Origin: Gracilaria domingensis
Lineage: Eukaryota > Rhodophyta > Florideophyceae > Gracilariales > Gracilariaceae
Direction of reading: 5' to 3'
Assembly: GCA_022539475.1 (NCBI GenBank)
Contig: VCMS01000014.1
Coordinates: forward strand, 62,001-126,000
Length of the DNA: 64,000 nucleotides
Numbering within the stretch: the first letter of the stretch is position 1; each line of letters begins with the position of its first letter. The position numbers and the translations under genes were made by a program. The notes beneath the pieces were generated by a model, which saw only the letters and a list, made by a program, of their open reading frames with translations, was not told the DNA's origin and did no database searches. Of this stretch, positions 1-64,000 are shown in pieces.

Positions 1-3000
1 ACTGTTCTCCTGCGCAGCCAAATCTGCATCATACGCCGCTCGAGCGACAATATCCGAAGCTAGTTCACTTCTCTGAAGAAGGAACTGATACGCAGTACGC
101 CCAATCGTTGCGACTGCGGACGACAAGATCCCTTTTGAAAAGTGACTTTTCGCAACAGACGGATTCTGTTCGCCGTCGACACGACCATCATTCACCTCAG
201 AGGCACCAGATTCCAAAGTACGAATGGGTGCAAGGCTGTTCTCTCTCGCATTACTAGACTGATGTTGAACGATGCCTGCCAATGTTTCATACGGTTCGTC
301 CTCCAAAATGCTCGAGTCCCGAATCCCTGGGCTTGCCGTATACCACGAGAAGCGGTCAGATGGAGTTTCTGCGTAATTTCTGATCCCTGGTCTCGGCCGA
401 AACGTCGTCCAAGGTGTTTGAAATACCTCGTGTTCCGCTCCTGGTGATGATTGGTCGATGGAACGTTTCAACAAATGGGAACTCGGAGTTTGTTGATTTT
501 GAACCAAAGGCTCCCGGTCTTCCATCGTGTCTATCAGACTACTTCTGCTTATGGCTTGTGGACTGTTCTCGCTGGCGGTTGGGTCAATCCTGGCACCCAC
601 ATCCGGGAATGCATCTACTTCAGTTGGCAATTCGTCGTGGGTTTTCTCAGTCCTCATTCCGTGCTCATGTGAGAGCATCGCTTGCACATACTCATCAATT
701 TTCTTCAAGTGACTCGGAAGAAGTACCATTGCCTTTCCTACATCTTCCAGAGATTTTGAACACAACCGATAGCCTTTCAAGGCTTCTTCATTTTCCTCTT
801 GCGTGTTGTAGAGTCCACCTTTTGAAGCCAAAATATCCTCGGAGGGGGCGAGCGACTTTCTGCTCCAGAACTCGCCCTCCAGCGATTTCGCAAACCTTTC
901 TTTCCTGCGCACCAGGTTTTCATGCTCACAGCGAGCTAAGAAACCACGAACAGCACTTTGCACCAACACAGCGCTATCCTTGTCGTTCATTGCTCTTTTC
1001 CTAACCTGAAACGCTTTGTAGTTGGAGAAAATCACCTTCGCCGCCCTCTCCTTGCGTGTCTCTTCGCTGTCAATGCCAGCAGATCGAGTACTGGAGCTAC
1101 CCCCAACTCCATCCGACGGTGTCGTCTTTGAGTGCCCCAAAGGCGTCCCCACAGCGATAGGGCTGCATTCCTTACTGTTTGCAACTTGAGATGTAAGAGG
1201 GGACGAAAGGTCAACTGATGCTACATGAACGCTTGGCATGTCCTCGTCCTCCAGACCGTATCTCTCATCAGCAAGAGTGGTCCCGCTGTCTTCTGAGAGC
1301 TGAGAACTTGGCGTCAGCGAAGTGCTTCTTCCAAACAGTCCCATATCTACATTCCTCGCAGACGGCGATTCTGTGTAGCTAAAGTCATCCCAGTCTTCGG
1401 CAAACTGATGCACATACTCTAGATTCTCTTTCTCGTTTCTGCCCATTTGAGCTCTGTTGAATATATAGGCCGTCATGAGAACCATCAGACGCCCAAACGA
1501 TTCTTCCTTGAGCTCCGAAATAAACGCCGGCGCAAGCGAAGCCTTTGCCGAAATCGAAAGGCTCGGCATGGCGCCAAGCCGCTCACAAGCATTCTGGAAC
1601 TGCGCGATATTGCTCTGAACAATTTCCAACTCTTTCAACGAGTCCTGTTCTTCTCGTAGTTCAGCTGGGGGCACCCGAATAATAGCGTCCATATCCAGTG
1701 CATGAGGATGAAGGTGGTTCAACATGATACACAAAACCACGCAGTCCCGAAAACTTTCAGTAAAGTCCACGACCTTGATCCTGTGAATCCCACAAACCGC
1801 AGCGCACCACATCAGCAGCTTGTGAATGCAGCTTTTGTCCGACTGTTCATATATAACCAATCTGCTGGGACTCCTGATGCTCGGGCTAAGCTCCTGAAAA
1901 GCTCCAGGCGAGCTGCACCATGTCGCATCCGCAGCTTTGCTTCGAAACTCATTTTGCGCCTCTGCCAGTTTTTCCTGCAGCAATTGCGGGTTGAGAAGCT
2001 TGGCTTCAATCCAGAGCTCCACAATCTGCCAGAGAAGAGCTACTGTTTTGGAAACGTTCCCTTCGATGATATCCTTCACACTTGCATTCCAGTGCACTTT
2101 AGCGCCGAGACGCTTGGATGCGTACGTCTTGATAGAATCCAAGGCCATCATGACATTCAGCGAATACCTGTCCATTCTCTTCATGTCGCTGGTACATGAC
2201 TGTAACCCGTATTTCACTTGCTGCTGCATCTGCGGATCGCCGGTAAGCAAGCCGGCAAGTCGGCATAGCCGAATGCCATCTCGAAGGTCTGTGGAGAGGT
2301 CTCGAACGACAAAGCTACTGCTTCTCTTCCACAGTGGACAGTCATACTCAAGTCTGTAACCGCGGTTGCTCAGAAAGAGATTCAGAGGGGTCGGGTCGGA
2401 CATGCAGATCTTGCTTAGCCTGCCCAGGACCTCTTGCGACTTGTGAACCGATGAGCCAGCTTTGAACAGAGACATGCGAATATTACTGGTCACGTCGCGA
2501 TCCCGGCTCGCCTGGTCCAGTAGCAGCAACAGTAACAGTGCGCGGTGTAATACGAGACCATTTTGTTCAACAGCAGCAACCCCACTCGGCAATACACATG
2601 TGGCGCGAGGGCTCTTCAATGTAAATTGGGAAAGGATTGGCTTCTCTACAGCAAACTGCGTTCGCAAAATGTGGTCAACCAGTTGGTTCAACAATGCGGC
2701 AATGCCCACCCTCTCAGCGGCGTTTTCAGTTTGCTTCAAGATTTGGTCGATCTGAGAGGCAAAGTTGGTGCGGAGTATGACGCTGAGACCCAGAAGGAGC
2801 CACGTCGGGTTGTACGAAAATGTGAGTAGCGAAACAAACTGCTCAAACTTGGATGGTTCAGTCGCCAAATTGATATCTGGACTGAAGGACAAGTTGGCCT
2901 CCCTAACGCGTTTTCCAAGACGACGAACGTCCGTTCTGAAGGTCGTGTCGTTGCAGAAGCGCAGCAACGATGCATAGTTTGCGACAAAGATGTCGGACGT

Positions 3001-3352
3001 TGCAAATGCAGATGCCGGGACATAAGACAGAGACTCTGAGGCGTCACCAAGTTCATGGTTGAGCCAAGCAGTCAGGTCCTCGGCCTGGCGCTGAAGCCAG
3101 ATTTCCGGGTTATCCTCGACATATCGCTTCCTTAGAGAGGGCGTACCTTTTAGTGATGCAATAGAAGGTCGAGCTTGAGACGAACGGCGAAGCGAAGACG
3201 GTGCAAAGGAGCGACTGGTACTCGAAGGGGGAATAGGCGGCAATGGAGTGTGTAGAAGGTCCTTAGAATTTTCATGCGCTGCTGAAGTGGATGATAGAGA
3301 GGGACGAAGCGCTTTAAGATTTCGCGAGGGTAGAGGAGTGGGGAACAGACGT
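1..3352. repeat. Inverted repeat arm A (pairs with 35682-39033)
   Basis: This stretch is the reverse complement of 35682-39033 with constant offset (coordinates sum to 39034), no indels and only a few substitutions seen. The arm continues past the left edge, so its full length is unknown. Homology becomes diffuse abruptly at 3353, inside the coding sequence. Confidence 0.93.
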
Positions 3353-3432
3353 TCCCGGACAGTTTCCGCAGTCAGGGCGTTCGAAGCGCGCCTATCATTC
3401 TCCCCGGCTGATTGGCCGGGCTGATGAAGCAT
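1..3432 (-). CDS. Second ASPM-like spindle protein gene, 5' part (runs off left edge)
   Basis: Reading the minus strand from the ATG at 3432-3430 gives an open frame of exactly 1,144 codons to the window edge. It matches residues 1-1144 of the ASPM-like gene at 35602-41652 without any indel (position x pairs with 39034 minus x). It therefore contains the N-terminal region, both calponin-homology domains (about residues 375-475 and 535-660) and the single IQ motif (about 813-836). The last 870 or so residues lie outside the window. From about 3352 downward the copies are nearly identical. I noticed only a Pro-to-Ser change near codon 56, a synonymous Glu change and a Thr-to-Ala change in the IQ region. 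The first 27 or so codons differ at roughly 16 bases and the leader is strongly diverged. No stop is visible, so this may be a second functional paralog rather than a pseudogene. Confidence 0.85.
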   Translation of the reverse strand, partial: MLHQPGQSAGENDRRASNALTAETVRERLFPTPLPSRNLKALRPSLSSTSAAHENSKDLLHTPLPPIPPSSTSRSFAPSSLRRSSQARPSIASLKGTPSLRKRYVEDNPEIWLQRQAEDLTAWLNHELGDASESLSYVPASAFATSDIFVANYASLLRFCNDTTFRTDVRRLGKRVREANLSFSPDINLATEPSKFEQFVSLLTFSYNPTWLLLGLSVILRTNFASQIDQILKQTENAAERVGIAALLNQLVDHILRTQFAVEKPILSQFTLKSPRATCVLPSGVAAVEQNGLVLHRALLLLLLLDQASRDRDVTSNIRMSLFKAGSSVHKSQEVLGRLSKICMSDPTPLNLFLSNRGYRLEYDCPLWKRSSSFVVRDLSTDLRDGIRLCRLAGLLTGDPQMQQQVKYGLQSCTSDMKRMDRYSLNVMMALDSIKTYASKRLGAKVHWNASVKDIIEGNVSKTVALLWQIVELWIEAKLLNPQLLQEKLAEAQNEFRSKAADATWCSSPGAFQELSPSIRSPSRLVIYEQSDKSCIHKLLMWCAAVCGIHRIKVVDFTESFRDCVVLCIMLNHLHPHALDMDAIIRVPPAELREEQDSLKELEIVQSNIAQFQNACERLGAMPSLSISAKASLAPAFISELKEESFGRLMVLMTAYIFNRAQMGRNEKENLEYVHQFAEDWDDFSYTESPSARNVDMGLFGRSTSLTPSSQLSEDSGTTLADERYGLEDEDMPSVHVASVDLSSPLTSQVANSKECSPIAVGTPLGHSKTTPSDGVGGSSSTRSAGIDSEETRKERAAKVIFSNYKAFQVRKRAMNDKDSAVLVQSAVRGFLARCEHENLVRRKERFAKSLEGEFWSRKSLAPSEDILASKGGLYNTQEENEEALKGYRLCSKSLEDVGKAMVLLPSHLKKIDEYVQAMLSHEHGMRTEKTHDELPTEVDAFPDVGARIDPTASENSPQAISRSSLIDTMEDREPLVQNQQTPSSHLLKRSIDQSSPGAEHEVFQTPWTTFRPRPGIRNYAETPSDRFSWYTASPGIRDSSILEDEPYETLAGIVQHQSSNARENSLAPIRTLESGASEVNDGRVDGEQNPSVAKSHFSKGILSSAVATIGRTAYQFLLQRSELASDIVARAAYDADLAAQENS

Positions 3433-3618
3433 GATGGGCTGAGTCAAAAGCTAACGAGTCGTTCCCCACAGGGATGGGGAGATTGACTGAGGGACCGTAT
3501 GGAATGGGGACGGCGCCAAGGGACACGGAACAAGGAAGGGGTTGTTTAGAAACTGCGGTAACACTTCATTGGTGCGATGTGCATGATCAAGGCGAAGGTA
3601 GTTTTGCCTTTGAAATTG

Positions 3619-3650
3619 TTCCCGCTTGATTTTGGGTTTGAAAATTCAAA
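3619..3650 (-). promoter_or_regulatory. Conserved E2F/CHR-like promoter block of the ASPM-like copy
   Basis: On the minus strand this reads TTTGAATTTTCAAA, then a short spacer with ATCAA, then GCGGGAA. It lies about 190-220 bp upstream of the ATG at 3432. The same arrangement stands about 155-180 bp upstream of the paralog at 35422-35447, although the surrounding leader is diverged. GCGGGAA resembles an E2F/DP site and TTTGAA resembles the CHR element of G2/M genes in other eukaryotes. The regulatory role is inferred from conservation only. Confidence 0.5.
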
Positions 3651-3765
3651 ATGGCGTTCAGAGCTAGAAATGCCGTATCATACCGTAGAGAAATTCCATC
3701 CTACAGATATCCTTGAGGTCTTTTCTGTGCAAAACACGATCACGCGGAAGACATCCGAGCTTCTG

Positions 3766-5354
<1,589 letters not shown>

Positions 5355-5960
5355 GTGGAAGGATGAGCTTGATAGCGACAGTTGGGTACAGGCGGATGGC
5401 GGCGATGAGAGCGCGAGCTTGAGAGATGCGTTGGGCATGGAGGAGCTACGGAAAAACGACAGAGCGTTATCGCATGACGCATGCGCCGGTTTTTGGAATC
5501 AACGCACGTTGATTGGACCATGTATCTCGCATACTCGACCCATTGGGCGATGCGGTCAACGGCGGCGTAGCGCGACGGCAATATTCACATCTTCCTACAC
5601 AGCAAACGCTCGCTGACGGGCCGACCGCGGCCATTCGCAATGGCCCACTACAGATCTTGCTTGTTGCCGGGCAAACGACTTTTCATATCATCCATGGGGC
5701 GGCAGAGTTCGGATCAGCGAGGCAGTGCACTCAGCCGGTGGCGTGCTCTACATGCCAAGGTCTGCTGATCGGGCTGCGTCGCACTCTTGCAGGCGTGCGC
5801 CAACTCGGAGAACAATTCGCGAAGCTGCTTTGGAACGGGGTTTACATTCTATTACAAGGGTAGCTATACTGAAGAGGTTTGTCATGTTAAAAGCAAGCAG
5901 CACATGCTAAGCTGGCAGAGAAATGAAGCAGTTACATATCAGCGCAACAAGCGAGCAAAA
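5355..5960. other. Intergenic: enolase 5' flank and CHMP2 3' flank
   Basis: About 600 bp between the enolase start and the stop of the ESCRT-III gene upstream of it on the same strand. Only short, unrecognisable frames occur. It presumably holds the enolase promoter; I see no clear TATA box, repeat or RNA gene. Confidence 0.6.
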
Positions 5961-6656
5961 TCAGTTACCCAACCGTTCGATGCGTGCCATGAGCGCCGCG
6001 TCGGCCTGTTGTAGTGCCGCCGGTTGTTGCGGAACGGCCTGCGGAGCAATGACGGCAGAGCCGCCAACCTTGTTACTGACCTCCAGTCCAATCTCATCCA
6101 AAACGCTGTTGAGCACATCATCACTCTCAGCGCCAATATCCTCTCCTCCCATAACAGAGTCCAGAACTTCGTCTGTCATCTCTTGATTGAGCTTGTATTT
6201 CTCCGATTGCATATCATACTGTTGCAGCATGTTCATGTAGCGACTGGAATCACTCATACCATTAGCATTCTGCATGATCTGTGTAGTATTTCCAATCACC
6301 TCCATCATCTTGGCTTCCGTAGCGGCCATCTTCGCCTGCGTGCCAATGGCGCCAGCATGCACGCCGGCCTGGAATGTTCTAGCTTTCGCGTTCCGAACTT
6401 GCACGAGGTTCTTGGCGAGGATTCTCGCCTCAGCAATACGTCCCTGTCGTCCCAGTTTCTTAATCTCAACCTCCAATTGACGCTCCTTCTGTTCCAGCTG
6501 TAGTCGTTCTCTCTGCATATCTCTCTGAGCCCGCTGTATGGTGCGGTCATTCTGCCGCGCCATGGCCCGAGCGGTCTGCGCCGGCGTCTGCGACGGAGCT
6601 GCAGGCGGTGGAGGAGCTGCTGGAGCGCTCTGGGCCTTTCTTCTGCCGAAAACCAT
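5961..6656 (-). CDS. ESCRT-III subunit, CHMP2/VPS2 family
   Basis: A 231-aa Snf7-family protein. It begins MVFGRRK like CHMP2 proteins. A basic N-terminal helix follows, then the coiled-coil core (RTIQRAQRDMQRERLQLEQ, LGRQGRIAEARILAKNLVQV), a MEVIGNTTQIMQNANG region, and an acidic segment with SVLDEIGLEV. The C-terminal helix (ALQQADAALMARIERLGN) is a MIM1-like motif that binds VPS4 MIT domains. The family polymerises on endosomal, plasma and nuclear membranes to drive inward budding and abscission. I chose the ATG at 6656 over an upstream in-frame ATG at 6698 because CHMP2 proteins start just before FGRRK. Length matches human CHMP2A/B (213-222 aa) apart from a short Pro/Ala insert at residues 13-30. 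It shares a 430-bp divergent promoter region with uL13m. Confidence 0.9.
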   Translation of the reverse strand: MVFGRRKAQSAPAAPPPPAAPSQTPAQTARAMARQNDRTIQRAQRDMQRERLQLEQKERQLEVEIKKLGRQGRIAEARILAKNLVQVRNAKARTFQAGVHAGAIGTQAKMAATEAKMMEVIGNTTQIMQNANGMSDSSRYMNMLQQYDMQSEKYKLNQEMTDEVLDSVMGGEDIGAESDDVLNSVLDEIGLEVSNKVGGSAVIAPQAVPQQPAALQQADAALMARIERLGN

Positions 6657-7085
6657 TGTGAAACGGCGCGTAAAGAAAGGAGGAAGGGGAACGAACAAGC
6701 GCGTGAAGCGTCAAGCAAGATAGGGCTTTTGTTAGGGCGCGCTGATGTGCAACGACGGCACTCTTTAAAGCAGCCACGACAGGCCCATTCCAGGGGCGAC
6801 AACAACACACAGTGCTCGCTGGTCACGAATGTGTCGTTTTGACGCGCACCCTCAACACCTGGCTTGGCTGTGATTGGTTTGTAGAATGCTTACAGACGTG
6901 GCAGTAAGCCAGAATCCATCCAGCAATGACGCTCGTGCGCCAGCGCGGGGGGCGTACATTGCTGGTCGCGTTCTTGTGGGGGCGACGACGTGTGGCGTGA
7001 TCGCGGTCTTCTTGCGACGCGCGCCGATGGCATTTGTCTGCATCATTCCTCTGCCGCGTGTGTAGGTCGTTTCGAGTCGCGTGCC
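6657..7085. promoter_or_regulatory. Divergent promoter region, CHMP2 / uL13m
   Basis: A 429-bp spacer between two outward-facing starts. It has no internal gene I can support, and a minus frame running from it across uL13m is a shadow. It is assumed to carry both core promoters. Confidence 0.5.
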
Positions 7086-7829
7086 ATGGCTGCCGAGCTG
7101 GGCGAGAAGCTGCTCACCACACAGCGCGGCTCTAGCGCGTGGTTGCGCCATCTCGTTGTGCGCGATCGTATATGGCGTCTTGTTGACGCCCAGGATCAGG
7201 TGCTCGGCCGTGTGGCGGGCCAGATTGCGCGCTTGCTGCAGGGCAAGCACAAGCCGACCTATCTGGACAACATCAATAGTGGCGATCCAGTCGTCGTCAT
7301 AAACGCTCGCCATGTGGTTCTCACCGGTCGAAAGTCGTACAATAAGTTGTACATCCATCACTCGGGTTATCCTGGAGGTCTCAAGCAAGTACCAATCCAG
7401 GACGTTATGCGCAAGAGACCGGAGCATGTGATACGAGCTGCTGTTAAGAACATGCTGCCTAGAAATAAGCTTCGACCCGTTTGGATGGAAAATCTACGAA
7501 TCTACATGGATGACGATCATGAACATCATGCACAAAATCCTGTTTTGGTCGCACCAGCGCATTGCGGAAGTCGGATCGGACATGGTGGTCCACCTACGAT
7601 TCAAGAACTTGAAACATGGTGGAACGACAATATCATCAATGAATCAGATCAAATGCTCACCAAAGTTGTAGCGGAGCAGCAGTTGAATGCTCCGCAGGGT
7701 CTTGCGCAACTTTTGCAATACTCTGATCTTGATGATGCTTCGCAACAGCAAGTCGACGCCCGTCAGCGCTATATAGCAGCTGCGGAACAAGCCTTGACAC
7801 AACAGCCGGTGATTGTACCCAATCTCTGA
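7086..7829 (+). CDS. Mitochondrial large-subunit ribosomal protein uL13m
   Basis: 247 aa. The L13 fold occupies about residues 20-150, with the family landmarks WRLVDAQDQVLGRVAGQIA, a GKHKPTYLDNINSGD segment, VVVINARHVVLTGRK, HHSGYPGG and VMRKRPEHVIRAAVKNMLP. About 95 extra C-terminal residues, Gln-rich and acidic, go beyond the 142-aa bacterial protein, as is common in mitochondrial versions. The start at 7086 sits in a strong GCCATGG context and leaves a short N-terminus; the frame is open 32 codons further upstream without need. The Tyr-rich core and extension favour a mitochondrial over a plastid or cytosolic L13. The stop lies only 7 bp from the stop of the convergent glycosidase gene, so the transcripts almost certainly overlap at their 3' ends. 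Confidence 0.88.
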   Translation: MAAELGEKLLTTQRGSSAWLRHLVVRDRIWRLVDAQDQVLGRVAGQIARLLQGKHKPTYLDNINSGDPVVVINARHVVLTGRKSYNKLYIHHSGYPGGLKQVPIQDVMRKRPEHVIRAAVKNMLPRNKLRPVWMENLRIYMDDDHEHHAQNPVLVAPAHCGSRIGHGGPPTIQELETWWNDNIINESDQMLTKVVAEQQLNAPQGLAQLLQYSDLDDASQQQVDARQRYIAAAEQALTQQPVIVPNL

Positions 7830-7836
7830 GTTTGTT

Positions 7837-10041
7837 TTATATCAGTTCCACACTTGTCGTGTTCTTGTTATCGTTGCAAACCATTCGTAGGCATTGCCGA
7901 CCGGTTTCCGGAATCTCCACAACCTTGCTCAACATTCCTTCGTGTTCACTCCAATATACCACGTCTATCCTCTCCCCGCTGACGCCCATCACGTTCAATT
8001 CAATGCCGTCATTGAAGTTCTCGCAAGCAGTCCATGTCCCCGTGCTTTCTGAGTCAGAATCAGACGCCTTGTTTACGTGTACTTGCACCTCATCGTCTTC
8101 TTGCTGTGCAGTAAATTTGTGTTCGAAACCGAATCGTTTGTCGCCAACCGAAGCAAACTTGGATGTGTCCCCTATCACCGAATGATATGTTTCATCCCCT
8201 CCATCTCCCCTTTTCCACACTGGACACACCACCCAGAACTTCCATTCATGAACTTTGAGCGATGCTCTCAAACAGCTCGAAGTACTCACGGTATTCTCCC
8301 TCCAATCATATATGACTCTTTTCCTTCCGTCTGCGAACCTCAACACTTCTTGCGCAGGTATATCCTGTGTTTCGTCCAGGCAAGCCTTCATCCCAGTACG
8401 CACAACAAGAATGTATTTCCACGCACTACTGTGCGTAGCGCCCCAGAGAAACCCATCTCCGTTGCGCATGGAGTATTCCATCGCCGTAATTGGAAGGTCA
8501 GGCTTGATGAGCAAGCCATCTGGTCGACAGCATTTGGAGACGATGTTACGATCTGTGCGCCCCAGTCTATCCCCAATGCCTACAGGTCCCGCCGACATTA
8601 CAGCAAGACAAGCCTCTAACTCCGCATTAGGATCTCCATCAATATCAACCTTACCCGATGTGTTTTTATGCGTCATGAAGACGTCCTTGAAAGGACAGAA
8701 TCCAAGCGCACTTATCATCTTGCTGGTAACAAGGTGCCATCTCCACAGTATGGACGGGTCTTCGGCGTAGCGATAGTCATCGCAAGAACGGATAGAAATG
8801 ACCTGCTCCATATTACTCGCCGTCATCATATCCGCAGGTGTAGACATGCACCATATCAAATGCAACCCCTCACCCTTTGCAGCATCGTTTAGCTGTTTCT
8901 GCCACTCAAAAATACGTCCAGCGCCCGCACGTAAGCCGCGGACACCGAGCCATACCTCTACCATCCAATCCTGTTCGTAAGCACAAGCCCCCCATCTCTT
9001 AGCATCACTCATCCACGTTCGGAACAGAGAATCATCTTGTGGGTGGGCCCGGTCATCCGTGATCCACCAGCGCTCATTTTTCAGTTCACTGATGTATGGG
9101 GATTTACTGGAAATGTGGCGACTGTGAAAGATGAGAGGCTTATTGCCAAGACGCTTTTGTAACGTTTGGAAGCCACCATCTTTAAAAACATCGTCTCTAG
9201 GTTCCCAACGTAGCATTCCTGTTGGAGGAACTATGTGCAAGTAGCCAATGTCACTTATGTTTCTCGTTTTCTCATGTGGATAGAACCAGCTGTCAATTTC
9301 GACTGCCGCTAGAGGTACCTGGGCTTGCTCTATGTGCCTGACCGTTTGTTCCAGGGACGCAGTTATAGAGAGTCCCTTCTCTGTCCTATACCAGTAGGCG
9401 GCACCATTATCCGTCCAGTATGTCAAATGTGAGAGCACGACGCTACTATATCTGTCTAGCGATGACCGCAATCTGCCACGACATTGAAGCAAAGTGGTCC
9501 ACTGCTGCAGAGCTGCTCGAGTCGTAGACCGTACAATTATTGCTAGTGTTGAACTAAACGACGGTTTCAAACACTCCAAGTCGCCTTGCCACCCCCATTT
9601 CAAATGGGCGTTATCGGCAATCAACACTTGTTCGTGATACGTGTCTAGGGGTGCTAGTAAACAGCATGCACCTTTCGAGAAGATAAACAACGGTAAGAAG
9701 GTATGTGGGCGAACAAACCCTGGACGCGAGAAGTATGTGAATTGGAGACGGGTGTCTGATGCACGAATAGGTAGAGCAAACTCAGCAGTTTGAAATGCTA
9801 GGAAGGAGAGCTCTCCACTGCTTTGGCTTTGGGAAGGTGTGAAGCTTATGTAGGTATGCAATTGATCATATTTCGCAGAGAAGATGTGGTCGCCTGACAA
9901 TTGCGAGTCGGTTTGAAGTGTGAGTAATGCTGTGTTATCGGAAGACACTTCAGTGTTTAGCGTGACGCCTTTGGGCAAGTTACTTGCAGATGAACCAAGG
10001 TAAGAGAGAATCTCAAGAGGCAATGGGTCGTTCATTGCCAT
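7837..10041 (-). CDS. Clan GH-D-like (GH36/raffinose-synthase-like) glycoside hydrolase
   Basis: 734 aa, one uninterrupted frame. An N-terminal beta-rich region of about 220 residues precedes a barrel-like region. It contains VEIDSWFYP (about 245), a strand-4-like AYEQDWM (about 352-358, candidate nucleophile Asp), SIRSCDDYRY (about 415, candidate acid/base Asp) and MSAGPVGIGDRLGRTD (about 480). The last is close to the SGGPV...D..G motif of GH36 and raffinose-synthase proteins. A C-terminal beta region follows. These positions support an alpha-galactosidase/raffinose-synthase superfamily fold, but the substrate cannot be told. I see no convincing signal peptide, so a cytosolic enzyme is likely. 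The start at 10041 has a second Met two codons later (MAMNDP). The divergent flank toward the transposon carries short palindromes. Confidence 0.6.
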   Translation of the reverse strand: MAMNDPLPLEILSYLGSSASNLPKGVTLNTEVSSDNTALLTLQTDSQLSGDHIFSAKYDQLHTYISFTPSQSQSSGELSFLAFQTAEFALPIRASDTRLQFTYFSRPGFVRPHTFLPLFIFSKGACCLLAPLDTYHEQVLIADNAHLKWGWQGDLECLKPSFSSTLAIIVRSTTRAALQQWTTLLQCRGRLRSSLDRYSSVVLSHLTYWTDNGAAYWYRTEKGLSITASLEQTVRHIEQAQVPLAAVEIDSWFYPHEKTRNISDIGYLHIVPPTGMLRWEPRDDVFKDGGFQTLQKRLGNKPLIFHSRHISSKSPYISELKNERWWITDDRAHPQDDSLFRTWMSDAKRWGACAYEQDWMVEVWLGVRGLRAGAGRIFEWQKQLNDAAKGEGLHLIWCMSTPADMMTASNMEQVISIRSCDDYRYAEDPSILWRWHLVTSKMISALGFCPFKDVFMTHKNTSGKVDIDGDPNAELEACLAVMSAGPVGIGDRLGRTDRNIVSKCCRPDGLLIKPDLPITAMEYSMRNGDGFLWGATHSSAWKYILVVRTGMKACLDETQDIPAQEVLRFADGRKRVIYDWRENTVSTSSCLRASLKVHEWKFWVVCPVWKRGDGGDETYHSVIGDTSKFASVGDKRFGFEHKFTAQQEDDEVQVHVNKASDSDSESTGTWTACENFNDGIELNVMGVSGERIDVVYWSEHEGMLSKVVEIPETGRQCLRMVCNDNKNTTSVELI

Positions 10042-10392
10042 TGATGAAGTTCGGTACTGATGAAGGTACCTCTAACCTTATCTCCGCACCGCAAACGGTC
10101 GGATTGCGGAGATGCAGCTTTCGCGTTGATCCGACCACAGATCAGCCTGCAGCGAGTTGCAGTCTTCGATCCGAGCATCATGAGAAAGGGCGACCCAATC
10201 ATAGTCGTCCACATGGCTCGCATGTGTCACAACTTGTGTGAACGACCCTCACAGAGCATTGAGTATTGTGTGTGACAACTGTCCACTGGCCACTGAGTGG
10301 ACACCGTCCACTTACACCCCACTGTACGTGCCACATATCCACCTCTCTGCGGTCCCTGAAGTTTCAAGGATTCAAAGAAAGAAAGAGTGAAT
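10042..10392. promoter_or_regulatory. Glycosidase upstream region with GTCCACT palindromes
   Basis: 350 bp between the glycosidase start and the Harbinger element. Around 10270-10315 the words TCCACT and AGTGGA alternate (TCCACT-GGCCACTG-AGTGGA and GTCCAC nearby), forming a short potential hairpin or a dimeric-factor site. No coding sequence can be supported. Confidence 0.4.
10390..10392. other. Target-site duplication AAT, left
   Basis: AAT directly before the left TIR. The same triplet follows the right TIR at 13194-13196. Confidence 0.65.
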
Positions 10393-10412
10393 AGGGGTTT
10401 TTAATTAAGGTG
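10393..10412 (+). repeat. Harbinger left terminal inverted repeat
   Basis: AGGGGTTTTTAATTAAGG. It pairs with the reverse complement of about 13174-13193 with one or two mismatches over the first 17 bases. Confidence 0.8.
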
Positions 10413-10457
10413 TTTTGGCCCTTATGTTCGGACTAAGGCTTGTTCTGAACCACTGCT

Positions 10458-11669
10458 GTGTTTAAATTACGATCAAGCTCTTTCCTTTATTTCAAAATAA
10501 AGACAAGATTAACCCCGCGATTCCCATCTTTGAGGCAAACCTGTATGAGCTTCTTTCCTTACCTCCTCTCATGGTGTGCACCCTCGTCCATGGTGCCACC
10601 ACTTCCACCAACACTCACACCAAATTCCAACATTCCACCACCATCGAACGCCAAAATGAACAGCAATGATTCGCAAAACGCAGTTGCGCCACCAACTGCT
10701 CCTCCTACTACCTCGGCAAGTGTCTCCTCGCGCTCAAGCGCACCTTCAAACTTAACACCTTCAAAAGCGCACAACAAGCGCTTCGTGATGAATAAGGTCG
10801 AGAAGACATGGGTCATTCGACAACTAATCGCGCTTCAAGCTCCTCTCCAAAAATTGAAGACCCTGGAAAAGACATGTCTATCAGTAGCCAAAAACGCACA
10901 AATGCGTCATGTTCCAGACAACGAAATCCTGCATAAAACCAACACTTACGGCATAGCATGGCGCAGAGAGTACATGTCAAAAATTACAACCGAAAACGTT
11001 ATGCACGTTGCGAAGAACGTTGGCGAAATGGTAAAGAAGGTTCAAGTTGCAACTCTCTCGCACAACGATGACGATGGTCCTGTGGCGGCCCCAAAGGGTG
11101 TAGAAGGAGATGCACAGCATTTGTTGGATCAGGCTTTATTGGACTACAAGCACGATGCCAACCGCAAGGCACTTACAACCGATGACGATGCCAAGACTGC
11201 TTTGAAGAAAGCAAAAGAATCACGCGCGCAAAAGCTCAAGCGTAACCGTGAGCGCAAGGCTACCTTTGAAGAAGACAAAAAGCGGCGTAAAGCAGTCCGT
11301 GAAGCTCGAGAACGACGTAGATCCGCAGCTGATCTCCAGAGCGTTAGGGCTCAAACACGCATTGCAAACGCTGCGGCGGCTAGTGCAGCTTTGCAAAGAA
11401 GACAAAGTGAACAGTTTGGTATCCTCGTCAGTCTTTACGCACAGAGTCAGAACCTGACCGCTCCGGAGCCTGAGACACCTCTTCCCCCGCCCATCGCTTC
11501 GGAACCGTTGACCATGGACGCATTCGTGGAAGCTACTAGTTCGGTTGGCGGAACTGCGCCGAGCAATGCGACAGCGGAAAATCGCACTTTGGAAGCTACC
11601 ACCCTTGAAAGTGATGCAGAGTGTCCAGGGTCTGCAAGAGAGGAACAGACTTGTCTGGATCAGATATAG
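10458..11669 (+). CDS. Harbinger accessory protein (second ORF, Myb-like-protein position)
   Basis: Up to 403 aa. The more likely start is the ATG at 10656 (CAAAATGA context, MNSNDSQ), giving 337 aa. The frame is open from 10458, just inside the TIR. A low-complexity Pro/Ser/Thr leader is followed by a helical basic region (RFVMNKVEKTWVIRQLIAL, about 110-130 in the long form) with a Trp and WRREYM downstream. Then comes a long Lys/Arg/Glu-rich helix (KKAKESRAQKLKRNRERK) and a helical segment EQFGILVSLYAQSQ that could oligomerise. Harbinger elements need an accessory DNA-binding protein that helps the transposase enter the nucleus and bind ends. I cannot show a canonical SANT/Myb fold by eye, so the role rests on position and composition. 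Confidence 0.6.
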   Translation: MFKLRSSSFLYFKIKTRLTPRFPSLRQTCMSFFPYLLSWCAPSSMVPPLPPTLTPNSNIPPPSNAKMNSNDSQNAVAPPTAPPTTSASVSSRSSAPSNLTPSKAHNKRFVMNKVEKTWVIRQLIALQAPLQKLKTLEKTCLSVAKNAQMRHVPDNEILHKTNTYGIAWRREYMSKITTENVMHVAKNVGEMVKKVQVATLSHNDDDGPVAAPKGVEGDAQHLLDQALLDYKHDANRKALTTDDDAKTALKKAKESRAQKLKRNRERKATFEEDKKRRKAVREARERRRSAADLQSVRAQTRIANAAAASAALQRRQSEQFGILVSLYAQSQNLTAPEPETPLPPPIASEPLTMDAFVEATSSVGGTAPSNATAENRTLEATTLESDAECPGSAREEQTCLDQI

Positions 11670-11711
11670 AGGTTCATGCGGGAGCGGTCTTTCTTGATTC
11701 GGGTACCTTGA

Positions 11712-11843
11712 TTAAGTAAAGTGCGCGAGCCATGGCTCGCGCAAAGTCCTTCGCTCAGTCGCCTTCGGCTCCCTCGCAAGCTCGGTCGCCTCGGCTCCTT
11801 CGCTGCAGACTTTGCGCTCGCCAGGCTCTTGCACTTTACTTAA
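11712..11843. repeat. Imperfect inverted repeat/hairpin between the two Harbinger genes
   Basis: TTAAGTAAAGTGCGCGAGCC at 11712 is mirrored by a reverse-complement copy ending at 11843 (CTTGCACTTTACTTAA). Inside are a 16-bp perfect palindrome GCGAGCCATGGCTCGC and a second arm pair GCAAAGTC/GACTTTGC. The transposase stop codon (TAA) lies within the right arm. It could be a bidirectional 3'-end signal of the element or a nested MITE-like insertion. Confidence 0.7.
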
Positions 11844-13072
11844 GGTTCATCTTCTTCAGAAGACGTTCTGTTTCTGTGCGCCTCTAGTTTCCGTTCGTAC
11901 ATCTCTTTTGTCATCAAGGCAAATCCGCGACGCCTAAAACTCCAGTTTGATAGTAGAGCGGCTGTTTCGTAAGCGATTGGGAACAAGGACTTCTCAAAGG
12001 GCCATCGTCCTAAAAAGATGCGATACCGGTTGTTAATGTGGCCTATTCCCCATTCATTTACCATTCGTTGAGTACGAATATATCGATTGTACGACACACG
12101 ATGCATCCAGTTTGTGCTTTCGTTTCGCTTAAACGGAACAACAAGTTTCCCATCTCCTCCAAATCCCATGTCCGCCATGCCATGTTGACCATCTTCAAGG
12201 TATTGCTCGGCATGAAGGTACACACTCGAGTTTGTATATAAGGTCCTGTCGCTATCGGCGCCTTTGTCGCTGATCTCTAATCTAATAAACCTACCGTAGA
12301 GGTCACAGTACACAAGAATTGACCAGACGTGGGCCCTCTAATATCCATCGTAAGCCCTTTCTTGTTCGTGATTGTCTACTGGACGCCATCTCTTGGTTTT
12401 GTTGCCGTCAATAAAAAAGACACACTTTGGAAACCCCAGTATGAGACCCTCCATGTCACTCCTTTCCTCAGATAGCGGCCATGAAATCAGTGGTGGTTGG
12501 ATCTCCTTTAATGTTTTGTACAGGGCGAACAAGGCATGTCGAAAGTAGTTTGAAACTGTCCCCGTTGATATGCCATATACATGCCCGTAACGCTGTACTC
12601 CAAGACCGCCTTCGTTTGAGCCACCCAGAATATCAAGTAGTAGGAAAAGCATCTCTTCTGCCGACAAACGTCGTCGTCGAGGGACACGGTTAGGTAGTGT
12701 ATGTTCATTTCGAACGTTGAAAGGTTCCTCCAGGTGGCTCTTTGTAACCGCATACAACTCGTCAAACTCTTCTACGCTGACATGGACTGTGCGTTCAAAG
12801 AGACGATCATCTGGATCCTCCAAACGCATGCATTTGTAAACATGTGATGCAGTACGACGTGCATAGAGCGATTTGACTCCTGCAATCGCGTTGCCCTTGC
12901 CGGGGCCGTTTGTGTCAGATTCCGAGCTATCACCATCGCTGTTTTGGCCATGCTCTTGATTGCGCTTCATGTTCAACATGAGTCCCTGTTGGACCAGCAT
13001 TTCGGTGTGGGACGCAGTCTGCCATATTTCAGGCAGCATGAAGAAAGGAAGAGGTAGTTCTGAGTCTCCCAT
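11840..13072 (-). pseudogene. Harbinger (HARBI1-like) DDE transposase with one in-frame stop
   Basis: The frame from ATG 13072 to TAA 11840 is continuous except for a single TAG at 12340-12338, with 409 sense codons in all. The N-terminal part has a helix-turn-helix-like segment (YGHVYGISTGTVSNYFRHAL). The catalytic domain follows: first Asp in CVFFIDGNK, second in GMADMGFGGDGKLVVPF and the Glu in VNEWGIGHINNRYRIF. The TAG falls right after YDGY, before RAHVW, where the family has its YxGxKxxH stretch. Coding similarity continues in the same frame on both sides. It could be a simple nonsense mutation, making the copy non-autonomous, or a readthrough or strain-specific variant. No intron explains it. 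Confidence 0.8.
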
Positions 13073-13173
13073 GGCACGGATCTCTGTTTGAATCTAAGGG
13101 TCAATGACAAGAACGACCTTTATTTCAAATCTAAGAATGGCCTGCAATGAGGGATTTATTTCATAAAGACAGA

Positions 13174-13193
13174 AATCCTAGTTAAAAACCCCT
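13174..13193 (-). repeat. Harbinger right terminal inverted repeat
   Basis: On the minus strand this reads AGGGGTTTTTAACTAGG. The target duplication AAT follows at 13194-13196. Confidence 0.8.
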
Positions 13194-13351
13194 AATACTT
13201 CAACCTGCCCAGCCACGGCTGGATACTTTCTGCAACATCCCCAAGCATCTAACCAAACCGTACAGGATTCACGTCAACCTGTTTGAACGATAACCAAAGA
13301 TCGAGTGCGCCTCATTCTGTCGTTCTACTCTTCCTTCGTTCAACACTCGAG

Positions 13352-13633
13352 ATGCATGCCGAATCAGTTGTGACAGGTCTTGTGGCTTTTTCGCTGTTCA
13401 AGAAGGTCACAGCGTATGGGCTAGCTCGGTACTACGGCTTTCCTCGAATCTATCGAAAGCTCATGATTGTGAACCGGGCTTTGAACAGCAGTCCCCAACA
13501 ACAAATTCGGATGAATGACCTTGTCAAGCGCATTTTCAGGATGCCAAACAAAGCTGCTGGAGTTGTATCAAAGGCTCGCCTATCAATTTTCAGACAGAGT
13601 GGAAACGCTTCGAAAAATTCGTTATCTCGATAA
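13352..13633 (+). CDS. Small uncharacterised protein (93 aa)
   Basis: The frame starts MHAESVVTGLVAFSLFKK. It has a moderately hydrophobic helix at about residues 5-22 and then a basic region with YYGFPRIYRKLMIVNR and [16 protein letters not shown]. The patterned Tyr-Gly-x-Pro-Arg stretch and even amino-acid use look like a real small protein, possibly a mitochondrial or membrane-associated one. I do not recognise a family. An upstream in-frame ATG at 13283 would add 23 unremarkable residues. It lies just beyond the Harbinger element, whose right end is only 156 bp from the start codon, so its promoter may have been altered by the insertion. Confidence 0.5.
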   Translation: MHAESVVTGLVAFSLFKKVTAYGLARYYGFPRIYRKLMIVNRALNSSPQQQIRMNDLVKRIFRMPNKAAGVVSKARLSIFRQSGNASKNSLSR

Positions 13634-15015
13634 CAACTCTATGATTTCAATTGGTGTTTATACGAAGCTTCGGTATTAGACGTTTCCGGTTTTGTACTGG
13701 TGAGCTTGTCTTGACCCGCAGTACTGTGCTTGTATCTTAATTTATTACCAGTTGAAGTTGACCAAGAAAGCGAAAATCGTGTCAACAACACAACCCCGGC
13801 GAACAATGGCGAAGCATTTTCAGAAGAAAACAGACCATGATCCTCACGACTAGGTCAACGTCCAGGTTGTGAGATGCAAGGGGGGGCAGAGACGACGAAA
13901 CCTTGTTAGACAAACATGGCGGAAGAAAGCGCCACAATATCTCGGGACTGCGGCGCAACCATTCTGGAATCCATATACCCTTCATAACAGTTTGTTTGTA
14001 TGATAAACAGAAGAGGGCCCCATTTTCATCGACCTCATGAGATCGCCTCTTTTGGACAGCTGTTCTTCTTGCTCCTCGCTTCTTGCCTTCTCAAATCTTT
14101 GAGATTTCCACAAGACGACTACACGCTCATTCCACGATGTGGCTTCCCAGAGCAGTGGTCATAATAGTCTTTTTTGGCGTACGAAGGTTTCAGCGATATC
14201 ACACTGTCGACATTTTCGGAGTTCAAGGACCTGTACTATACTTCGGTTAGCCTCTAGCTAGTGCTCCGCAAAGGAGAACAGGACTAAAAGGCCAAATCCG
14301 GGGTTTTCCAATCTCTCTTTCTCTCGTCTTGCTTTACAGACTGCTTCTGGATTCCTTTCACGTCCACATCTACCTTATTGAACAGCCCATATATTCTCTC
14401 TTTTCTATTCTCGACACAAAGGCACTAATAACTTTCACGCACTGTTTCGAACATGATGCCTGTTTGATTCACAGGGTCGTTCTACGATTATTGATGGCGT
14501 TCCGTACATTTCAAGAGAGTCTTCTCCCCAAAATCCTGGTCCAGGTCCAGAACAGACCTGGACAATGTCCTGGACAATGTCCGGACATTGTCCAGGTAGG
14601 ACAATGTCCAGGTATGTTCTGGACCAGGATTGTGTCAGCTCAGGATCATAGGATTGTCCGGCGGACAATCGACCCATCGCTGACCTTTCTACCCTTCGTA
14701 CATGAACGTAGAACACCATGTGGTTCAACAAGTGTCGTGCTGCTCTGTCATGGTGACACTGTCATCTGATCAGACCTTTGTTCGTTGACAGGCGTGGTTT
14801 CAAGGCGAAGCTTGGAGCGGATCGAATCTAACCACAGCAACGAGATCAGTTCTGGGCAGCACAAGTCATGTTGTAACATAAGTCGAATCGTTTCCTTGCC
14901 CGTTGCATTCGATCACGCAGTTAAATGTGCAATCTCCGCAACGTTGCAACCGCTATCCGAAGCAGCACCGGCAAAGTCTTTTCCTTGCAGACTGAAACTA
15001 GAGACGACAATCGGT
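13634..15015. other. Gene-poor interval with palindrome cluster
   Basis: About 1.4 kb with no supportable gene. The short frames lack motif or composition evidence. The only structured element is the palindrome cluster at 14532-14670 described separately. The 3' end probably holds the IGPS promoter and leader, including an in-frame upstream extension of the IGPS frame from 14785. Confidence 0.6.
14532..14631. repeat. 100-bp imperfect palindrome built from GGACAATGTCC words
   Basis: The arms AATCCTGGTCCAG...CCTGGACAATGTCC mirror each other around a 28-bp perfect palindrome at 14569-14596. A related 19-bp palindrome, GATTGTCCG-G-CGGACAATC, follows at 14652-14670. It could be a cruciform-forming remnant of a fold-back element or a cluster of dimeric-factor binding sites upstream of IGPS. 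Confidence 0.85.
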
Positions 15016-16089
15016 ATGCGAATGGCATTTGTTACAAATCTTTCTGCGACTCATTTCCGTAGAGTGTCGCCTCTGCGTACCTGCGAGCGTCGAACGACAC
15101 ACCGAACACTGTACATGTGTGCCCCGACTGGAGTACCAGATGTCCTGGCAAAGATTCTCGAGCGGAAGAAAGATGAAGTGGATGAGCTAAAATCACAATT
15201 AACTGGTGACTCTGATCATCCCATTTCTAAGGCCTTGGTAGAAACTACTGATCGAAACAAAGCTTTTTACAATGCACTCAATACTCGAAAGGGCACTTTG
15301 ACCGTCATTGCAGAGATTAAGCGCAAGAGTCCTAGCAAGGGCCTTATTGGTAAAATCAGCGACGCAGGCATTCTTTCTCGCGTTTATTACGAAGGTGGTG
15401 CTGGGGCTATCTCAGTGCTCACTGACGTGGAAGGCTTCGGCGGCACTATGGAAGACCTTAAAACAGTGGTCCAGACGCAGAAGCGATTCAAAGGAAACTA
15501 TCCGGGTCCGTGTCCTGTTCTGCGGAAAGACTTCATCATTGATGAGATCCAAATAGCTGAAGCAGCCGTGGGCGGGGCAAGTGCTGTGTTACTTATCGTC
15601 GCCGCGTTGGGCAAGGATCGTACAAAAGAACTTCTTAAGGCTACGCATAGAATGGGTCTTGACGCCTTGGTAGAGGTGCACGATGAAGAAGAACTCAAGA
15701 TTGCTCTCGATATTGGGGCAGACATTGTTGGAATCAACAATCGTAACTTGCGAGATTTCAACGTCTCTTTGGAAACTAGTTTCAGATTAGCTCCACTTAT
15801 CCCGGATGGAGTGGTCAAAGTTGCTGAAAGTGGTATTTCGACTTGTTCAGATGCGTGGGAGTTACGTGATGCAGGCTTTAATGCAATCCTTGTTGGGGAA
15901 ACTTTAGTTAAGGCCTACGAAGGAAGTAGTGCTAACAGTACCGGTTATGCTGCTGGTTACAACCAAGCGAAGGGATACATCAAGGCCTTCAAATCGAAAG
16001 GAAGTACGGTGTTTGGGAGCAACAGCATAGCACCATTCTTTGGGAAGGGAGAAGGTGCTAAGGAGACTTTGGGTGAGATCTCTATATAA
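15016..16089 (+). CDS. trpC: Indole-3-glycerol-phosphate synthase, plastid-targeted
   Basis: Converts carboxyphenylamino-deoxyribulose phosphate to indole-3-glycerol phosphate in tryptophan synthesis. 357 aa from ATG 15016; a second Met two codons on gives MAFVTNLSATHFRR, matching a transit peptide with early Phe. The barrel begins near residue 35 with PDVLAKILERKKDEVDEL. Visible landmarks are VIAEIKRKSPSKG (catalytic Lys), ISVLTDVEGFGG, PVLRKDFIIDEIQI (catalytic Lys), LDALVEVHDEEEL, IVGINNRNLRDFNV and VAESGIS with FNAILVGE. It is monofunctional and close to the cyanobacterial/plant type, unlike fungal fusions. The frame is open back to 14785 but that leader lacks features, so I take it as 5' UTR. 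The C-terminal 25 residues extend past the usual end. Confidence 0.93.
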   Translation: MRMAFVTNLSATHFRRVSPLRTCERRTTHRTLYMCAPTGVPDVLAKILERKKDEVDELKSQLTGDSDHPISKALVETTDRNKAFYNALNTRKGTLTVIAEIKRKSPSKGLIGKISDAGILSRVYYEGGAGAISVLTDVEGFGGTMEDLKTVVQTQKRFKGNYPGPCPVLRKDFIIDEIQIAEAAVGGASAVLLIVAALGKDRTKELLKATHRMGLDALVEVHDEEELKIALDIGADIVGINNRNLRDFNVSLETSFRLAPLIPDGVVKVAESGISTCSDAWELRDAGFNAILVGETLVKAYEGSSANSTGYAAGYNQAKGYIKAFKSKGSTVFGSNSIAPFFGKGEGAKETLGEISI

Positions 16090-18569
16090 TTCTTATACTA
16101 TCCGTTCGTAGAACACATCTTCACCAATAGAGAAATGATTTTGCTTGAGTTTGCGCTTGTTTATACAATCTACCCTCCAAACGAAGACGATAAACAAAAT
16201 GATATTCGTCTTCATTATTAATAAGGTTTAAACGGTTGTTTCTTGTTCCGATACCAGCTGAATCGATATATAATATGCTGCAGGTTCTACGGATAATGCT
16301 CTTTTGCATTCTACGAGATCCACTGCAGCGCTGGATATATGTGAGGCACATGAATGTACACATACCAACGCGGCGTTCATAAGTACTCCACATATCTGAC
16401 GGTGTCTCTCTCCCCCCCCGCCCCCCCCCCCCCCACACACACACACACACACATTCATGACAATGGTGAAGTTAATAAGCATCTCCGCGAGTGTTCGTTG
16501 GATTTCTTACTGTGGACAGTATCAACGCTCTGAGATGTTTATGGCAAACAGTTGAGAGCTCTCCTCTATCCGCAACTTGACGAGACGTGTAGAGCTTTTC
16601 TTCCTTTCTCTTTTTCTCTCTCTTCCCTCTCCCTCTTCTTTACGGTTGCTACACTACATCCGTTACCTCGAGCACAAGATTAGAACGTATGGACGGAACC
16701 ACTTGCATTTGCCACACCAATTTTCCTTAGGAAGCGGAGTTTTGCTACTCAGATGAGAATACAAAACATGTGAGGTCAGGTGCACAGGACCAGCACCAGC
16801 GCACAAGATTTGCGCCGTTGTTTTCAGAAGCTGGCCGGCTGCAATACTAGAACACACGCGACGGGCGATTCGCCTTCACTCCTGTCATATACGGCTGCCA
16901 GCGGCTACTGCCATCAATTCTACACCGGATATGTAGCCTAGTGGTTTTTGGGGTATCACAACTCTACGTACTTCTTTGTGGCCTTTTCTGGAGAGAAAAT
17001 TACCTTTAGATCTCTCTTCTGACACGTCAGCATCGGGTACGCCAAATCGTTGTAAAGAATAAGAAGAATGAATACATGCGCTCCACCTTCTCGTGGTTTA
17101 CCTGAATTACGGTTAGATGCCGCCCAGGTTTACTGAACGATGTTCAAAACTTTGTTCTGTGCAGCTCTGTGAGAAGACGGTTACGAGTCAATTGCTTTCC
17201 GCTTTTATAAGCTCGTCAAGGACTAAGAGAAATACGTATAGAGTTAGCGTAGATCTCCTGCTTCTTCGCAATGAGGAGTTGCAGACCATGCTAAAGAAGA
17301 AATAAGAAGTCAAGGGCTAACAGTTACGGAAATCATCAAGGAGTAGCCCTGTAAGAGTACTGTTTAACTTTGTGAGAGCGATTCCTCGAGCTGAAATGCT
17401 CTGCAATAGGTAGTAATTGAACGATTGCACCTGCAAAAGAAAGAAAGAGAGAAGAAGAAGAAGAAGAATTGTCCCACGGGTCCGATGTTACATGACTCTA
17501 AACTTTTCGAAAGGGAGGAAGCAGTACAGGGTACATGTGCAGTATTTTGTCCCGGTGTACCTGTGATGTACCGTCTCTACTGCCCGTATGCTGGTGATTC
17601 CTAGAGAACCTGAATGAAGCGGAACGCCATGGCCCTCTTTGCGTGTTCTGAGTACGAAGCCATTGTAGTCGGCAGTTATTCTGCTACTGAAATAACCAAC
17701 TAAATGCTTTCTTTATACCAGCGTGTAGCTAGCAAGCGTAGTAATCAGTGAGTAGCACAGTTTTGAGGTGTAAGTGGTTGATACGGGATATCTTCAAAGA
17801 GGAAATGGTTCCTCGTCTTTCTCTTGCTGTTCTGGTCTTAAGTTCCCTCTTCTGGAACTAAAGCATACTAACTCATCTAAGAAATGGTTGTAGGGGGGTT
17901 CTTAGGAAACCTGGGGCGTTACGCACATTCTCGTGTGCCTTTTAGCAGAACAGACATCTTGAAGTAGCCCGAAAAAGTGTTGGCCTTTTTAGTGAGAGAG
18001 CGGTTCTTTCAGAAGCGCTCCGCAGCTAGTTCTAGTTAAGCTAGGGCGCCCATAAATGAGAGAGAGAGAGAGCAGAACAGAGGAAACGGTAAGCATTCTT
18101 TCACAGCACAAACAGACGAAAAGCAGAGAGAGAGAGAGAGAATTTCCGAGTACTTACAGACGAAGCATCTCATTTGGTTTGGTACAGGAGGAAGCAGTTT
18201 ACGCTCTTCAGTTATCAACACATTCTTAGTCATTTTACAGTTTAGTTAATTGTTGCTATGCGTGTTACAGCGGTCGCAAGTTAGTTGAATGGAGCTATCC
18301 ATCTCATATATTTTGTACATGACCAAGCCGTAACAGCCCCCCAAAAACTCAAGAATCAGGCATCCTGCCCCCCGCCCGAAAGTGATCTTAAACTTAGCAA
18401 GTAATCCCATTTGCAACGAAAATGTTCCTCTCTTCTCATGCTTGCAGCACAAAAAGTTGGTATTGTGCCTACAAACCTTGGGTCACGAGTCTACAAAAAG
18501 CCGCGTCGTACTTCGGAAAGTGATACGCAAAACCCAGCGGTTCGCAAGCAACACCGAAAAAAACTCAAC
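16090..18569. other. 2.5-kb gene-poor interval with microsatellites
   Basis: Between the IGPS stop and the F-box gene stop (convergent ends). It holds a poly-C/CA tract (about 16412-16454), a (GAA)n run near 17450-17467 and (GA)n runs near 18057-18070 and 18125-18141. Frames are short and show no recognisable protein. No tRNA with a B box was found. It may contain a non-coding RNA or a diverged gene that I cannot support. Confidence 0.6.
16412..16454. repeat. Poly-C followed by (CA)n microsatellite
   Basis: A run of C interrupted by one G, then about eleven CA units. This is simple-sequence DNA. Confidence 0.95.
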
Positions 18570-21131
18570 CTACCCATCATCATCCATTTGCACCACCGGA
18601 TCCCAAACACCTCCACACCCTTGGGCAAATCTCTTCGCACCACCATTATATGCCACAGTAATATTCGCGTTGGGTATACAATCGCGCACCCTGTCGATTG
18701 CGTCAGACTTGAACATGCCGTGAACCTCTAAAGTGCGCAGCGAGGTGCACCATGTGACGATACTATCCAAGCCATCATACGTAAGGTTCTCAGTCCGATC
18801 CTTTAGCGCAAGATGCAAGAATCGATGCCCGCGTCTCCCACACAAAACCTTCACGCCCAAGTCAGTCAGATGCATATCACCTTGTAACATGATATCATCC
18901 AGCTTCGGAAAAGTTCCTAGGGCCCTCATGACATCTTGTGACACGGGCCCAAGACCGATCAAATGCAGTTGCCGCAGCCCTGGAAGATTACCCAGTGCCA
19001 GGATGCCATCCAGAGTGATGTTTCGGCACCCAACGAGTGTGAGCGATCGCAATCGAGAAGAGGCACATGATAAATGTACAGGCGTACGATTCAAGATCGG
19101 ATAACGCGCCACAGGTTTGAAGGAGATCTCTTCCAGACTTTGAGAGCAGCTCAAGTGAGACGCTGCTTCACACGAGATCTTTGGACAATCGGTAATGTGG
19201 ACAGATTGCAACTTTTCGCAAGAGTTGACGAGCTTCTTGACAGCCTCGTCCGTCACCCTCCCGGCTTGAGAGAGATGCAGCAGTTTCAACTTGGAGCGCT
19301 CTTTGAACGAACACAAAGCCTCCATCGACCCGTTTCCAATAAAGAGCATATCCTGCAGACGAAGCTCGCGCAAGTTGGGCAGGTTGGCCAACACGTGCTT
19401 CAAAGGAAGGTCCGTTACGTAGTGGTTGTTGCACAAACGGAGACTTTGCAGCGTGGTGAGGTTTCGCAGCGCAAACGCTGACACGTCGGTAATATAGCGA
19501 GCACGGTCGAGATTGAGCGAGCGCAGGTTAGGCATGCGTGTAACTGCCGTAACGAGAACCTCATCCGTAAGAGTAGAGCGGTGTGACAGGTGGTCCTGCA
19601 GCAGCGCCGGGTGGTAGTTTGGCTCCGGCGGCGCATGATTGTCTTCCGGCGGGTCGTCGGCGTCCTCGCCGTCGCCAGCATGCTCGGGCTGGTGTTCTTC
19701 GCCGTCCTCGCCGTTCCACGCGCCGCCATCCTGCATCTGGTTGAAGTTTTGGATTAGCTGAAGCATCATCTCGTGGGGGTTATCAACCGGAGGCAGAAAC
19801 GGGTCGTGGCCATTCAGCAAGCCATTTTGTTCATGCAGGAACGCGCTGAGGTCCTGGATGGCCTGTTCGATGGGAGCGGGCGGTTCCGACGCAGACTGAG
19901 CGTCGGCGCTGCCATCAACGTCCTCCTCTGGCGGTACTGCGTTTTGGTGCGGCGGCGCTGGCTGCTGCTGCGCAGCATTCGGCACATGCTGCTGCAGCTG
20001 CTGCGCGTTTTCCGCGTCAGCATTGGCACTGGGCGCAACTAGCTGCGCAAGCGGCGCAATCGGCTGATTCGGCTGATTCGGCTGCTGCGCGTGCTCGACG
20101 GCGTGTGCCTCGACAGCAGCTTGATGCGGCGCTGGCGGCGCTGGCGGTGGGGGCGGCGGTGATTGCGGCTGCGGTTCAAACGGATCGATCGGCAGCTCGG
20201 CGCCATCCCACATCGGCAGCAACAAGTTATCGACCGGAAAGTTGTCGGATTCAACTGGTTGCGCCTCCGCTAGCGCAGGCTCCGACAAACCGCCCAGCAC
20301 AGGATAATCGAACGGGTGCTGTTGCGACGGGGCGGGATGCGGCGCATGGGCGTGTGCGAACGCGGCGGCTTCGAACACGTGCGGGGGCAGCGCCAGGTCC
20401 GGAAGTGGGGGTTCCGGCACGTGGTGGGCGTGATGCGCATACATGAGCTGCTGCTGGTGCTGCTGGTGCTGCTGGTAATGCGGCGGCGGCGGCGGCGGTG
20501 GTGCGGGCGCGGCGGGATCAGCGGCGGCGACGGCAGGAAGGGGAGGAGAGGGGGGTGGGGAGTTTTCCGGGGTGGAATCCGGAGTGGCGTCGTCATCCTC
20601 GCCCAGGTCCGGATCCTCCGGGGCGATGAGGAAATTGGGGTGGATGGCGGGCGCGGTGCGTCGGCGCACGCGACGCTCCCAAGGGACGTGGACCTCGAGG
20701 TCGACAATGGAGCGCGAGAAGGACTCGGTGAGGGCGACGAGCGCGCGGTGGGTGAGGCGGCGCGACAAGGAGATCTGGACCTTCTTGAGCTGGGCGCCGA
20801 TGTCGGTGAGGAACTGGAAGAGCGACACGACCTCGACGTCGGACAGCTTGCTGTCCGGGGTGATATTGACGTGTCGGAGCGAGGTGCACGGGCGGAGGGG
20901 GGCCCAGCCCAGCAGCGCGAGGCGCTTGGCGGAAGGGTTGTTGAGCGAGAGCGAGGTGAGGTTGGAGAGGTAGGCGCGGCGGAAGGCGGTGCTGACGGAG
21001 GCGAGGCGCCAGTGGTCGAGCGAGACGGCGGCGGTGGGGTGGTTGTCGCGGCGCTGCGCGCCGGACGCGAAGCGCAGCACGTGCGCGAGCAGGTCCTCCG
21101 GCAGGGAGTTGAGCGCCAGCGGCGACGGCAT
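18570..21131 (-). CDS. F-box and leucine-rich-repeat protein with long Pro/Gln-rich linker
   Basis: 853 aa. The F-box is at about residues 7-55 (LNSLPEDLLAHVLRF, WRLASVSTAFRRAYLSNLTS). The protein then has some LRR-like text, a long disordered section (about 160-500) rich in Pro, Ala, Gln, His and Asp, and C-terminal cysteine-containing-type LRRs (about 520-830; NLRSLNLDRARYITDVSAFA, LQSVHITDCPKISCEAASHL, LRSLTLVGCRNITLDGIL). Such proteins are substrate receptors of SCF (SKP1-cullin-F-box) ubiquitin ligases; the target is unknown. The first 1.6 kb of the gene is extremely GC-rich while the LRR half returns to about the window average. This gradient peaks at the shared promoter with the neighbouring C2H2 gene. 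The start at 21131 is the first Met before the F-box, in a GCCATGC context. Confidence 0.85.
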   Translation of the reverse strand: MPSPLALNSLPEDLLAHVLRFASGAQRRDNHPTAAVSLDHWRLASVSTAFRRAYLSNLTSLSLNNPSAKRLALLGWAPLRPCTSLRHVNITPDSKLSDVEVVSLFQFLTDIGAQLKKVQISLSRRLTHRALVALTESFSRSIVDLEVHVPWERRVRRRTAPAIHPNFLIAPEDPDLGEDDDATPDSTPENSPPPSPPLPAVAAADPAAPAPPPPPPPHYQQHQQHQQQLMYAHHAHHVPEPPLPDLALPPHVFEAAAFAHAHAPHPAPSQQHPFDYPVLGGLSEPALAEAQPVESDNFPVDNLLLPMWDGAELPIDPFEPQPQSPPPPPPAPPAPHQAAVEAHAVEHAQQPNQPNQPIAPLAQLVAPSANADAENAQQLQQHVPNAAQQQPAPPHQNAVPPEEDVDGSADAQSASEPPAPIEQAIQDLSAFLHEQNGLLNGHDPFLPPVDNPHEMMLQLIQNFNQMQDGGAWNGEDGEEHQPEHAGDGEDADDPPEDNHAPPEPNYHPALLQDHLSHRSTLTDEVLVTAVTRMPNLRSLNLDRARYITDVSAFALRNLTTLQSLRLCNNHYVTDLPLKHVLANLPNLRELRLQDMLFIGNGSMEALCSFKERSKLKLLHLSQAGRVTDEAVKKLVNSCEKLQSVHITDCPKISCEAASHLSCSQSLEEISFKPVARYPILNRTPVHLSCASSRLRSLTLVGCRNITLDGILALGNLPGLRQLHLIGLGPVSQDVMRALGTFPKLDDIMLQGDMHLTDLGVKVLCGRRGHRFLHLALKDRTENLTYDGLDSIVTWCTSLRTLEVHGMFKSDAIDRVRDCIPNANITVAYNGGAKRFAQGCGGVWDPVVQMDDDG

Positions 21132-22682
21132 GGCGGGGGCGGCTTGGGGCGGGGAAGGGCGCGAGCGGGGGCGGGGGGCGGGTGAGCGGCAGGGGAAGGG
21201 GGGGAGATGGCGGCGGCGGCTGCGGGCGCGGGGCGCGGGCGCGGGGCGCGGGCGCGGGCGCGGGCGCGGGGGGCGGCTGCTGCGGGCGCGGGGGGGGCGG
21301 GCGCTGGTGGCGGCGGGCGGGCGGCGGCTGCGGGCGCTGGCGGCGCATGTGGCGGCGGAGATTGAATCAAGGCGCGCGCTGCTGAAAATCGGCGCGGCGC
21401 GATGCGCGCGTTTGGATCAAGGAGCGGAAGCGCGCGGCGGCCGGCGCGGCGCGGCGCGCGCGGCGCGCGGAAGCGGGCGCGCCTGACACGTACGAAACAT
21501 AGTGTAATTGCGCGGCGCGACGTGCCGCGCGCACGCAACGCGCGCCGCCGTGACGTGACCCAGCCGCAAGTGCGCGCGCCGGCGGCGGCGGTGGCGGAGG
21601 CGGAGGCGGCGGAGGCGGCGCGCGCACCGGCGGTGGCGGTGGCGGCGGCGGCGGCGCGCGCGGGGGAGGGGGAGGGGGAGGCGGCGGCGGCGCGCGCGGG
21701 CGCGTGGGGGCGGGCCTGGGGTGGGGCGTGGGGGGGCCGGCGCGGCCGGCGCGGCCGGCGCAAAGGAGCCGCTTAGCTGGCGCCAGCGCGCGCGCGCGGC
21801 GGAGCGGCGCGGAAAGGCGGGTCAGCGCTTGACGTCATGCGGCGCACGCGCGCAGCGCGGGCGTCATACGCGCTGACGTCGCCGCCAGTGCAGCGTGTAT
21901 CGGCGGCGCGGCGCGGCGCGGCGCGCGCGCGGCGCGCCACGCCACGCGCGCGCGCGCGCGCGCGCACGCAGCGCGCTTGGCGCGCTTGGCGCGCGCGCGC
22001 GCGCGCACGCAGCGCGCTTGGCGCGCTTGGCGCGCGCGCGCGCGCGCGCGGCGATGACTTGGGGGGCGCGGCGCGCGGCGCGCGGCACGCGGCGCGCGCG
22101 CTTTCCCGCGCCGCGGCCAACGGCGCGCGCACACGTTGCGCTGCGCAGTGCACGGCACGGGCGCGCGCGCGCGGCAGCCGCGGCACAACAAGCCGTTGTG
22201 TCTGCGCGCGGCGCGCGCGTCACGTACGTGACGCCGCCACTGGCGCCACTGGCGGCGGCGCGTCATGGCCGCTGCTGGCGCGCGCGTGCTGCTGCGCGCG
22301 CGCGCGCAGCCGTGCCACGCGCGGCGCTCCGCCGTGTCCGCCAGCGCCACGCGCGCCCAACCGTCCGTCGTGCTGCCCCCCCCGCGCGTCGCTGCCGCCG
22401 CTTTTTCAACCGCCCCCCTTCCCCACTCCCCCCCCCCCTCCCCCCCCCCGCCGCCCGCTGCTCCCTTCCACTCCGCGCTCCTCCTGCCCCTCTTCCCCCC
22501 GCCTCCCCCAATCCGCGTCCGCCTCCTCTCCCTCCCCCCTCTCCTACTTAACGTCTCCGCACCCCCGCTTCCCCCTCCCCTCCCCCCCCCGCTCCGCCCG
22601 CCTCGGCGCTGATCGCCGCGCCACCCCCTACGCCCCCTCTCCTTGTTTTACCGCTTTCCTGCCGCTCTTTCGCTCCCCAGAC
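21132..22682. promoter_or_regulatory. GC-extreme divergent promoter region with (CG)n and 39-bp tandem repeat
   Basis: 1.55 kb between the F-box start and the C2H2 start. The sequence is almost entirely G and C with long CGCG runs. At about 21947-22045 there is a tandem duplication of a roughly 39-bp unit (ACGCAGCGCGCTTGG, then CGCGCTTGG, then CG dinucleotides). Near the C2H2 start it becomes a C-rich pyrimidine tract (22380-22600). Many long frames exist in all phases only because stop codons are depleted. Alternating CG runs could adopt Z-DNA. It probably contains both promoters. Confidence 0.6.
21947..22045. repeat. Tandem GC-rich repeat, unit about 39 bp, with CG dinucleotide runs
   Basis: Two consecutive copies of the same arrangement (ACGCAGCGCGC, TTGG, CGCGC, TTGG, then CG alternation), starting about 21966 and 22005. 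Confidence 0.75.
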
Positions 22683-23972
22683 ATGTCGTGCATGCGCCAT
22701 CTGCTCGACTTCCGCGCGCGCGAGTTCGCAACCTTCCTGCAGACGCGCGCCACCGCCACGGCGTCGCGTCCGCGCGTCAAGCCCGATCCATCCCAACCGC
22801 TCGCCTTCTCGTGCGCGCTGCCGGCGCCGCCCGCGCCGCCGCCCGCGCTGCCGCTGCCGCCGCTGCCCTCGCTGCCGCAGCTGCTGCAGTCGTCGCCGCC
22901 GCTGGCAATGCCGCTGGCGGCGGCGGCCGCCGTCAACACGCTGCGCCCGTCGCCGTCTCGCATGGCGCTCGCCGCCGCGCTGCCGCCGCGCCCCACCGCC
23001 AGGGGCGCCGTCGACAGGCCGCCGCCGCCGCCCGCGCCCACGCCGCCGCTGCCGCCGCCGGCCTCGGGCGCGCGCGGCGGCGGCGGCGGCGGCGCGGAGG
23101 CGCCCATCACGCTGGCGCATGTGACGCCGTTCCCAAAGTGCTACGCGCCGTCGTCGGCCAAGAAGAGGCCGAGGGACAATCAGGACGAGTACGCTCATCA
23201 CGCTGCGAAGAAGTACCGCGATGACAAGTGCTCTGCTGTGGCCGTCACCAGCCCGACGGCCGTGGCCACGGTGCTGACGGCCACGCCGTCGCGTGCGGCG
23301 GCGCTGGCGTCGCGCGCTACCGCCAACGGCACACGCTCTGGTTCGGAGGTGAGTTGAGCATAGCGTTTGTGTGCGCCGATAGCTTTACTAACTGCGTGCT
23401 GATGCATTGCGCTGTGTGTGTGCGTGTGTGTGTGTGTTTTTTGTCTTGCTACGCGCGCGTAGACGGAGGACGGCGATGGCATCAATTCGACGGCGGGCTA
23501 CGAGTGCGATCAATGCCGCGCCAAGTTCTGCCGCAAGCACCACCGCGACCGACACGTGCAGAATATCCACGAGGGACGGCGGCCGTGGACGTGCGAGCAG
23601 TGCGGCTTTGCGTTCCACCAGAAGCCCAACTTGGAACGGCACATCATGACGGTGCACGAGGAGCAGAAGCCGTTCCGCTGCAACGTGTGCGGCGTCTCGT
23701 TTGGACGCAAGGGCGTGCTGAAGAAGCACGTGCAGACGGTGCACGAGCAGAGTCGCAAGTTCGAGTGCGACAAGTGCTCGCTGCACTTTGGACTCAAGTC
23801 GGACCTGAAGCGGCACGTACTGAGCGTGCACCAGAAGCAGCGCCCGTTTGTGTGCGAGACGTGCTCGGCGTCGTTTGGACGCAAGTCGGACCTCAAGCGG
23901 CACACGCTGTCGCTGCACCCGGGCGTGGCGCTGCCGACGCGGAAGCGCGCGTCGCCGGGAAGGCGGGGCTGA
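22683..23972 (+). CDS. Five-finger C2H2 zinc-finger protein, one intron
   Basis: Exon 1 is 22683-23348 and exon 2 is 23463-23972, giving 391 aa. The intron (23349-23462, GTGAGT to TAG) falls after a Glu codon and joins the two frames cleanly. Exon 1 encodes a Pro/Ala-rich low-complexity N-terminus with a possible basic nuclear signal (SAKKRPRDNQ). Exon 2 encodes five consecutive C2H2 fingers starting YECDQCRAKFCRKH, each with C-x2-C and H-x4-H spacing. The linkers are related to EEQKPF and QKQRPF. The arrangement implies a sequence-specific DNA-binding transcription factor. The gene is GC-rich throughout, which explains its Ala/Pro/Arg bias. It is divergent from the F-box gene and shares its CG-rich upstream region. 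Confidence 0.88.
23349..23462 (+). other. Intron of the five-finger C2H2 gene
   Basis: A 114-bp GT-AG intron with donor GTGAGT, a GT-rich and T-rich stretch before the acceptor, and an acceptor ending GCGTAG. Reading through would end after two codons. Confidence 0.88.
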
Positions 23973-24766
23973 GGGGTGGGGGGAGGGAAGGGGCGGGGGA
24001 GTTTTGGGGAAGGGGGGGGGGGGGGTAGGGGTGTGGCGGGGGGGTGAGCCTTGGGCGGAATGTGTGGCAAAGCAGTGCAGCGCGGTTGTAACATGCGCCG
24101 CTTACGTCATGGCGGTTGCGCTTTTTTTTTTTTTGTTTTTTTTTTTTTTTGTTTTTGGAGTTTCGCGTTTCGCGGGAGAAAGGCGCTGCAGCGCACTGCG
24201 CACGGCACTGGCGGCGGGCGGCGGCGGCGGCGGGCGGCGGCGGCGGCGGCGGCCCCGACGGCGGCCGGCACGCGGCGGCGGCGGCGCGGCGGCGGCGCGC
24301 GCAGCGCACCGCGCGCGCACGTGCCGTGCGCTGCGCGCCGCGCCGCCGTGCGTGCGGCTGGGAGGCTTGCGGCTGCCCATTTACAGTCGCGAGAGCGCCG
24401 CTCGCGAGACTGCGCTCTCGCGCGCCGCGCGCCGCCTTGCGAGTGCGCGCGCGCATTACACGTCACGCCGCGCCGCGCCGCGCCGCGCCGCGCGCGCCCC
24501 GCAATTGCAATTGCGCGCGCGCGCCCGCAATTGGCGCGCCGCCGCCCGCCTCCGCCGCGCGCGCCCCTTGTCGCGCGCAGCCGGCGCGTGCGCGCCCGCG
24601 CCCGCGCCCCGCCCGCGCGCAACCGCCGACCCCCCCCCCCCCCCCACCCCCCATACCGCCCCAGCCCATACACCCCTCCCCCCCCCCCCCCCGCCGCCCC
24701 CGCCCGACGCCGCGCGCCCCGCCCGACGCGCACGCGCCCTCGCCCCGCGGTGCCGCCGCGCGCCCC
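23973..24766. promoter_or_regulatory. GC-rich spacer with poly-G, poly-T and poly-C tracts upstream of the polyQ gene
   Basis: About 0.8 kb. It has G-runs (23975-24025), a T-rich block (24121-24151), CGG-rich DNA (24200-24300), an inverted CGCGAGAG/CTCTCGCG pair near 24386-24421 and C-runs (24628-24695). No gene is supportable; it likely contains the C2H2 3' end and the promoter of the next gene. The G- and C-runs could form quadruplex or i-motif structures. Confidence 0.5.
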
Positions 24767-25316
24767 ATGAAGAGGGGCGCGTCCCGCGCGCGCGTCGGCG
24801 CCGTGCCGAAGCGACACCGCCGCTACCGCAACAATGTCGCCGCAAAGTTCTGCGCCGGCGACGCGCACGGCCCGCGCATCCCCGCGCTGCTGCGCCAGTT
24901 CGACATGCAGTGCGCCGTCCACTGCCACCGCAAGTGGCTGCTGCTGCTGCAGACGTCGTGCGAGAAGCAGGGCTGTCTGGTGCGCAACTGCCGCACCGGC
25001 GTCAACTTTGCGCAGACGCACGGCGCCAAGTCGCTCATCCACGCCATCACCATGTTCCTCACCTACTACGTGCCGCGCAAGGTCTGCCTGCGCTCGGACG
25101 ACGAGTGGCGCCAGCTGCTCGCCGCGCTCTACACCTTTCACAACTACTGCGCCCGCATGCGCTACATCAAGGACGATCATGTGCTCACGACCGCGCTCTA
25201 CACGCTGCGCAATTTTCGAATCTGCACCATCCCGCAGCGCATCACCGAGTTGGCCATGGCCCGATATTGGACGCAGCTGGAGCAGCCCCCCGAGCCACAG
25301 CCACCACAACCTCCCG

Positions 25317-25356
<40 letters not shown>

Positions 25357-25845
25357 ACCTCAAGCGCAGCGCGCCGCATCTCCCACTGCCGCTGCCGCTG
25401 CCGCTGCCGCTGCTTCCGACTCTATCAATCACGTGTTTGCCGCCATCACCGCCGCCGTGTACGAGGAGGCCCACGCCGTGCAGCTCGATGCGCACCACCC
25501 CGCGTCGGAGCCTCCCACGCCGCAGCCTCCCACGCCGCAGCCTCCCACGCCGCAGCCTCCCACGCCGCAGCAGCCTCCCGCCCCCTCTGCTGCCTCACCC
25601 ACCGACGCGCAACCTCAAGCGTGCGCAGGTGCCGACCCAACCTCAGCGTCGCAGCAGAACAGCGCAAAATCCGACGTGGAGGGGGCTGCTGCCACCGCTG
25701 AGCTCGTGGAGGGGCTTCAGCAGCAAACATCCGAAGCGCCGCCCGCCAACGAATCAGCGCCGGCCGCGAATGAATCGGCGCCGGCTGCGAATGAATCAGC
25801 GCCGCCGCCAGTGGAAGGGAAGCGCGAGTGGAGCCCTGTGCCCGT

Positions 25846-25884
<39 letters not shown>

Positions 25885-26173
25885 AGACGACGAGTTCAAT
25901 TGCTACAACGCGTTTCTAGGCGGTGATATGCCGCTCATCGTTTCGCAGGTTATGGATGACGGTTGGCTTTTGCGATCGGAGGATTTTGATGTGGATGCCG
26001 AGTATACCAACGCCTTTCTGCACCTTCCACCGGACGTTGCAAAGATGGGAATGCGCGGCATGTCGCTGTCGTGTATTCAGATAGCGCTGCGGCATGGCAT
26101 TTGGAGACCGATTCGGCGTGATGACATATACATTGCAAATGCGTACCCTCCAGATGAAATGTTCTACTACTGA
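24767..26173 (+). CDS. Unrecognised protein with polyQ, PTPQP repeats and polyD tract
   Basis: 468 aa from ATG 24767; the frame is open further upstream but only because the DNA is GC-rich. A basic start (MKRGASRARVGAVPKRHRR) leads to an ordered domain at about residues 25-175. This contains several Cys and His residues (QCAVHCHRKWLLLLQTSC, CLVRNCRTGVNF, IHAITMFLTYYVP, LYTFHNYCARMRYIKDDH). A low-complexity section follows: a polyQ run (about 184-198), polyA, four PPTPQ units (about 247-268), three NESAPAA-type units (about 328-345) and a run of 12 or so Asp (about 361-373). A second ordered region (about 380-468) ends at DEMFYY. No family is recognised; nuclear regulatory function is a guess. 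GC content falls toward the 3' end. Confidence 0.75.
25318..25360 (+). repeat. (CAG)n tract encoding polyglutamine
   Basis: About 11 CAG codons followed by CAA codons, coding for Gln within the polyQ gene. Confidence 0.95.
25505..25572 (+). repeat. 15-bp coding minisatellite (PPTPQ units)
   Basis: Four near-perfect CCTCCCACGCCGCAG units within the polyQ/polyD gene. Confidence 0.95.
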
Positions 26174-26859
26174 GAGTCGAAACCATTTGTTTGATTCGCC
26201 GCTTGTTTCAAGAGGAAGAGAAAAAAAAAAGATTTCCGAAGCTTATCCATGTCTACAATGCACGCTGCTTCCAGACATACAGAGTCTGTATTACAGACCG
26301 CGTCATTCATTGCTAGAGTTGGTTCATGTGCAAAAGCGCTCTTGCGCTTGTGTTTGGAGAATATATGTTGTCCCAAGTTTGGGGCTGGTTGGCGATGGAT
26401 ATTGGTACTGGTATCTCGAGCCAGAATCGCTTGTATGTGAAGGTGTGTGTGCTCACGGTTGCGCTCACGGTTGCGTAAAAGGTAGCTCAACCGGTAGGGG
26501 TGTTGTTGTGAGGCATGCCGTACCGTACGACTCGTACGGTGGCTACGAAAAGGGAGGCTTTAGCCCCCAGCTTGCCATGCTTGTGCGCAAAGGGAAAAAG
26601 TCAAAAAAAGCTGTACATTGCTTTTCACAGTGCGAGTACATTGACAAGATTGGAACAGTTTCGGGATCCTGCTGCTTCTGGATTCGTCCCCGAGTCCAAA
26701 TTGCGGGGCAACTCGGAAGCATCGTCGCCAGCCGCACGGATGTGAACTGACGCGCCCAAGACGGTCACTGTTTGGATCGCTCGCGTACATGATCACGATG
26801 TAGCGCCGGTACTGTGTACCTTCGTGTACGTGAGAGGGTGTAACTGTGTGCCGTCGTTC

Positions 26860-26887
26860 GTGATTCAGAGTGATTCAGAGTGATTCA
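26860..26887 (+). repeat. Three TGATTCA motifs with 10-bp period
   Basis: A GTGATTCAGA unit repeated three times in phase with the DNA helix. TGATTCA resembles AP-1/GCN4-class bZIP half-site pairs. It could equally be a chance microduplication. Confidence 0.6.
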
Positions 26888-27087
26888 ATGGCTAGCGCGC
26901 GTGCGCAGCGTGAAAGGTCGTGCAGAGTTGTGGGATCACCCCGTGGAAGTTGTGATGTCACGACTTTTCGTCAGAACGATGACGGAGCGGTTGGTCACAC
27001 CGCACACTGGTGCATGCACATGCGCTGTGACGCGCATTCAAGTTGGATTCAAAGACGGGCGGTGACTATGGCGACGACTAGTGCGAT

Positions 27088-27132
27088 GACAGTAATCCGA
27101 TCAAGAGTAATTGATCTAATGTCATTACTGTC
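27088..27132. repeat. Nested inverted repeat (possible cruciform)
   Basis: The outer arms GACAGTAAT/ATTACTGTC enclose a second pair GATCAA/TTGATC. Function is unknown. Confidence 0.6.
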
Positions 27133-27547
27133 CTGAGAGAACAATTACACTGTTATGGAGCGACTTTACGTCGCGCTTCCCTCTTCTACACAGTTTGCTA
27201 GAGACTGTAGAGGTGAACTTCTCCTGGCGAGTCGCCCGTGGCGACGTGTCCAAAGTCTCGCCCATCTACTCTACCCCTGGTACGCAGATCGTGTACTCCT
27301 CTACTCCTCAAATCAGCGTTCTACCACGCTCCACTGCGATCGTGAGTTGCTTCCGGTTCTTCACGCCTGCCCTTGTTACGCTCCGAATGCTTTGAAGCTT
27401 CACTCGCCGGCCTTACACGATAGCTTGCAAGCTTCAAGTCACAGAAACTTCGGAGGAAACTTCGTACTTCGAGATTCATACAGTTCGACCGGTCCAAAAA
27501 GCCTCCCCATTCATTAGAGTTTTGCGCCGGGCGCCCCTCGCCAGAAC

Positions 27548-27739
27548 ATGTCTTCGGCGTCTATTGCTGACAAGGGTTTCAGATTCATATCTGCCGCTTG
27601 TGCCGCCGCCACAGTCTTAGGCCTGACTGGTATGGCCGTAAATGTGTACTTCAACACTGGCAAATATCGAAACCCCTCGCCATTGCCCCCGCCAACAGAA
27701 GCTTCTCAACATCAAGAAACTGCCCCCACCAACACGTAA
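27548..27739 (+). CDS. Small COX14-like mitochondrial membrane protein (63 aa)
   Basis: The 63-residue frame has one hydrophobic helix at about 13-35. It shares with COX14 (cytochrome c oxidase assembly factor, inner mitochondrial membrane) the spacing A-D-x-G-aromatic-basic, then Ser, then T-V-x-G, then V-Y before a polar tail (IADKGFRFIS, TVLGL, NVYF). The tail here is Pro-rich. COX14 proteins are about 57-70 aa with one membrane segment, which fits. The start follows a GC-rich leader with an AACATGT context. The call relies on a short pattern, so another small mitochondrial protein is possible. Its stop is about 140 bp from the stop of the convergent glucosidase II beta gene. Confidence 0.5.
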   Translation: MSSASIADKGFRFISAACAAATVLGLTGMAVNVYFNTGKYRNPSPLPPPTEASQHQETAPTNT

Positions 27740-27882
27740 GGGTAACTATGAACCCATTGGACTGGCCTCGATTTCAAAACTTGATCGTGCCTTATGCGCG
27801 TGGCATGCTCGCTAATGTAAAAGGGGTGGATATGCAGTCTCAGTAGCACAGAGTATATTGCCAAAGCGTGTTTACGCCTTTT

Positions 27883-29523
27883 CTATAGTTCTTGCTTTTC
27901 TTCATTACCTGCATTGCTAAAGTCGGCCATGATTTCTTCAACCATGTACTCTTCACAAACGGCAGGTGTCTTAAATTTCATACGATACGTACATCTATTC
28001 GGTTCGTCTACACTCACAACTTCCTCCTTGTCGCTACATAGCAACTCCACTTCTATGCTTCGCTGCGGTCCGTTCCAACATCTATCGCCCTCGCTGAACA
28101 TCATGACGCGATCCTTTCCTTCACCTTCCCAGCCACTAAACCGGCCCAGTTGCGCAATGGACGCACCGTTCTCGTACTGACGAACAGTATCAAACATACA
28201 CATCTCAAACTCATACTGCGTAACTTTTCCCTTTGTACAGCTGCCGTACAACTTCCGAAGTGCGTTATCGGCGCCAAAGTCAATAGAATCCTTCTTCTTC
28301 AAATCGTCGATCTTCTTCTGAATCTCTCGCTTCTTCGAATCTAAATCCCATTTGGCTTGATCAGCTTTGCTGATACAGTTGCTGAGATCAGCCGATTGGG
28401 TACCCATCGAAGATATGAGTTTCTCAGGTAGAAATCGCCTCACCTTGCTTAGCATCAGTGTTCTGAAGTAAACAACGCGACGCACAAACCAGTTTGGACT
28501 ACTGCTTTCAAGCTCAGCGCAAAGAGAGTCTACATCAACAGTATCCGAAGGCTCTGGCACTTTTTCGGGTTCCACGTCCTGCGTTTCAGCGGAGGTCGCG
28601 GCAGGTTCGTTCTCTGCGCTTGGCCTTGGTTCAGAAGGTTGCTCTTCGACCGCAGGATCGGCTGTTGCTTCGGTGTCCGCCGGCACTTCCGGTACAACCT
28701 CGGAGTCTTCCTCGACATGCCCGTCCTCGCCGACATAGGAATCTTCGTCGATATCATCTCCATCGTCTAGAACGTCATCGTTATCGCCATCATCACCATC
28801 GTGAGTATCATACTCAGGCTCGTCGTCGAAATCCCGATATTCATCATCCTCGTAGTCATAGTCGTGATCGTGTTCATGATCGGGTTCCGCAGGAGGTGCA
28901 TCGTAGGACGATGATGAACGATCAGATTCATAAGAGGTTGTTTGCTTCATGCCGTTTTCCCAATCTCTTCGTTTCCGAAGAACCTCAGCACGCTTCTCGT
29001 GACTATTCAACTGTCGTTCTATGCTGGCTAGCTGCTTCTCCAGCTTCTTAAGTTCGAACATCTCGGTCTTCGAATTCCTTTCGACATCGCGTACGTAGCT
29101 TTTTCTGGTAGCAATACCACGTCGCACTATGTCCGCTTTCTGCGTAGCCTCCTTGAGGTCTGCGGCGCGCAGTGCAGCGCAGGTGTCAGGACATGCACCG
29201 GGCGGCTCATCTGAACCGTCACAGCAATCACACGACCCGTCGTGGACCCAGGACGAATAGATCTGTACTGGGCGGTACTGCACGTTCTGGCACGTGAAGA
29301 AGCCGTTGGAACACGCAGACGTTCTGTTCTCATCGGAGGCGTCAGCGCAGTCGCAGTAGTCGTCGTTGATGCGGTGATCCGGCAATGGCTGAGCTGGCAG
29401 ATCAGGGGCGTCTCGTAGCACGCATATGTGAACACAGTTAGATAAAGAGAGCAGCAGCAGGGATATGAGAAGGAAGGTGGCCACAGCTAACGACATTCTG
29501 GGAAACGAGGGCGGGTGGGACAA
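27883..29523 (-). CDS. Glucosidase II beta subunit (PRKCSH/GTB1-like)
   Basis: Regulatory subunit of ER glucosidase II, which trims glucose from N-glycans during calnexin-cycle quality control. 546 aa. A signal peptide (hydrophobic LAVATFLLISLLLLSL) follows either the ATG at 29523 or the in-frame ATG at 29496. Next come the Cys-rich LDLa-like repeats (INDDYCDCADASDE, DGSCDCCDGSDEPPGAC), a coiled coil (about 120-195), a long acidic disordered stretch (about 205-300) and the C-terminal mannose-6-phosphate-receptor homology domain (about 425-530). The latter shows GSCTKGKVTQYEFEMCMFD, LGRFSGWEGEG, RCWNGPQRSIEVELLC and TPAVCEEYMVEE. The protein ends EEKQEL, a KDEL-like variant that may serve as ER retrieval signal. 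Confidence 0.94.
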   Translation of the reverse strand: MSHPPSFPRMSLAVATFLLISLLLLSLSNCVHICVLRDAPDLPAQPLPDHRINDDYCDCADASDENRTSACSNGFFTCQNVQYRPVQIYSSWVHDGSCDCCDGSDEPPGACPDTCAALRAADLKEATQKADIVRRGIATRKSYVRDVERNSKTEMFELKKLEKQLASIERQLNSHEKRAEVLRKRRDWENGMKQTTSYESDRSSSSYDAPPAEPDHEHDHDYDYEDDEYRDFDDEPEYDTHDGDDGDNDDVLDDGDDIDEDSYVGEDGHVEEDSEVVPEVPADTEATADPAVEEQPSEPRPSAENEPAATSAETQDVEPEKVPEPSDTVDVDSLCAELESSSPNWFVRRVVYFRTLMLSKVRRFLPEKLISSMGTQSADLSNCISKADQAKWDLDSKKREIQKKIDDLKKKDSIDFGADNALRKLYGSCTKGKVTQYEFEMCMFDTVRQYENGASIAQLGRFSGWEGEGKDRVMMFSEGDRCWNGPQRSIEVELLCSDKEEVVSVDEPNRCTYRMKFKTPAVCEEYMVEEIMADFSNAGNEEKQEL

Positions 29524-30338
29524 TTGGGGCGATGCTGCTATTGGCGAGCGGGTGTTCGGTGTTGCTAGGGGATGTGGAGTTGGCCACTCGGGGGATCACA
29601 CACGGGGATGGGGAAATGGGCCGGCCGAAGCGGCGACTGTGCGACCGGTTGTTTGGGGCACTGTGATATCTACGACACGCAGCTCATGCGCGCAATGGAT
29701 ATCGATCGCAGAAGTTCGTTGGGTGCAGCTGCACGCGACGATGACGCATGCGAGCACCGTGCGCCAGTTGCGAATCTACGGCGGAGCGCAAAGCGGCGTA
29801 CCAGGGTAGAAAGCTGGTAGCCAGCGGGGCGCGTCGACGGTGCTCCCCTGCAATTTGAATTAGAGCGCGTGACAACAGCTGGCTGGCGCGGACATGGCGC
29901 TGAGCACGAAACATGCACAATTCGTTGCAGTTAAAAATTGAGACGCGCGCACACCAAAATAGACAGACGGATCCTTTCATCTTTTCGTTTCAAGGTGAGG
30001 TCCTTGTTAGAAACTGCTTGAGCTTCTAACCGCACGCGCCTCTTGTTGTTTCTTCGGCTACACCCCGCTTCGTGCTCGCCGCGCTTTAAGTGCTTTTTCT
30101 GACCGAGCTCTTTTTACTCCCTCTCTTTCTCTGCTCCCTTTTCTTTCTCAATTCTCTTCCCGTCCCAGTCCTCCCTATCTGCTCCTGACTGCTATTTGTC
30201 AGCCCTTTCTTACAACCCCCACATCCATTATATTACGTGCTATCCCCCCGTTGCCGCACCAATATCCCCTCGCATTCAACTCCTATTGCTTCTTCTGCTT
30301 CTGCTCTCTTTTTACTCAGCATTGACATCTTCCGAACA
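29524..30338. promoter_or_regulatory. Divergent promoter region, glucosidase II beta / SANT gene
   Basis: 0.8 kb between outward-facing starts. The SANT-gene side (about 30100-30335) is a long pyrimidine-rich leader with CTCTTTT and CCCTCTC repeats, typical of 5' UTR or initiator regions. There is no supportable gene. Confidence 0.5.
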
Positions 30339-31878
30339 ATGGTGCAAGAAGACGAACGTAAGTTAAGCTCTGTTTCCTGCAAGCCCCCTTCCCACCTGTG
30401 CCTAACCACCTCAAACAGTTCAAGATCACAGTGCTTTGCGGCAAAACATCAAGGCCGTCGAACGTTCCATTCAAATTACAGAAGAGGCTATTGAAAGGGA
30501 GCGCTCGTCTCATCAACATGACCGTTTTGGACGCCGAGCCTCCGAGATGCCTCCAAGTCTGCGACAGCTCTACGAGTCTTCTCAATGGCGCAATCAGGAT
30601 GTGTACATTTGGCCTACTGTGCTCCGAATCTCTCAAGACGGTCATGCTCGTGCAGCCGTAGCGGAAAATGCTCTCCGTAGATTACATTATCGTCCTGTAG
30701 GTCCCATTCCAACGCATCCAGCGCTTGCTGAAGCCGCGATAAAGGATGCCAAAGAGGCTGTGGAACGTGTCACCACCGCTGTTAAAAAGGTCGTGGCAGA
30801 CATGAACAGGGAGCGCCATGCCCTTCGGAAGGAGTTGGCCAAACAGTACATGCATCGTCGGAAGGCCTGGATTAAACAGCTCGAAGCACAGAAGGCTTCC
30901 ATGACTGAAGAAGAGAAACAATCAGCTCGACGCAGAGATCGTGAAATTTTGGTAGCCACTAGATCCAACGCCGGCAACGGAGGTCCCCAAACTGCTAGCG
31001 AAATAGATGTCGCCTTCAATGAAATAGAAGCAGCCGGTGGAACTTGTGGTGGCTTGGAAAGGTGGGGCCGTAGCATCACTGGTATTCCCGACCATTGTCC
31101 CGGTTACTTGCCGCCAGCAAGTGATGGTGGTATGCTTATTGAAGACCCCGTTGCTTATCACTACTGCTCGCGGTACATCAATCCGTGGACTCGAACAGAA
31201 ATTCTACTGTTTTTGGATAAGTTTAGTGCTCACGGGAAGAACTTCCGCCGTATCGCGTCATTTTTCAAACACAAGACAGTCGAAGATGTCGTGCGCTTCT
31301 ACTTTGACAACAAGATTCGCTTGAAGTTGAAGCAATTGTCGAAAGAAGGCAACATTAGGAAGAGGAATAATAGGAGAACATATCTTCAACGCCTAGCTGA
31401 ACTACCCTATGAGTCGCGTTCCATTAAGGACAACTTCATTTACGAGCCCAATCTCTTTTCGGACAGTGATAATGAAGAAGGTAGGCTAACTCTCAGGGCT
31501 GAGAAAATGAAGCAGGGTGCTCTTGGACGCGGATGGACATCAACCGATAGACAAGCCTTGATTTTCGCCTTGTGTCGTTTTGACGTTTCGGATGATGAGG
31601 AGTCGAAACCAGTTCCTACTGTTTGGTCCCAGATTGCAAGCGCTGTCGGAAACAAGACACCACGACAATGCAGACAGTTTTATTTCCAGCACAAATCTGT
31701 GCTGGCATTGGATGGATATAGACCCCCTAAGACGAAGAAGAGACCATCACCCACTGCAAGTGATCGAGTTGATGAACAACCACGAAAAGTCCAACGGCGT
31801 CCAAAAGTTGTGGTCCATCATAGTGTTGAAACTGCGAACACGATTCATAAGTTGCCCACAGCAATGATAGCACCGTGA
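30339..31878 (+). CDS. Two-SANT-domain corepressor-like protein (NCoR/Snt1 type), one intron
   Basis: Exon 1 is only 19 nt (30339-30357, MVQEDE plus one base). The intron 30358-30418 (61 bp, GTAAGT to CAG) joins to exon 2 at 30419-31878, giving 492 aa. An N-terminal coiled coil precedes a first SANT domain at about 262-305 (INPWTRTEILLFLDKFSAHG, KNFRRIASFFKHKTVEDVV, RFYFDNK). This is close to the deacetylase-activating SANT1 of NCoR/SMRT and yeast Snt1. A second SANT lies at about 377-430 (GWTSTDRQALIFALC, VWSQIASAVGNKTPRQCRQF). Homologues are scaffold subunits of class I HDAC complexes. The tiny first exon is supported by the clean splice signals and by the Kozak-like ACAATGG; otherwise exon 2 would have no ATG near its beginning. 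Confidence 0.82.
30358..30418 (+). other. 61-bp intron of the SANT gene
   Basis: GTAAGT donor and CAAACAG acceptor. It joins a 19-nt coding exon in frame with exon 2. Confidence 0.8.
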
Positions 31879-32675
31879 GCCAGGGAAGACAAAGCTACTT
31901 ATTACTCTCTTGTGGACTGAAGAACATGGCAAGCATTGTACTTCATTGTACTTCGTCCCGGCAGGATGTCCAGGATCGGCATAATTTCTTTGTTTCTTGG
32001 AAGATTGGACCCCCACGAAAGCCTTAAAACAAGTGAAAAACACTTCCCTTGAGTTGGAGTTAGTTTATAGCTAATGTACCAAACTGTTTCCCATGGTTTT
32101 GAGTACGAATTGAATTTTGGATTCTTTGTCGGACAACTTGCGTCAAAGAAGTGTGAAGTGTGAACTGGATCAAACGTTGATAACCAAAGCGAGCGACAAC
32201 GGGCAAATGTAGATCATCAGGTTAGAGCGACAGGGAGGCTTTGAGAATACTGTCGCTGCCCTTGGATTCTCATTGTCGCTTGTCATGATTCTGAAGACCT
32301 CGCTGACAATGGTACAAAAAGGTAGCTCTACTTACAAGCACTAACATGATGCAAGCATCAAACAACTAATAAACGAAGACGACTGCCATACTCAGTGAAC
32401 CAGTCCTCTGCATTATACGTCAAACATAGCTCATTTAAGCTCTGACGCATATTGTCAGATGTCAACCCATTGGAAGCTCCTCGAAAGACTTTTGCAGACG
32501 TCTTGCGGTGTACATAAGCGGGATCGGAGAAACCTACCCCGTCACTGGACACCGCAACTTCGCCCACAAGCTGGAATGGAAAATCGTGCGACCGACAGGA
32601 AGTGGCTGCTAATCTACACTAGGCACAGTAGCGGACAACGCAGCGTTAGCACAGTATCTGCCGACGCTGAAATGC

Positions 32676-32682
32676 TGATATA
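32676..32682 (+). promoter_or_regulatory. TATA-like box before a short ORF
   Basis: TATAAAA about 45 bp upstream of the ATG at 32721. Position and sequence fit a core promoter, but transcription is unproven. Confidence 0.3.
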
Positions 32683-32720
32683 AAACCACTCGTTCGTCCG
32701 TAAATTCATTCCGTTGCATT

Positions 32721-32837
32721 CATGTCTGCTAAGAAGGACGAAACTATGGGAAGAAACATGGATAACAACGGCAAGATTGGCACTCCCGTGCCTATCTTGC
32801 CATTTGCGTGTGTGTTTCTTCTGAATTCAAGTAGTTG
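32721..32837 (+). CDS. Possible short ORF or first exon (38 codons)
   Basis: The frame starts MSAKKDETMGRNMDNNGKIG and ends in a hydrophobic stretch before TGA. Its good initiation context and the TATA-like box upstream suggest a real transcript. The coding part may continue after a splice, for example at a GTGTGT near 32812, but I cannot identify the next exon or a family. Confidence 0.25.
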
Positions 32838-33373
32838 ACCATGTTCTATAAGTTACGGTCAAGCCAGGGGTCGGAACAATATTATAGGAGCTTTTGGAGA
32901 CTTTAAGCCAATGTGCAATACCAACATAATATTGGAGTCTTTATTGAAGAAGAACAAATATATTGATAGGTTTCAAGCAATATCAAGAACCCAAGCGAAA
33001 ACGGAAACCAGCGATGTACGTCTAGCTACCTTTTAAGTCTCAACTCTCAAGCTGTAACTTAAACTTGTCGATTTGAGAAGAGGTAGTTTCCTTGATGCTT
33101 TACTTATTGTGATTGACAACATCTTTTTCTTGCTCTCGAAGTAACGTCCAAAGAAGAAGAACAACCTCGTTCAGAGAGGGTGCAGATGTTTTTTCTTCAT
33201 TGAGAGACTAAAAGAAGCACAACTGAGTGCTGTCATATATTAAGAACAGACTATCAGACATAAATACATAAATATGGACCTAAACCCAAAAGAGCACCTT
33301 AGGCTCAGGTTTCCAATACTACATCTGTATTGCTCCCTCAAATCAATATAAAGTTTCTTCGCTCTTCTGTCTA

Positions 33374-33411
33374 GCAATACCCCCGTATTGCAATACCCGT
33401 ATTGCAATACC
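33374..33411. repeat. Tandem GTATTGCAATAC palindromes
   Basis: Two perfect 12-bp palindromes separated by CC, preceded by a partial third (GCAATACCCCC). They are followed by a CAATC repeat (about 33410-33422). Confidence 0.85.
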
Positions 33412-33766
33412 AATCCAATCCAATTTATTGCGTCCGACCCCAGGGTCAAGCTATGTATGTCGCAGTTATACAAAAAGAATACGACTGTGATTAAAAGCCC
33501 TATTCTTCTTTCGAACAGGGGAGCGCGAGTGTATGATGAAAGCAGAACGACAATCAGAGTGCTGACGTTGTGGAGATCAAATGTACAGGATAGTGTCGAT
33601 GTATTTGGCATACGGATAAAATAGAGCTCAGCGAAAAGCGGAGAGGCGAGAGGTCTCAGATTGAGGCCTACACCAGAATAGGACAGAGATAAAAAACGCT
33701 TCTGAATTCTCTTTTACGACCACTTACCGATCGTCCAACTATGTTAGAAGTCAGCGAAGATTAGTT

Positions 33767-35005
33767 TCAGTTGATATACCCTTTCTGAACGCACAACTCC
33801 GCGTTTAGAAGACTTCCTCCCGCTGCTCCGACAATGGTATTATGCCCAAACACTACGAGCCTGACATCAAAGACATTACACTCGCGAACGCGACCAACAG
33901 TAACAGTATATCCATTACCAACCATTCGATCCATTCTGGGTTGAGGACGATCTTTGGCCGGATGATATACAATATCATGCTGAGGAGCTGAAGGCAGCCC
34001 AAGATCACTTGTAATACTAGGGTATGACTTGATGGCATTCACCACATCCTCTGGTGTAGCTTGAGATCTGAGCTTGAGCGACAAACATTCTGTGTGGCCG
34101 TCTAGGACATGCACGCGATTGCACATTGCTGATATATTGAATTCGGCAGGCACAAAGGAACCATCACCAACTGCACCAAAGATCTTCTTGGATTCGGTTT
34201 GCATCTTTTCTTCCTCGCTTCCAATGAAAGGAACTACGTTATCAAGTATATCCATACCTGAAAGGCCTGGGTATCCAGCACCACTAATTGCCTGCATGGT
34301 GCTAACGATGACCTTTTCTATGCCAAACTTTTCCATGATGGGTTTGATTCCAATAGCCATAGCTGTGGTGGAGCAGTTGGCATTGGTAATAATAAAACCA
34401 GAGTCATATCCACGGTTCTTGCGCTGTATCGGAATCATATCCAAATGGGAGAGATTAACAGGCGGGATTAAAATCGGGACGTCAGGATCCATGCGATGAC
34501 TCTTGGCATTGGAGAAAACAGCACGGCCAGCTTTGGCGAAGGCGTCCTCGACATCTCCCGCAAAAGTGGCATCCAAACCAGAGAATACAATCTTGACATC
34601 ATCAAAAGCAGGATCATCTGGAGTACATTCCGAAACGACGATGTCTGCCATTTGGCCAGGAATCGGGACAGCTTGCTTCCAGCTAACGGCATCAGAGTAC
34701 TTCTTGCCGGCTGATCTGGGAGAAGCGCCAAGCGCCTTCACCTCGAACCACGGATGGTTATCAAGGAGCTGCATAAACCGCTGACCGACGGAACCGGTCG
34801 CACCCAGCACTGCGACACCAATCTTCTCGGAACGTGCCGCAACCATGTTCCATGGTGCAGATCGTTTCTGTGGAGTAGGCGGGACGACCGCCACACGACG
34901 AACGAACGACGATGAAAACACGGGGCGACTCGAGGTGGAGCATCGACGCGTGTCAACAGCGGCACGAGACGAAAACGGCGCAAGTGAGACGAAGCAAGGA
35001 GCCAT
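33767..35005 (-). CDS. Aspartate-semialdehyde dehydrogenase, plastid-targeted, fungal/archaeal-type
   Basis: Reduces aspartyl phosphate to aspartate semialdehyde with NADPH, the branch point to Lys, Thr, Met and Ile. 412 aa. A roughly 55-residue Ser/Arg-rich leader beginning MAPCFVSLAPFSSR precedes the Rossmann start KIGVAVLGATGSVGQRFMQL. Visible sites are VFSGLDATFAGDVE, NAKSHRMDPDVPILIPPVN, the catalytic Cys in IITNANCSTTAMA (about residue 211), ISGAGYPGLSG, and the His in VLDGHTECLSL. The motif spelling is nearer the yeast HOM2/archaeal class than the short bacterial class. The leader suggests plastid import, consistent with aspartate-family synthesis there. No intron. The start at 35005 is the first Met of the leader. 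Confidence 0.92.
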   Translation of the reverse strand: MAPCFVSLAPFSSRAAVDTRRCSTSSRPVFSSSFVRRVAVVPPTPQKRSAPWNMVAARSEKIGVAVLGATGSVGQRFMQLLDNHPWFEVKALGASPRSAGKKYSDAVSWKQAVPIPGQMADIVVSECTPDDPAFDDVKIVFSGLDATFAGDVEDAFAKAGRAVFSNAKSHRMDPDVPILIPPVNLSHLDMIPIQRKNRGYDSGFIITNANCSTTAMAIGIKPIMEKFGIEKVIVSTMQAISGAGYPGLSGMDILDNVVPFIGSEEEKMQTESKKIFGAVGDGSFVPAEFNISAMCNRVHVLDGHTECLSLKLRSQATPEDVVNAIKSYPSITSDLGLPSAPQHDIVYHPAKDRPQPRMDRMVGNGYTVTVGRVRECNVFDVRLVVFGHNTIVGAAGGSLLNAELCVQKGYIN

Positions 35006-35601
35006 TGGAAGGACAATGAGGAACTAAAGCCGAAGCAAAGGAATAATGGATGAACGGAAGAAAAGAGAGAGTGCGGACGGGCTGGAGATGCTGAACAACA
35101 ATGCGTGAAAGAGTTGAAGTGTGAATTGTACGTGGCCGTTAAGAACCCAACCGTCGTCGCGTAAGGAAGCTCGGGCACGATCAGATCGCCAATAGCCAGC
35201 AAAGCCAGCGCAGATCAGTACACCGAACAAAAAATCTGAAGTTGTGCAGATCGACTTCGTCGGCGTGTGGCCCGATTAGCGATCGCTTTACCCTGGGTGC
35301 GCGGCACGCGTCACGCTCTAAAATAAACATTCGCCATTCCGCGGCGTTGCTGGCGCGCATGCAACTTCCGTTTCTGGTTTGTCTGTTGCATCATTGCACT
35401 TCATTGCCGGCTCAAGCGCTCTTTGAATTTTCAAAATCAAACGGGAATCAACTCACAGTCAAACTTTTAACGTCAAAGTTACTATCCCTTCTAAGAAACT
35501 TCCTCGCTCCGAGTCCCTTGTCATCCCTATTCTATCCTTCTTCATTGCCGCTCATCACATTTTCGCGGCAACATCAGTTCGCTGCTTCGCCTCAGCCCCA
35601 C
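35006..35601. promoter_or_regulatory. Divergent promoter region, ASADH / ASPM-like
   Basis: About 600 bp between outward-facing starts. It contains the E2F/CHR-like block at 35422-35447 and CTCAGCCCCAC directly before the ATG, also found before the copy at 3432. The ASPM frame is open into this region back to 35242, but the paralog comparison places the start at 35602. Confidence 0.6.
35422..35447 (+). promoter_or_regulatory. Conserved E2F/CHR-like promoter block of the ASPM-like gene
   Basis: TTTGAATTTTCAAA, then ATCAA and ACGGGAA, about 155-180 bp before the ATG. It is a short high-identity island shared with the leader of the inverted copy (3619-3650), while neighbouring sequence has diverged. 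This is good evidence that it is under constraint; the factor is unknown. Confidence 0.55.
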
Positions 35602-38600
35602 ATGTTTCATCAGACCGGCCAACCAACTGGCGAGAACAATCGGCGCGCTTCGAACGCCCTACCTCCGGCAACTGTCCGAAAGCGTCTGTTCCCCACTCCT
35701 CTACCCTCGCGAAATCTTAAAGCGCTTCGTCCCTCTCTATCATCCACTTCAGCAGCGCATGAAAATCCTAAGGACCTTCTACACACTCCATTGCCGCCTA
35801 TTCCCCCTTCGAGTACCAGTCGCTCCTTTGCACCGTCTTCGCTTCGCCGTTCGTCTCAAGCTCGACCTTCTATTGCATCACTAAAAGGTACGCCCTCTCT
35901 AAGGAAGCGATATGTCGAGGATAACCCGGAAATCTGGCTTCAGCGCCAGGCCGAGGACCTGACTGCTTGGCTCAACCATGAACTTGGTGACGCCTCAGAG
36001 TCTCTGTCTTATGTCCCGGCATCTGCATTTGCAACGTCCGACATCTTTGTCGCAAACTATGCATCGTTGCTGCGCTTCTGCAACGACACGACCTTCAGAA
36101 CGGACGTTCGTCGTCTTGGAAAACGCGTTAGGGAGGCCAACTTGTCCTTCAGTCCAGATATCAATTTGGCGACTGAACCATCCAAGTTTGAGCAGTTTGT
36201 TTCGCTACTCACATTTTCGTACAACCCGACGTGGCTCCTTCTGGGTCTCAGCGTCATACTCCGCACCAACTTTGCCTCTCAGATCGACCAAATCTTGAAG
36301 CAAACTGAAAACGCCGCTGAGAGGGTGGGCATTGCCGCATTGTTGAACCAACTGGTTGACCACATTTTGCGAACGCAGTTTGCTGTAGAGAAGCCAATCC
36401 TTTCCCAATTTACATTGAAGAGCCCTCGCGCCACATGTGTATTGCCGAGTGGGGTTGCTGCTGTTGAACAAAATGGTCTCGTATTACACCGCGCACTGTT
36501 ACTGTTGCTGCTACTGGACCAGGCGAGCCGGGATCGCGACGTGACCAGTAATATTCGCATGTCTCTGTTCAAAGCTGGCTCATCGGTTCACAAGTCGCAA
36601 GAGGTCCTGGGCAGGCTAAGCAAGATCTGCATGTCCGACCCGACCCCTCTGAATCTCTTTCTGAGCAACCGCGGTTACAGACTTGAGTATGACTGTCCAC
36701 TGTGGAAGAGAAGCAGTAGCTTTGTCGTTCGAGACCTCTCCACAGACCTTCGAGATGGCATTCGGCTATGCCGACTTGCCGGCTTGCTTACCGGCGATCC
36801 GCAGATGCAGCAGCAAGTGAAATACGGGTTACAGTCATGTACCAGCGACATGAAGAGAATGGACAGGTATTCGCTGAATGTCATGATGGCCTTGGATTCT
36901 ATCAAGACGTACGCATCCAAGCGTCTCGGCGCTAAAGTGCACTGGAATGCAAGTGTGAAGGATATCATCGAAGGGAACGTTTCCAAAACAGTAGCTCTTC
37001 TCTGGCAGATTGTGGAACTCTGGATTGAAGCCAAGCTTCTCAACCCGCAATTGCTGCAGGAAAAACTGGCAGAGGCGCAAAATGAGTTTCGAAGCAAAGC
37101 TGCGGATGCGACATGGTGCAGCTCGCCTGGAGCTTTTCAGGAGCTTAGCCCGAGCATCAGGAGTCCCAGCAGATTGGTTATATATGAACAGTCGGACAAA
37201 AGCTGCATTCACAAGCTGCTGATGTGGTGCGCTGCGGTTTGTGGGATTCACAGGATCAAGGTCGTGGACTTTACTGAAAGTTTTCGGGACTGCGTGGTTT
37301 TGTGTATCATGTTGAACCACCTTCATCCTCATGCACTGGATATGGACGCTATTATTCGGGTGCCCCCAGCTGAACTACGAGAAGAACAGGACTCGTTGAA
37401 AGAGTTGGAAATTGTTCAGAGCAATATCGCGCAGTTCCAGAATGCTTGTGAGCGGCTTGGCGCCATGCCGAGCCTTTCGATTTCGGCAAAGGCTTCGCTT
37501 GCGCCGGCGTTTATTTCGGAGCTCAAGGAAGAATCGTTTGGGCGTCTGATGGTTCTCATGACGGCCTATATATTCAACAGAGCTCAAATGGGCAGAAACG
37601 AGAAAGAGAATCTAGAGTATGTGCATCAGTTTGCCGAAGACTGGGATGACTTTAGCTACACAGAATCGCCGTCTGCGAGGAATGTAGATATGGGACTGTT
37701 TGGAAGAAGCACTTCGCTGACGCCAAGTTCTCAGCTCTCAGAAGACAGCGGGACCACTCTTGCTGATGAGAGATACGGTCTGGAGGACGAGGACATGCCA
37801 AGCGTTCATGTAGCATCAGTTGACCTTTCGTCCCCTCTTACATCTCAAGTTGCAAACAGTAAGGAATGCAGCCCTATCGCTGTGGGGACGCCTTTGGGGC
37901 ACTCAAAGACGACACCGTCGGATGGAGTTGGGGGTAGCTCCAGTACTCGATCTGCTGGCATTGACAGCGAAGAGACACGCAAGGAGAGGGCGGCGAAGGT
38001 GATTTTCTCCAACTACAAAGCGTTTCAGGTTAGGAAAAGAACAATGAACGACAAGGATAGCGCTGTGTTGGTGCAAAGTGCTGTTCGTGGTTTCTTAGCT
38101 CGCTGTGAGCATGAAAACCTGGTGCGCAGGAAAGAAAGGTTTGCGAAATCGCTGGAGGGCGAGTTCTGGAGCAGAAAGTCGCTCGCCCCCTCCGAGGATA
38201 TTTTGGCTTCAAAAGGTGGACTCTACAACACGCAAGAGGAAAATGAAGAAGCCTTGAAAGGCTATCGGTTGTGTTCAAAATCTCTGGAAGATGTAGGAAA
38301 GGCAATGGTACTTCTTCCGAGTCACTTGAAGAAAATTGATGAGTATGTGCAAGCGATGCTCTCACATGAGCACGGAATGAGGACTGAGAAAACCCACGAC
38401 GAATTGCCAACTGAAGTAGATGCATTCCCGGATGTGGGTGCCAGGATTGACCCAACCGCCAGCGAGAACAGTCCACAAGCCATAAGCAGAAGTAGTCTGA
38501 TAGACACGATGGAAGACCGGGAGCCTTTGGTTCAAAATCAACAAACTCCGAGTTCCCATTTGTTGAAACGTTCCATCGACCAATCATCACCAGGAGCGGA

Positions 38601-41600
38601 ACACGAGGTATTTCAAACACCTTGGACGACGTTTCGGCCGAGACCAGGGATCAGAAATTACGCAGAAACTCCATCTGACCGCTTCTCGTGGTATACGGCA
38701 AGCCCAGGGATTCGGGACTCGAGCATTTTGGAGGACGAACCGTATGAAACATTGGCAGGCATCGTTCAACATCAGTCTAGTAATGCGAGAGAGAACAGCC
38801 TTGCACCCATTCGTACTTTGGAATCTGGTGCCTCTGAGGTGAATGATGGTCGTGTCGACGGCGAACAGAATCCGTCTGTTGCGAAAAGTCACTTTTCAAA
38901 AGGGATCTTGTCGTCCGCAGTCGCAACGATTGGGCGTACTGCGTATCAGTTCCTTCTTCAGAGAAGTGAACTAGCTTCGGATATTGTCGCTCGAGCGGCG
39001 TATGATGCAGATTTGGCTGCGCAGGAGAACAGTCAGAGCCAGAGGAAACTACGGGACACATTGGTTTCAAATGAAACAACGCAGGGAGTTGTGCACGGTG
39101 TGCTTCCCGGCAGCAGGTCCGAGTTTGATGTCGGAATGGGGCACGAAAACGATGGAGGCGATATACCCAGTGCAGACGAGAGCAATAGACAAGAAGAGTT
39201 TGCCCGGCCGGACCCACTTGGCCAAGACTCGGACTCTTCGACGGATTCTGGAGACCCAGGTGATGAGCTCCTTCGTTTCACGGGAAGCGACGACATTGAA
39301 AGTGAGGGAGTTACAAACTCGCAGTATAATGCGGAAAGCGTGAACCCTGTCCAGAACAATGTTCCAGAGACAACTGTTGTAGCATCTGAGAAGCTTGTTT
39401 CCGAGGACACCTTCAAGACGGACTTGGAAGATGTGGGGGAGCCTGCGAGCCCAACGGGTAGTAACGGAGGCTTTTGCCCTAATTCCGACACAAGTCTCTT
39501 CGTTGATTCCCCGCCCGATGGCAAAGTGCAAATACACGCCCATACACCTTGTTCTCCCAGTACAAGCCACCTCTTAGATCATGATCCTGTGAAAGACAGT
39601 GCCCGGGAAAGTATCGGAGGTTTTTCTGAGCAGGAACGTTGCGGTGACGATGTGCAGACAGCACATACTGACATGGTTGGAGAAACTGGTGTTGAAGAAG
39701 AAATGAGAACATGTATAGAAGAAGCGTTGTCCTCGGCAGAAGCTGCGTTCGAAAACCATATGGAACGGACACAAGCCAGGCGCGATTTCGACGCACGAAG
39801 AAGAATAGAGATAGACATGCGATACAAGGAGCTTGATGAAGCTGGTATTGCGTCCATGAAGAGATTGAAGCATGAACAAGAAAGACTCGAAGCCTCAAGG
39901 AAAGGACTTGATGAAAGATTCATGACTGCAGAGCTTCCCGTTTCGATTGACTTTGAGTCTGAGGAATGCGTCGCTCTTCTTGACCATGATTCAAGTTCAG
40001 AATCCAGCAGTCCCCTTGCAGCAAATGAAGTGGAACACGAGCTTGACGCTCTGGACGCAATGCTTTCGGTTAGGCGCACAGAGGATGAGGGCATTGACAG
40101 AGAGCTGCTCGAACTGGAATGTGAGCGAGACTTGATCTGCAGAAAGTTGAACAATTCTATTGAAAGTTTGTCGCAGACGATATTGACAGCCTCTTGTTTC
40201 TTGGCTGAGCGAAGCTACACAGAGTACATGAATGAAATTATGCTGAAAAGGGTACAAGAACGGCTCAACTCCGAACAAGAGCGTCATGCGTTGCATGAAT
40301 TGTTCCAGAACTCCATGTGGAGTTACAGACTGAAGCTGGCTCGGATTGAAGGAGACAAAAAGGAACTGGAAGATGCTGTTGCTTCCTTGGATGAGAGACT
40401 GGAAGATACCGGATCTAACGTTTTCCAACTACTTGAGGCCGACATTGATTCCAAACTTATGCTCATTGATCACGCAGAGGAAAGAGAGAGCGAGCGAGTG
40501 AAGGCGGCGTTGCTTATGCGCGATCAAACCAGGGAAAAGCTGTTGGACTCCGAAAGACTGATACAGTCCTATCAGGAACTACATATTCAAGACGTCGAGG
40601 AGGAACTCCAAAGTGGAGCAGAAGGTTGTGATTCCACCGCATTTGAGCAGCACGAATCGAACGACAGCGTTAAAGAGACTCGTGATTCTTTACCACAGTA
40701 TGCGGAGAGGGATGCTTTGGAGATGTCAGAGCGAAATGTGTCGACTCCGGATGGTTCCTTGAGAGCTTTCACCACATCTCAGAGTGAACGCCCACCAACA
40801 TCTTGTGGAAATGAAGAGAAGGACAGTGGAGAATTGGAGAACATTGAGTGGGACAAGGATCGCGATGATCGAGTAGACGTCCTTCCCGATCGTGACAATC
40901 GTGAGAGCTTTGAGAATCTTGCTGTCCAGCTAAGTGCCTTCAACATCAATTCTTCCAGGAAATCTGTTGAAAACGTCATGAGCAATCCGAGTTCGGCAAG
41001 CAAACTTCGGGCCCTCATTCGCAGGATTTCGACGGCAACCGCGTCGCCCATGCATCGTTTTTCATCGTCGACGAAGCAAAATGGTCCTGCGCGCCAGAGC
41101 CTTGTTTGTCAAAACATCATTAGGACAGTTCTCGTGGTGATGCGATACCTGCACAGGACTCCGACACATATCCGGCTCATTCACCTCGGTATGCGAATTG
41201 TTCACGATTTCTGTGAGGTACAAAACCGTGTAGCAGATCTTATCTCTGTCGAGAACTGCATCGATGTGCTCGTTACCTGTGCCCAATTCTATCGAGATCA
41301 AGAGAATATCTTGATGTCAGCAGTTTCCATTCTGAAGAGCGTTTCAGACGACGACAGTGGTTTGGTATTGATGAGGAAAAGTCGTCCTGCGTTGAGAAGA
41401 TTGGAAGCGATTAACCATCTCCTTCACACAGCCGCCGAGCAAGAAAGAAAGAATCGGTACCGAGTTCAATATGCCAAAATGATTGTGGAACAAGTTCGAC
41501 TAAGTAGAACTGGACGAAAGAGGCATCATCTGCTTCGGGATCACCTTGCGGCCGCTGAGCGCACCAATGCATTGCCGGAACTGATAATCCGTCCATCGCA

Positions 41601-41652
41601 TGCTGTTTTGCTATCATTGCTTAGCGAGTTGAAATCAGAAGGAATACTGTGA
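35602..41652 (+). CDS. ASPM-like (abnormal spindle) mitotic protein, full length
   Basis: 2,016 aa. ASPM proteins bind microtubule minus ends at spindle poles and recruit calmodulin and katanin. Two calponin-homology domains are visible: about 375-475 (DLRDGIRLCRLAGLLTGD, SVKDIIEGNVSKTVALLW) and about 535-660 (IHKLLMWCAAVCGIHRIKV, FRDCVVLCIMLNHLHP). There is one IQ motif at about 813-836 (SAVLVQSAVRGFLARCEHEN) where animals have dozens. A long Ser/Asp/Glu-rich section, coiled coils (about 1356-1666) and a conserved-looking helical C-terminal region (about 1830-2012) follow, the last perhaps ARM-like as in ASPM. The start at 35602 (MFHQTGQ) is fixed by alignment with the inverted paralog. It is a single exon. 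Confidence 0.88.
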   Translation: MFHQTGQPTGENNRRASNALPPATVRKRLFPTPLPSRNLKALRPSLSSTSAAHENPKDLLHTPLPPIPPSSTSRSFAPSSLRRSSQARPSIASLKGTPSLRKRYVEDNPEIWLQRQAEDLTAWLNHELGDASESLSYVPASAFATSDIFVANYASLLRFCNDTTFRTDVRRLGKRVREANLSFSPDINLATEPSKFEQFVSLLTFSYNPTWLLLGLSVILRTNFASQIDQILKQTENAAERVGIAALLNQLVDHILRTQFAVEKPILSQFTLKSPRATCVLPSGVAAVEQNGLVLHRALLLLLLLDQASRDRDVTSNIRMSLFKAGSSVHKSQEVLGRLSKICMSDPTPLNLFLSNRGYRLEYDCPLWKRSSSFVVRDLSTDLRDGIRLCRLAGLLTGDPQMQQQVKYGLQSCTSDMKRMDRYSLNVMMALDSIKTYASKRLGAKVHWNASVKDIIEGNVSKTVALLWQIVELWIEAKLLNPQLLQEKLAEAQNEFRSKAADATWCSSPGAFQELSPSIRSPSRLVIYEQSDKSCIHKLLMWCAAVCGIHRIKVVDFTESFRDCVVLCIMLNHLHPHALDMDAIIRVPPAELREEQDSLKELEIVQSNIAQFQNACERLGAMPSLSISAKASLAPAFISELKEESFGRLMVLMTAYIFNRAQMGRNEKENLEYVHQFAEDWDDFSYTESPSARNVDMGLFGRSTSLTPSSQLSEDSGTTLADERYGLEDEDMPSVHVASVDLSSPLTSQVANSKECSPIAVGTPLGHSKTTPSDGVGGSSSTRSAGIDSEETRKERAAKVIFSNYKAFQVRKRTMNDKDSAVLVQSAVRGFLARCEHENLVRRKERFAKSLEGEFWSRKSLAPSEDILASKGGLYNTQEENEEALKGYRLCSKSLEDVGKAMVLLPSHLKKIDEYVQAMLSHEHGMRTEKTHDELPTEVDAFPDVGARIDPTASENSPQAISRSSLIDTMEDREPLVQNQQTPSSHLLKRSIDQSSPGAEHEVFQTPWTTFRPRPGIRNYAETPSDRFSWYTASPGIRDSSILEDEPYETLAGIVQHQSSNARENSLAPIRTLESGASEVNDGRVDGEQNPSVAKSHFSKGILSSAVATIGRTAYQFLLQRSELASDIVARAAYDADLAAQENSQSQRKLRDTLVSNETTQGVVHGVLPGSRSEFDVGMGHENDGGDIPSADESNRQEEFARPDPLGQDSDSSTDSGDPGDELLRFTGSDDIESEGVTNSQYNAESVNPVQNNVPETTVVASEKLVSEDTFKTDLEDVGEPASPTGSNGGFCPNSDTSLFVDSPPDGKVQIHAHTPCSPSTSHLLDHDPVKDSARESIGGFSEQERCGDDVQTAHTDMVGETGVEEEMRTCIEEALSSAEAAFENHMERTQARRDFDARRRIEIDMRYKELDEAGIASMKRLKHEQERLEASRKGLDERFMTAELPVSIDFESEECVALLDHDSSSESSSPLAANEVEHELDALDAMLSVRRTEDEGIDRELLELECERDLICRKLNNSIESLSQTILTASCFLAERSYTEYMNEIMLKRVQERLNSEQERHALHELFQNSMWSYRLKLARIEGDKKELEDAVASLDERLEDTGSNVFQLLEADIDSKLMLIDHAEERESERVKAALLMRDQTREKLLDSERLIQSYQELHIQDVEEELQSGAEGCDSTAFEQHESNDSVKETRDSLPQYAERDALEMSERNVSTPDGSLRAFTTSQSERPPTSCGNEEKDSGELENIEWDKDRDDRVDVLPDRDNRESFENLAVQLSAFNINSSRKSVENVMSNPSSASKLRALIRRISTATASPMHRFSSSTKQNGPARQSLVCQNIIRTVLVVMRYLHRTPTHIRLIHLGMRIVHDFCEVQNRVADLISVENCIDVLVTCAQFYRDQENILMSAVSILKSVSDDDSGLVLMRKSRPALRRLEAINHLLHTAAEQERKNRYRVQYAKMIVEQVRLSRTGRKRHHLLRDHLAAAERTNALPELIIRPSHAVLLSLLSELKSEGIL
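35682..39033. repeat. Inverted repeat arm B (pairs with 1-3352)
   Basis: Near-identical reverse complement of 1-3352; the true end beyond 39033 cannot be seen because arm A leaves the window. It lies wholly inside the ASPM-like coding sequence. Confidence 0.93.
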
Positions 41653-41811
41653 GCTACGAACTTACAAGTTCTATCCAAAACCATCTTACCAAGGGTAAAA
41701 TCCTAATGATCCTTGTAGTTATCAAAACGAACAGGATATCTTTGATAGAAATCCCTGTGTTCTAAGAAATGAAAGAAGAAGAGCACATGACTTGGTTCTC
41801 TTTACCGCTAG

Positions 41812-43047
41812 TCAACATTCTAAGTTCGGGTCTAGCGAAGTGAGAATTTTCGCAATCGTTTCAAATTGTTTCGCTCCTATCCTTCTGTTCGTTTTCCCAT
41901 ATTGGACTTCAGATAATACGTTGAAGTTGGATTCACAATTCTGAAGAGCCTTGAGAAGAATCTGAAGGGTAGGGTATTTGTTTTGAATTGCTCCCGCCAT
42001 ATCGGCGGAGACACCCGGTATTTGGACGAGCATTTGAAGATATGCGGCTCTCAGATCTTCCCCAGATAATGTAGGTACCCCCTTGATTACGTTAGCGTCG
42101 TCGGAATCATCATAGGACCTGTAGGAATCCAGTTTGTCTCGTTGATTAAGGAGCGGAGCTGTAGATTTCTTCGCTCTTTTTGTCTTGTAGGTCAGAAATG
42201 ACTCCAAGTATGCTTTGTTTTTGTAGTTTGGGGTCTTGGCCACAGCATGAGAAACATCACAAATGAAGTGACCTAACTCTTCATCGTTCAGAATGTCGTG
42301 TGTTCGAATTCCGTAGTCCAGGAAAAGCAAGGTGTAACTATCTTGAACAGCTGCCTTTCCGTACCTGATGGAATCCTTCTTTTTATGTCCCTCGGCAGCA
42401 GATTCAGCTCCATTGCCTTTGAACGCTTTTCTTGCAGTTCGTCTACAATAGTTATCAACACCGCAGACAACGAGCATCACCTTTTGACCAGGCAGCTCTC
42501 TCTTCAAACCCTGACATAAGTTGTGCAGCGTCTTCTTGTGCATATGATCAACATAGTCAGCGGCTGTTAGTACTAGCAGTGAGACGGGGACATCTGAGTA
42601 TGGCGAAGAAGAATCGATGGGTTTTAGTCTCCATGATATCAGATGAGACATACTGCGGTTGTCATAGGAAATCTGCTCAGGGCGAAGAATTTCTTTGAGC
42701 TCTCTGAGCATGCCTCTGTCCTTCTCATCATACACTTGCCGAGATACAATGACTTCCAGGCGGTCATCACGGCTTTTGAGACTCGATTTGTACTTAGAGA
42801 CGACGTCTTGTATTCTTTGCTTTCTCCGTGCTTCTTGGTCTGCGTTCGCATTTTTGCGCAACTGTTTAACCGGTTTCGCTGATGTTTTGGGTTCGAATGG
42901 CTCTCGTGACGATGGTTTTCCTTGTACTTGTGCAGAACTTCCCTCCATGCCTGATTGGGAATACGACGCTCCAAATGATGGAGGGGTTTCTATGAACAGG
43001 TCGGAATCATCACTTAAGTCATCGTACAACATCCTAAGGTTAGCCAT
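41812..43047 (-). CDS. EME1/MMS4-like structure-specific endonuclease subunit
   Basis: 411 aa. The non-catalytic partner of MUS81, which resolves branched recombination intermediates. An acidic, disordered N-terminus (about 1-85) is followed by an ERCC4-like domain (about 90-290; RLEVIVSRQVYDEKDRGML, VSLLVLTAADYVDHMHKKTL, KVMLVVCGVDNYCRR). The phrase AYLESFLTYKTK follows, and then a C-terminal helix-hairpin-helix region (about 325-405; LQMLVQIPGVSADMAGAIQN, KYPTLQILLKAL). No ERKxxxD nuclease motif is seen, as expected for EME1 rather than MUS81 or XPF. Its 3' end faces the ASPM-like stop 160 bp away. It is a single exon and the ATG at 43047 is the first Met. Confidence 0.8.
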   Translation of the reverse strand: MANLRMLYDDLSDDSDLFIETPPSFGASYSQSGMEGSSAQVQGKPSSREPFEPKTSAKPVKQLRKNANADQEARRKQRIQDVVSKYKSSLKSRDDRLEVIVSRQVYDEKDRGMLRELKEILRPEQISYDNRSMSHLISWRLKPIDSSSPYSDVPVSLLVLTAADYVDHMHKKTLHNLCQGLKRELPGQKVMLVVCGVDNYCRRTARKAFKGNGAESAAEGHKKKDSIRYGKAAVQDSYTLLFLDYGIRTHDILNDEELGHFICDVSHAVAKTPNYKNKAYLESFLTYKTKRAKKSTAPLLNQRDKLDSYRSYDDSDDANVIKGVPTLSGEDLRAAYLQMLVQIPGVSADMAGAIQNKYPTLQILLKALQNCESNFNVLSEVQYGKTNRRIGAKQFETIAKILTSLDPNLEC

Positions 43048-44340
43048 CGTAGAAGCGCGCGTCCCTCATCGAACTTCGTCGACGAATGGCTTCTACAACA
43101 AGATTGCTTCTGTAAATGTGAGAGGTTCTGCACTGTAGAATCTCCAGAGTTTGGAGCCCGGAGCGTAAAAAAGCAGCTGCTGCTCACGGAGTGTGCGGAA
43201 ATGTGTAGCAACAGGGACCGATTCGCAATTTATCATACGATGCCTTTCAAAAACATTCCGGGACGGTCACTCCTAACTGACGAGCGCCGTTATGAATCCT
43301 AGTCAAGGGACGCGGCAACGTCGCCGGAACGCGAGGGAAGGGTAAATCACAGAAGCCCTGGTTTCTCTCTTCCCCGGAGACAAATGATTTGTTGTCTTCT
43401 TTATTTTGGACGGTAGTTTCTTATTATTTGTTGTCTTGTATGCAGGGTAGAAGGATACCTTGGTATTCCCAACTACCACACGCCCACCTTTACGTCGCCT
43501 GCATTCGGTAAACAAGATAAACATTGTTGTAACAGTCTGCTCTTCGGAAGTTCGATCCCATAGCCTCAAATTGAGGCAAATCAATCATTGAGGCCCTCAA
43601 TGAGATGAAAACAGGAAGTTTCATCCTTGCGAAAGTGAACAGGTAGTGGATACAGAGGTACCAAGAATTAGGAATTTGCAACCTGGTCAATATGAAAGAA
43701 GTAAGTCTTTCTACTTCAACTTCTGTATAAGTCTCAGACACGTACGTAGCGTTTGCTACGCTAGCTTATGGGGCCTCCCTACAGCTTTTTCACATATACA
43801 GCTTGTTCTGCTCGATCGAGTATAATACTAGTAACGGCAGGGAGATTGATGAGGACCTCGCTCCTCAGCCACCTATGACACCAACCCCTTTATCGCTGCC
43901 ACCTACCAAGGAAACAAAGAATTTGATGTCCACTCCTCCACATAATTCGAAGTCTTACAATGAGCAAGTCGATCCTGCCACTTTGTTCCCTTCAGTAGAA
44001 AGACTACTGCATCCTACAAGATCATCCTATCTCCCAATCATCCAGCTGGTAGCAATTTCTTCCGCAGACGATGCGATCTAGAGCGGCGCAAACAAGTTCT
44101 GTACGTTATACGGAAACCTACTTCACTTCGTTTACAAACCTAGCGCGAATGTTCCGAAATTCCACTTGCTGCCCAGCAGTTTAAACGTGGTCAAAGGAGT
44201 AACCTGAACATTGGCTGTGGGTTAGAATGTGGATAAAGGGTTGCGCTGTTTTGGAATTCAGTGCAGAGATGATTACCTACTGTGAACCACCTGACTGGAG
44301 CATGAATCAAATCTCATGCGCAAAGTTATATCTTGTTACG
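43048..44340. other. 1.3-kb interval: EME1 5' flank and GT25-like 3' flank
   Basis: Only short unrecognised frames, for example 92 codons at 43803-44081. A 19-bp inverted repeat (TCATTGAGG-C-CCTCAATGA) lies near 43583-43602. A doubled TTTGTTGTCTT occurs near 43390-43437. Nothing else is supported. Confidence 0.55.
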
Positions 44341-45588
44341 TTATTCATGGAAATGACTGTCAAAATCTCGTGCGGTCCATCTTTCGTAAAGTCTACGCCA
44401 GAGGCAGTTGTGTGCCTTTGCCGAGTGGTGAGATATATCCGCAATCATTTCAGGGCAGAACGGAGTTTGGACATCATTGTTGCAGGCGCTGAGGGCGACA
44501 AATTGGTTTCTAAACTCACGCTGTACTAGGCCAATTTCGATATCGAGCGGTTCTCGGAACTCTGTCACGTGCTTCTGGAGGAAAAACGCACCATCAAGGG
44601 ACAGGACATACGCACTTGCTCCGTGAGATACGTTCGCTAGCACAACTGCGTGTTTGTACTTAGAATTCATAACCCATATGGGCTCTTTCCGCTTCTTGAC
44701 TTTTGATTCGTGGTGAATGATTTGTCTTCGTAGGAACATATAGTGCCACGGCTTCTGCCTCGCAACAGATTCTTGATCCGCGTCAGAAAGGACTGATGGG
44801 AGACTCTTAAGCAAACGAGTGGTAGGAAAGAGAGAGTCATCAATAACAAGACATCGTTGTTTTCCAGTGGCATTCACATGAGCCCATAGTCTTCTATGTG
44901 CGTCAAAATACAAAATATGCTTTCGCATAACAGATAAATCTCTTCCCTTCAAGCCCTTGAGCTTGCGCAAAGTCGACTCTGAGATTGGTACCGAAGGTAT
45001 ATCAAGATTGACATGTCTTCCTTCATCAAATCCCCATTTAGTGATGGAGATACCAGCTTCGTGAGCCAGCCTCTCAGTCTCTTTAAACTGCGCAGTGCAT
45101 TTCTCACTTGTAATGACAAAAACATCGTCAAACGTTCCACTTCCTTCAATATTCTCGGATGGGTATTTGCTTCGAAAGGTTGCCAATCTTGTATGTACAT
45201 ATCCAGGTGTGTGGATATCTACCTCTCTCGAGAACTTTATCTTTCGGTTTCGAACCTGCGCGATGATATCCATAGGGTGTGCGAGTTGATCCGCCGGCAC
45301 AGAGGCCAAGATGGTGTCAGGTACGTGACCATCCAGATGAAACCGAAGCAACAAGGTCATGTGTAATGACAGGATGATAAAGACAATGAGATTGAGGGTA
45401 CACACAACACGTTTGCTACGGAGATTTTGTATCCATGTGTGCCATATGAGAGATCGCTTTCCCTCCTTCTTCCGAAATGGGGCCGGACAGGCGGCCATTT
45501 CCCCACGGGTAAGAGACGGATGATGACAAAACTTCGAATTGAGAGAAAGAGGAATGTGCCGTCGTCTTCGATACTTGTTGGGGCTCAT
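44341..45588 (-). CDS. GT25-like type II membrane glycosyltransferase
   Basis: Up to 415 aa; an in-frame Met at 45498 gives 385 aa. A short basic cytosolic tail and one membrane anchor (VVCTLNLIVFIILSLHMTLL, about 60-80) precede a lumenal domain that starts FDDVFVITSEKCTAQFKETE. Family-like features are LSVMRKHILYFDAHRRLW (position of the conserved SHxxxW helix), KQRCLVIDDSLFPT (an acidic Asp-Asp where GT25 has its LEDD sugar-nucleotide/metal site), and VSHGASAYVLSLDGAFFL (the G-x-x-AYxxS motif). GT25 enzymes include LPS galactosyltransferases and the collagen hydroxylysine galactosyltransferases. The topology implies a Golgi or ER enzyme, with donor and acceptor unknown. Confidence 0.6.
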   Translation of the reverse strand: MSPNKYRRRRHIPLSLNSKFCHHPSLTRGEMAACPAPFRKKEGKRSLIWHTWIQNLRSKRVVCTLNLIVFIILSLHMTLLLRFHLDGHVPDTILASVPADQLAHPMDIIAQVRNRKIKFSREVDIHTPGYVHTRLATFRSKYPSENIEGSGTFDDVFVITSEKCTAQFKETERLAHEAGISITKWGFDEGRHVNLDIPSVPISESTLRKLKGLKGRDLSVMRKHILYFDAHRRLWAHVNATGKQRCLVIDDSLFPTTRLLKSLPSVLSDADQESVARQKPWHYMFLRRQIIHHESKVKKRKEPIWVMNSKYKHAVVLANVSHGASAYVLSLDGAFFLQKHVTEFREPLDIEIGLVQREFRNQFVALSACNNDVQTPFCPEMIADISHHSAKAHNCLWRRLYERWTARDFDSHFHE

Positions 45589-46248
45589 AATACGTTCTGT
45601 CTTGTCAATCCAAAGTAGAAGGTTTGTATCACGTCCACTTTCTTCAGGCCAATTGAGTCATAGAATCAGCAGGTATGTGATGTAGTTCTGTTCAACGAAT
45701 TTGCTCTTGGAGGAACAGAGGCAAGACATTGAAAGAAAAGATCAGGAAGTAACAAAGAGAGACGCGGTGCAAATTTCCTAAGCCCCCACCAGAGGATGCG
45801 ACTGCGGGTGCCCTTGATAACGATTGCTCTAATTTCCTTGGGTTGATTAAAAACTATTAACGTCGCATGACTAAAACTGTCGCTTCACGCAACGTGTTCG
45901 AAACTTCCCGGTGCATATATAAACAAACATGTATACGTTTCGTATTCCAGAACCCTGGAGCCCTTTGATTCTCCGCCATCAACAACCATCCTCGGCTCAG
46001 CTGCTCGAACCGCAAACAATCATAAACAACAAAATTGCGGCTTCTCCGCAGAAAATCTTCCAGTCTCTTTCATCAACCTAAAACTCATGCTCAGTGCTCG
46101 AAGCCCGTCCACAGGCTTCGAATGCGACTCCACTGCAGTGAAATACTTCGCTTTCAGGGCGAGCGAATCTTGTAGAAATCTCTTTCAAATTTCCGGAGCA
46201 CTGGAGCTCTTCGCAGACAGCGGTCATCTTACGATCTGAAAAACGAAG
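45589..46248. other. Intergenic with TATA-like box and plus-strand hairpins
   Basis: The upstream part is the GT25-like promoter. On the plus strand TATATAAAC occurs at about 45917-45925. It is followed by unstructured CA-rich sequence, a small hairpin TGCGG-CTTCT-CCGCA (about 46035-46050), an 8-bp-stem hairpin TCGAAGCC/GGCTTCGA (46098-46121) and a 50-codon frame (46087-46239). This may be a short non-coding or small-protein transcript unit; no known RNA family is recognised. Confidence 0.35.
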
Positions 46249-47460
46249 TTACTCATCTAGTTCACGATATAAGGAATCAGTCGCAACAGGCTTCTCTTCG
46301 CTAAAGGGAACGGCGTCTTTTGATGCAGTAAACCTCCAGAATCCAGCGAGTATTGAGCCGAAGACAGAATGCATTACGGCACTAATAGCCCCTGGCACAG
46401 CAGTAATCGGGTTAGCAAAGTGAGCGTTGGCCAGGGACACCGCAAGCGACGAATTCTGCATCATCACTTCTATGCTGACTGTTCTCCTTGAGGATGTATC
46501 AAGCCTGAATAAGGTGGCAACGATGTAACCCAAAATACCACCCAAGATGTGCATGACTGCAATAGCTAACGTCAATTGCGGTCCCACGGCGGCTAGTGCG
46601 GAAGCATTAGCGGCAATGATGCCGCTGCAAATTGCAGTTACGCCCAAAACGGATACAAGAGGAAGGAAACTTGATGTAGCAGATACAATTCGCGGAAATG
46701 TGGCCTGCAGTACGTAGCCAAGTAGAAGAGGCAAAAGAACAACTTGAGCAGTACTAATCAATAAAGGAATTGGGGCGACTGGCACCAAAGTACCCGCTAG
46801 AAGATTCATTAGAAAGGGGATAAGAAGTACACTAAAGAGAGTTGACACCAGCGTCAACACAACCGACAATGGCACGTTTGCCTGGGCGAGAAGACAGATA
46901 ACATTGCTTGCAGCGCCACCGGGACAAACACCCACCAAGATTACTCCCGCGGCTAGAGCGGGTGGAAGACAAAGAGCAAAAGAAAGCGTACGCGCAAGGA
47001 GAGGCATGAGGGTGTACTGAGCGCATGCGCCCAACAATACGTGTCGCGGTGTGCGGAAAACTGTGGCGAACGATTGTGGTGATATGGTTAGCCCCATGCC
47101 CAACATGATTAGGGACAGAGTGGGAACAATGTACGAAGAGCGAAACCAGAGGAACGTCGCAGGCTGCAAAAAGGCGATCACGGCGCCGACGGAAACCCAT
47201 ATTGGAAACAAGTTGGTCAAGGCTTGCAGAGCGGCGTCGACGCGTTGGAGAGCGGTGCGTGTAGATGGTACAGGCAGCTGGGAGGAGGGAGGCCTCTGGG
47301 AGAGATCACAAGCATTGGGAACAGCGGTGCGACGGACAGGCAATGGCGTGAGGTGCGGACGTATTGGGTGATGCGTGGCAGTTGGGAGGAAACATGTATG
47401 GAGGCGGCGACTTGTTGGCACGGAAAACGCAAACGCCGAGAAGGAACTACTAGCGCTCAT
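46249..47460 (-). CDS. BASS-family (bile acid:Na+ symporter-like) plastid transporter
   Basis: 403 aa. A Ser/Thr/Arg/Pro-rich leader of about 70 residues (MSASSSFSAFAFSVPTSRR) precedes nine to ten hydrophobic helices. Family signatures visible include LSLIMLGMGLTISPQSF, LVGVCPGGAASNVICLLAQ (the conserved GxxPGGxxSNxxTxxA region that forms the crossover sodium site), VVLTLVSTLFSVLLIPF and VSIEVMMQNSSLAVSLANAHF. Plant plastid BASS proteins carry pyruvate, glucosinolate precursors or other carboxylates with sodium; the substrate here is unknown. It has a short C-terminal polar tail. Its start is about 420 bp from the divergent C2H2 gene. It is a single exon. Confidence 0.9.
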   Translation of the reverse strand: MSASSSFSAFAFSVPTSRRLHTCFLPTATHHPIRPHLTPLPVRRTAVPNACDLSQRPPSSQLPVPSTRTALQRVDAALQALTNLFPIWVSVGAVIAFLQPATFLWFRSSYIVPTLSLIMLGMGLTISPQSFATVFRTPRHVLLGACAQYTLMPLLARTLSFALCLPPALAAGVILVGVCPGGAASNVICLLAQANVPLSVVLTLVSTLFSVLLIPFLMNLLAGTLVPVAPIPLLISTAQVVLLPLLLGYVLQATFPRIVSATSSFLPLVSVLGVTAICSGIIAANASALAAVGPQLTLAIAVMHILGGILGYIVATLFRLDTSSRRTVSIEVMMQNSSLAVSLANAHFANPITAVPGAISAVMHSVFGSILAGFWRFTASKDAVPFSEEKPVATDSLYRELDE

Positions 47461-47883
47461 AGCGGCGGTCTAATGAGAGCCACCAGTGGGGGGTGGGAAG
47501 CGCGGGGCCGGCGCGGACGCAATTCTGCGATGCGGTGGTCGAATGCCATTCGAGAACTCGGTCGTTCTCGCGATTGGCGTGGCGCATGGCATGCAGCGCG
47601 ACGGGACGCCGAGCGGCGTGGGCGTCCCCGCCAAATATAGAAAAGGCGTAGAGCGAGATTCAGACGAACGAATACGTGTGAACGGTTGTTTCCAAAGGCT
47701 GTAAGGGTGGCACAAAAGCCGGCCGTGTAGAAGGCTAGCCTTTCCTCAGTATCTACAATTTTATAGGCGCGCCAGACCAGCGCCGCAGGGCCCTCGCCGC
47801 GTCAATGCCCCCGCCGCCTCCGCCATCGTTGTAGATGCCGCCGTCGCCGCCCTCTAAGCCTCCCAACCCCCCTCTTCTTCACC
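47461..47883. promoter_or_regulatory. Divergent promoter region, BASS transporter / Q-rich C2H2 gene
   Basis: A 423-bp spacer between outward-facing starts. GCCGCCGCC-like pyrimidine/CG-rich leader sequence occurs before the C2H2 ATG. Confidence 0.5.
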
Positions 47884-49635
47884 ATGTCTTCCCATACGCA
47901 GCTGCAGGGGCCTCCCATATCCTCCGCCGTCGTCAAGGTGCACCGCTGCACCGTCGAGGGCTGCGAGAAGACCTTTTCTCGCAAGTCTAACCTCAAGGCT
48001 CACATGCGCCTCCACACCGGTGAGGAGCCGTACGCATGCCCCGACTGCGGAAAGAAGTTCAAGTGGAAGAGCTGCATGGCCTCGCACGAACGCGTTCACA
48101 GCCGTCGCACCGACCATCCGCTAACAGCCTCCGCGTACGCGCGCCGTGCCGAGTTGCAACACGCCTCTCCCGCTCGCCGCCGAAATCAGCATTCCGCAGC
48201 ACCGCCCGCTGCCAACCGCGCCACCGATGCCTTTGTCGCCCAGTTGGAACTACAACAGGCAAATCAATGGCAAGACGCGCAGCGTCAACAGCAACAGGCC
48301 ACCGCTGAGCGCTTGCTTCCTCCGCCATTGCGTCAGCAGCAAACCCAGCGCCATCTCCAGGAGCAGCAACGTATTAGCAGAGAGGAGCGACTGCAGTACT
48401 ACGAGAGTGAGCAACGCCTCATGCAGCTGCAAGAGCAATTCCATCTAACAGACAATCAGAGCCTCACACAACCTCCTGCGCTCCGCCGTAATCTACATCA
48501 TGACTTCGATCCCAATTCTGACACCCACCAAGGCTATGCGCCACCAGCGCAGCAATATTTACATCAACAACCACACCTGCGACCCGCACAACCCCCCAAG
48601 GCACCGCACGCACCCCATCTCCCCTACCACTCAACGTTTCAACACGAACAAACAACCTACCCTGCATCGAACGCTCCGAAGCACAGAGAGCTTTCCTACC
48701 CACCTCCTCAAGACTACGCCGCCGATCCTATCATTTACCCGCAACCAACTTGTTCGCAGCCGCTGTCTGAACATCCTAACTCCGCAATTCCCTCTCGTGA
48801 ATATTCTGATCTCGTCCTTCAAGCTGAGAAGCTCTCTCTTCTAGGCTACTTCAACACCAGTGCTACTGATCGCGAAATCGCCTCGCGCCGTCATTTATCC
48901 ACCGAAATGACTCCAATTGAGGATTCGCCTACCAAACCTGGTACTGACGCAGCCCCATTTCAACTCGCTCAAGACCATCCCGGTGACCAAGCTGAAATCC
49001 CAAAGACGGAAAATGTTGTGTATTGTCAAGACGCACATTTGAAACCATCGAATAACCCTGTTCCGGAAGGGCGTCATTCTCCCTCTAGTAAACCATCCAA
49101 CGACACTCTCTGTACGTCAGAGATCAATCCCACGGACCCGGCCAATTCGAACGGTTCGATGGATTTCTTTTGTCGCACTCCAAAATTTCAAAACGAAGAG
49201 ATGGAGATGATACCGTACTTCAGCAAGGAATATGGTTCTCATTCTGCAGGCGATCGTCCAATGTCCATTGAGTCCAAGATTTTTGGAGACGCATCGCCAG
49301 ATGTCGGTTTGTCGTATTTCAGTCGCGAACCGTCAGCCCCACTTGACCGGTTATCAGGGGAACTTAAGTACAACGGCAACGGAAAATGGTCTTGCAATAT
49401 GAGTGACATCCTCAACGTAGGAGTGGAACCGGGTCGTTCTGGATCCCTCGGACATCTCTCATTGATTCTGCCAGAGCTGGGCAACGGGTTACGCGGAACC
49501 TACAGCAACAGTGTCTCTCCTCTTGGTATGACATTGACGAATCCATCTGCTTCCCCCCGTACTTCAGTTGCATATATTCGTCGTGGGTTTCTTTCCCCAC
49601 ATGTGTCACAATCTTTCTCGATTGTTGATAAATGA
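47884..49635 (+). CDS. Two-finger C2H2 protein with Gln/His/Pro-rich tail
   Basis: 583 aa. Two adjacent C2H2 fingers occur at about residues 20-74: HRCTVEGCEKTFSRKSNLK (C-x4-C type), joined by a canonical TGEEPY linker to ACPDCGKKFKWKSCMASHER. The rest is long and low-complexity, rich in Gln, Pro, His and Ser, with a Gln-rich coiled-coil-prone stretch at about 110-195. It has no further domain I recognise. Finger type and linker imply a DNA-binding regulator; the Q-rich tail could be an activation region. It is a single exon and its start context is CACCATGTC. It converges on the acyltransferase gene, with 144 bp between stops. Confidence 0.82.
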   Translation: MSSHTQLQGPPISSAVVKVHRCTVEGCEKTFSRKSNLKAHMRLHTGEEPYACPDCGKKFKWKSCMASHERVHSRRTDHPLTASAYARRAELQHASPARRRNQHSAAPPAANRATDAFVAQLELQQANQWQDAQRQQQQATAERLLPPPLRQQQTQRHLQEQQRISREERLQYYESEQRLMQLQEQFHLTDNQSLTQPPALRRNLHHDFDPNSDTHQGYAPPAQQYLHQQPHLRPAQPPKAPHAPHLPYHSTFQHEQTTYPASNAPKHRELSYPPPQDYAADPIIYPQPTCSQPLSEHPNSAIPSREYSDLVLQAEKLSLLGYFNTSATDREIASRRHLSTEMTPIEDSPTKPGTDAAPFQLAQDHPGDQAEIPKTENVVYCQDAHLKPSNNPVPEGRHSPSSKPSNDTLCTSEINPTDPANSNGSMDFFCRTPKFQNEEMEMIPYFSKEYGSHSAGDRPMSIESKIFGDASPDVGLSYFSREPSAPLDRLSGELKYNGNGKWSCNMSDILNVGVEPGRSGSLGHLSLILPELGNGLRGTYSNSVSPLGMTLTNPSASPRTSVAYIRRGFLSPHVSQSFSIVDK

Positions 49636-49779
49636 GTGTTTCGTTAAGTTGATTAGTTAGTGTATTTGTGACATAATTAACTTCCAAGAGCTAAAAGTCA
49701 GAGTTGCTGCCCCCACATTCAATGTACAAAGAGTAAACTTTGGCAAGCACCCTGCATGCACAGAGCGATACATAAAATG

Positions 49780-51375
49780 CTACACTTTTTCAATCGACAA
49801 TTGGTTTTCCTCCTTCTCTTCCTTCAATGCTAGCTTCTGCCGCTCTGAATTCATCACAGATTTTCCGGAAGCGAATACGACGTCTCTCAAAGAGTTAAAG
49901 TTTAGCTCTGAGAAGGGATATCCCGTACCGGGGCCAGTGGACGTTATGAACGCTATGACGTTCTGCCACACTCCTCTATCATACGGATTCGAGGTGACGT
50001 TATCTCGTATCGCTACAAGGTGTTCGTAAGTTGTTCGTCCTTTAGCCACAAGCTGAACCTGTGTAATAAAGAGCATAATGCAGAATACAGCCAAAACGGA
50101 ATGAACCAAAACCAAGATTGTCTCCAAAACATGGTTTTGAATAAATGAAGCTAATGAAGGAGCTCTGAAGGCAAAGCGCATGACGACAAATATGAACACC
50201 ATCTGGACAATGGGTGTACAAAGCACTAGCAACAGAAACTGTCTTCTCGTACCGACCCCAATAGAATTATTGACCCATGGGCATTCGTGATCAAACATTC
50301 GAACGCACACATCCCGTTCGGATGAATGTTTTGATCGAGAAGGCTTCACGGCGAGGCATGTGTAGCAGTAAGCGGAAGGTAAGAGGTCGACATCTCGGTC
50401 GATTTCTAGACATCTTTCGATATGGCGCACTAGAGATTCCCGGGTTCCTTTCACAACGTCACCAGGATTGCCGTACGTTGTGATTAGATGACATATAAAG
50501 CTAGTAAACAAGAGTAAATGTGAAAATACAAGCACTGGCACGCTGATGGATCCTGTACTTATGGAGATTTGAAGAAACCGAGCAAATGAAATGGCTAAAG
50601 TGACATAGTAAAAGAGGACAGGGCCATAACGCTTTGCAGACTTTCTTGGTTTGTAGTGTTGTTGCTCGGAAGAGGTGTGAAGGCGGTCTTCCGGAGAGCA
50701 TGACGCATCAGCGGTCTCCTTTTCAGGTGATAACTCATAGGGTGTCTTGCCACTGGCGTCGGCGATTGTAGCATCGGCTCCTGCCCGAATGAGAGCTTTC
50801 GCGACCAAGACATGATTGCGTTGGACAGCTCTGTGCAATGCAGTGGCACCTTGCGCATCTACAGCATCAAGGTCGACTGAATGAACAATTAGCAGATATC
50901 TGACGCATTGAATGTGTCCGTAATATGCCGCCCATTGCAGAAGGGTATGAGCATCATTATCGGTTGTGCGCGCCAACACAGGCCATCTCGACAGAATGAG
51001 ATGAAGAACAGCTACTCTTCCGTACTGGGCGGCGTGAATTGGAGCGTCATATCCACTCGCATCACGAAGAGATGGATCAGCACCGGCATCCAACAACGCT
51101 TTGATGTTCTTCAGTGGAGCCGATACACATGCCCAATGCAGTGGTGTTTGGTGTAATTGGGCGGGGTTGGTCGATATGACATCGAGACGCGGAGCGAGAG
51201 GCAGAAGAGTGGCGAGTACTGGAGCTGGCGCTAGCGCTGCCCAGTGCAAAGGGGTATGGCCATTGTCATCGGCATGCAGAAGTTCCTCTGGCAGCGATGG
51301 ATCCGTGAGACGCTGCAGCAGGGAAGCCAGGTCACCAGCGCGGATGAGGGCACTAAGGGAGGAGGAATGCTCCAT
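49780..51375 (-). CDS. Ankyrin-repeat DHHC-type S-acyltransferase (Akr1/HIP14-like) with DHEC motif
   Basis: 531 aa from ATG 51375 (GCCATGG context); the frame is open to an ATG at 51693, but that would leave only 44 bp to the divergent neighbour. Five or six ankyrin repeats (about 35-230; DNGHTPLHWAALAP, QGATALHRAVQRNHVLVAKA) precede four membrane segments (about 250-480). The cytosolic Cys-rich loop reads CYTCLAVKPSRSKHSS, then CVRMFDHECPWVNNSIG (about 364). The catalytic quartet is DHEC instead of DHHC, and several zinc-binding Cys positions are Ser or absent, much as in yeast Akr1 (DHYC). The TTxE-type motif is present (GRTTYEHL, about 447). The family S-palmitoylates proteins at Golgi and vacuole membranes. 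Activity with DHEC is inferred from Akr1. Confidence 0.85.
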   Translation of the reverse strand: MEHSSSLSALIRAGDLASLLQRLTDPSLPEELLHADDNGHTPLHWAALAPAPVLATLLPLAPRLDVISTNPAQLHQTPLHWACVSAPLKNIKALLDAGADPSLRDASGYDAPIHAAQYGRVAVLHLILSRWPVLARTTDNDAHTLLQWAAYYGHIQCVRYLLIVHSVDLDAVDAQGATALHRAVQRNHVLVAKALIRAGADATIADASGKTPYELSPEKETADASCSPEDRLHTSSEQQHYKPRKSAKRYGPVLFYYVTLAISFARFLQISISTGSISVPVLVFSHLLLFTSFICHLITTYGNPGDVVKGTRESLVRHIERCLEIDRDVDLLPSAYCYTCLAVKPSRSKHSSERDVCVRMFDHECPWVNNSIGVGTRRQFLLLVLCTPIVQMVFIFVVMRFAFRAPSLASFIQNHVLETILVLVHSVLAVFCIMLFITQVQLVAKGRTTYEHLVAIRDNVTSNPYDRGVWQNVIAFITSTGPGTGYPFSELNFNSLRDVVFASGKSVMNSERQKLALKEEKEENQLSIEKV

Positions 51376-51737
51376 GGCACCCTTGAGAAGAACGAAAAGC
51401 TTCTGGAGGGAGGCAATCCAGCGCGCGGGGGAGGGCAGCGCGAGGACCAGGTTCTGGGCTAGGGTGAGGACGCGTGAATAAGAGTTCGCGCTGGGAGCGA
51501 TTCGCCCGCACAGAAGGAGTTGCCGCAGTGCCCCTTGCCAACATCGCTCGCCTCGCCACACGTGTGGTATTTTCTGCGCCAGCAATGATGATGATGCGGC
51601 GTGAATCACCTTTTGGACAGCGTCCGTTCTGTCCGGATCACCGAGCCCGATCAACTTGATGCATGCCGCAAAGCATACGCTACTTTGGACCACCTTTCAG
51701 CCACCGTTCAACCGTCTTGCTGCCGTGAATACCGCCC
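51376..51737. promoter_or_regulatory. Divergent promoter region, acyltransferase / ABC-class ATPase
   Basis: A 362-bp spacer between outward-facing starts. The minus-strand frame continues open through it without recognisable domains, so I treat it as a leader. Confidence 0.45.
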
Positions 51738-53612
51738 ATGAGGTTTCGTGGAGGACGCGGTCGCGGTCGTGGTCGCGGTCGCGGTCGCAGCACATTCAAT
51801 GCCCACGGGGGGGCCCATCAAGAGAGGTCGTTCGCTGATGACCCAAATGGAAGGTATCTCGGTGATGCGTCCGCCTTGCGTGCTGCACTCCGTCGCATAG
51901 ACAGCGCTTCATATCCTGCGTACAAGTCCCTTCGAGGCGTGTGGCAGCTTCTTCCCTCTGTATCGCTACACATCGACCGCATTCAGAGCGATCCATATGC
52001 GCCGCCGTCTCGGTTCCGCGCTCGAGTTCCGCTCACTGAATCCAACTTTGAACCTGAGCTTTACAGTTCCTCAGTTCGTTCAATCGCCTTCTGTGATTTC
52101 CTCACCCGAAAGTTTTCTCAATTTGCCCACGATTTGGGGGACTCCCGCTCTAGAGATCCTTCATGGTCGTCGCTCAAAGGTGGCGAGATATCCATTGATA
52201 GACCTTCTCAGCATGTACTGTTTCGTTCCAGTTGTCTGGTACTCCAAGAACATCTTGAACTCCGCTTTTGCGTTGGTTTGCCAGCCCGCGGTCGCACAAT
52301 AGACGGAAATGCTGCCACGTCGGCAATAGTCGAGCTACTACCGCAAATACTCAGTCACGTGCTCTTTGCAGAGGAAAGCGACAAAGATGAACTTCTTGAT
52401 CACGTCCAATCCATTGAGCAACAGGAGGCATTGCGCGAAATGCTGCCAGAGCAAGATCTCATAGCTTTCGTTGCCGATGGTGCAATACTGCCAAGACTAT
52501 CAGGCGCGTCCGACAAACCACTCAGAGGACCCGAAGTCATAAAGTTTTCCTCTCCACCATCGCTGCGTGTGTCATTCACTTTACCTGGCGGTAAAGTGGT
52601 TAGCGGCATGGGTCTCAAGCCAGGAGTGTCGCTTATAGTTGGTGGTGGGTTTCACGGAAAAAGCACTCTGTTATCAGCCTTGCAGGTTGGTATGTACAAC
52701 CACATTCCTGGAGATGGTCGCGAATTTGTCGTTATACACGAGAAAGCTGTTTCCATTCGCGCGGAAGATGGTCGCTCAGTCAATGGCGTTGACATTAGTC
52801 CGTTCATCAACAATTTGCCCTTCGGAAAGAGAACTGATGCGTTCTCGACCCCAGATGCCTCCGGATCGACATCACAGGCGGCAAATATCATCGAGGCAAT
52901 AGAGGCAGGTGCCAAAGTTCTACTCATTGACGAAGATCTGGCAGCCACCAATTTCATGATCAGGGACCAGAGAATGCAAGAATTGGTTCCAGACGCGAAG
53001 GAACCAATCACACCGATGATAAAACGAATCCGAACCCTCCACGAGAAGGAAGGCGTAAGTGTAATTCTTGTCGTGGGTGCTGCTGGTGATTACTTTGCCG
53101 TCAGTGACCTGGTCTTGATGATGGACAGTTATACTCCTAAGGATGTCACTAAGGCAGCGAAAAAAATAGTTGCGAAAGGTCCCTCTGTACCAAATTTGGC
53201 TGCGCTGCATTCTGATATATTTAAGCGAAGAAGAAAGAGAAGAGTTTCGAGGTCATCGATACGGAGCTTTTTGCAAGGGAAACGAGTTCAAGTGAAGGAC
53301 AGCACATTGATACACTTTGGCTCTACAGATATCGACCTTAGCGCACTATCTCAAGTTGTCGAAAAGAGCCAGACCAGGGCCATTGCGGCAATGTTGGACA
53401 AAATCTGTGAACTGGACGAACTTGAGGATGGAGACATCACATCTGCTGTCAAGAAGCTTGAGAAAGACATCGACGAAGGTGGAATAGATACTATTAACAC
53501 TCAAAAGCAGTTTTTAGGAAATTACGCCCGCCCTCGCGGGCTAGAAGTACAGGCTGCCCTTAATCGTATTCGTGGCTTTAAGTTGCTGCATGCGAAGGGG
53601 GGGGCGACTTGA
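51738..53612 (+). CDS. ABC-class ATPase of the PF09818 type with RG-rich N-terminus
   Basis: 624 aa. It starts with an arginine-glycine tract (MRFRGGRGRGRGRGRGR), typical of RNA-binding proteins. Then come a family-specific N-terminal domain (YLGDASALRAALRRIDSASY, AYKSLRGVW), a Walker A in VGGGFHGKSTLLSAL (about 301-315), a Walker B in KVLLIDEDLAATNFMIRD (about 393-410) and a C-terminal family region (LLHAKGG end). The predicted ABC-class ATPases of this family are mostly uncharacterised in bacteria and algae. The trypanosome member MRB1590 acts in mitochondrial RNA editing and binds RNA, so an RNA-related role is a reasonable inference. No membrane segments. It is a single exon. Confidence 0.85.
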   Translation: MRFRGGRGRGRGRGRGRSTFNAHGGAHQERSFADDPNGRYLGDASALRAALRRIDSASYPAYKSLRGVWQLLPSVSLHIDRIQSDPYAPPSRFRARVPLTESNFEPELYSSSVRSIAFCDFLTRKFSQFAHDLGDSRSRDPSWSSLKGGEISIDRPSQHVLFRSSCLVLQEHLELRFCVGLPARGRTIDGNAATSAIVELLPQILSHVLFAEESDKDELLDHVQSIEQQEALREMLPEQDLIAFVADGAILPRLSGASDKPLRGPEVIKFSSPPSLRVSFTLPGGKVVSGMGLKPGVSLIVGGGFHGKSTLLSALQVGMYNHIPGDGREFVVIHEKAVSIRAEDGRSVNGVDISPFINNLPFGKRTDAFSTPDASGSTSQAANIIEAIEAGAKVLLIDEDLAATNFMIRDQRMQELVPDAKEPITPMIKRIRTLHEKEGVSVILVVGAAGDYFAVSDLVLMMDSYTPKDVTKAAKKIVAKGPSVPNLAALHSDIFKRRRKRRVSRSSIRSFLQGKRVQVKDSTLIHFGSTDIDLSALSQVVEKSQTRAIAAMLDKICELDELEDGDITSAVKKLEKDIDEGGIDTINTQKQFLGNYARPRGLEVQAALNRIRGFKLLHAKGGAT

Positions 53613-54601
53613 AAAATCCCCTAGTTCCTTCATAACTTGAGCTCAGCTGCTTCCACTCTACATTGTCTGAGAGACTTTATCCGTGCTTATGCTTGTACGA
53701 CGCATAATAGTTTCTGGTACAACGCATTACTTTCCGTACGCTGTCAAATTTCAGCTTTCTTGTGCTTTCTTACGATGTGAATCTCGGTGCAATTGCCCTC
53801 GCAAGATAATTGGGTGGATTCTTTTATGCAGCCCGTATGAAGGCAAACTTTGTCACACAATTCATCCCGGCGAAGGACTCGTGAAATGGCACTCTGCACA
53901 TCAATGCACCAAGATCTCAACTGAACGTATTGAGTTGTTGATGTGAAAGAAAAGCTTAAAGAGGCTAACATTGCGCCTGTATCTACAGTATATAGCATGA
54001 AAATTTGTCCTTTAGAGCTTTGTGACTTCAGGGGTTATAAGGATCAATTCGCGAAACCACGATAGCTAACGCGACACTGTGGGTCACGAAGGCACCAAAG
54101 CAACTTGATGGAGGCAGAGTTTGACACACGTTACCTACCGCTGGGATCTCGTAGGCCAATGGAACATTGCCCGAGTTGCTTTTCATTCAACGTAGTTACC
54201 GGCGCCTGAAGAGTCCAGACACTGCGGAGTACCAGGGGTATCCTTCTAGCCAGATATCTTTATCTCTGAAGACGTGGCAGCCATGGTGAATGAGACCAAC
54301 TCAATAATAAAAAAAATGCAATTTCGGCGCTGTTTCATGGAATTCACTTTTTGTGCATTCAACTACTAGATTTCTCCCTGAAGACATGCGCCAGTTTTCT
54401 CCCATGGCTAACAGTCGCCTACCCTTGGTAGCAGTAGAGTTCATCACAAAAGGTCATCTCGGGTAGAAGGATAGCCTTCCCAAGCGTAAGAGCGGTTTCT
54501 TGTGAAAACTTTTTCCGCGACGGAATCGCATCGTTTTCAGAGGGTTTGGATCTACACCGAGACATATCAACGAAGTGAGTATTTATACAATATCTGCTGC
54601 A
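53613..54601. other. 1-kb interval before the CDK7-like gene
   Basis: Only short frames without features (for example 87 codons at 53683-53946). It presumably holds the ATPase 3' end and the CDK promoter. Nothing else is seen. Confidence 0.55.
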
Positions 54602-55997
54602 ATGGTTGCCTCACTACATGGTGAAAATCGTTACGAGAAGCTTAAGGCCCTTGGAGAAGGAACAGTAAGTTGGGAAAATCTTAAAATCGTTCTCGTCCAG
54701 GCGCCCTGAATGGCTAACCACAGATAATTCATGAACCGTTTTGATAGTTTGGTACGCTTTCTTTGGATTGCAAGTTTATCGGCAAGTGTTTTTAATGTTC
54801 TAACTGTTCTAATCTCTGCAACGCAGGTGTCGTATCAAAGGCCAGAGATCGAAACAAGAAGAAAGGGAGTCAAAATCGTATTGTCGCTATAAAGAAGATT
54901 CGAATGGTACGGAGATGGTGTCCGCGAATCATTTTCTTACTACCTGGATATGCTAACATATTCTGTTTGGTCTTTTCATCTTGCAACGCCACACACAGGG
55001 CCATCGGAAAGATGGAGTTAACGTGACAGCTCTTCGGGAGATAAAGCTTCTTCAGGAATTAAGTCATCCAAACATTATTGTACGTTTTTAGTCACTTCAT
55101 CTTCCTCATCGGCTTTGCTGACGATATTTATTTTTGATCCAGGGGCTTCTAGATGTCTACGCGGGAAAGAATAACGTGAATATGGTGATCGAATACTGTG
55201 TTACCGATCTTGAGGAGGTAATTCGCGACAGGACCGTATTTCTCACTCCTGCAGAAATCAAGTGCTGCATGAAGATGATCCTTGAAGGAATTGCAATGTG
55301 CCATGAAAAATGGGTGCTCCACCGTGACTTGAAGCCTAGTAATATTCTCGTAGGAGCAGATGGTAATCTAAAGATTGCTGACTTCGGTTTGGCTCGGCTC
55401 CACGCCTCTCCGAAAGCACGATTGACGCACCAAGTTATAACAAGATGGTACAGGCCCCCTGAACTTCTGTACGCAGCGAAGACATACGGCCCTGCTGTTG
55501 ATATATGGTCCGTTGGTTGCATATTTGCGGAACTGATTCTCAGAATCCCTTATCTACCAGGAGATTCTGATATTGACCAGCTGTCCAAAATTTTTCAGGC
55601 TCGCGGAACTCCGACAAAAGAAGATTGGCCAGACCATGATACTCTCCCAGCTTTCCTTCAGTTCAAAGATACCCCGCCTCCTGACCAAAGGCAATTCTTT
55701 GTTGCTGCTTCTCCTGTTGCGCTTGATCTCATGAATGAAATGCTACATCTAAATCCGCACAAGAGGATAACCGCGAAGGATGCTTTGAATCACGCATATT
55801 TCGCAGAAGAGCTGCCTCCGGCATGCGATGCTCAAGCCCTACTGGAAAAGATTCGAAGCGGAAATACAGTGAAAGACAAAGGAGCTCCAGATGACGAAGC
55901 TGACGACAGCGAAGCTGACGACACACCGAATGAATCCCAGCAAAAGCCAAGTGAACGAGCAAAAGCTACTGGACAACGGAAATTGTCGTTTTCGTAG
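54602..55997 (+). CDS. CDK7-like cyclin-dependent kinase (CDK-activating kinase), five exons
   Basis: Exons are 54602-54664, 54748-54751 (4 nt), 54827-54906, 54999-55079 and 55143-55997, giving 360 aa. All four introns are GT-AG and 63-92 bp long. The spliced protein reads as an uninterrupted kinase: Gly loop GEGTFGVVSKA, VAIKKI (Lys), the C-helix phrase [35 protein letters not shown] and [10 protein letters not shown]. The helix is NVTALREI where most CDKs have PSTAIREI; the NxTALREI form and the HPNIIGLLD phrase are characteristic of CDK7/CDKD. An acidic, Lys-rich C-terminal tail follows the lobe. CDK7 with cyclin H phosphorylates the RNA polymerase II tail and activates other CDKs. Confidence 0.9.
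54748..54751 (+). other. 4-nt microexon (TTTG) of the CDK7-like gene
   Basis: Skipping it shifts the frame and destroys the Gly loop; including TTTG gives GTFGVVSKA exactly. It has an upstream TAG acceptor and a downstream GTACGC donor. Confidence 0.75.
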
Positions 55998-56080
55998 AAT
56001 GACATTCACCACGCCAGGGAGCCACGTGAGTAATGGATGCCACTTCCCGATAAGTTCGAGTTAAAGAGAAGGAAGTAGAC

Positions 56081-57526
56081 TCAGAATCCATATGAATCTG
56101 TTGGATTAGACTGGCCATATTCTGAGAACTCTTTCAGCTCATAAAAGTTATGAGTTGTTCCAGGTTTGGTGGCAGATAATGCTTCTCTCCAATAAGCAAC
56201 GTTCCACGAGAGTGAAGACCCGAGACGACCAACAAAGAAATCGCTTTTGACGCAGACCCACATATCCAGGAGCGGCACCGCATACCGCTTGCTGAACACG
56301 GGTCCTTGAGTTTTAAGAGGCCCAAAATCTTCTGCTGTAACTATTCTTTTTCCCTTCAACCTTACACGCAGTTCTGATATGATCGCGACAGATTCTAGTG
56401 AACTAACGGAATGAGCAACGTAGATAACGTCGGACCGCATGATATGCTTTTCGAAACGCGTGACAAAGTTTTGGCAAAACGCTGATCTTGAGAACTTTCC
56501 CAGATCAAATGGAAATAGTCTTAGGTGAACAGACATGACTTTCCCCCAATGAACGAAGTACTGATCCACCAAACGACGTATTTCAACCCGAGGCTGGACG
56601 TATCTTCGAAGCTCCAACCAATACGGGTTGGAAGCCGTACAGTTGAGAGAATGACTGCGATATAAGCGAGATAAGAACAAGTAGTTGCCGTTAACGCCGG
56701 CATAATATGGCAGTCCGCGAAAGTAATCAGAAGCGTTGAAATTGCAATCGAGCTCTCGACGACTCGAAGGGCTTAACAATGCCGAATCGGGATCGCTCTC
56801 AGATGCTTGACTCCGCATTTTGACATTTGAGTCGAATATGCTCCTCTTTCCTAGCGACATGTAGTAGAACGGAGCGTCACCCTTTCGTGCTAATACATGA
56901 GGAAACGTTCTGAGATAATCCGCACCGGGAGAATGAAGGAATTGCATAATGCTCACCACAGGTTGCGTCTTATTTAACAAAAAACCATCAATGTAATCGC
57001 CGACGAGTTCATCATGTCTGTAGAACAAACCCAAAGCCTTGAGGACACGCTGATAAACGTACAAATCGTAAGCTTCGTACAAACGATATAAGACCCCTCG
57101 AGATTTTGCGAAATCAATGTAAGACTCGGATCCGTAGAAAGCAAACGGGGCCACGAGAACAGCATTTGACTCTTTTGCTATCGTCAAGGCGTTGAAAAAC
57201 GAAATGAGCTGGTTGTTAAGTTGACCGCTCCGCGCCTTGTAAAACACGTACACGGGCAGATTATGGTCTCGAGCGTGTTTATGCGCATACTCCAAAACAT
57301 TCTGCCCGAGTTTTGGGACGCGAAGGAGATTGGGTGGAGCTCCGATTGTTGTTGGGTGTGGCCTTCTTGTCAAAAGCCATTTTAGGGAAACGAGGAGAAA
57401 AATGAGCTTGAAAAAGCTTTTGCTTAGGCTGAATTGACGAATATGTTTGTTCCAAAGGCGGAAAATTCGTCTTTGAACTGGCACCGACGTGACCAAAACC
57501 GGGATGACGACTGTTCTGGGTCCCAT
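56081..57526 (-). CDS. O-fucosyltransferase-like type II membrane protein A
   Basis: 481 aa. A basic tail and one membrane anchor (about 34-52, SFFKLIFLLVSLKWLL) precede a stem and a lumenal domain. Family features of the PF10250-type GDP-fucose O-fucosyltransferases are the N-terminal donor-binding phrase ARSGQLNNQLISFFNALTIA (G-x-x-N-Q), VMSVHLRLFPFD (the HLR motif with its essential Arg), and a late FVGRLGSSLSWNVAYWR segment equivalent to the FxGNxxSS(F) motif. The donor could be GDP-fucose or a related nucleotide sugar; acceptors are unknown. It stands tail-to-tail with the CDK gene (83 bp) and head-to-head with a distant paralog. Confidence 0.72.
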   Translation of the reverse strand: MGPRTVVIPVLVTSVPVQRRIFRLWNKHIRQFSLSKSFFKLIFLLVSLKWLLTRRPHPTTIGAPPNLLRVPKLGQNVLEYAHKHARDHNLPVYVFYKARSGQLNNQLISFFNALTIAKESNAVLVAPFAFYGSESYIDFAKSRGVLYRLYEAYDLYVYQRVLKALGLFYRHDELVGDYIDGFLLNKTQPVVSIMQFLHSPGADYLRTFPHVLARKGDAPFYYMSLGKRSIFDSNVKMRSQASESDPDSALLSPSSRRELDCNFNASDYFRGLPYYAGVNGNYLFLSRLYRSHSLNCTASNPYWLELRRYVQPRVEIRRLVDQYFVHWGKVMSVHLRLFPFDLGKFSRSAFCQNFVTRFEKHIMRSDVIYVAHSVSSLESVAIISELRVRLKGKRIVTAEDFGPLKTQGPVFSKRYAVPLLDMWVCVKSDFFVGRLGSSLSWNVAYWREALSATKPGTTHNFYELKEFSEYGQSNPTDSYGF

Positions 57527-58122
57527 TGAAATCTATAGCATCACGGAATCAGACAAAGAAGATATATTTGATGTGAGACAGGAGAAACGCAGAATGTTTG
57601 ATCACTGTTTCTTCGGTGTGCAGGCATGGCCAGTGGTACTAGGTTTGACACCACTTCATGGAAAGAATCGGTTCTGCCATCTGCTCGCAGCGCCTAGTAT
57701 GAAAGTTTGGCACAGTGATTCGAGTGAAGAGGGGAATCTGCTAATTCTGCAGTCAACTCTAGAGCAAAAGACAGCTCTCTTCGGCCCGTAATGGCACCAA
57801 GATGAATGACCAAAGAGGTTGTTTCTTCTCCCGGGCCTTGTCGTTGAACAGGATATGTTGCGTGCAGAAGAGAAACGCTGAAAGACTCGCCGTGACGGCC
57901 GTGGGATCAGAACAGGACTTCGAATCGAAGCTGCTTTCAGGCTGTGTGCGTCGTTGCCAGGACCAAGACACTTGTGAGGTTCAGAAGCTTGCTTCCATTT
58001 ACATTTGTGTCGCGACAATTTCAACTGACGTCTTCGTTTCAACTTCAGAATCATCTACTTTGGCAGCCCAAGACATAGCAGCTTCATTCTATAATGCTTC
58101 ATTGGGATTCGCACCGCTTGAG
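57527..58122. promoter_or_regulatory. Divergent promoter region between two O-FucT-like genes
   Basis: About 600 bp between the chosen starts. The plus-strand frame is open back to 57802 but that part lacks features, so I place the start at 58123, just before the membrane anchor. Confidence 0.45.
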
Positions 58123-59250
58123 ATGAGTTTAAAAAGTCGTCCACGCTTGTCCAGAATACGCAACATAACGTTCCGACAAATCAAATCGCGCCGCACATCA
58201 GTACTTCTTCTGGTTGCAATTTGTGCCATTTACTTTCTGAGGTTTAAGAAGTCTGAGAAACTCCTGTGGCTAACTCCGCGCTCCGGTGGTTTTAACAACC
58301 AACTCATTACTATCTACGAAGCCATCCACTGCGCCCGAATACACAATAGGAAAATTGTATTGCCACTGATTTATGAGAACGTGCGAGCCGACACATCTTC
58401 AAAAGGCTTCGGACCTTATCCATTTGAAGATTACTTCGACATTTCTGCCCTCAAGAAGATAGTTTCTGTTACAACCCCTGCAGACTTGGATGTTCTCGGT
58501 TTGCCTTGCAAGACGATTTACTTCTCAACTTCAAAGCATTTTAAGGCAAATGAGCGCCGAATACCGCGCCTACTTAAACAACAATACATCAAACGGTATG
58601 ACGTAACCCTTAAATTTCTGCCTTCATTCTCCTATCCCGTTCATTATGACTGTGTCGATGACAGCATGTGCCGATTTGAGGACAAAACTTCGTTTGGAAG
58701 GTATTCTTCCTATGAACATTCTGGACAGGGATACAACATTCGTCAAACACCGGTCTTCAAAGAAATACGAGCAGCATTTAGGCCTGGTCCAACCGTAACT
58801 TCCGTTGCAAAACTCGTTCTCGACTCCATCGATGTGCCATACAACGCAGTTCATCTTCGGAGGGGTGATTTTCGTTCAAAATGCTCTGAATTGCCAGCTG
58901 TTTGCGCTCGCTTTGGAAACGAATCAATCGTTCAGAGTCGTGAAGCCATCTTGAACAAGGTCAACAGTTTACGCCAACCTTTACTACCACTCTTCATCAC
59001 AACAACGCATGCAGATGAGTGTAGGGAGCTCCTACATGGCAGCAGAATTAGAACTTTCTTCCTGGAAGACTTTGTGCTGCCTCCGCAACTTGAACGGGTG
59101 AAGAATCGCACGGATATTCTCTCATTTGCGGCGCAGCTTATTGCAAGCAAAGCAGAACAATTTGTTGCCAACCGCTTCTCATCCTTCTCAACCGAGATCA
59201 ATTACATGAGGTATTTGCGAACACCATCTGATGCGGATCTGTTCTTTTAG
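58123..59250 (+). CDS. O-fucosyltransferase-like type II membrane protein B
   Basis: 375 aa from ATG 58123; an upstream ATG at 57802 would give 482 aa. A basic N-terminus and one anchor (TSVLLLVAICAIYFLRF, about 26-42) precede the lumenal domain. It starts with TPRSGGFNNQLITIYEAIHC (G-x-x-N-Q donor site) and includes NAVHLRRGDFRSKC (HLRxxD with catalytic-type Arg) and AEQFVANRFSSFSTEINYMR near the C-terminus. These are the three signatures of plant- and alga-type O-FucT proteins. It differs strongly from protein A next door (only short motifs shared), so the pair is old or not a local duplication. Golgi location is inferred; the acceptor is unknown. Confidence 0.78.
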   Translation: MSLKSRPRLSRIRNITFRQIKSRRTSVLLLVAICAIYFLRFKKSEKLLWLTPRSGGFNNQLITIYEAIHCARIHNRKIVLPLIYENVRADTSSKGFGPYPFEDYFDISALKKIVSVTTPADLDVLGLPCKTIYFSTSKHFKANERRIPRLLKQQYIKRYDVTLKFLPSFSYPVHYDCVDDSMCRFEDKTSFGRYSSYEHSGQGYNIRQTPVFKEIRAAFRPGPTVTSVAKLVLDSIDVPYNAVHLRRGDFRSKCSELPAVCARFGNESIVQSREAILNKVNSLRQPLLPLFITTTHADECRELLHGSRIRTFFLEDFVLPPQLERVKNRTDILSFAAQLIASKAEQFVANRFSSFSTEINYMRYLRTPSDADLFF

Positions 59251-59467
59251 AAATGGCGCAAAACACTGTCAGAGTTGCATAGAGCATGAAAAGCATATGT
59301 TAAAGCAAACCGTTTGTCGCACACAACCCCTTTCTTGCATTGGGTATCGTCTTCATTCTATAATGAACAAGAAAACATGTTACAGTGGAGAAATGATGCG
59401 CGTCACTAGAAAGTTACAGTCATGATGATTAGTAAATGTCACGGGGTTGGAAATTTGAGCAGTTTGA

Positions 59468-60880
59468 TCACAGAAACAATACATCGTCGTTGATGTCATT
59501 GGTACAGTTGGAGAGGTACTCAGCCCACGGAAATGGCCACCTTAAGAAACTTGAACTTCTAAAAATATCACATGCACGAGACCGTCTATTCTCGCAATAC
59601 CTTTGGTTTGAGAAATCCCTTCCTTCTGAAATCTTTGTCATAAGCTTCCTAACATGACTTTCACACAAATTTATGTTATAATGAGAACTTTGAACAGCGC
59701 CGAGGGCCATCTCAGGTGAAGCGGGGCCTAAGCTCGACGTAAAAGAAACAGGAAAGCTTCTTAAGAGAGCATAGACATGTTCATGGCGTATTTCAACACT
59801 ACTGCGAACATCTTCAACTTCGCACATTCTCTCTCTCTCAAGTAGGTCGAAGAGTGTTCTTGTGGGCACAGTTTTTCTCGGTCTGCCTCGTCGAATCTTG
59901 CGCAGAAAGTTTGATAGGTCCCGACTCCAATAATGTATAATGTGAATAGGTGGAATGAGGTTCTTTCCAAGGTGAGCTTTACAGGTAAAGTTCGTGTATA
60001 TACCAGGTCCTCGGAAAACAAATCCCTTGTGAATGCCTTCATCGAACTGCGGGCTTTGATCTAAATCCACATATCTAGTTTGCATAATTGTCTTCCTCTT
60101 CGACAGTTGGCCATTATCACCAACAAGAATCTTGCATGTCCTTGGAAACAAGTCATGGAGGAACTCTCCGGAGTTTGGCGGAAGAAGGCGCCCATTGGTC
60201 AACGCTGATTTCCATCGCACGCATAGAGCTGGAAGGAAATCATACTTCCTCAAAATGTCGTGTACGAAGGCACGTCGAATTCGATTTGATGATGTTGTCT
60301 CAAGTTGTGGGAGGGCATCAGTTTCGAAAAACTCGTCGGTGTCGATGAAAGTCATCCATTTTGATCCCGAACCGAACTTTTGTAAGCAATGACGGTACAT
60401 GCGCATCTGCACGTACGACTTTGGATCCTCTCTATCCTCTGGGGCTTCCCTTCCATGCGGGATGTATGTGACAATACCGTCAAGCCACCTGAATATTTCA
60501 TGCATACGCTTTATTTCTTCTTCATCATCATCGTCGTCACCGTAAATATAAAAGTGATCAACTCCGGCAGCATAATTTCGAATGACAAACTCCGGCATTA
60601 GCTCACTTGATCGTCTACTGATAACACACGCCGAAAGAACGAATCGATATGATGGCTCCAATGTTATTCTACTGATCCGACTCTTTCGCAAAGTGTTTAC
60701 AAAAGTGTTCTTGGATTTCAAAGAATCACTTGAAAAAGATGACTGTTTGAGAAGAGAGAGGGTGAGAAGGATTGCAAAAAAACCCGATACCAAGCTGCGC
60801 CTCATAGTATTACCAAGAACACGGCGCTGGTGCTTCCGAAAGATTGTCCCTCTTGAAAGGAGTACGTACTGGATGCCCAT
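59468..60880 (-). CDS. GT92/DUF23-like type II membrane glycosyltransferase
   Basis: 470 aa; an in-frame Met at 60805 gives 445 aa and begins just before the anchor (SLVSGFFAILLTLSLL). The lumenal domain shows VLSACVISRRSSELMPEFVI, then YAAGVDHFYIYGDDDDDEEE, QMRMYRHCLQKFGSGSKWM and TFIDTDEFFE. The last carries the DxD metal/nucleotide-sugar site. These are the hallmark phrases of GT92 and related DUF23 proteins, which include beta-1,4-galactosyltransferases of plants and animals. The C-terminal part has HIIHYWSRDLSNF, where the family has its HYxxKS motif. The stop is about 220 bp from the O-FucT-like B stop. Confidence 0.78.
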   Translation of the reverse strand: MGIQYVLLSRGTIFRKHQRRVLGNTMRRSLVSGFFAILLTLSLLKQSSFSSDSLKSKNTFVNTLRKSRISRITLEPSYRFVLSACVISRRSSELMPEFVIRNYAAGVDHFYIYGDDDDDEEEIKRMHEIFRWLDGIVTYIPHGREAPEDREDPKSYVQMRMYRHCLQKFGSGSKWMTFIDTDEFFETDALPQLETTSSNRIRRAFVHDILRKYDFLPALCVRWKSALTNGRLLPPNSGEFLHDLFPRTCKILVGDNGQLSKRKTIMQTRYVDLDQSPQFDEGIHKGFVFRGPGIYTNFTCKAHLGKNLIPPIHIIHYWSRDLSNFLRKIRRGRPRKTVPTRTLFDLLERERMCEVEDVRSSVEIRHEHVYALLRSFPVSFTSSLGPASPEMALGAVQSSHYNINLCESHVRKLMTKISEGRDFSNQRYCENRRSRACDIFRSSSFLRWPFPWAEYLSNCTNDINDDVLFL

Positions 60881-61764
60881 CTGTACAGATAAACCAGTTT
60901 GGTTGCTTTTCGTGGGCTAAGGCTTGGCTCTCAACCGAGATGTTGTTTTGCGTCTCTTTTGAACCGAATCCTTATGAATGTCGACCGGCCATAGTGGTTT
61001 CAAGACTAGTTCTCATAACGCTCCCGAGGCGAAGCCAGCATTTTACTTTACCAGCTTCGTATCTGTCATGTTGTTCTGTAGGTCGTGTCAAAGGCACAAA
61101 AAGGGCATTAGAACTCAAAGACAGCGGCCCGCCGTTCTCCTTCTCTTCCTATAGGCAGCTGTTTTCTGTGGCCCGGTAACTTAATTTGTAATGACATAGT
61201 CCTAGAACGATTTATGGCATCGATGGAGCATCTCTCGGGATCGAGCCACACAAGTTCGTTCACAGAGAAGGGATGAACCTCGAGGCAGGCACAGTTGCCG
61301 AAATCCAAAGAAATCAGATGAAAGATGTACTTGCATTCTTTTCTTAATCGCTGTTCCCGATCCTACATACCTTAATGGAACTCATTTTGGACGCCCTATA
61401 ATGGGAACGTGCTCTGGGGAGAGAGGGACAGAGATGTCCCTCATGTTCTGATATTGAGTGGTCCATAATCATGGTCTTTTTGTTCTGCATCGGGCCGATG
61501 TGATGACGCTCGGAAAGGCCCGACTGCAGAACATTTCTTGTTCCTCAGACAAAACCGACTCCTGCGGGCGAATCGTCTATTCCACTTTCAGGGCATAGGC
61601 AGCGCAACCGTTACGTTACATAAAGTAACCTATTGCTCCTATACGAATTTCTTCGCCCTACGACAGATACAACAATCGACGTTTTCGAAAGACGTATGGC
61701 GTATGTATTCCCGTTTTGGAACTTCGAGTTTCTTTGTAACACACTCTACCTTTAGTCAGGAAAG
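60881..61764. promoter_or_regulatory. Divergent promoter region, GT92-like / CMP-Kdo-synthetase-like
   Basis: 0.88 kb between outward-facing starts. Frames inside are short and unrecognised. No repeat or RNA gene is seen. Confidence 0.45.
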
Positions 61765-62655
61765 ATGACATTCGATATAGCTACGTCATACACTATCTGC
61801 GCGTGCATACCAGCGAGATATGCATCTTATCGCCTACATGGAAAATTGTTGTTTGACATCGGAGGACAAACTGTGTTGGAGCGGACATGCCGTCAGGCTC
61901 TCCAGTGCAAATGGATATCACGCGTTTTTATCCTTACTGACCATGAACGTGTTGCGAATGCAATGAACTCTGCTAGGCTTGGGGAAAATGTGGAAGTAAT
62001 CCTCAACAGAGTTTCAACTCGCAATGGCACTGAGAGAATTGGAAAGAACTTGCATCTCATTCCTGAACAATACAAAATCATTGTTAATATTCAAGGAGAT
62101 GAACCCTTCGTAGATCCTCGAAACGTCGACTATGTCATTGAAAAACACATTGCTGCGTATTCGAAAGGAGGTGGAGAGGAAAGTGATATTTTCTTCTCTA
62201 CTTTGCATCAACAAATAACAGACTTGGACTATGTACAGGAAACAAGCTGTGTGAAGATCATTGTGAATCGAAGAAACAACGCTATGCTGTTTACAAGGAA
62301 TATTGTCCCATGGAATAAAGACGGGGATGTTCGCTCAGGAACGAAATATTTTTCTTGTACTGGTTTGTATGTGTATAATAGAGAGCGAGTTGAACAGTAC
62401 ATATCTCTGGAGGACACAGAACACCAAATTGAAGAAGATGTTGAACAAATGAAGGTATTGGAGCATGGGTTTATCATTAAGACGTTTGAGTGTCCGTTCT
62501 ACAACGAAATTTCTTTGAATACAGTAGCAGACTATCACTTGCTAAGATCAAAGTATGGATTCCCAGATGAAACAGGACGAGCATCTCCAGTGAGTTCAGT
62601 GTCAGGAAATGTCTCAGATTCCCAAGCAGAGGCAGAGGAACTCCAACAGTCTTAG
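61765..62655 (+). CDS. CMP-Kdo synthetase-like cytidylyltransferase (KdsB family)
   Basis: 296 aa. KdsB transfers CMP from CTP to Kdo, the activated sugar of bacterial LPS and of plant rhamnogalacturonan II and some algal glycans. Visible features are the CTP-binding start ACIPARYASYRLHGKLLFDI, FILTDHERVANAMN, RNGTERIG (family SGTDR), NIQGDEPFVDP (metal-binding Asp), MLFTRNIVPWNKDG, YFSCTGLYVYNRERVEQY and DVEQMKVLEHGF. One oddity is that the family motif DTPEDL near the end reads LNTVADY here, so the usual metal-site Asp appears as Asn. The C-terminus extends about 40 polar residues beyond bacterial KdsB (about 250 aa). No transit peptide is evident and it is a single exon. A related CMP-sugar synthetase specificity cannot be excluded. 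Confidence 0.82.
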   Translation: MTFDIATSYTICACIPARYASYRLHGKLLFDIGGQTVLERTCRQALQCKWISRVFILTDHERVANAMNSARLGENVEVILNRVSTRNGTERIGKNLHLIPEQYKIIVNIQGDEPFVDPRNVDYVIEKHIAAYSKGGGEESDIFFSTLHQQITDLDYVQETSCVKIIVNRRNNAMLFTRNIVPWNKDGDVRSGTKYFSCTGLYVYNRERVEQYISLEDTEHQIEEDVEQMKVLEHGFIIKTFECPFYNEISLNTVADYHLLRSKYGFPDETGRASPVSSVSGNVSDSQAEAEELQQS

Positions 62656-63071
62656 GAGTGTTGAAATATTCCTCACACCTATGCCTCCCATCTTTGTGAT
62701 TGATGTCGGCCAGGCAGAAACTCCCAGGACTGCGGAACTCTAAAACTCTCGTCATGTACTTTGTTTAGCAGACAGAAAAGTGTCTCAACCCTCTGGGGCT
62801 CATTCCCGAGATTGGAGACGAGTGACGTAAACCAACTCAACATCAGTGAATTCCCGATAGAGCATGCTTATCCCAAAGCTACTGATGAGTCATGACGCTC
62901 ACATCGAGCTCTCAGGCGATGGCATACATACGAGGAAGAACACTTGGCTTTTCAGATGGTGAAAGCGAATCGTCCCAATCCGCATAAACCATCGAAGACA
63001 AGGAAATCGTATGCCCCAATTGAGAGAAAGGAACACACTTGGTGGTGCGTGACCTAGGAACAAAAGGTCTT
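62656..63071. other. Short interval between convergent genes
   Basis: About 415 bp; no gene, repeat or RNA signal recognised. Confidence 0.55.
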
Positions 63072-64000
63072 TCAACGTTCATTATGACGATGACGCATGC
63101 GCCTAACCTTTCGCCATGACATGTCCTTCCATAGCTTTAGGAGAATAGATTCTTCGCACATAAGATCATCGTCATCAGGCATGTTGCAACGACTACATCG
63201 TTTTGACGCTCGTGCCGCGACGATTTCCATAAAATCACAACCGCTGTCAAACCATGTGAAGTCACGTTCTGCCCATCGAAGCACCCTTCTGCGCGCCTCA
63301 GACGTCATCGTTGCGAGAAGATCCCCACAAACTCTTCCTTGAAGTTCCCGAGCTTTGCTGGCTCGAGACCTGGCTTCTCTGCGAGATCTCTTCGACCCGC
63401 CATGAACGACAGCCCGCAAGCTTCCACTCTCTCCCTCCTCATCATCAGAAGTCTCGAGTGGATCCGAGCTGTCACTGCTATCTCCGAAATCCTTTCCTCC
63501 TGTTCCTCTGTCGATGTCATCCTCGTCTTCATCATCGTCTGAGTGCTGCACATCAAGCTCATCATTCTTAGAGGACTGGGGCACTCGAGGCAGAGCTCCC
63601 AGTGCCTGCTTGACACAATCTTCAACCCATTTCAAGCCGGGAGAGTCACTGTCAGGGGCGTACGGAGGATCGTTCTTAGTCTCTTTATAGTACCTCAAGG
63701 TTTCCTCTTCAGGATCAATGGTTTCAAGCTCCTCAAAGGTTATACTCTTTTCCCTCAACCTCGTCGCCAATAGTTGCAGAAGAGGCATACGAGAATACGA
63801 AAGGGTACTTGAGTCTTCATCACTAGTTAACGAGTCTACATCGTCCTCTCGGAGTTGAGCTTCAAATTTCAGCATATCTTCTTTCCATAGATTCCGAGAT
63901 TCTCCAATGATGTCCCCATTGAAAGAGACAGGTGGACTTGGACCATTCTCTTTCGTTCTAGAGCTCTGCCCTTTATCGATCCGGATTCCCCCAAAACTTG
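63072..64000 (-). CDS. C-terminal part of an unrecognised acidic protein (5' end outside window)
   Basis: The minus frame is open from the right edge to the stop at 63072, about 309 codons. An internal Met at 63875 is probably not the start because coding-like sequence continues upstream without a stop (PPVSFNGDIIGESRNLWKED). The visible protein is highly charged. A helical segment (about MPLLQLLATRLREKSITFEE) leads to a Ser/Asp/Glu-rich disordered stretch, a basic patch (SKRSRREARSRASKARE) and a final ordered part containing WAERDFTWFDSGCDFMEIV and two Cys (CSRCNMPDDDDLMC). No family is recognised; composition suggests a nuclear protein. Confidence 0.7.
   Translation of the reverse strand, partial: SFGGIRIDKGQSSRTKENGPSPPVSFNGDIIGESRNLWKEDMLKFEAQLREDDVDSLTSDEDSSTLSYSRMPLLQLLATRLREKSITFEELETIDPEEETLRYYKETKNDPPYAPDSDSPGLKWVEDCVKQALGALPRVPQSSKNDELDVQHSDDDEDEDDIDRGTGGKDFGDSSDSSDPLETSDDEEGESGSLRAVVHGGSKRSRREARSRASKARELQGRVCGDLLATMTSEARRRVLRWAERDFTWFDSGCDFMEIVAARASKRCSRCNMPDDDDLMCEESILLKLWKDMSWRKVRRMRHRHNER

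Follow-up and report, generated by a model that had tools for sequence, protein, structure and literature searches.

An inverted pair of putatively ASPM-like genes in Gracilaria domingensis with near-identical bodies and diverged 5′ ends

The window analysed here, a stretch of 64,000 nucleotides from contig VCMS01000014.1 of the red alga Gracilaria domingensis, carries two related genes, copies A and B, which lie about 32 kb apart in inverted orientation, with the genes pointing outward and their 5′ ends inward. Within the coding sequence common to both copies, the first 27 codons are strongly diverged and the remainder is nearly identical, the transition between both parts being abrupt. On balance, we favour a history in which an old inverted duplication was followed, much later, by homogenisation of the gene body through ectopic gene conversion.

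Layout of the pair and the boundary within the coding region

Copy A is encoded on the minus strand and runs from an ATG at 3432 to beyond base 1, where its open reading frame is cut by the window edge. Copy B is a plus-strand reading frame of 2016 amino acids (35602..41652) that contains CH domains and a putative IQ motif. Base 1 represents the edge of the window and no biological boundary, as copy A runs on outside and copy B extends to 41652. As the preliminary description had it, window positions 1–3352 align with the reverse complement of 35682–39033 without indels; the number of substitutions, given there as about three, was found to be four (window positions 993, 2017, 3267 and 3352). 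A repeat search with a minimum length of 60 bases returned no direct families and three inverted pairs, including the gene pair itself.

Over the 3432 coding bases common to A and B, 19 differences were counted, with 16 located in the first 81 bases and three in the other 3351. The abrupt drop in identity reported earlier at 3353/35681, with roughly 16 differences in 80 coding bases, was reproduced closely: 15 of the 80 coding bases between 3353 and the ATG at 3432 differ, or 16 of 81 when position 3352 is counted. The best change point was placed after codon 27, with a log-likelihood ratio of 53.4 versus a permutation maximum of 15.3 (20,000 of 20,000 permutations beaten). The diverged coding block is short, comprising 81 bases at 3352..3432 (minus strand) in copy A and at 35602..35682 (plus strand) in copy B; it is free of indels, and the frames are open in both copies. 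The adjoining near-identical core covers 1..3351 (minus strand) in copy A, where the window edge cuts it, and 35683..39033 (plus strand) in copy B, up to the limit of the visible partner, and it shows three differences in 3351 aligned bases with no indels.

This contrast was also evident when synonymous and non-synonymous changes were considered separately. In the first 27 codons there are seven synonymous differences in 20.7 sites and nine non-synonymous differences in 60.3 sites (dS 0.45, a value that rests on seven changes, and dN 0.17), compared with one synonymous difference in 777 sites and two non-synonymous differences in 2574 sites in the next 1117 codons, which form the core (dS 0.0013, dN 0.0008). 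The difference is highly significant both for synonymous sites (Fisher p = 2e-11, rounding the 20.7 sites to 21) and for all sites (16/81 versus 3/3351; p = 2e-24). Silent divergence is about 350-fold lower in the core than at the start, and at least about 60-fold lower if the 95% upper limit of the silent core rate (0.0072) is used and 0.45 is taken as exact; the core rate for all sites is 0.0009, with 95% limits of 0.0002–0.0026.

At the protein level, 11 of the 1144 visible residues differ between A and B, nine of them within the first 27. That these first 27 codons are under constraint is suggested by their excess of silent changes, which is not significant (one-sided p = 0.09), and agrees with the absence of indels in this block versus 16 gap runs in the leaders.

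Leaders, neighbouring genes and the rest of the window

The leaders of both copies, located at 3433..3650 (minus strand) in A and at 35422..35601 (plus strand) in B, are homologous in spite of their divergence. Local alignment of the upstream regions (470 bases for A and 590 for B) yielded a score of 43, whereas none of 300 Markov shuffles exceeded 35, with the match beginning 218 bases 5′ of the ATG in A and 180 bases in B. When the leaders were aligned by parts, the nearest 200 bases scored 35 (shuffle maximum, 31) and bases 100–250 scored 42 (shuffle maximum, 28). The first 100 bases next to the ATG, taken by themselves, gave no excess (score 24; mean 16.5 and maximum 28 in 300 shuffles), and no homology was found at bases 200–470 upstream of A (score 18 versus a shuffle mean of 18.4). 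A global alignment running from where the local match begins down to the ATG comprised 131 matches and 36 mismatches (78% over 167 aligned columns) together with 16 gap runs, in line with the earlier characterisation of the leaders as recognisably homologous, heavily diverged and variable in length. On its inner side and as far as visible, the old duplicated unit therefore consists of the gene plus some 200 leader bases.

A block common to both leaders, TTTGAATTTT...CAAAATCAA.CGGGAA, is located at 3650–3619 (minus strand) and 35422–35447 (plus strand). The GCGGGAA present in the copy A leader resembles an E2F site, for which it is a candidate. A scan of 3300–4000 for bacterial promoters and terminators gave none of either, and as it relies on bacterial models it is uninformative for a eukaryote.

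The inner neighbours of the two copies are unrelated. Upstream of copy A and in the same direction lies an enolase gene (3767..5438, minus strand), assigned by a family match that does not reach its end within the main ORF (positions 2–376 of 425). Its last exon, which is similar to an enolase C-terminus, was recognised by eye after an apparent GT-AG intron, with the stop at 3767–3769 and a distance of 337 bases from stop to copy A ATG. The divergent upstream neighbour of copy B matches the aspartate-semialdehyde dehydrogenase family (33767..35005, minus strand). When 27 of the 35 ORFs in the window were used as tblastn queries with a cut-off of E 1e-3 (the eight left out being copy A, six overlapping frames of a G+C-rich island and an extended form of the final ORF), copy B was the only one to hit a further site in the window, namely copy A. 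A bigger duplicated block containing the inner neighbours was rejected on the basis of this search.

With regard to the sequence between both copies, the G+C-rich island mentioned above extends over 19501–26000 and reaches up to 84% per 500-base bin (21501–22000), with G+C contents of 43–54% in 2-kb bins outside 20–26 kb. It overlaps part of a leucine-rich-repeat ORF (18570–21131, minus strand), and it contains an 87-base tandem unit at 23700–23897, by eye similar to C2H2 zinc-finger coding sequence, as well as the two other inverted pairs from the repeat search, of 87 and 72 bases at 70–72%. An ORF at 12338–13072 matched weakly the helix-turn-helix of DDE transposases (PF13613; E 0.00033, 20.6 bits versus a cut-off of 27). 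On the far side of copy B, a sugar-related run of genes occupies 56081–62655, comprising an O-fucosyltransferase-like ORF, another with matches to glycosyltransferase families 2 and 92, and a cytidylyltransferase whose nearest models are those of KDO cytidylyltransferases, with scores below their curated cut-offs.

Domain content of the two copies

The preliminary description had named both genes ASPM-like, and the domain searches bore this out in part. In copy B, the Pfam CH family was matched in two stretches (E 5.2e-15, 56 bits versus a cut-off of 26), and the Pfam IQ family was matched at residues 819–837 just below its cut-off (E 0.00055, 19.9 bits versus 20.3); the corresponding IQ match in copy A, with 21.1 bits, is above it. 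An IQ motif pattern was found at 808 and 824 of copy B. The part of the picture that did not emerge was the N-terminal ASH (Hydin-like) domain, which was not one of the five Pfam families listed for copy B up to an E-value of 1, a search that a diverged ASH domain could escape. An NCBIfam search with copy B returned no families.

In a PDB sequence search, the best of 23 matches up to an E-value of 1 was 5nl7, a putative calponin homology domain protein (E 1.6e-6). The single-sequence structure model of the CH-region piece reached a mean pLDDT of 40, which is too weak for naming a fold. That of the C-terminal piece was all-helical, with a mean pLDDT of 57, and this weak model gave 801 PDB matches up to an E-value of 10, none of them at 0.001 or better.

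According to PMC10047693, the marks of Asp/ASPM proteins comprise CH domains, IQ motifs and an ASH domain at the N-terminus, to which Heat/Armadillo-like repeats at the C-terminus probably belong as well. Copies A and B share with them the CH domains, followed by a putative IQ motif. They differ with regard to the ASH domain, undetected in copy B by the Pfam search, and to the C-terminal repeats, which the all-helical model and its PDB matches did not confirm. They also differ in the number of IQ motifs, with one Pfam match and two motif-like sites in copy B, whereas the Drosophila protein has 24 such motifs and the human one 81. Judged from the sequence, ASPM-like would appear to be a fair working label for both copies. 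Red algae were unmentioned in the literature on ASPM, among the matches listed.

History of the pair and its implications

In the history that we favour, an ancestral gene with CH domains, a putative IQ motif and a leader of about 200 bases would have been duplicated long ago into two inverted sites with different inner neighbours, after which the 5′ ends would have diverged. Ectopic gene conversion, a mechanism that we infer, would much later have replaced the body of one gene by that of its partner, through a single long tract or through several, with the limit close to codon 27. An old duplication combined with recent overwriting is proposed because a recent duplication alone leaves no such diverged start, and an old one alone no such similarity at silent sites. 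This is also the history put forward in the preliminary description, and the roughly 350-fold synonymous contrast across one point argues for its main outline; as to the process of overwriting, one boundary fits gene conversion, replication through the gene and renewed duplication alike. The further claim that neither a simple recent duplication nor an assembly collapse would give this pattern holds for the former, in view of the same contrast between start and body, and was too strong for the latter.

Ectopic gene conversion is the simplest overwriting process, with a close precedent in the amylase (Amy) duplicates of Drosophila, for which concerted evolution limited to the coding sequence is described in PMC3924832. 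Unlike in Amy, the boundary visible between A and B cuts the coding sequence at about codon 27, a distance of 32 kb separates the copies, and they were compared in one species. In the palindromes of the Y chromosome, inverted arms are held at 99.9% identity or more by conversion (PMC3403216); that case concerns entire arms, tens to hundreds of kb in length, in contrast to a single gene body here, with inner ends that are old and diverged. No direct precedent for gene conversion of red-algal duplicated genes was found among the papers listed, the two mentions in PMC7423979 concerning GC content. Likewise, no relative that might show clustering by species was confirmed among 17 viral-contig and eight genome-contig pattern matches, which come from viral and prokaryotic sets and have little bearing on a eukaryotic gene. 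We regard the pattern as the outcome of a known process, ordinary in kind and instructive in detail.

For a single ordinary conversion event, a tract of 3.3 kb or more would be long, which counts against gene conversion, and only the inner end of the tract lies within the window, as the near-identity in copy A reaches window base 1. The shortness of the diverged coding block and the nearest 100 leader bases, which on their own stay within the range of the 300 shuffles, weigh in the same direction. It is the cut of copy A where the near-identical stretch is still running that lends some weight to the main rival, an assembly error. In this unlikely case, assembly would have passed from the genuine 5′ end of A over to B sequence, and the core of A would be unreal or a mixture. 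A contig passing in this manner into B reads would look much the same. However, the three core differences, all of them substitutions without indels and one lying within the core at 84 bases from the boundary, suggest that the core of A has reads of its own, although allelic variants could mimic these differences.

We also consider it rather improbable that a 5′ break in the old paralogue was followed by invasion of the other copy and break-induced replication through the gene and beyond, or that a second duplication was inserted into the old paralogue. Both would be consistent with the single visible boundary and with near-identity over at least 3.3 kb up to the window edge; they need a longer event than a conversion confined to the gene, with nothing decisive to be held against them. 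Hypermutation of the 5′ end after one recent duplication, which the sharp boundary would fit, is highly improbable and was rejected, since the 16 coding changes in the first 81 bases are of several kinds (10 transitions and 6 transversions) and, together with the 16 gap runs of the leaders, have the appearance of ordinary long-term divergence with no single signature. An old duplication alone, with purifying selection at the protein level preserving the similarity of the core, accounts for the high protein identity only and was rejected as next to impossible because the silent core sites are near-identical too, with one difference in 777.

Any functional difference between A and B would most likely reside in expression or in the N-terminus, because most of the differences between the visible proteins fall within the first 27 residues and the leaders are not the same either. 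Since the arms are inverted and near-identical, crossing-over between them could in principle reverse the orientation of the 32-kb interval, so that each body would receive the 5′ end of the other. We consider it very doubtful that the pair operates as an invertible switch, in which a flip would exchange leader and N-terminus and conversion would keep the bodies interchangeable.

The pair of G. domingensis provides a clean and sharply bounded example of genes composed of two parts of very different apparent age. If old duplication with recent gene conversion is confirmed, it would serve as a warning against dating duplicates by their coding bodies, and it would offer two natural genes whose bodies are almost the same and whose leaders and N-termini differ, a pair that would be useful for comparing 5′ function.
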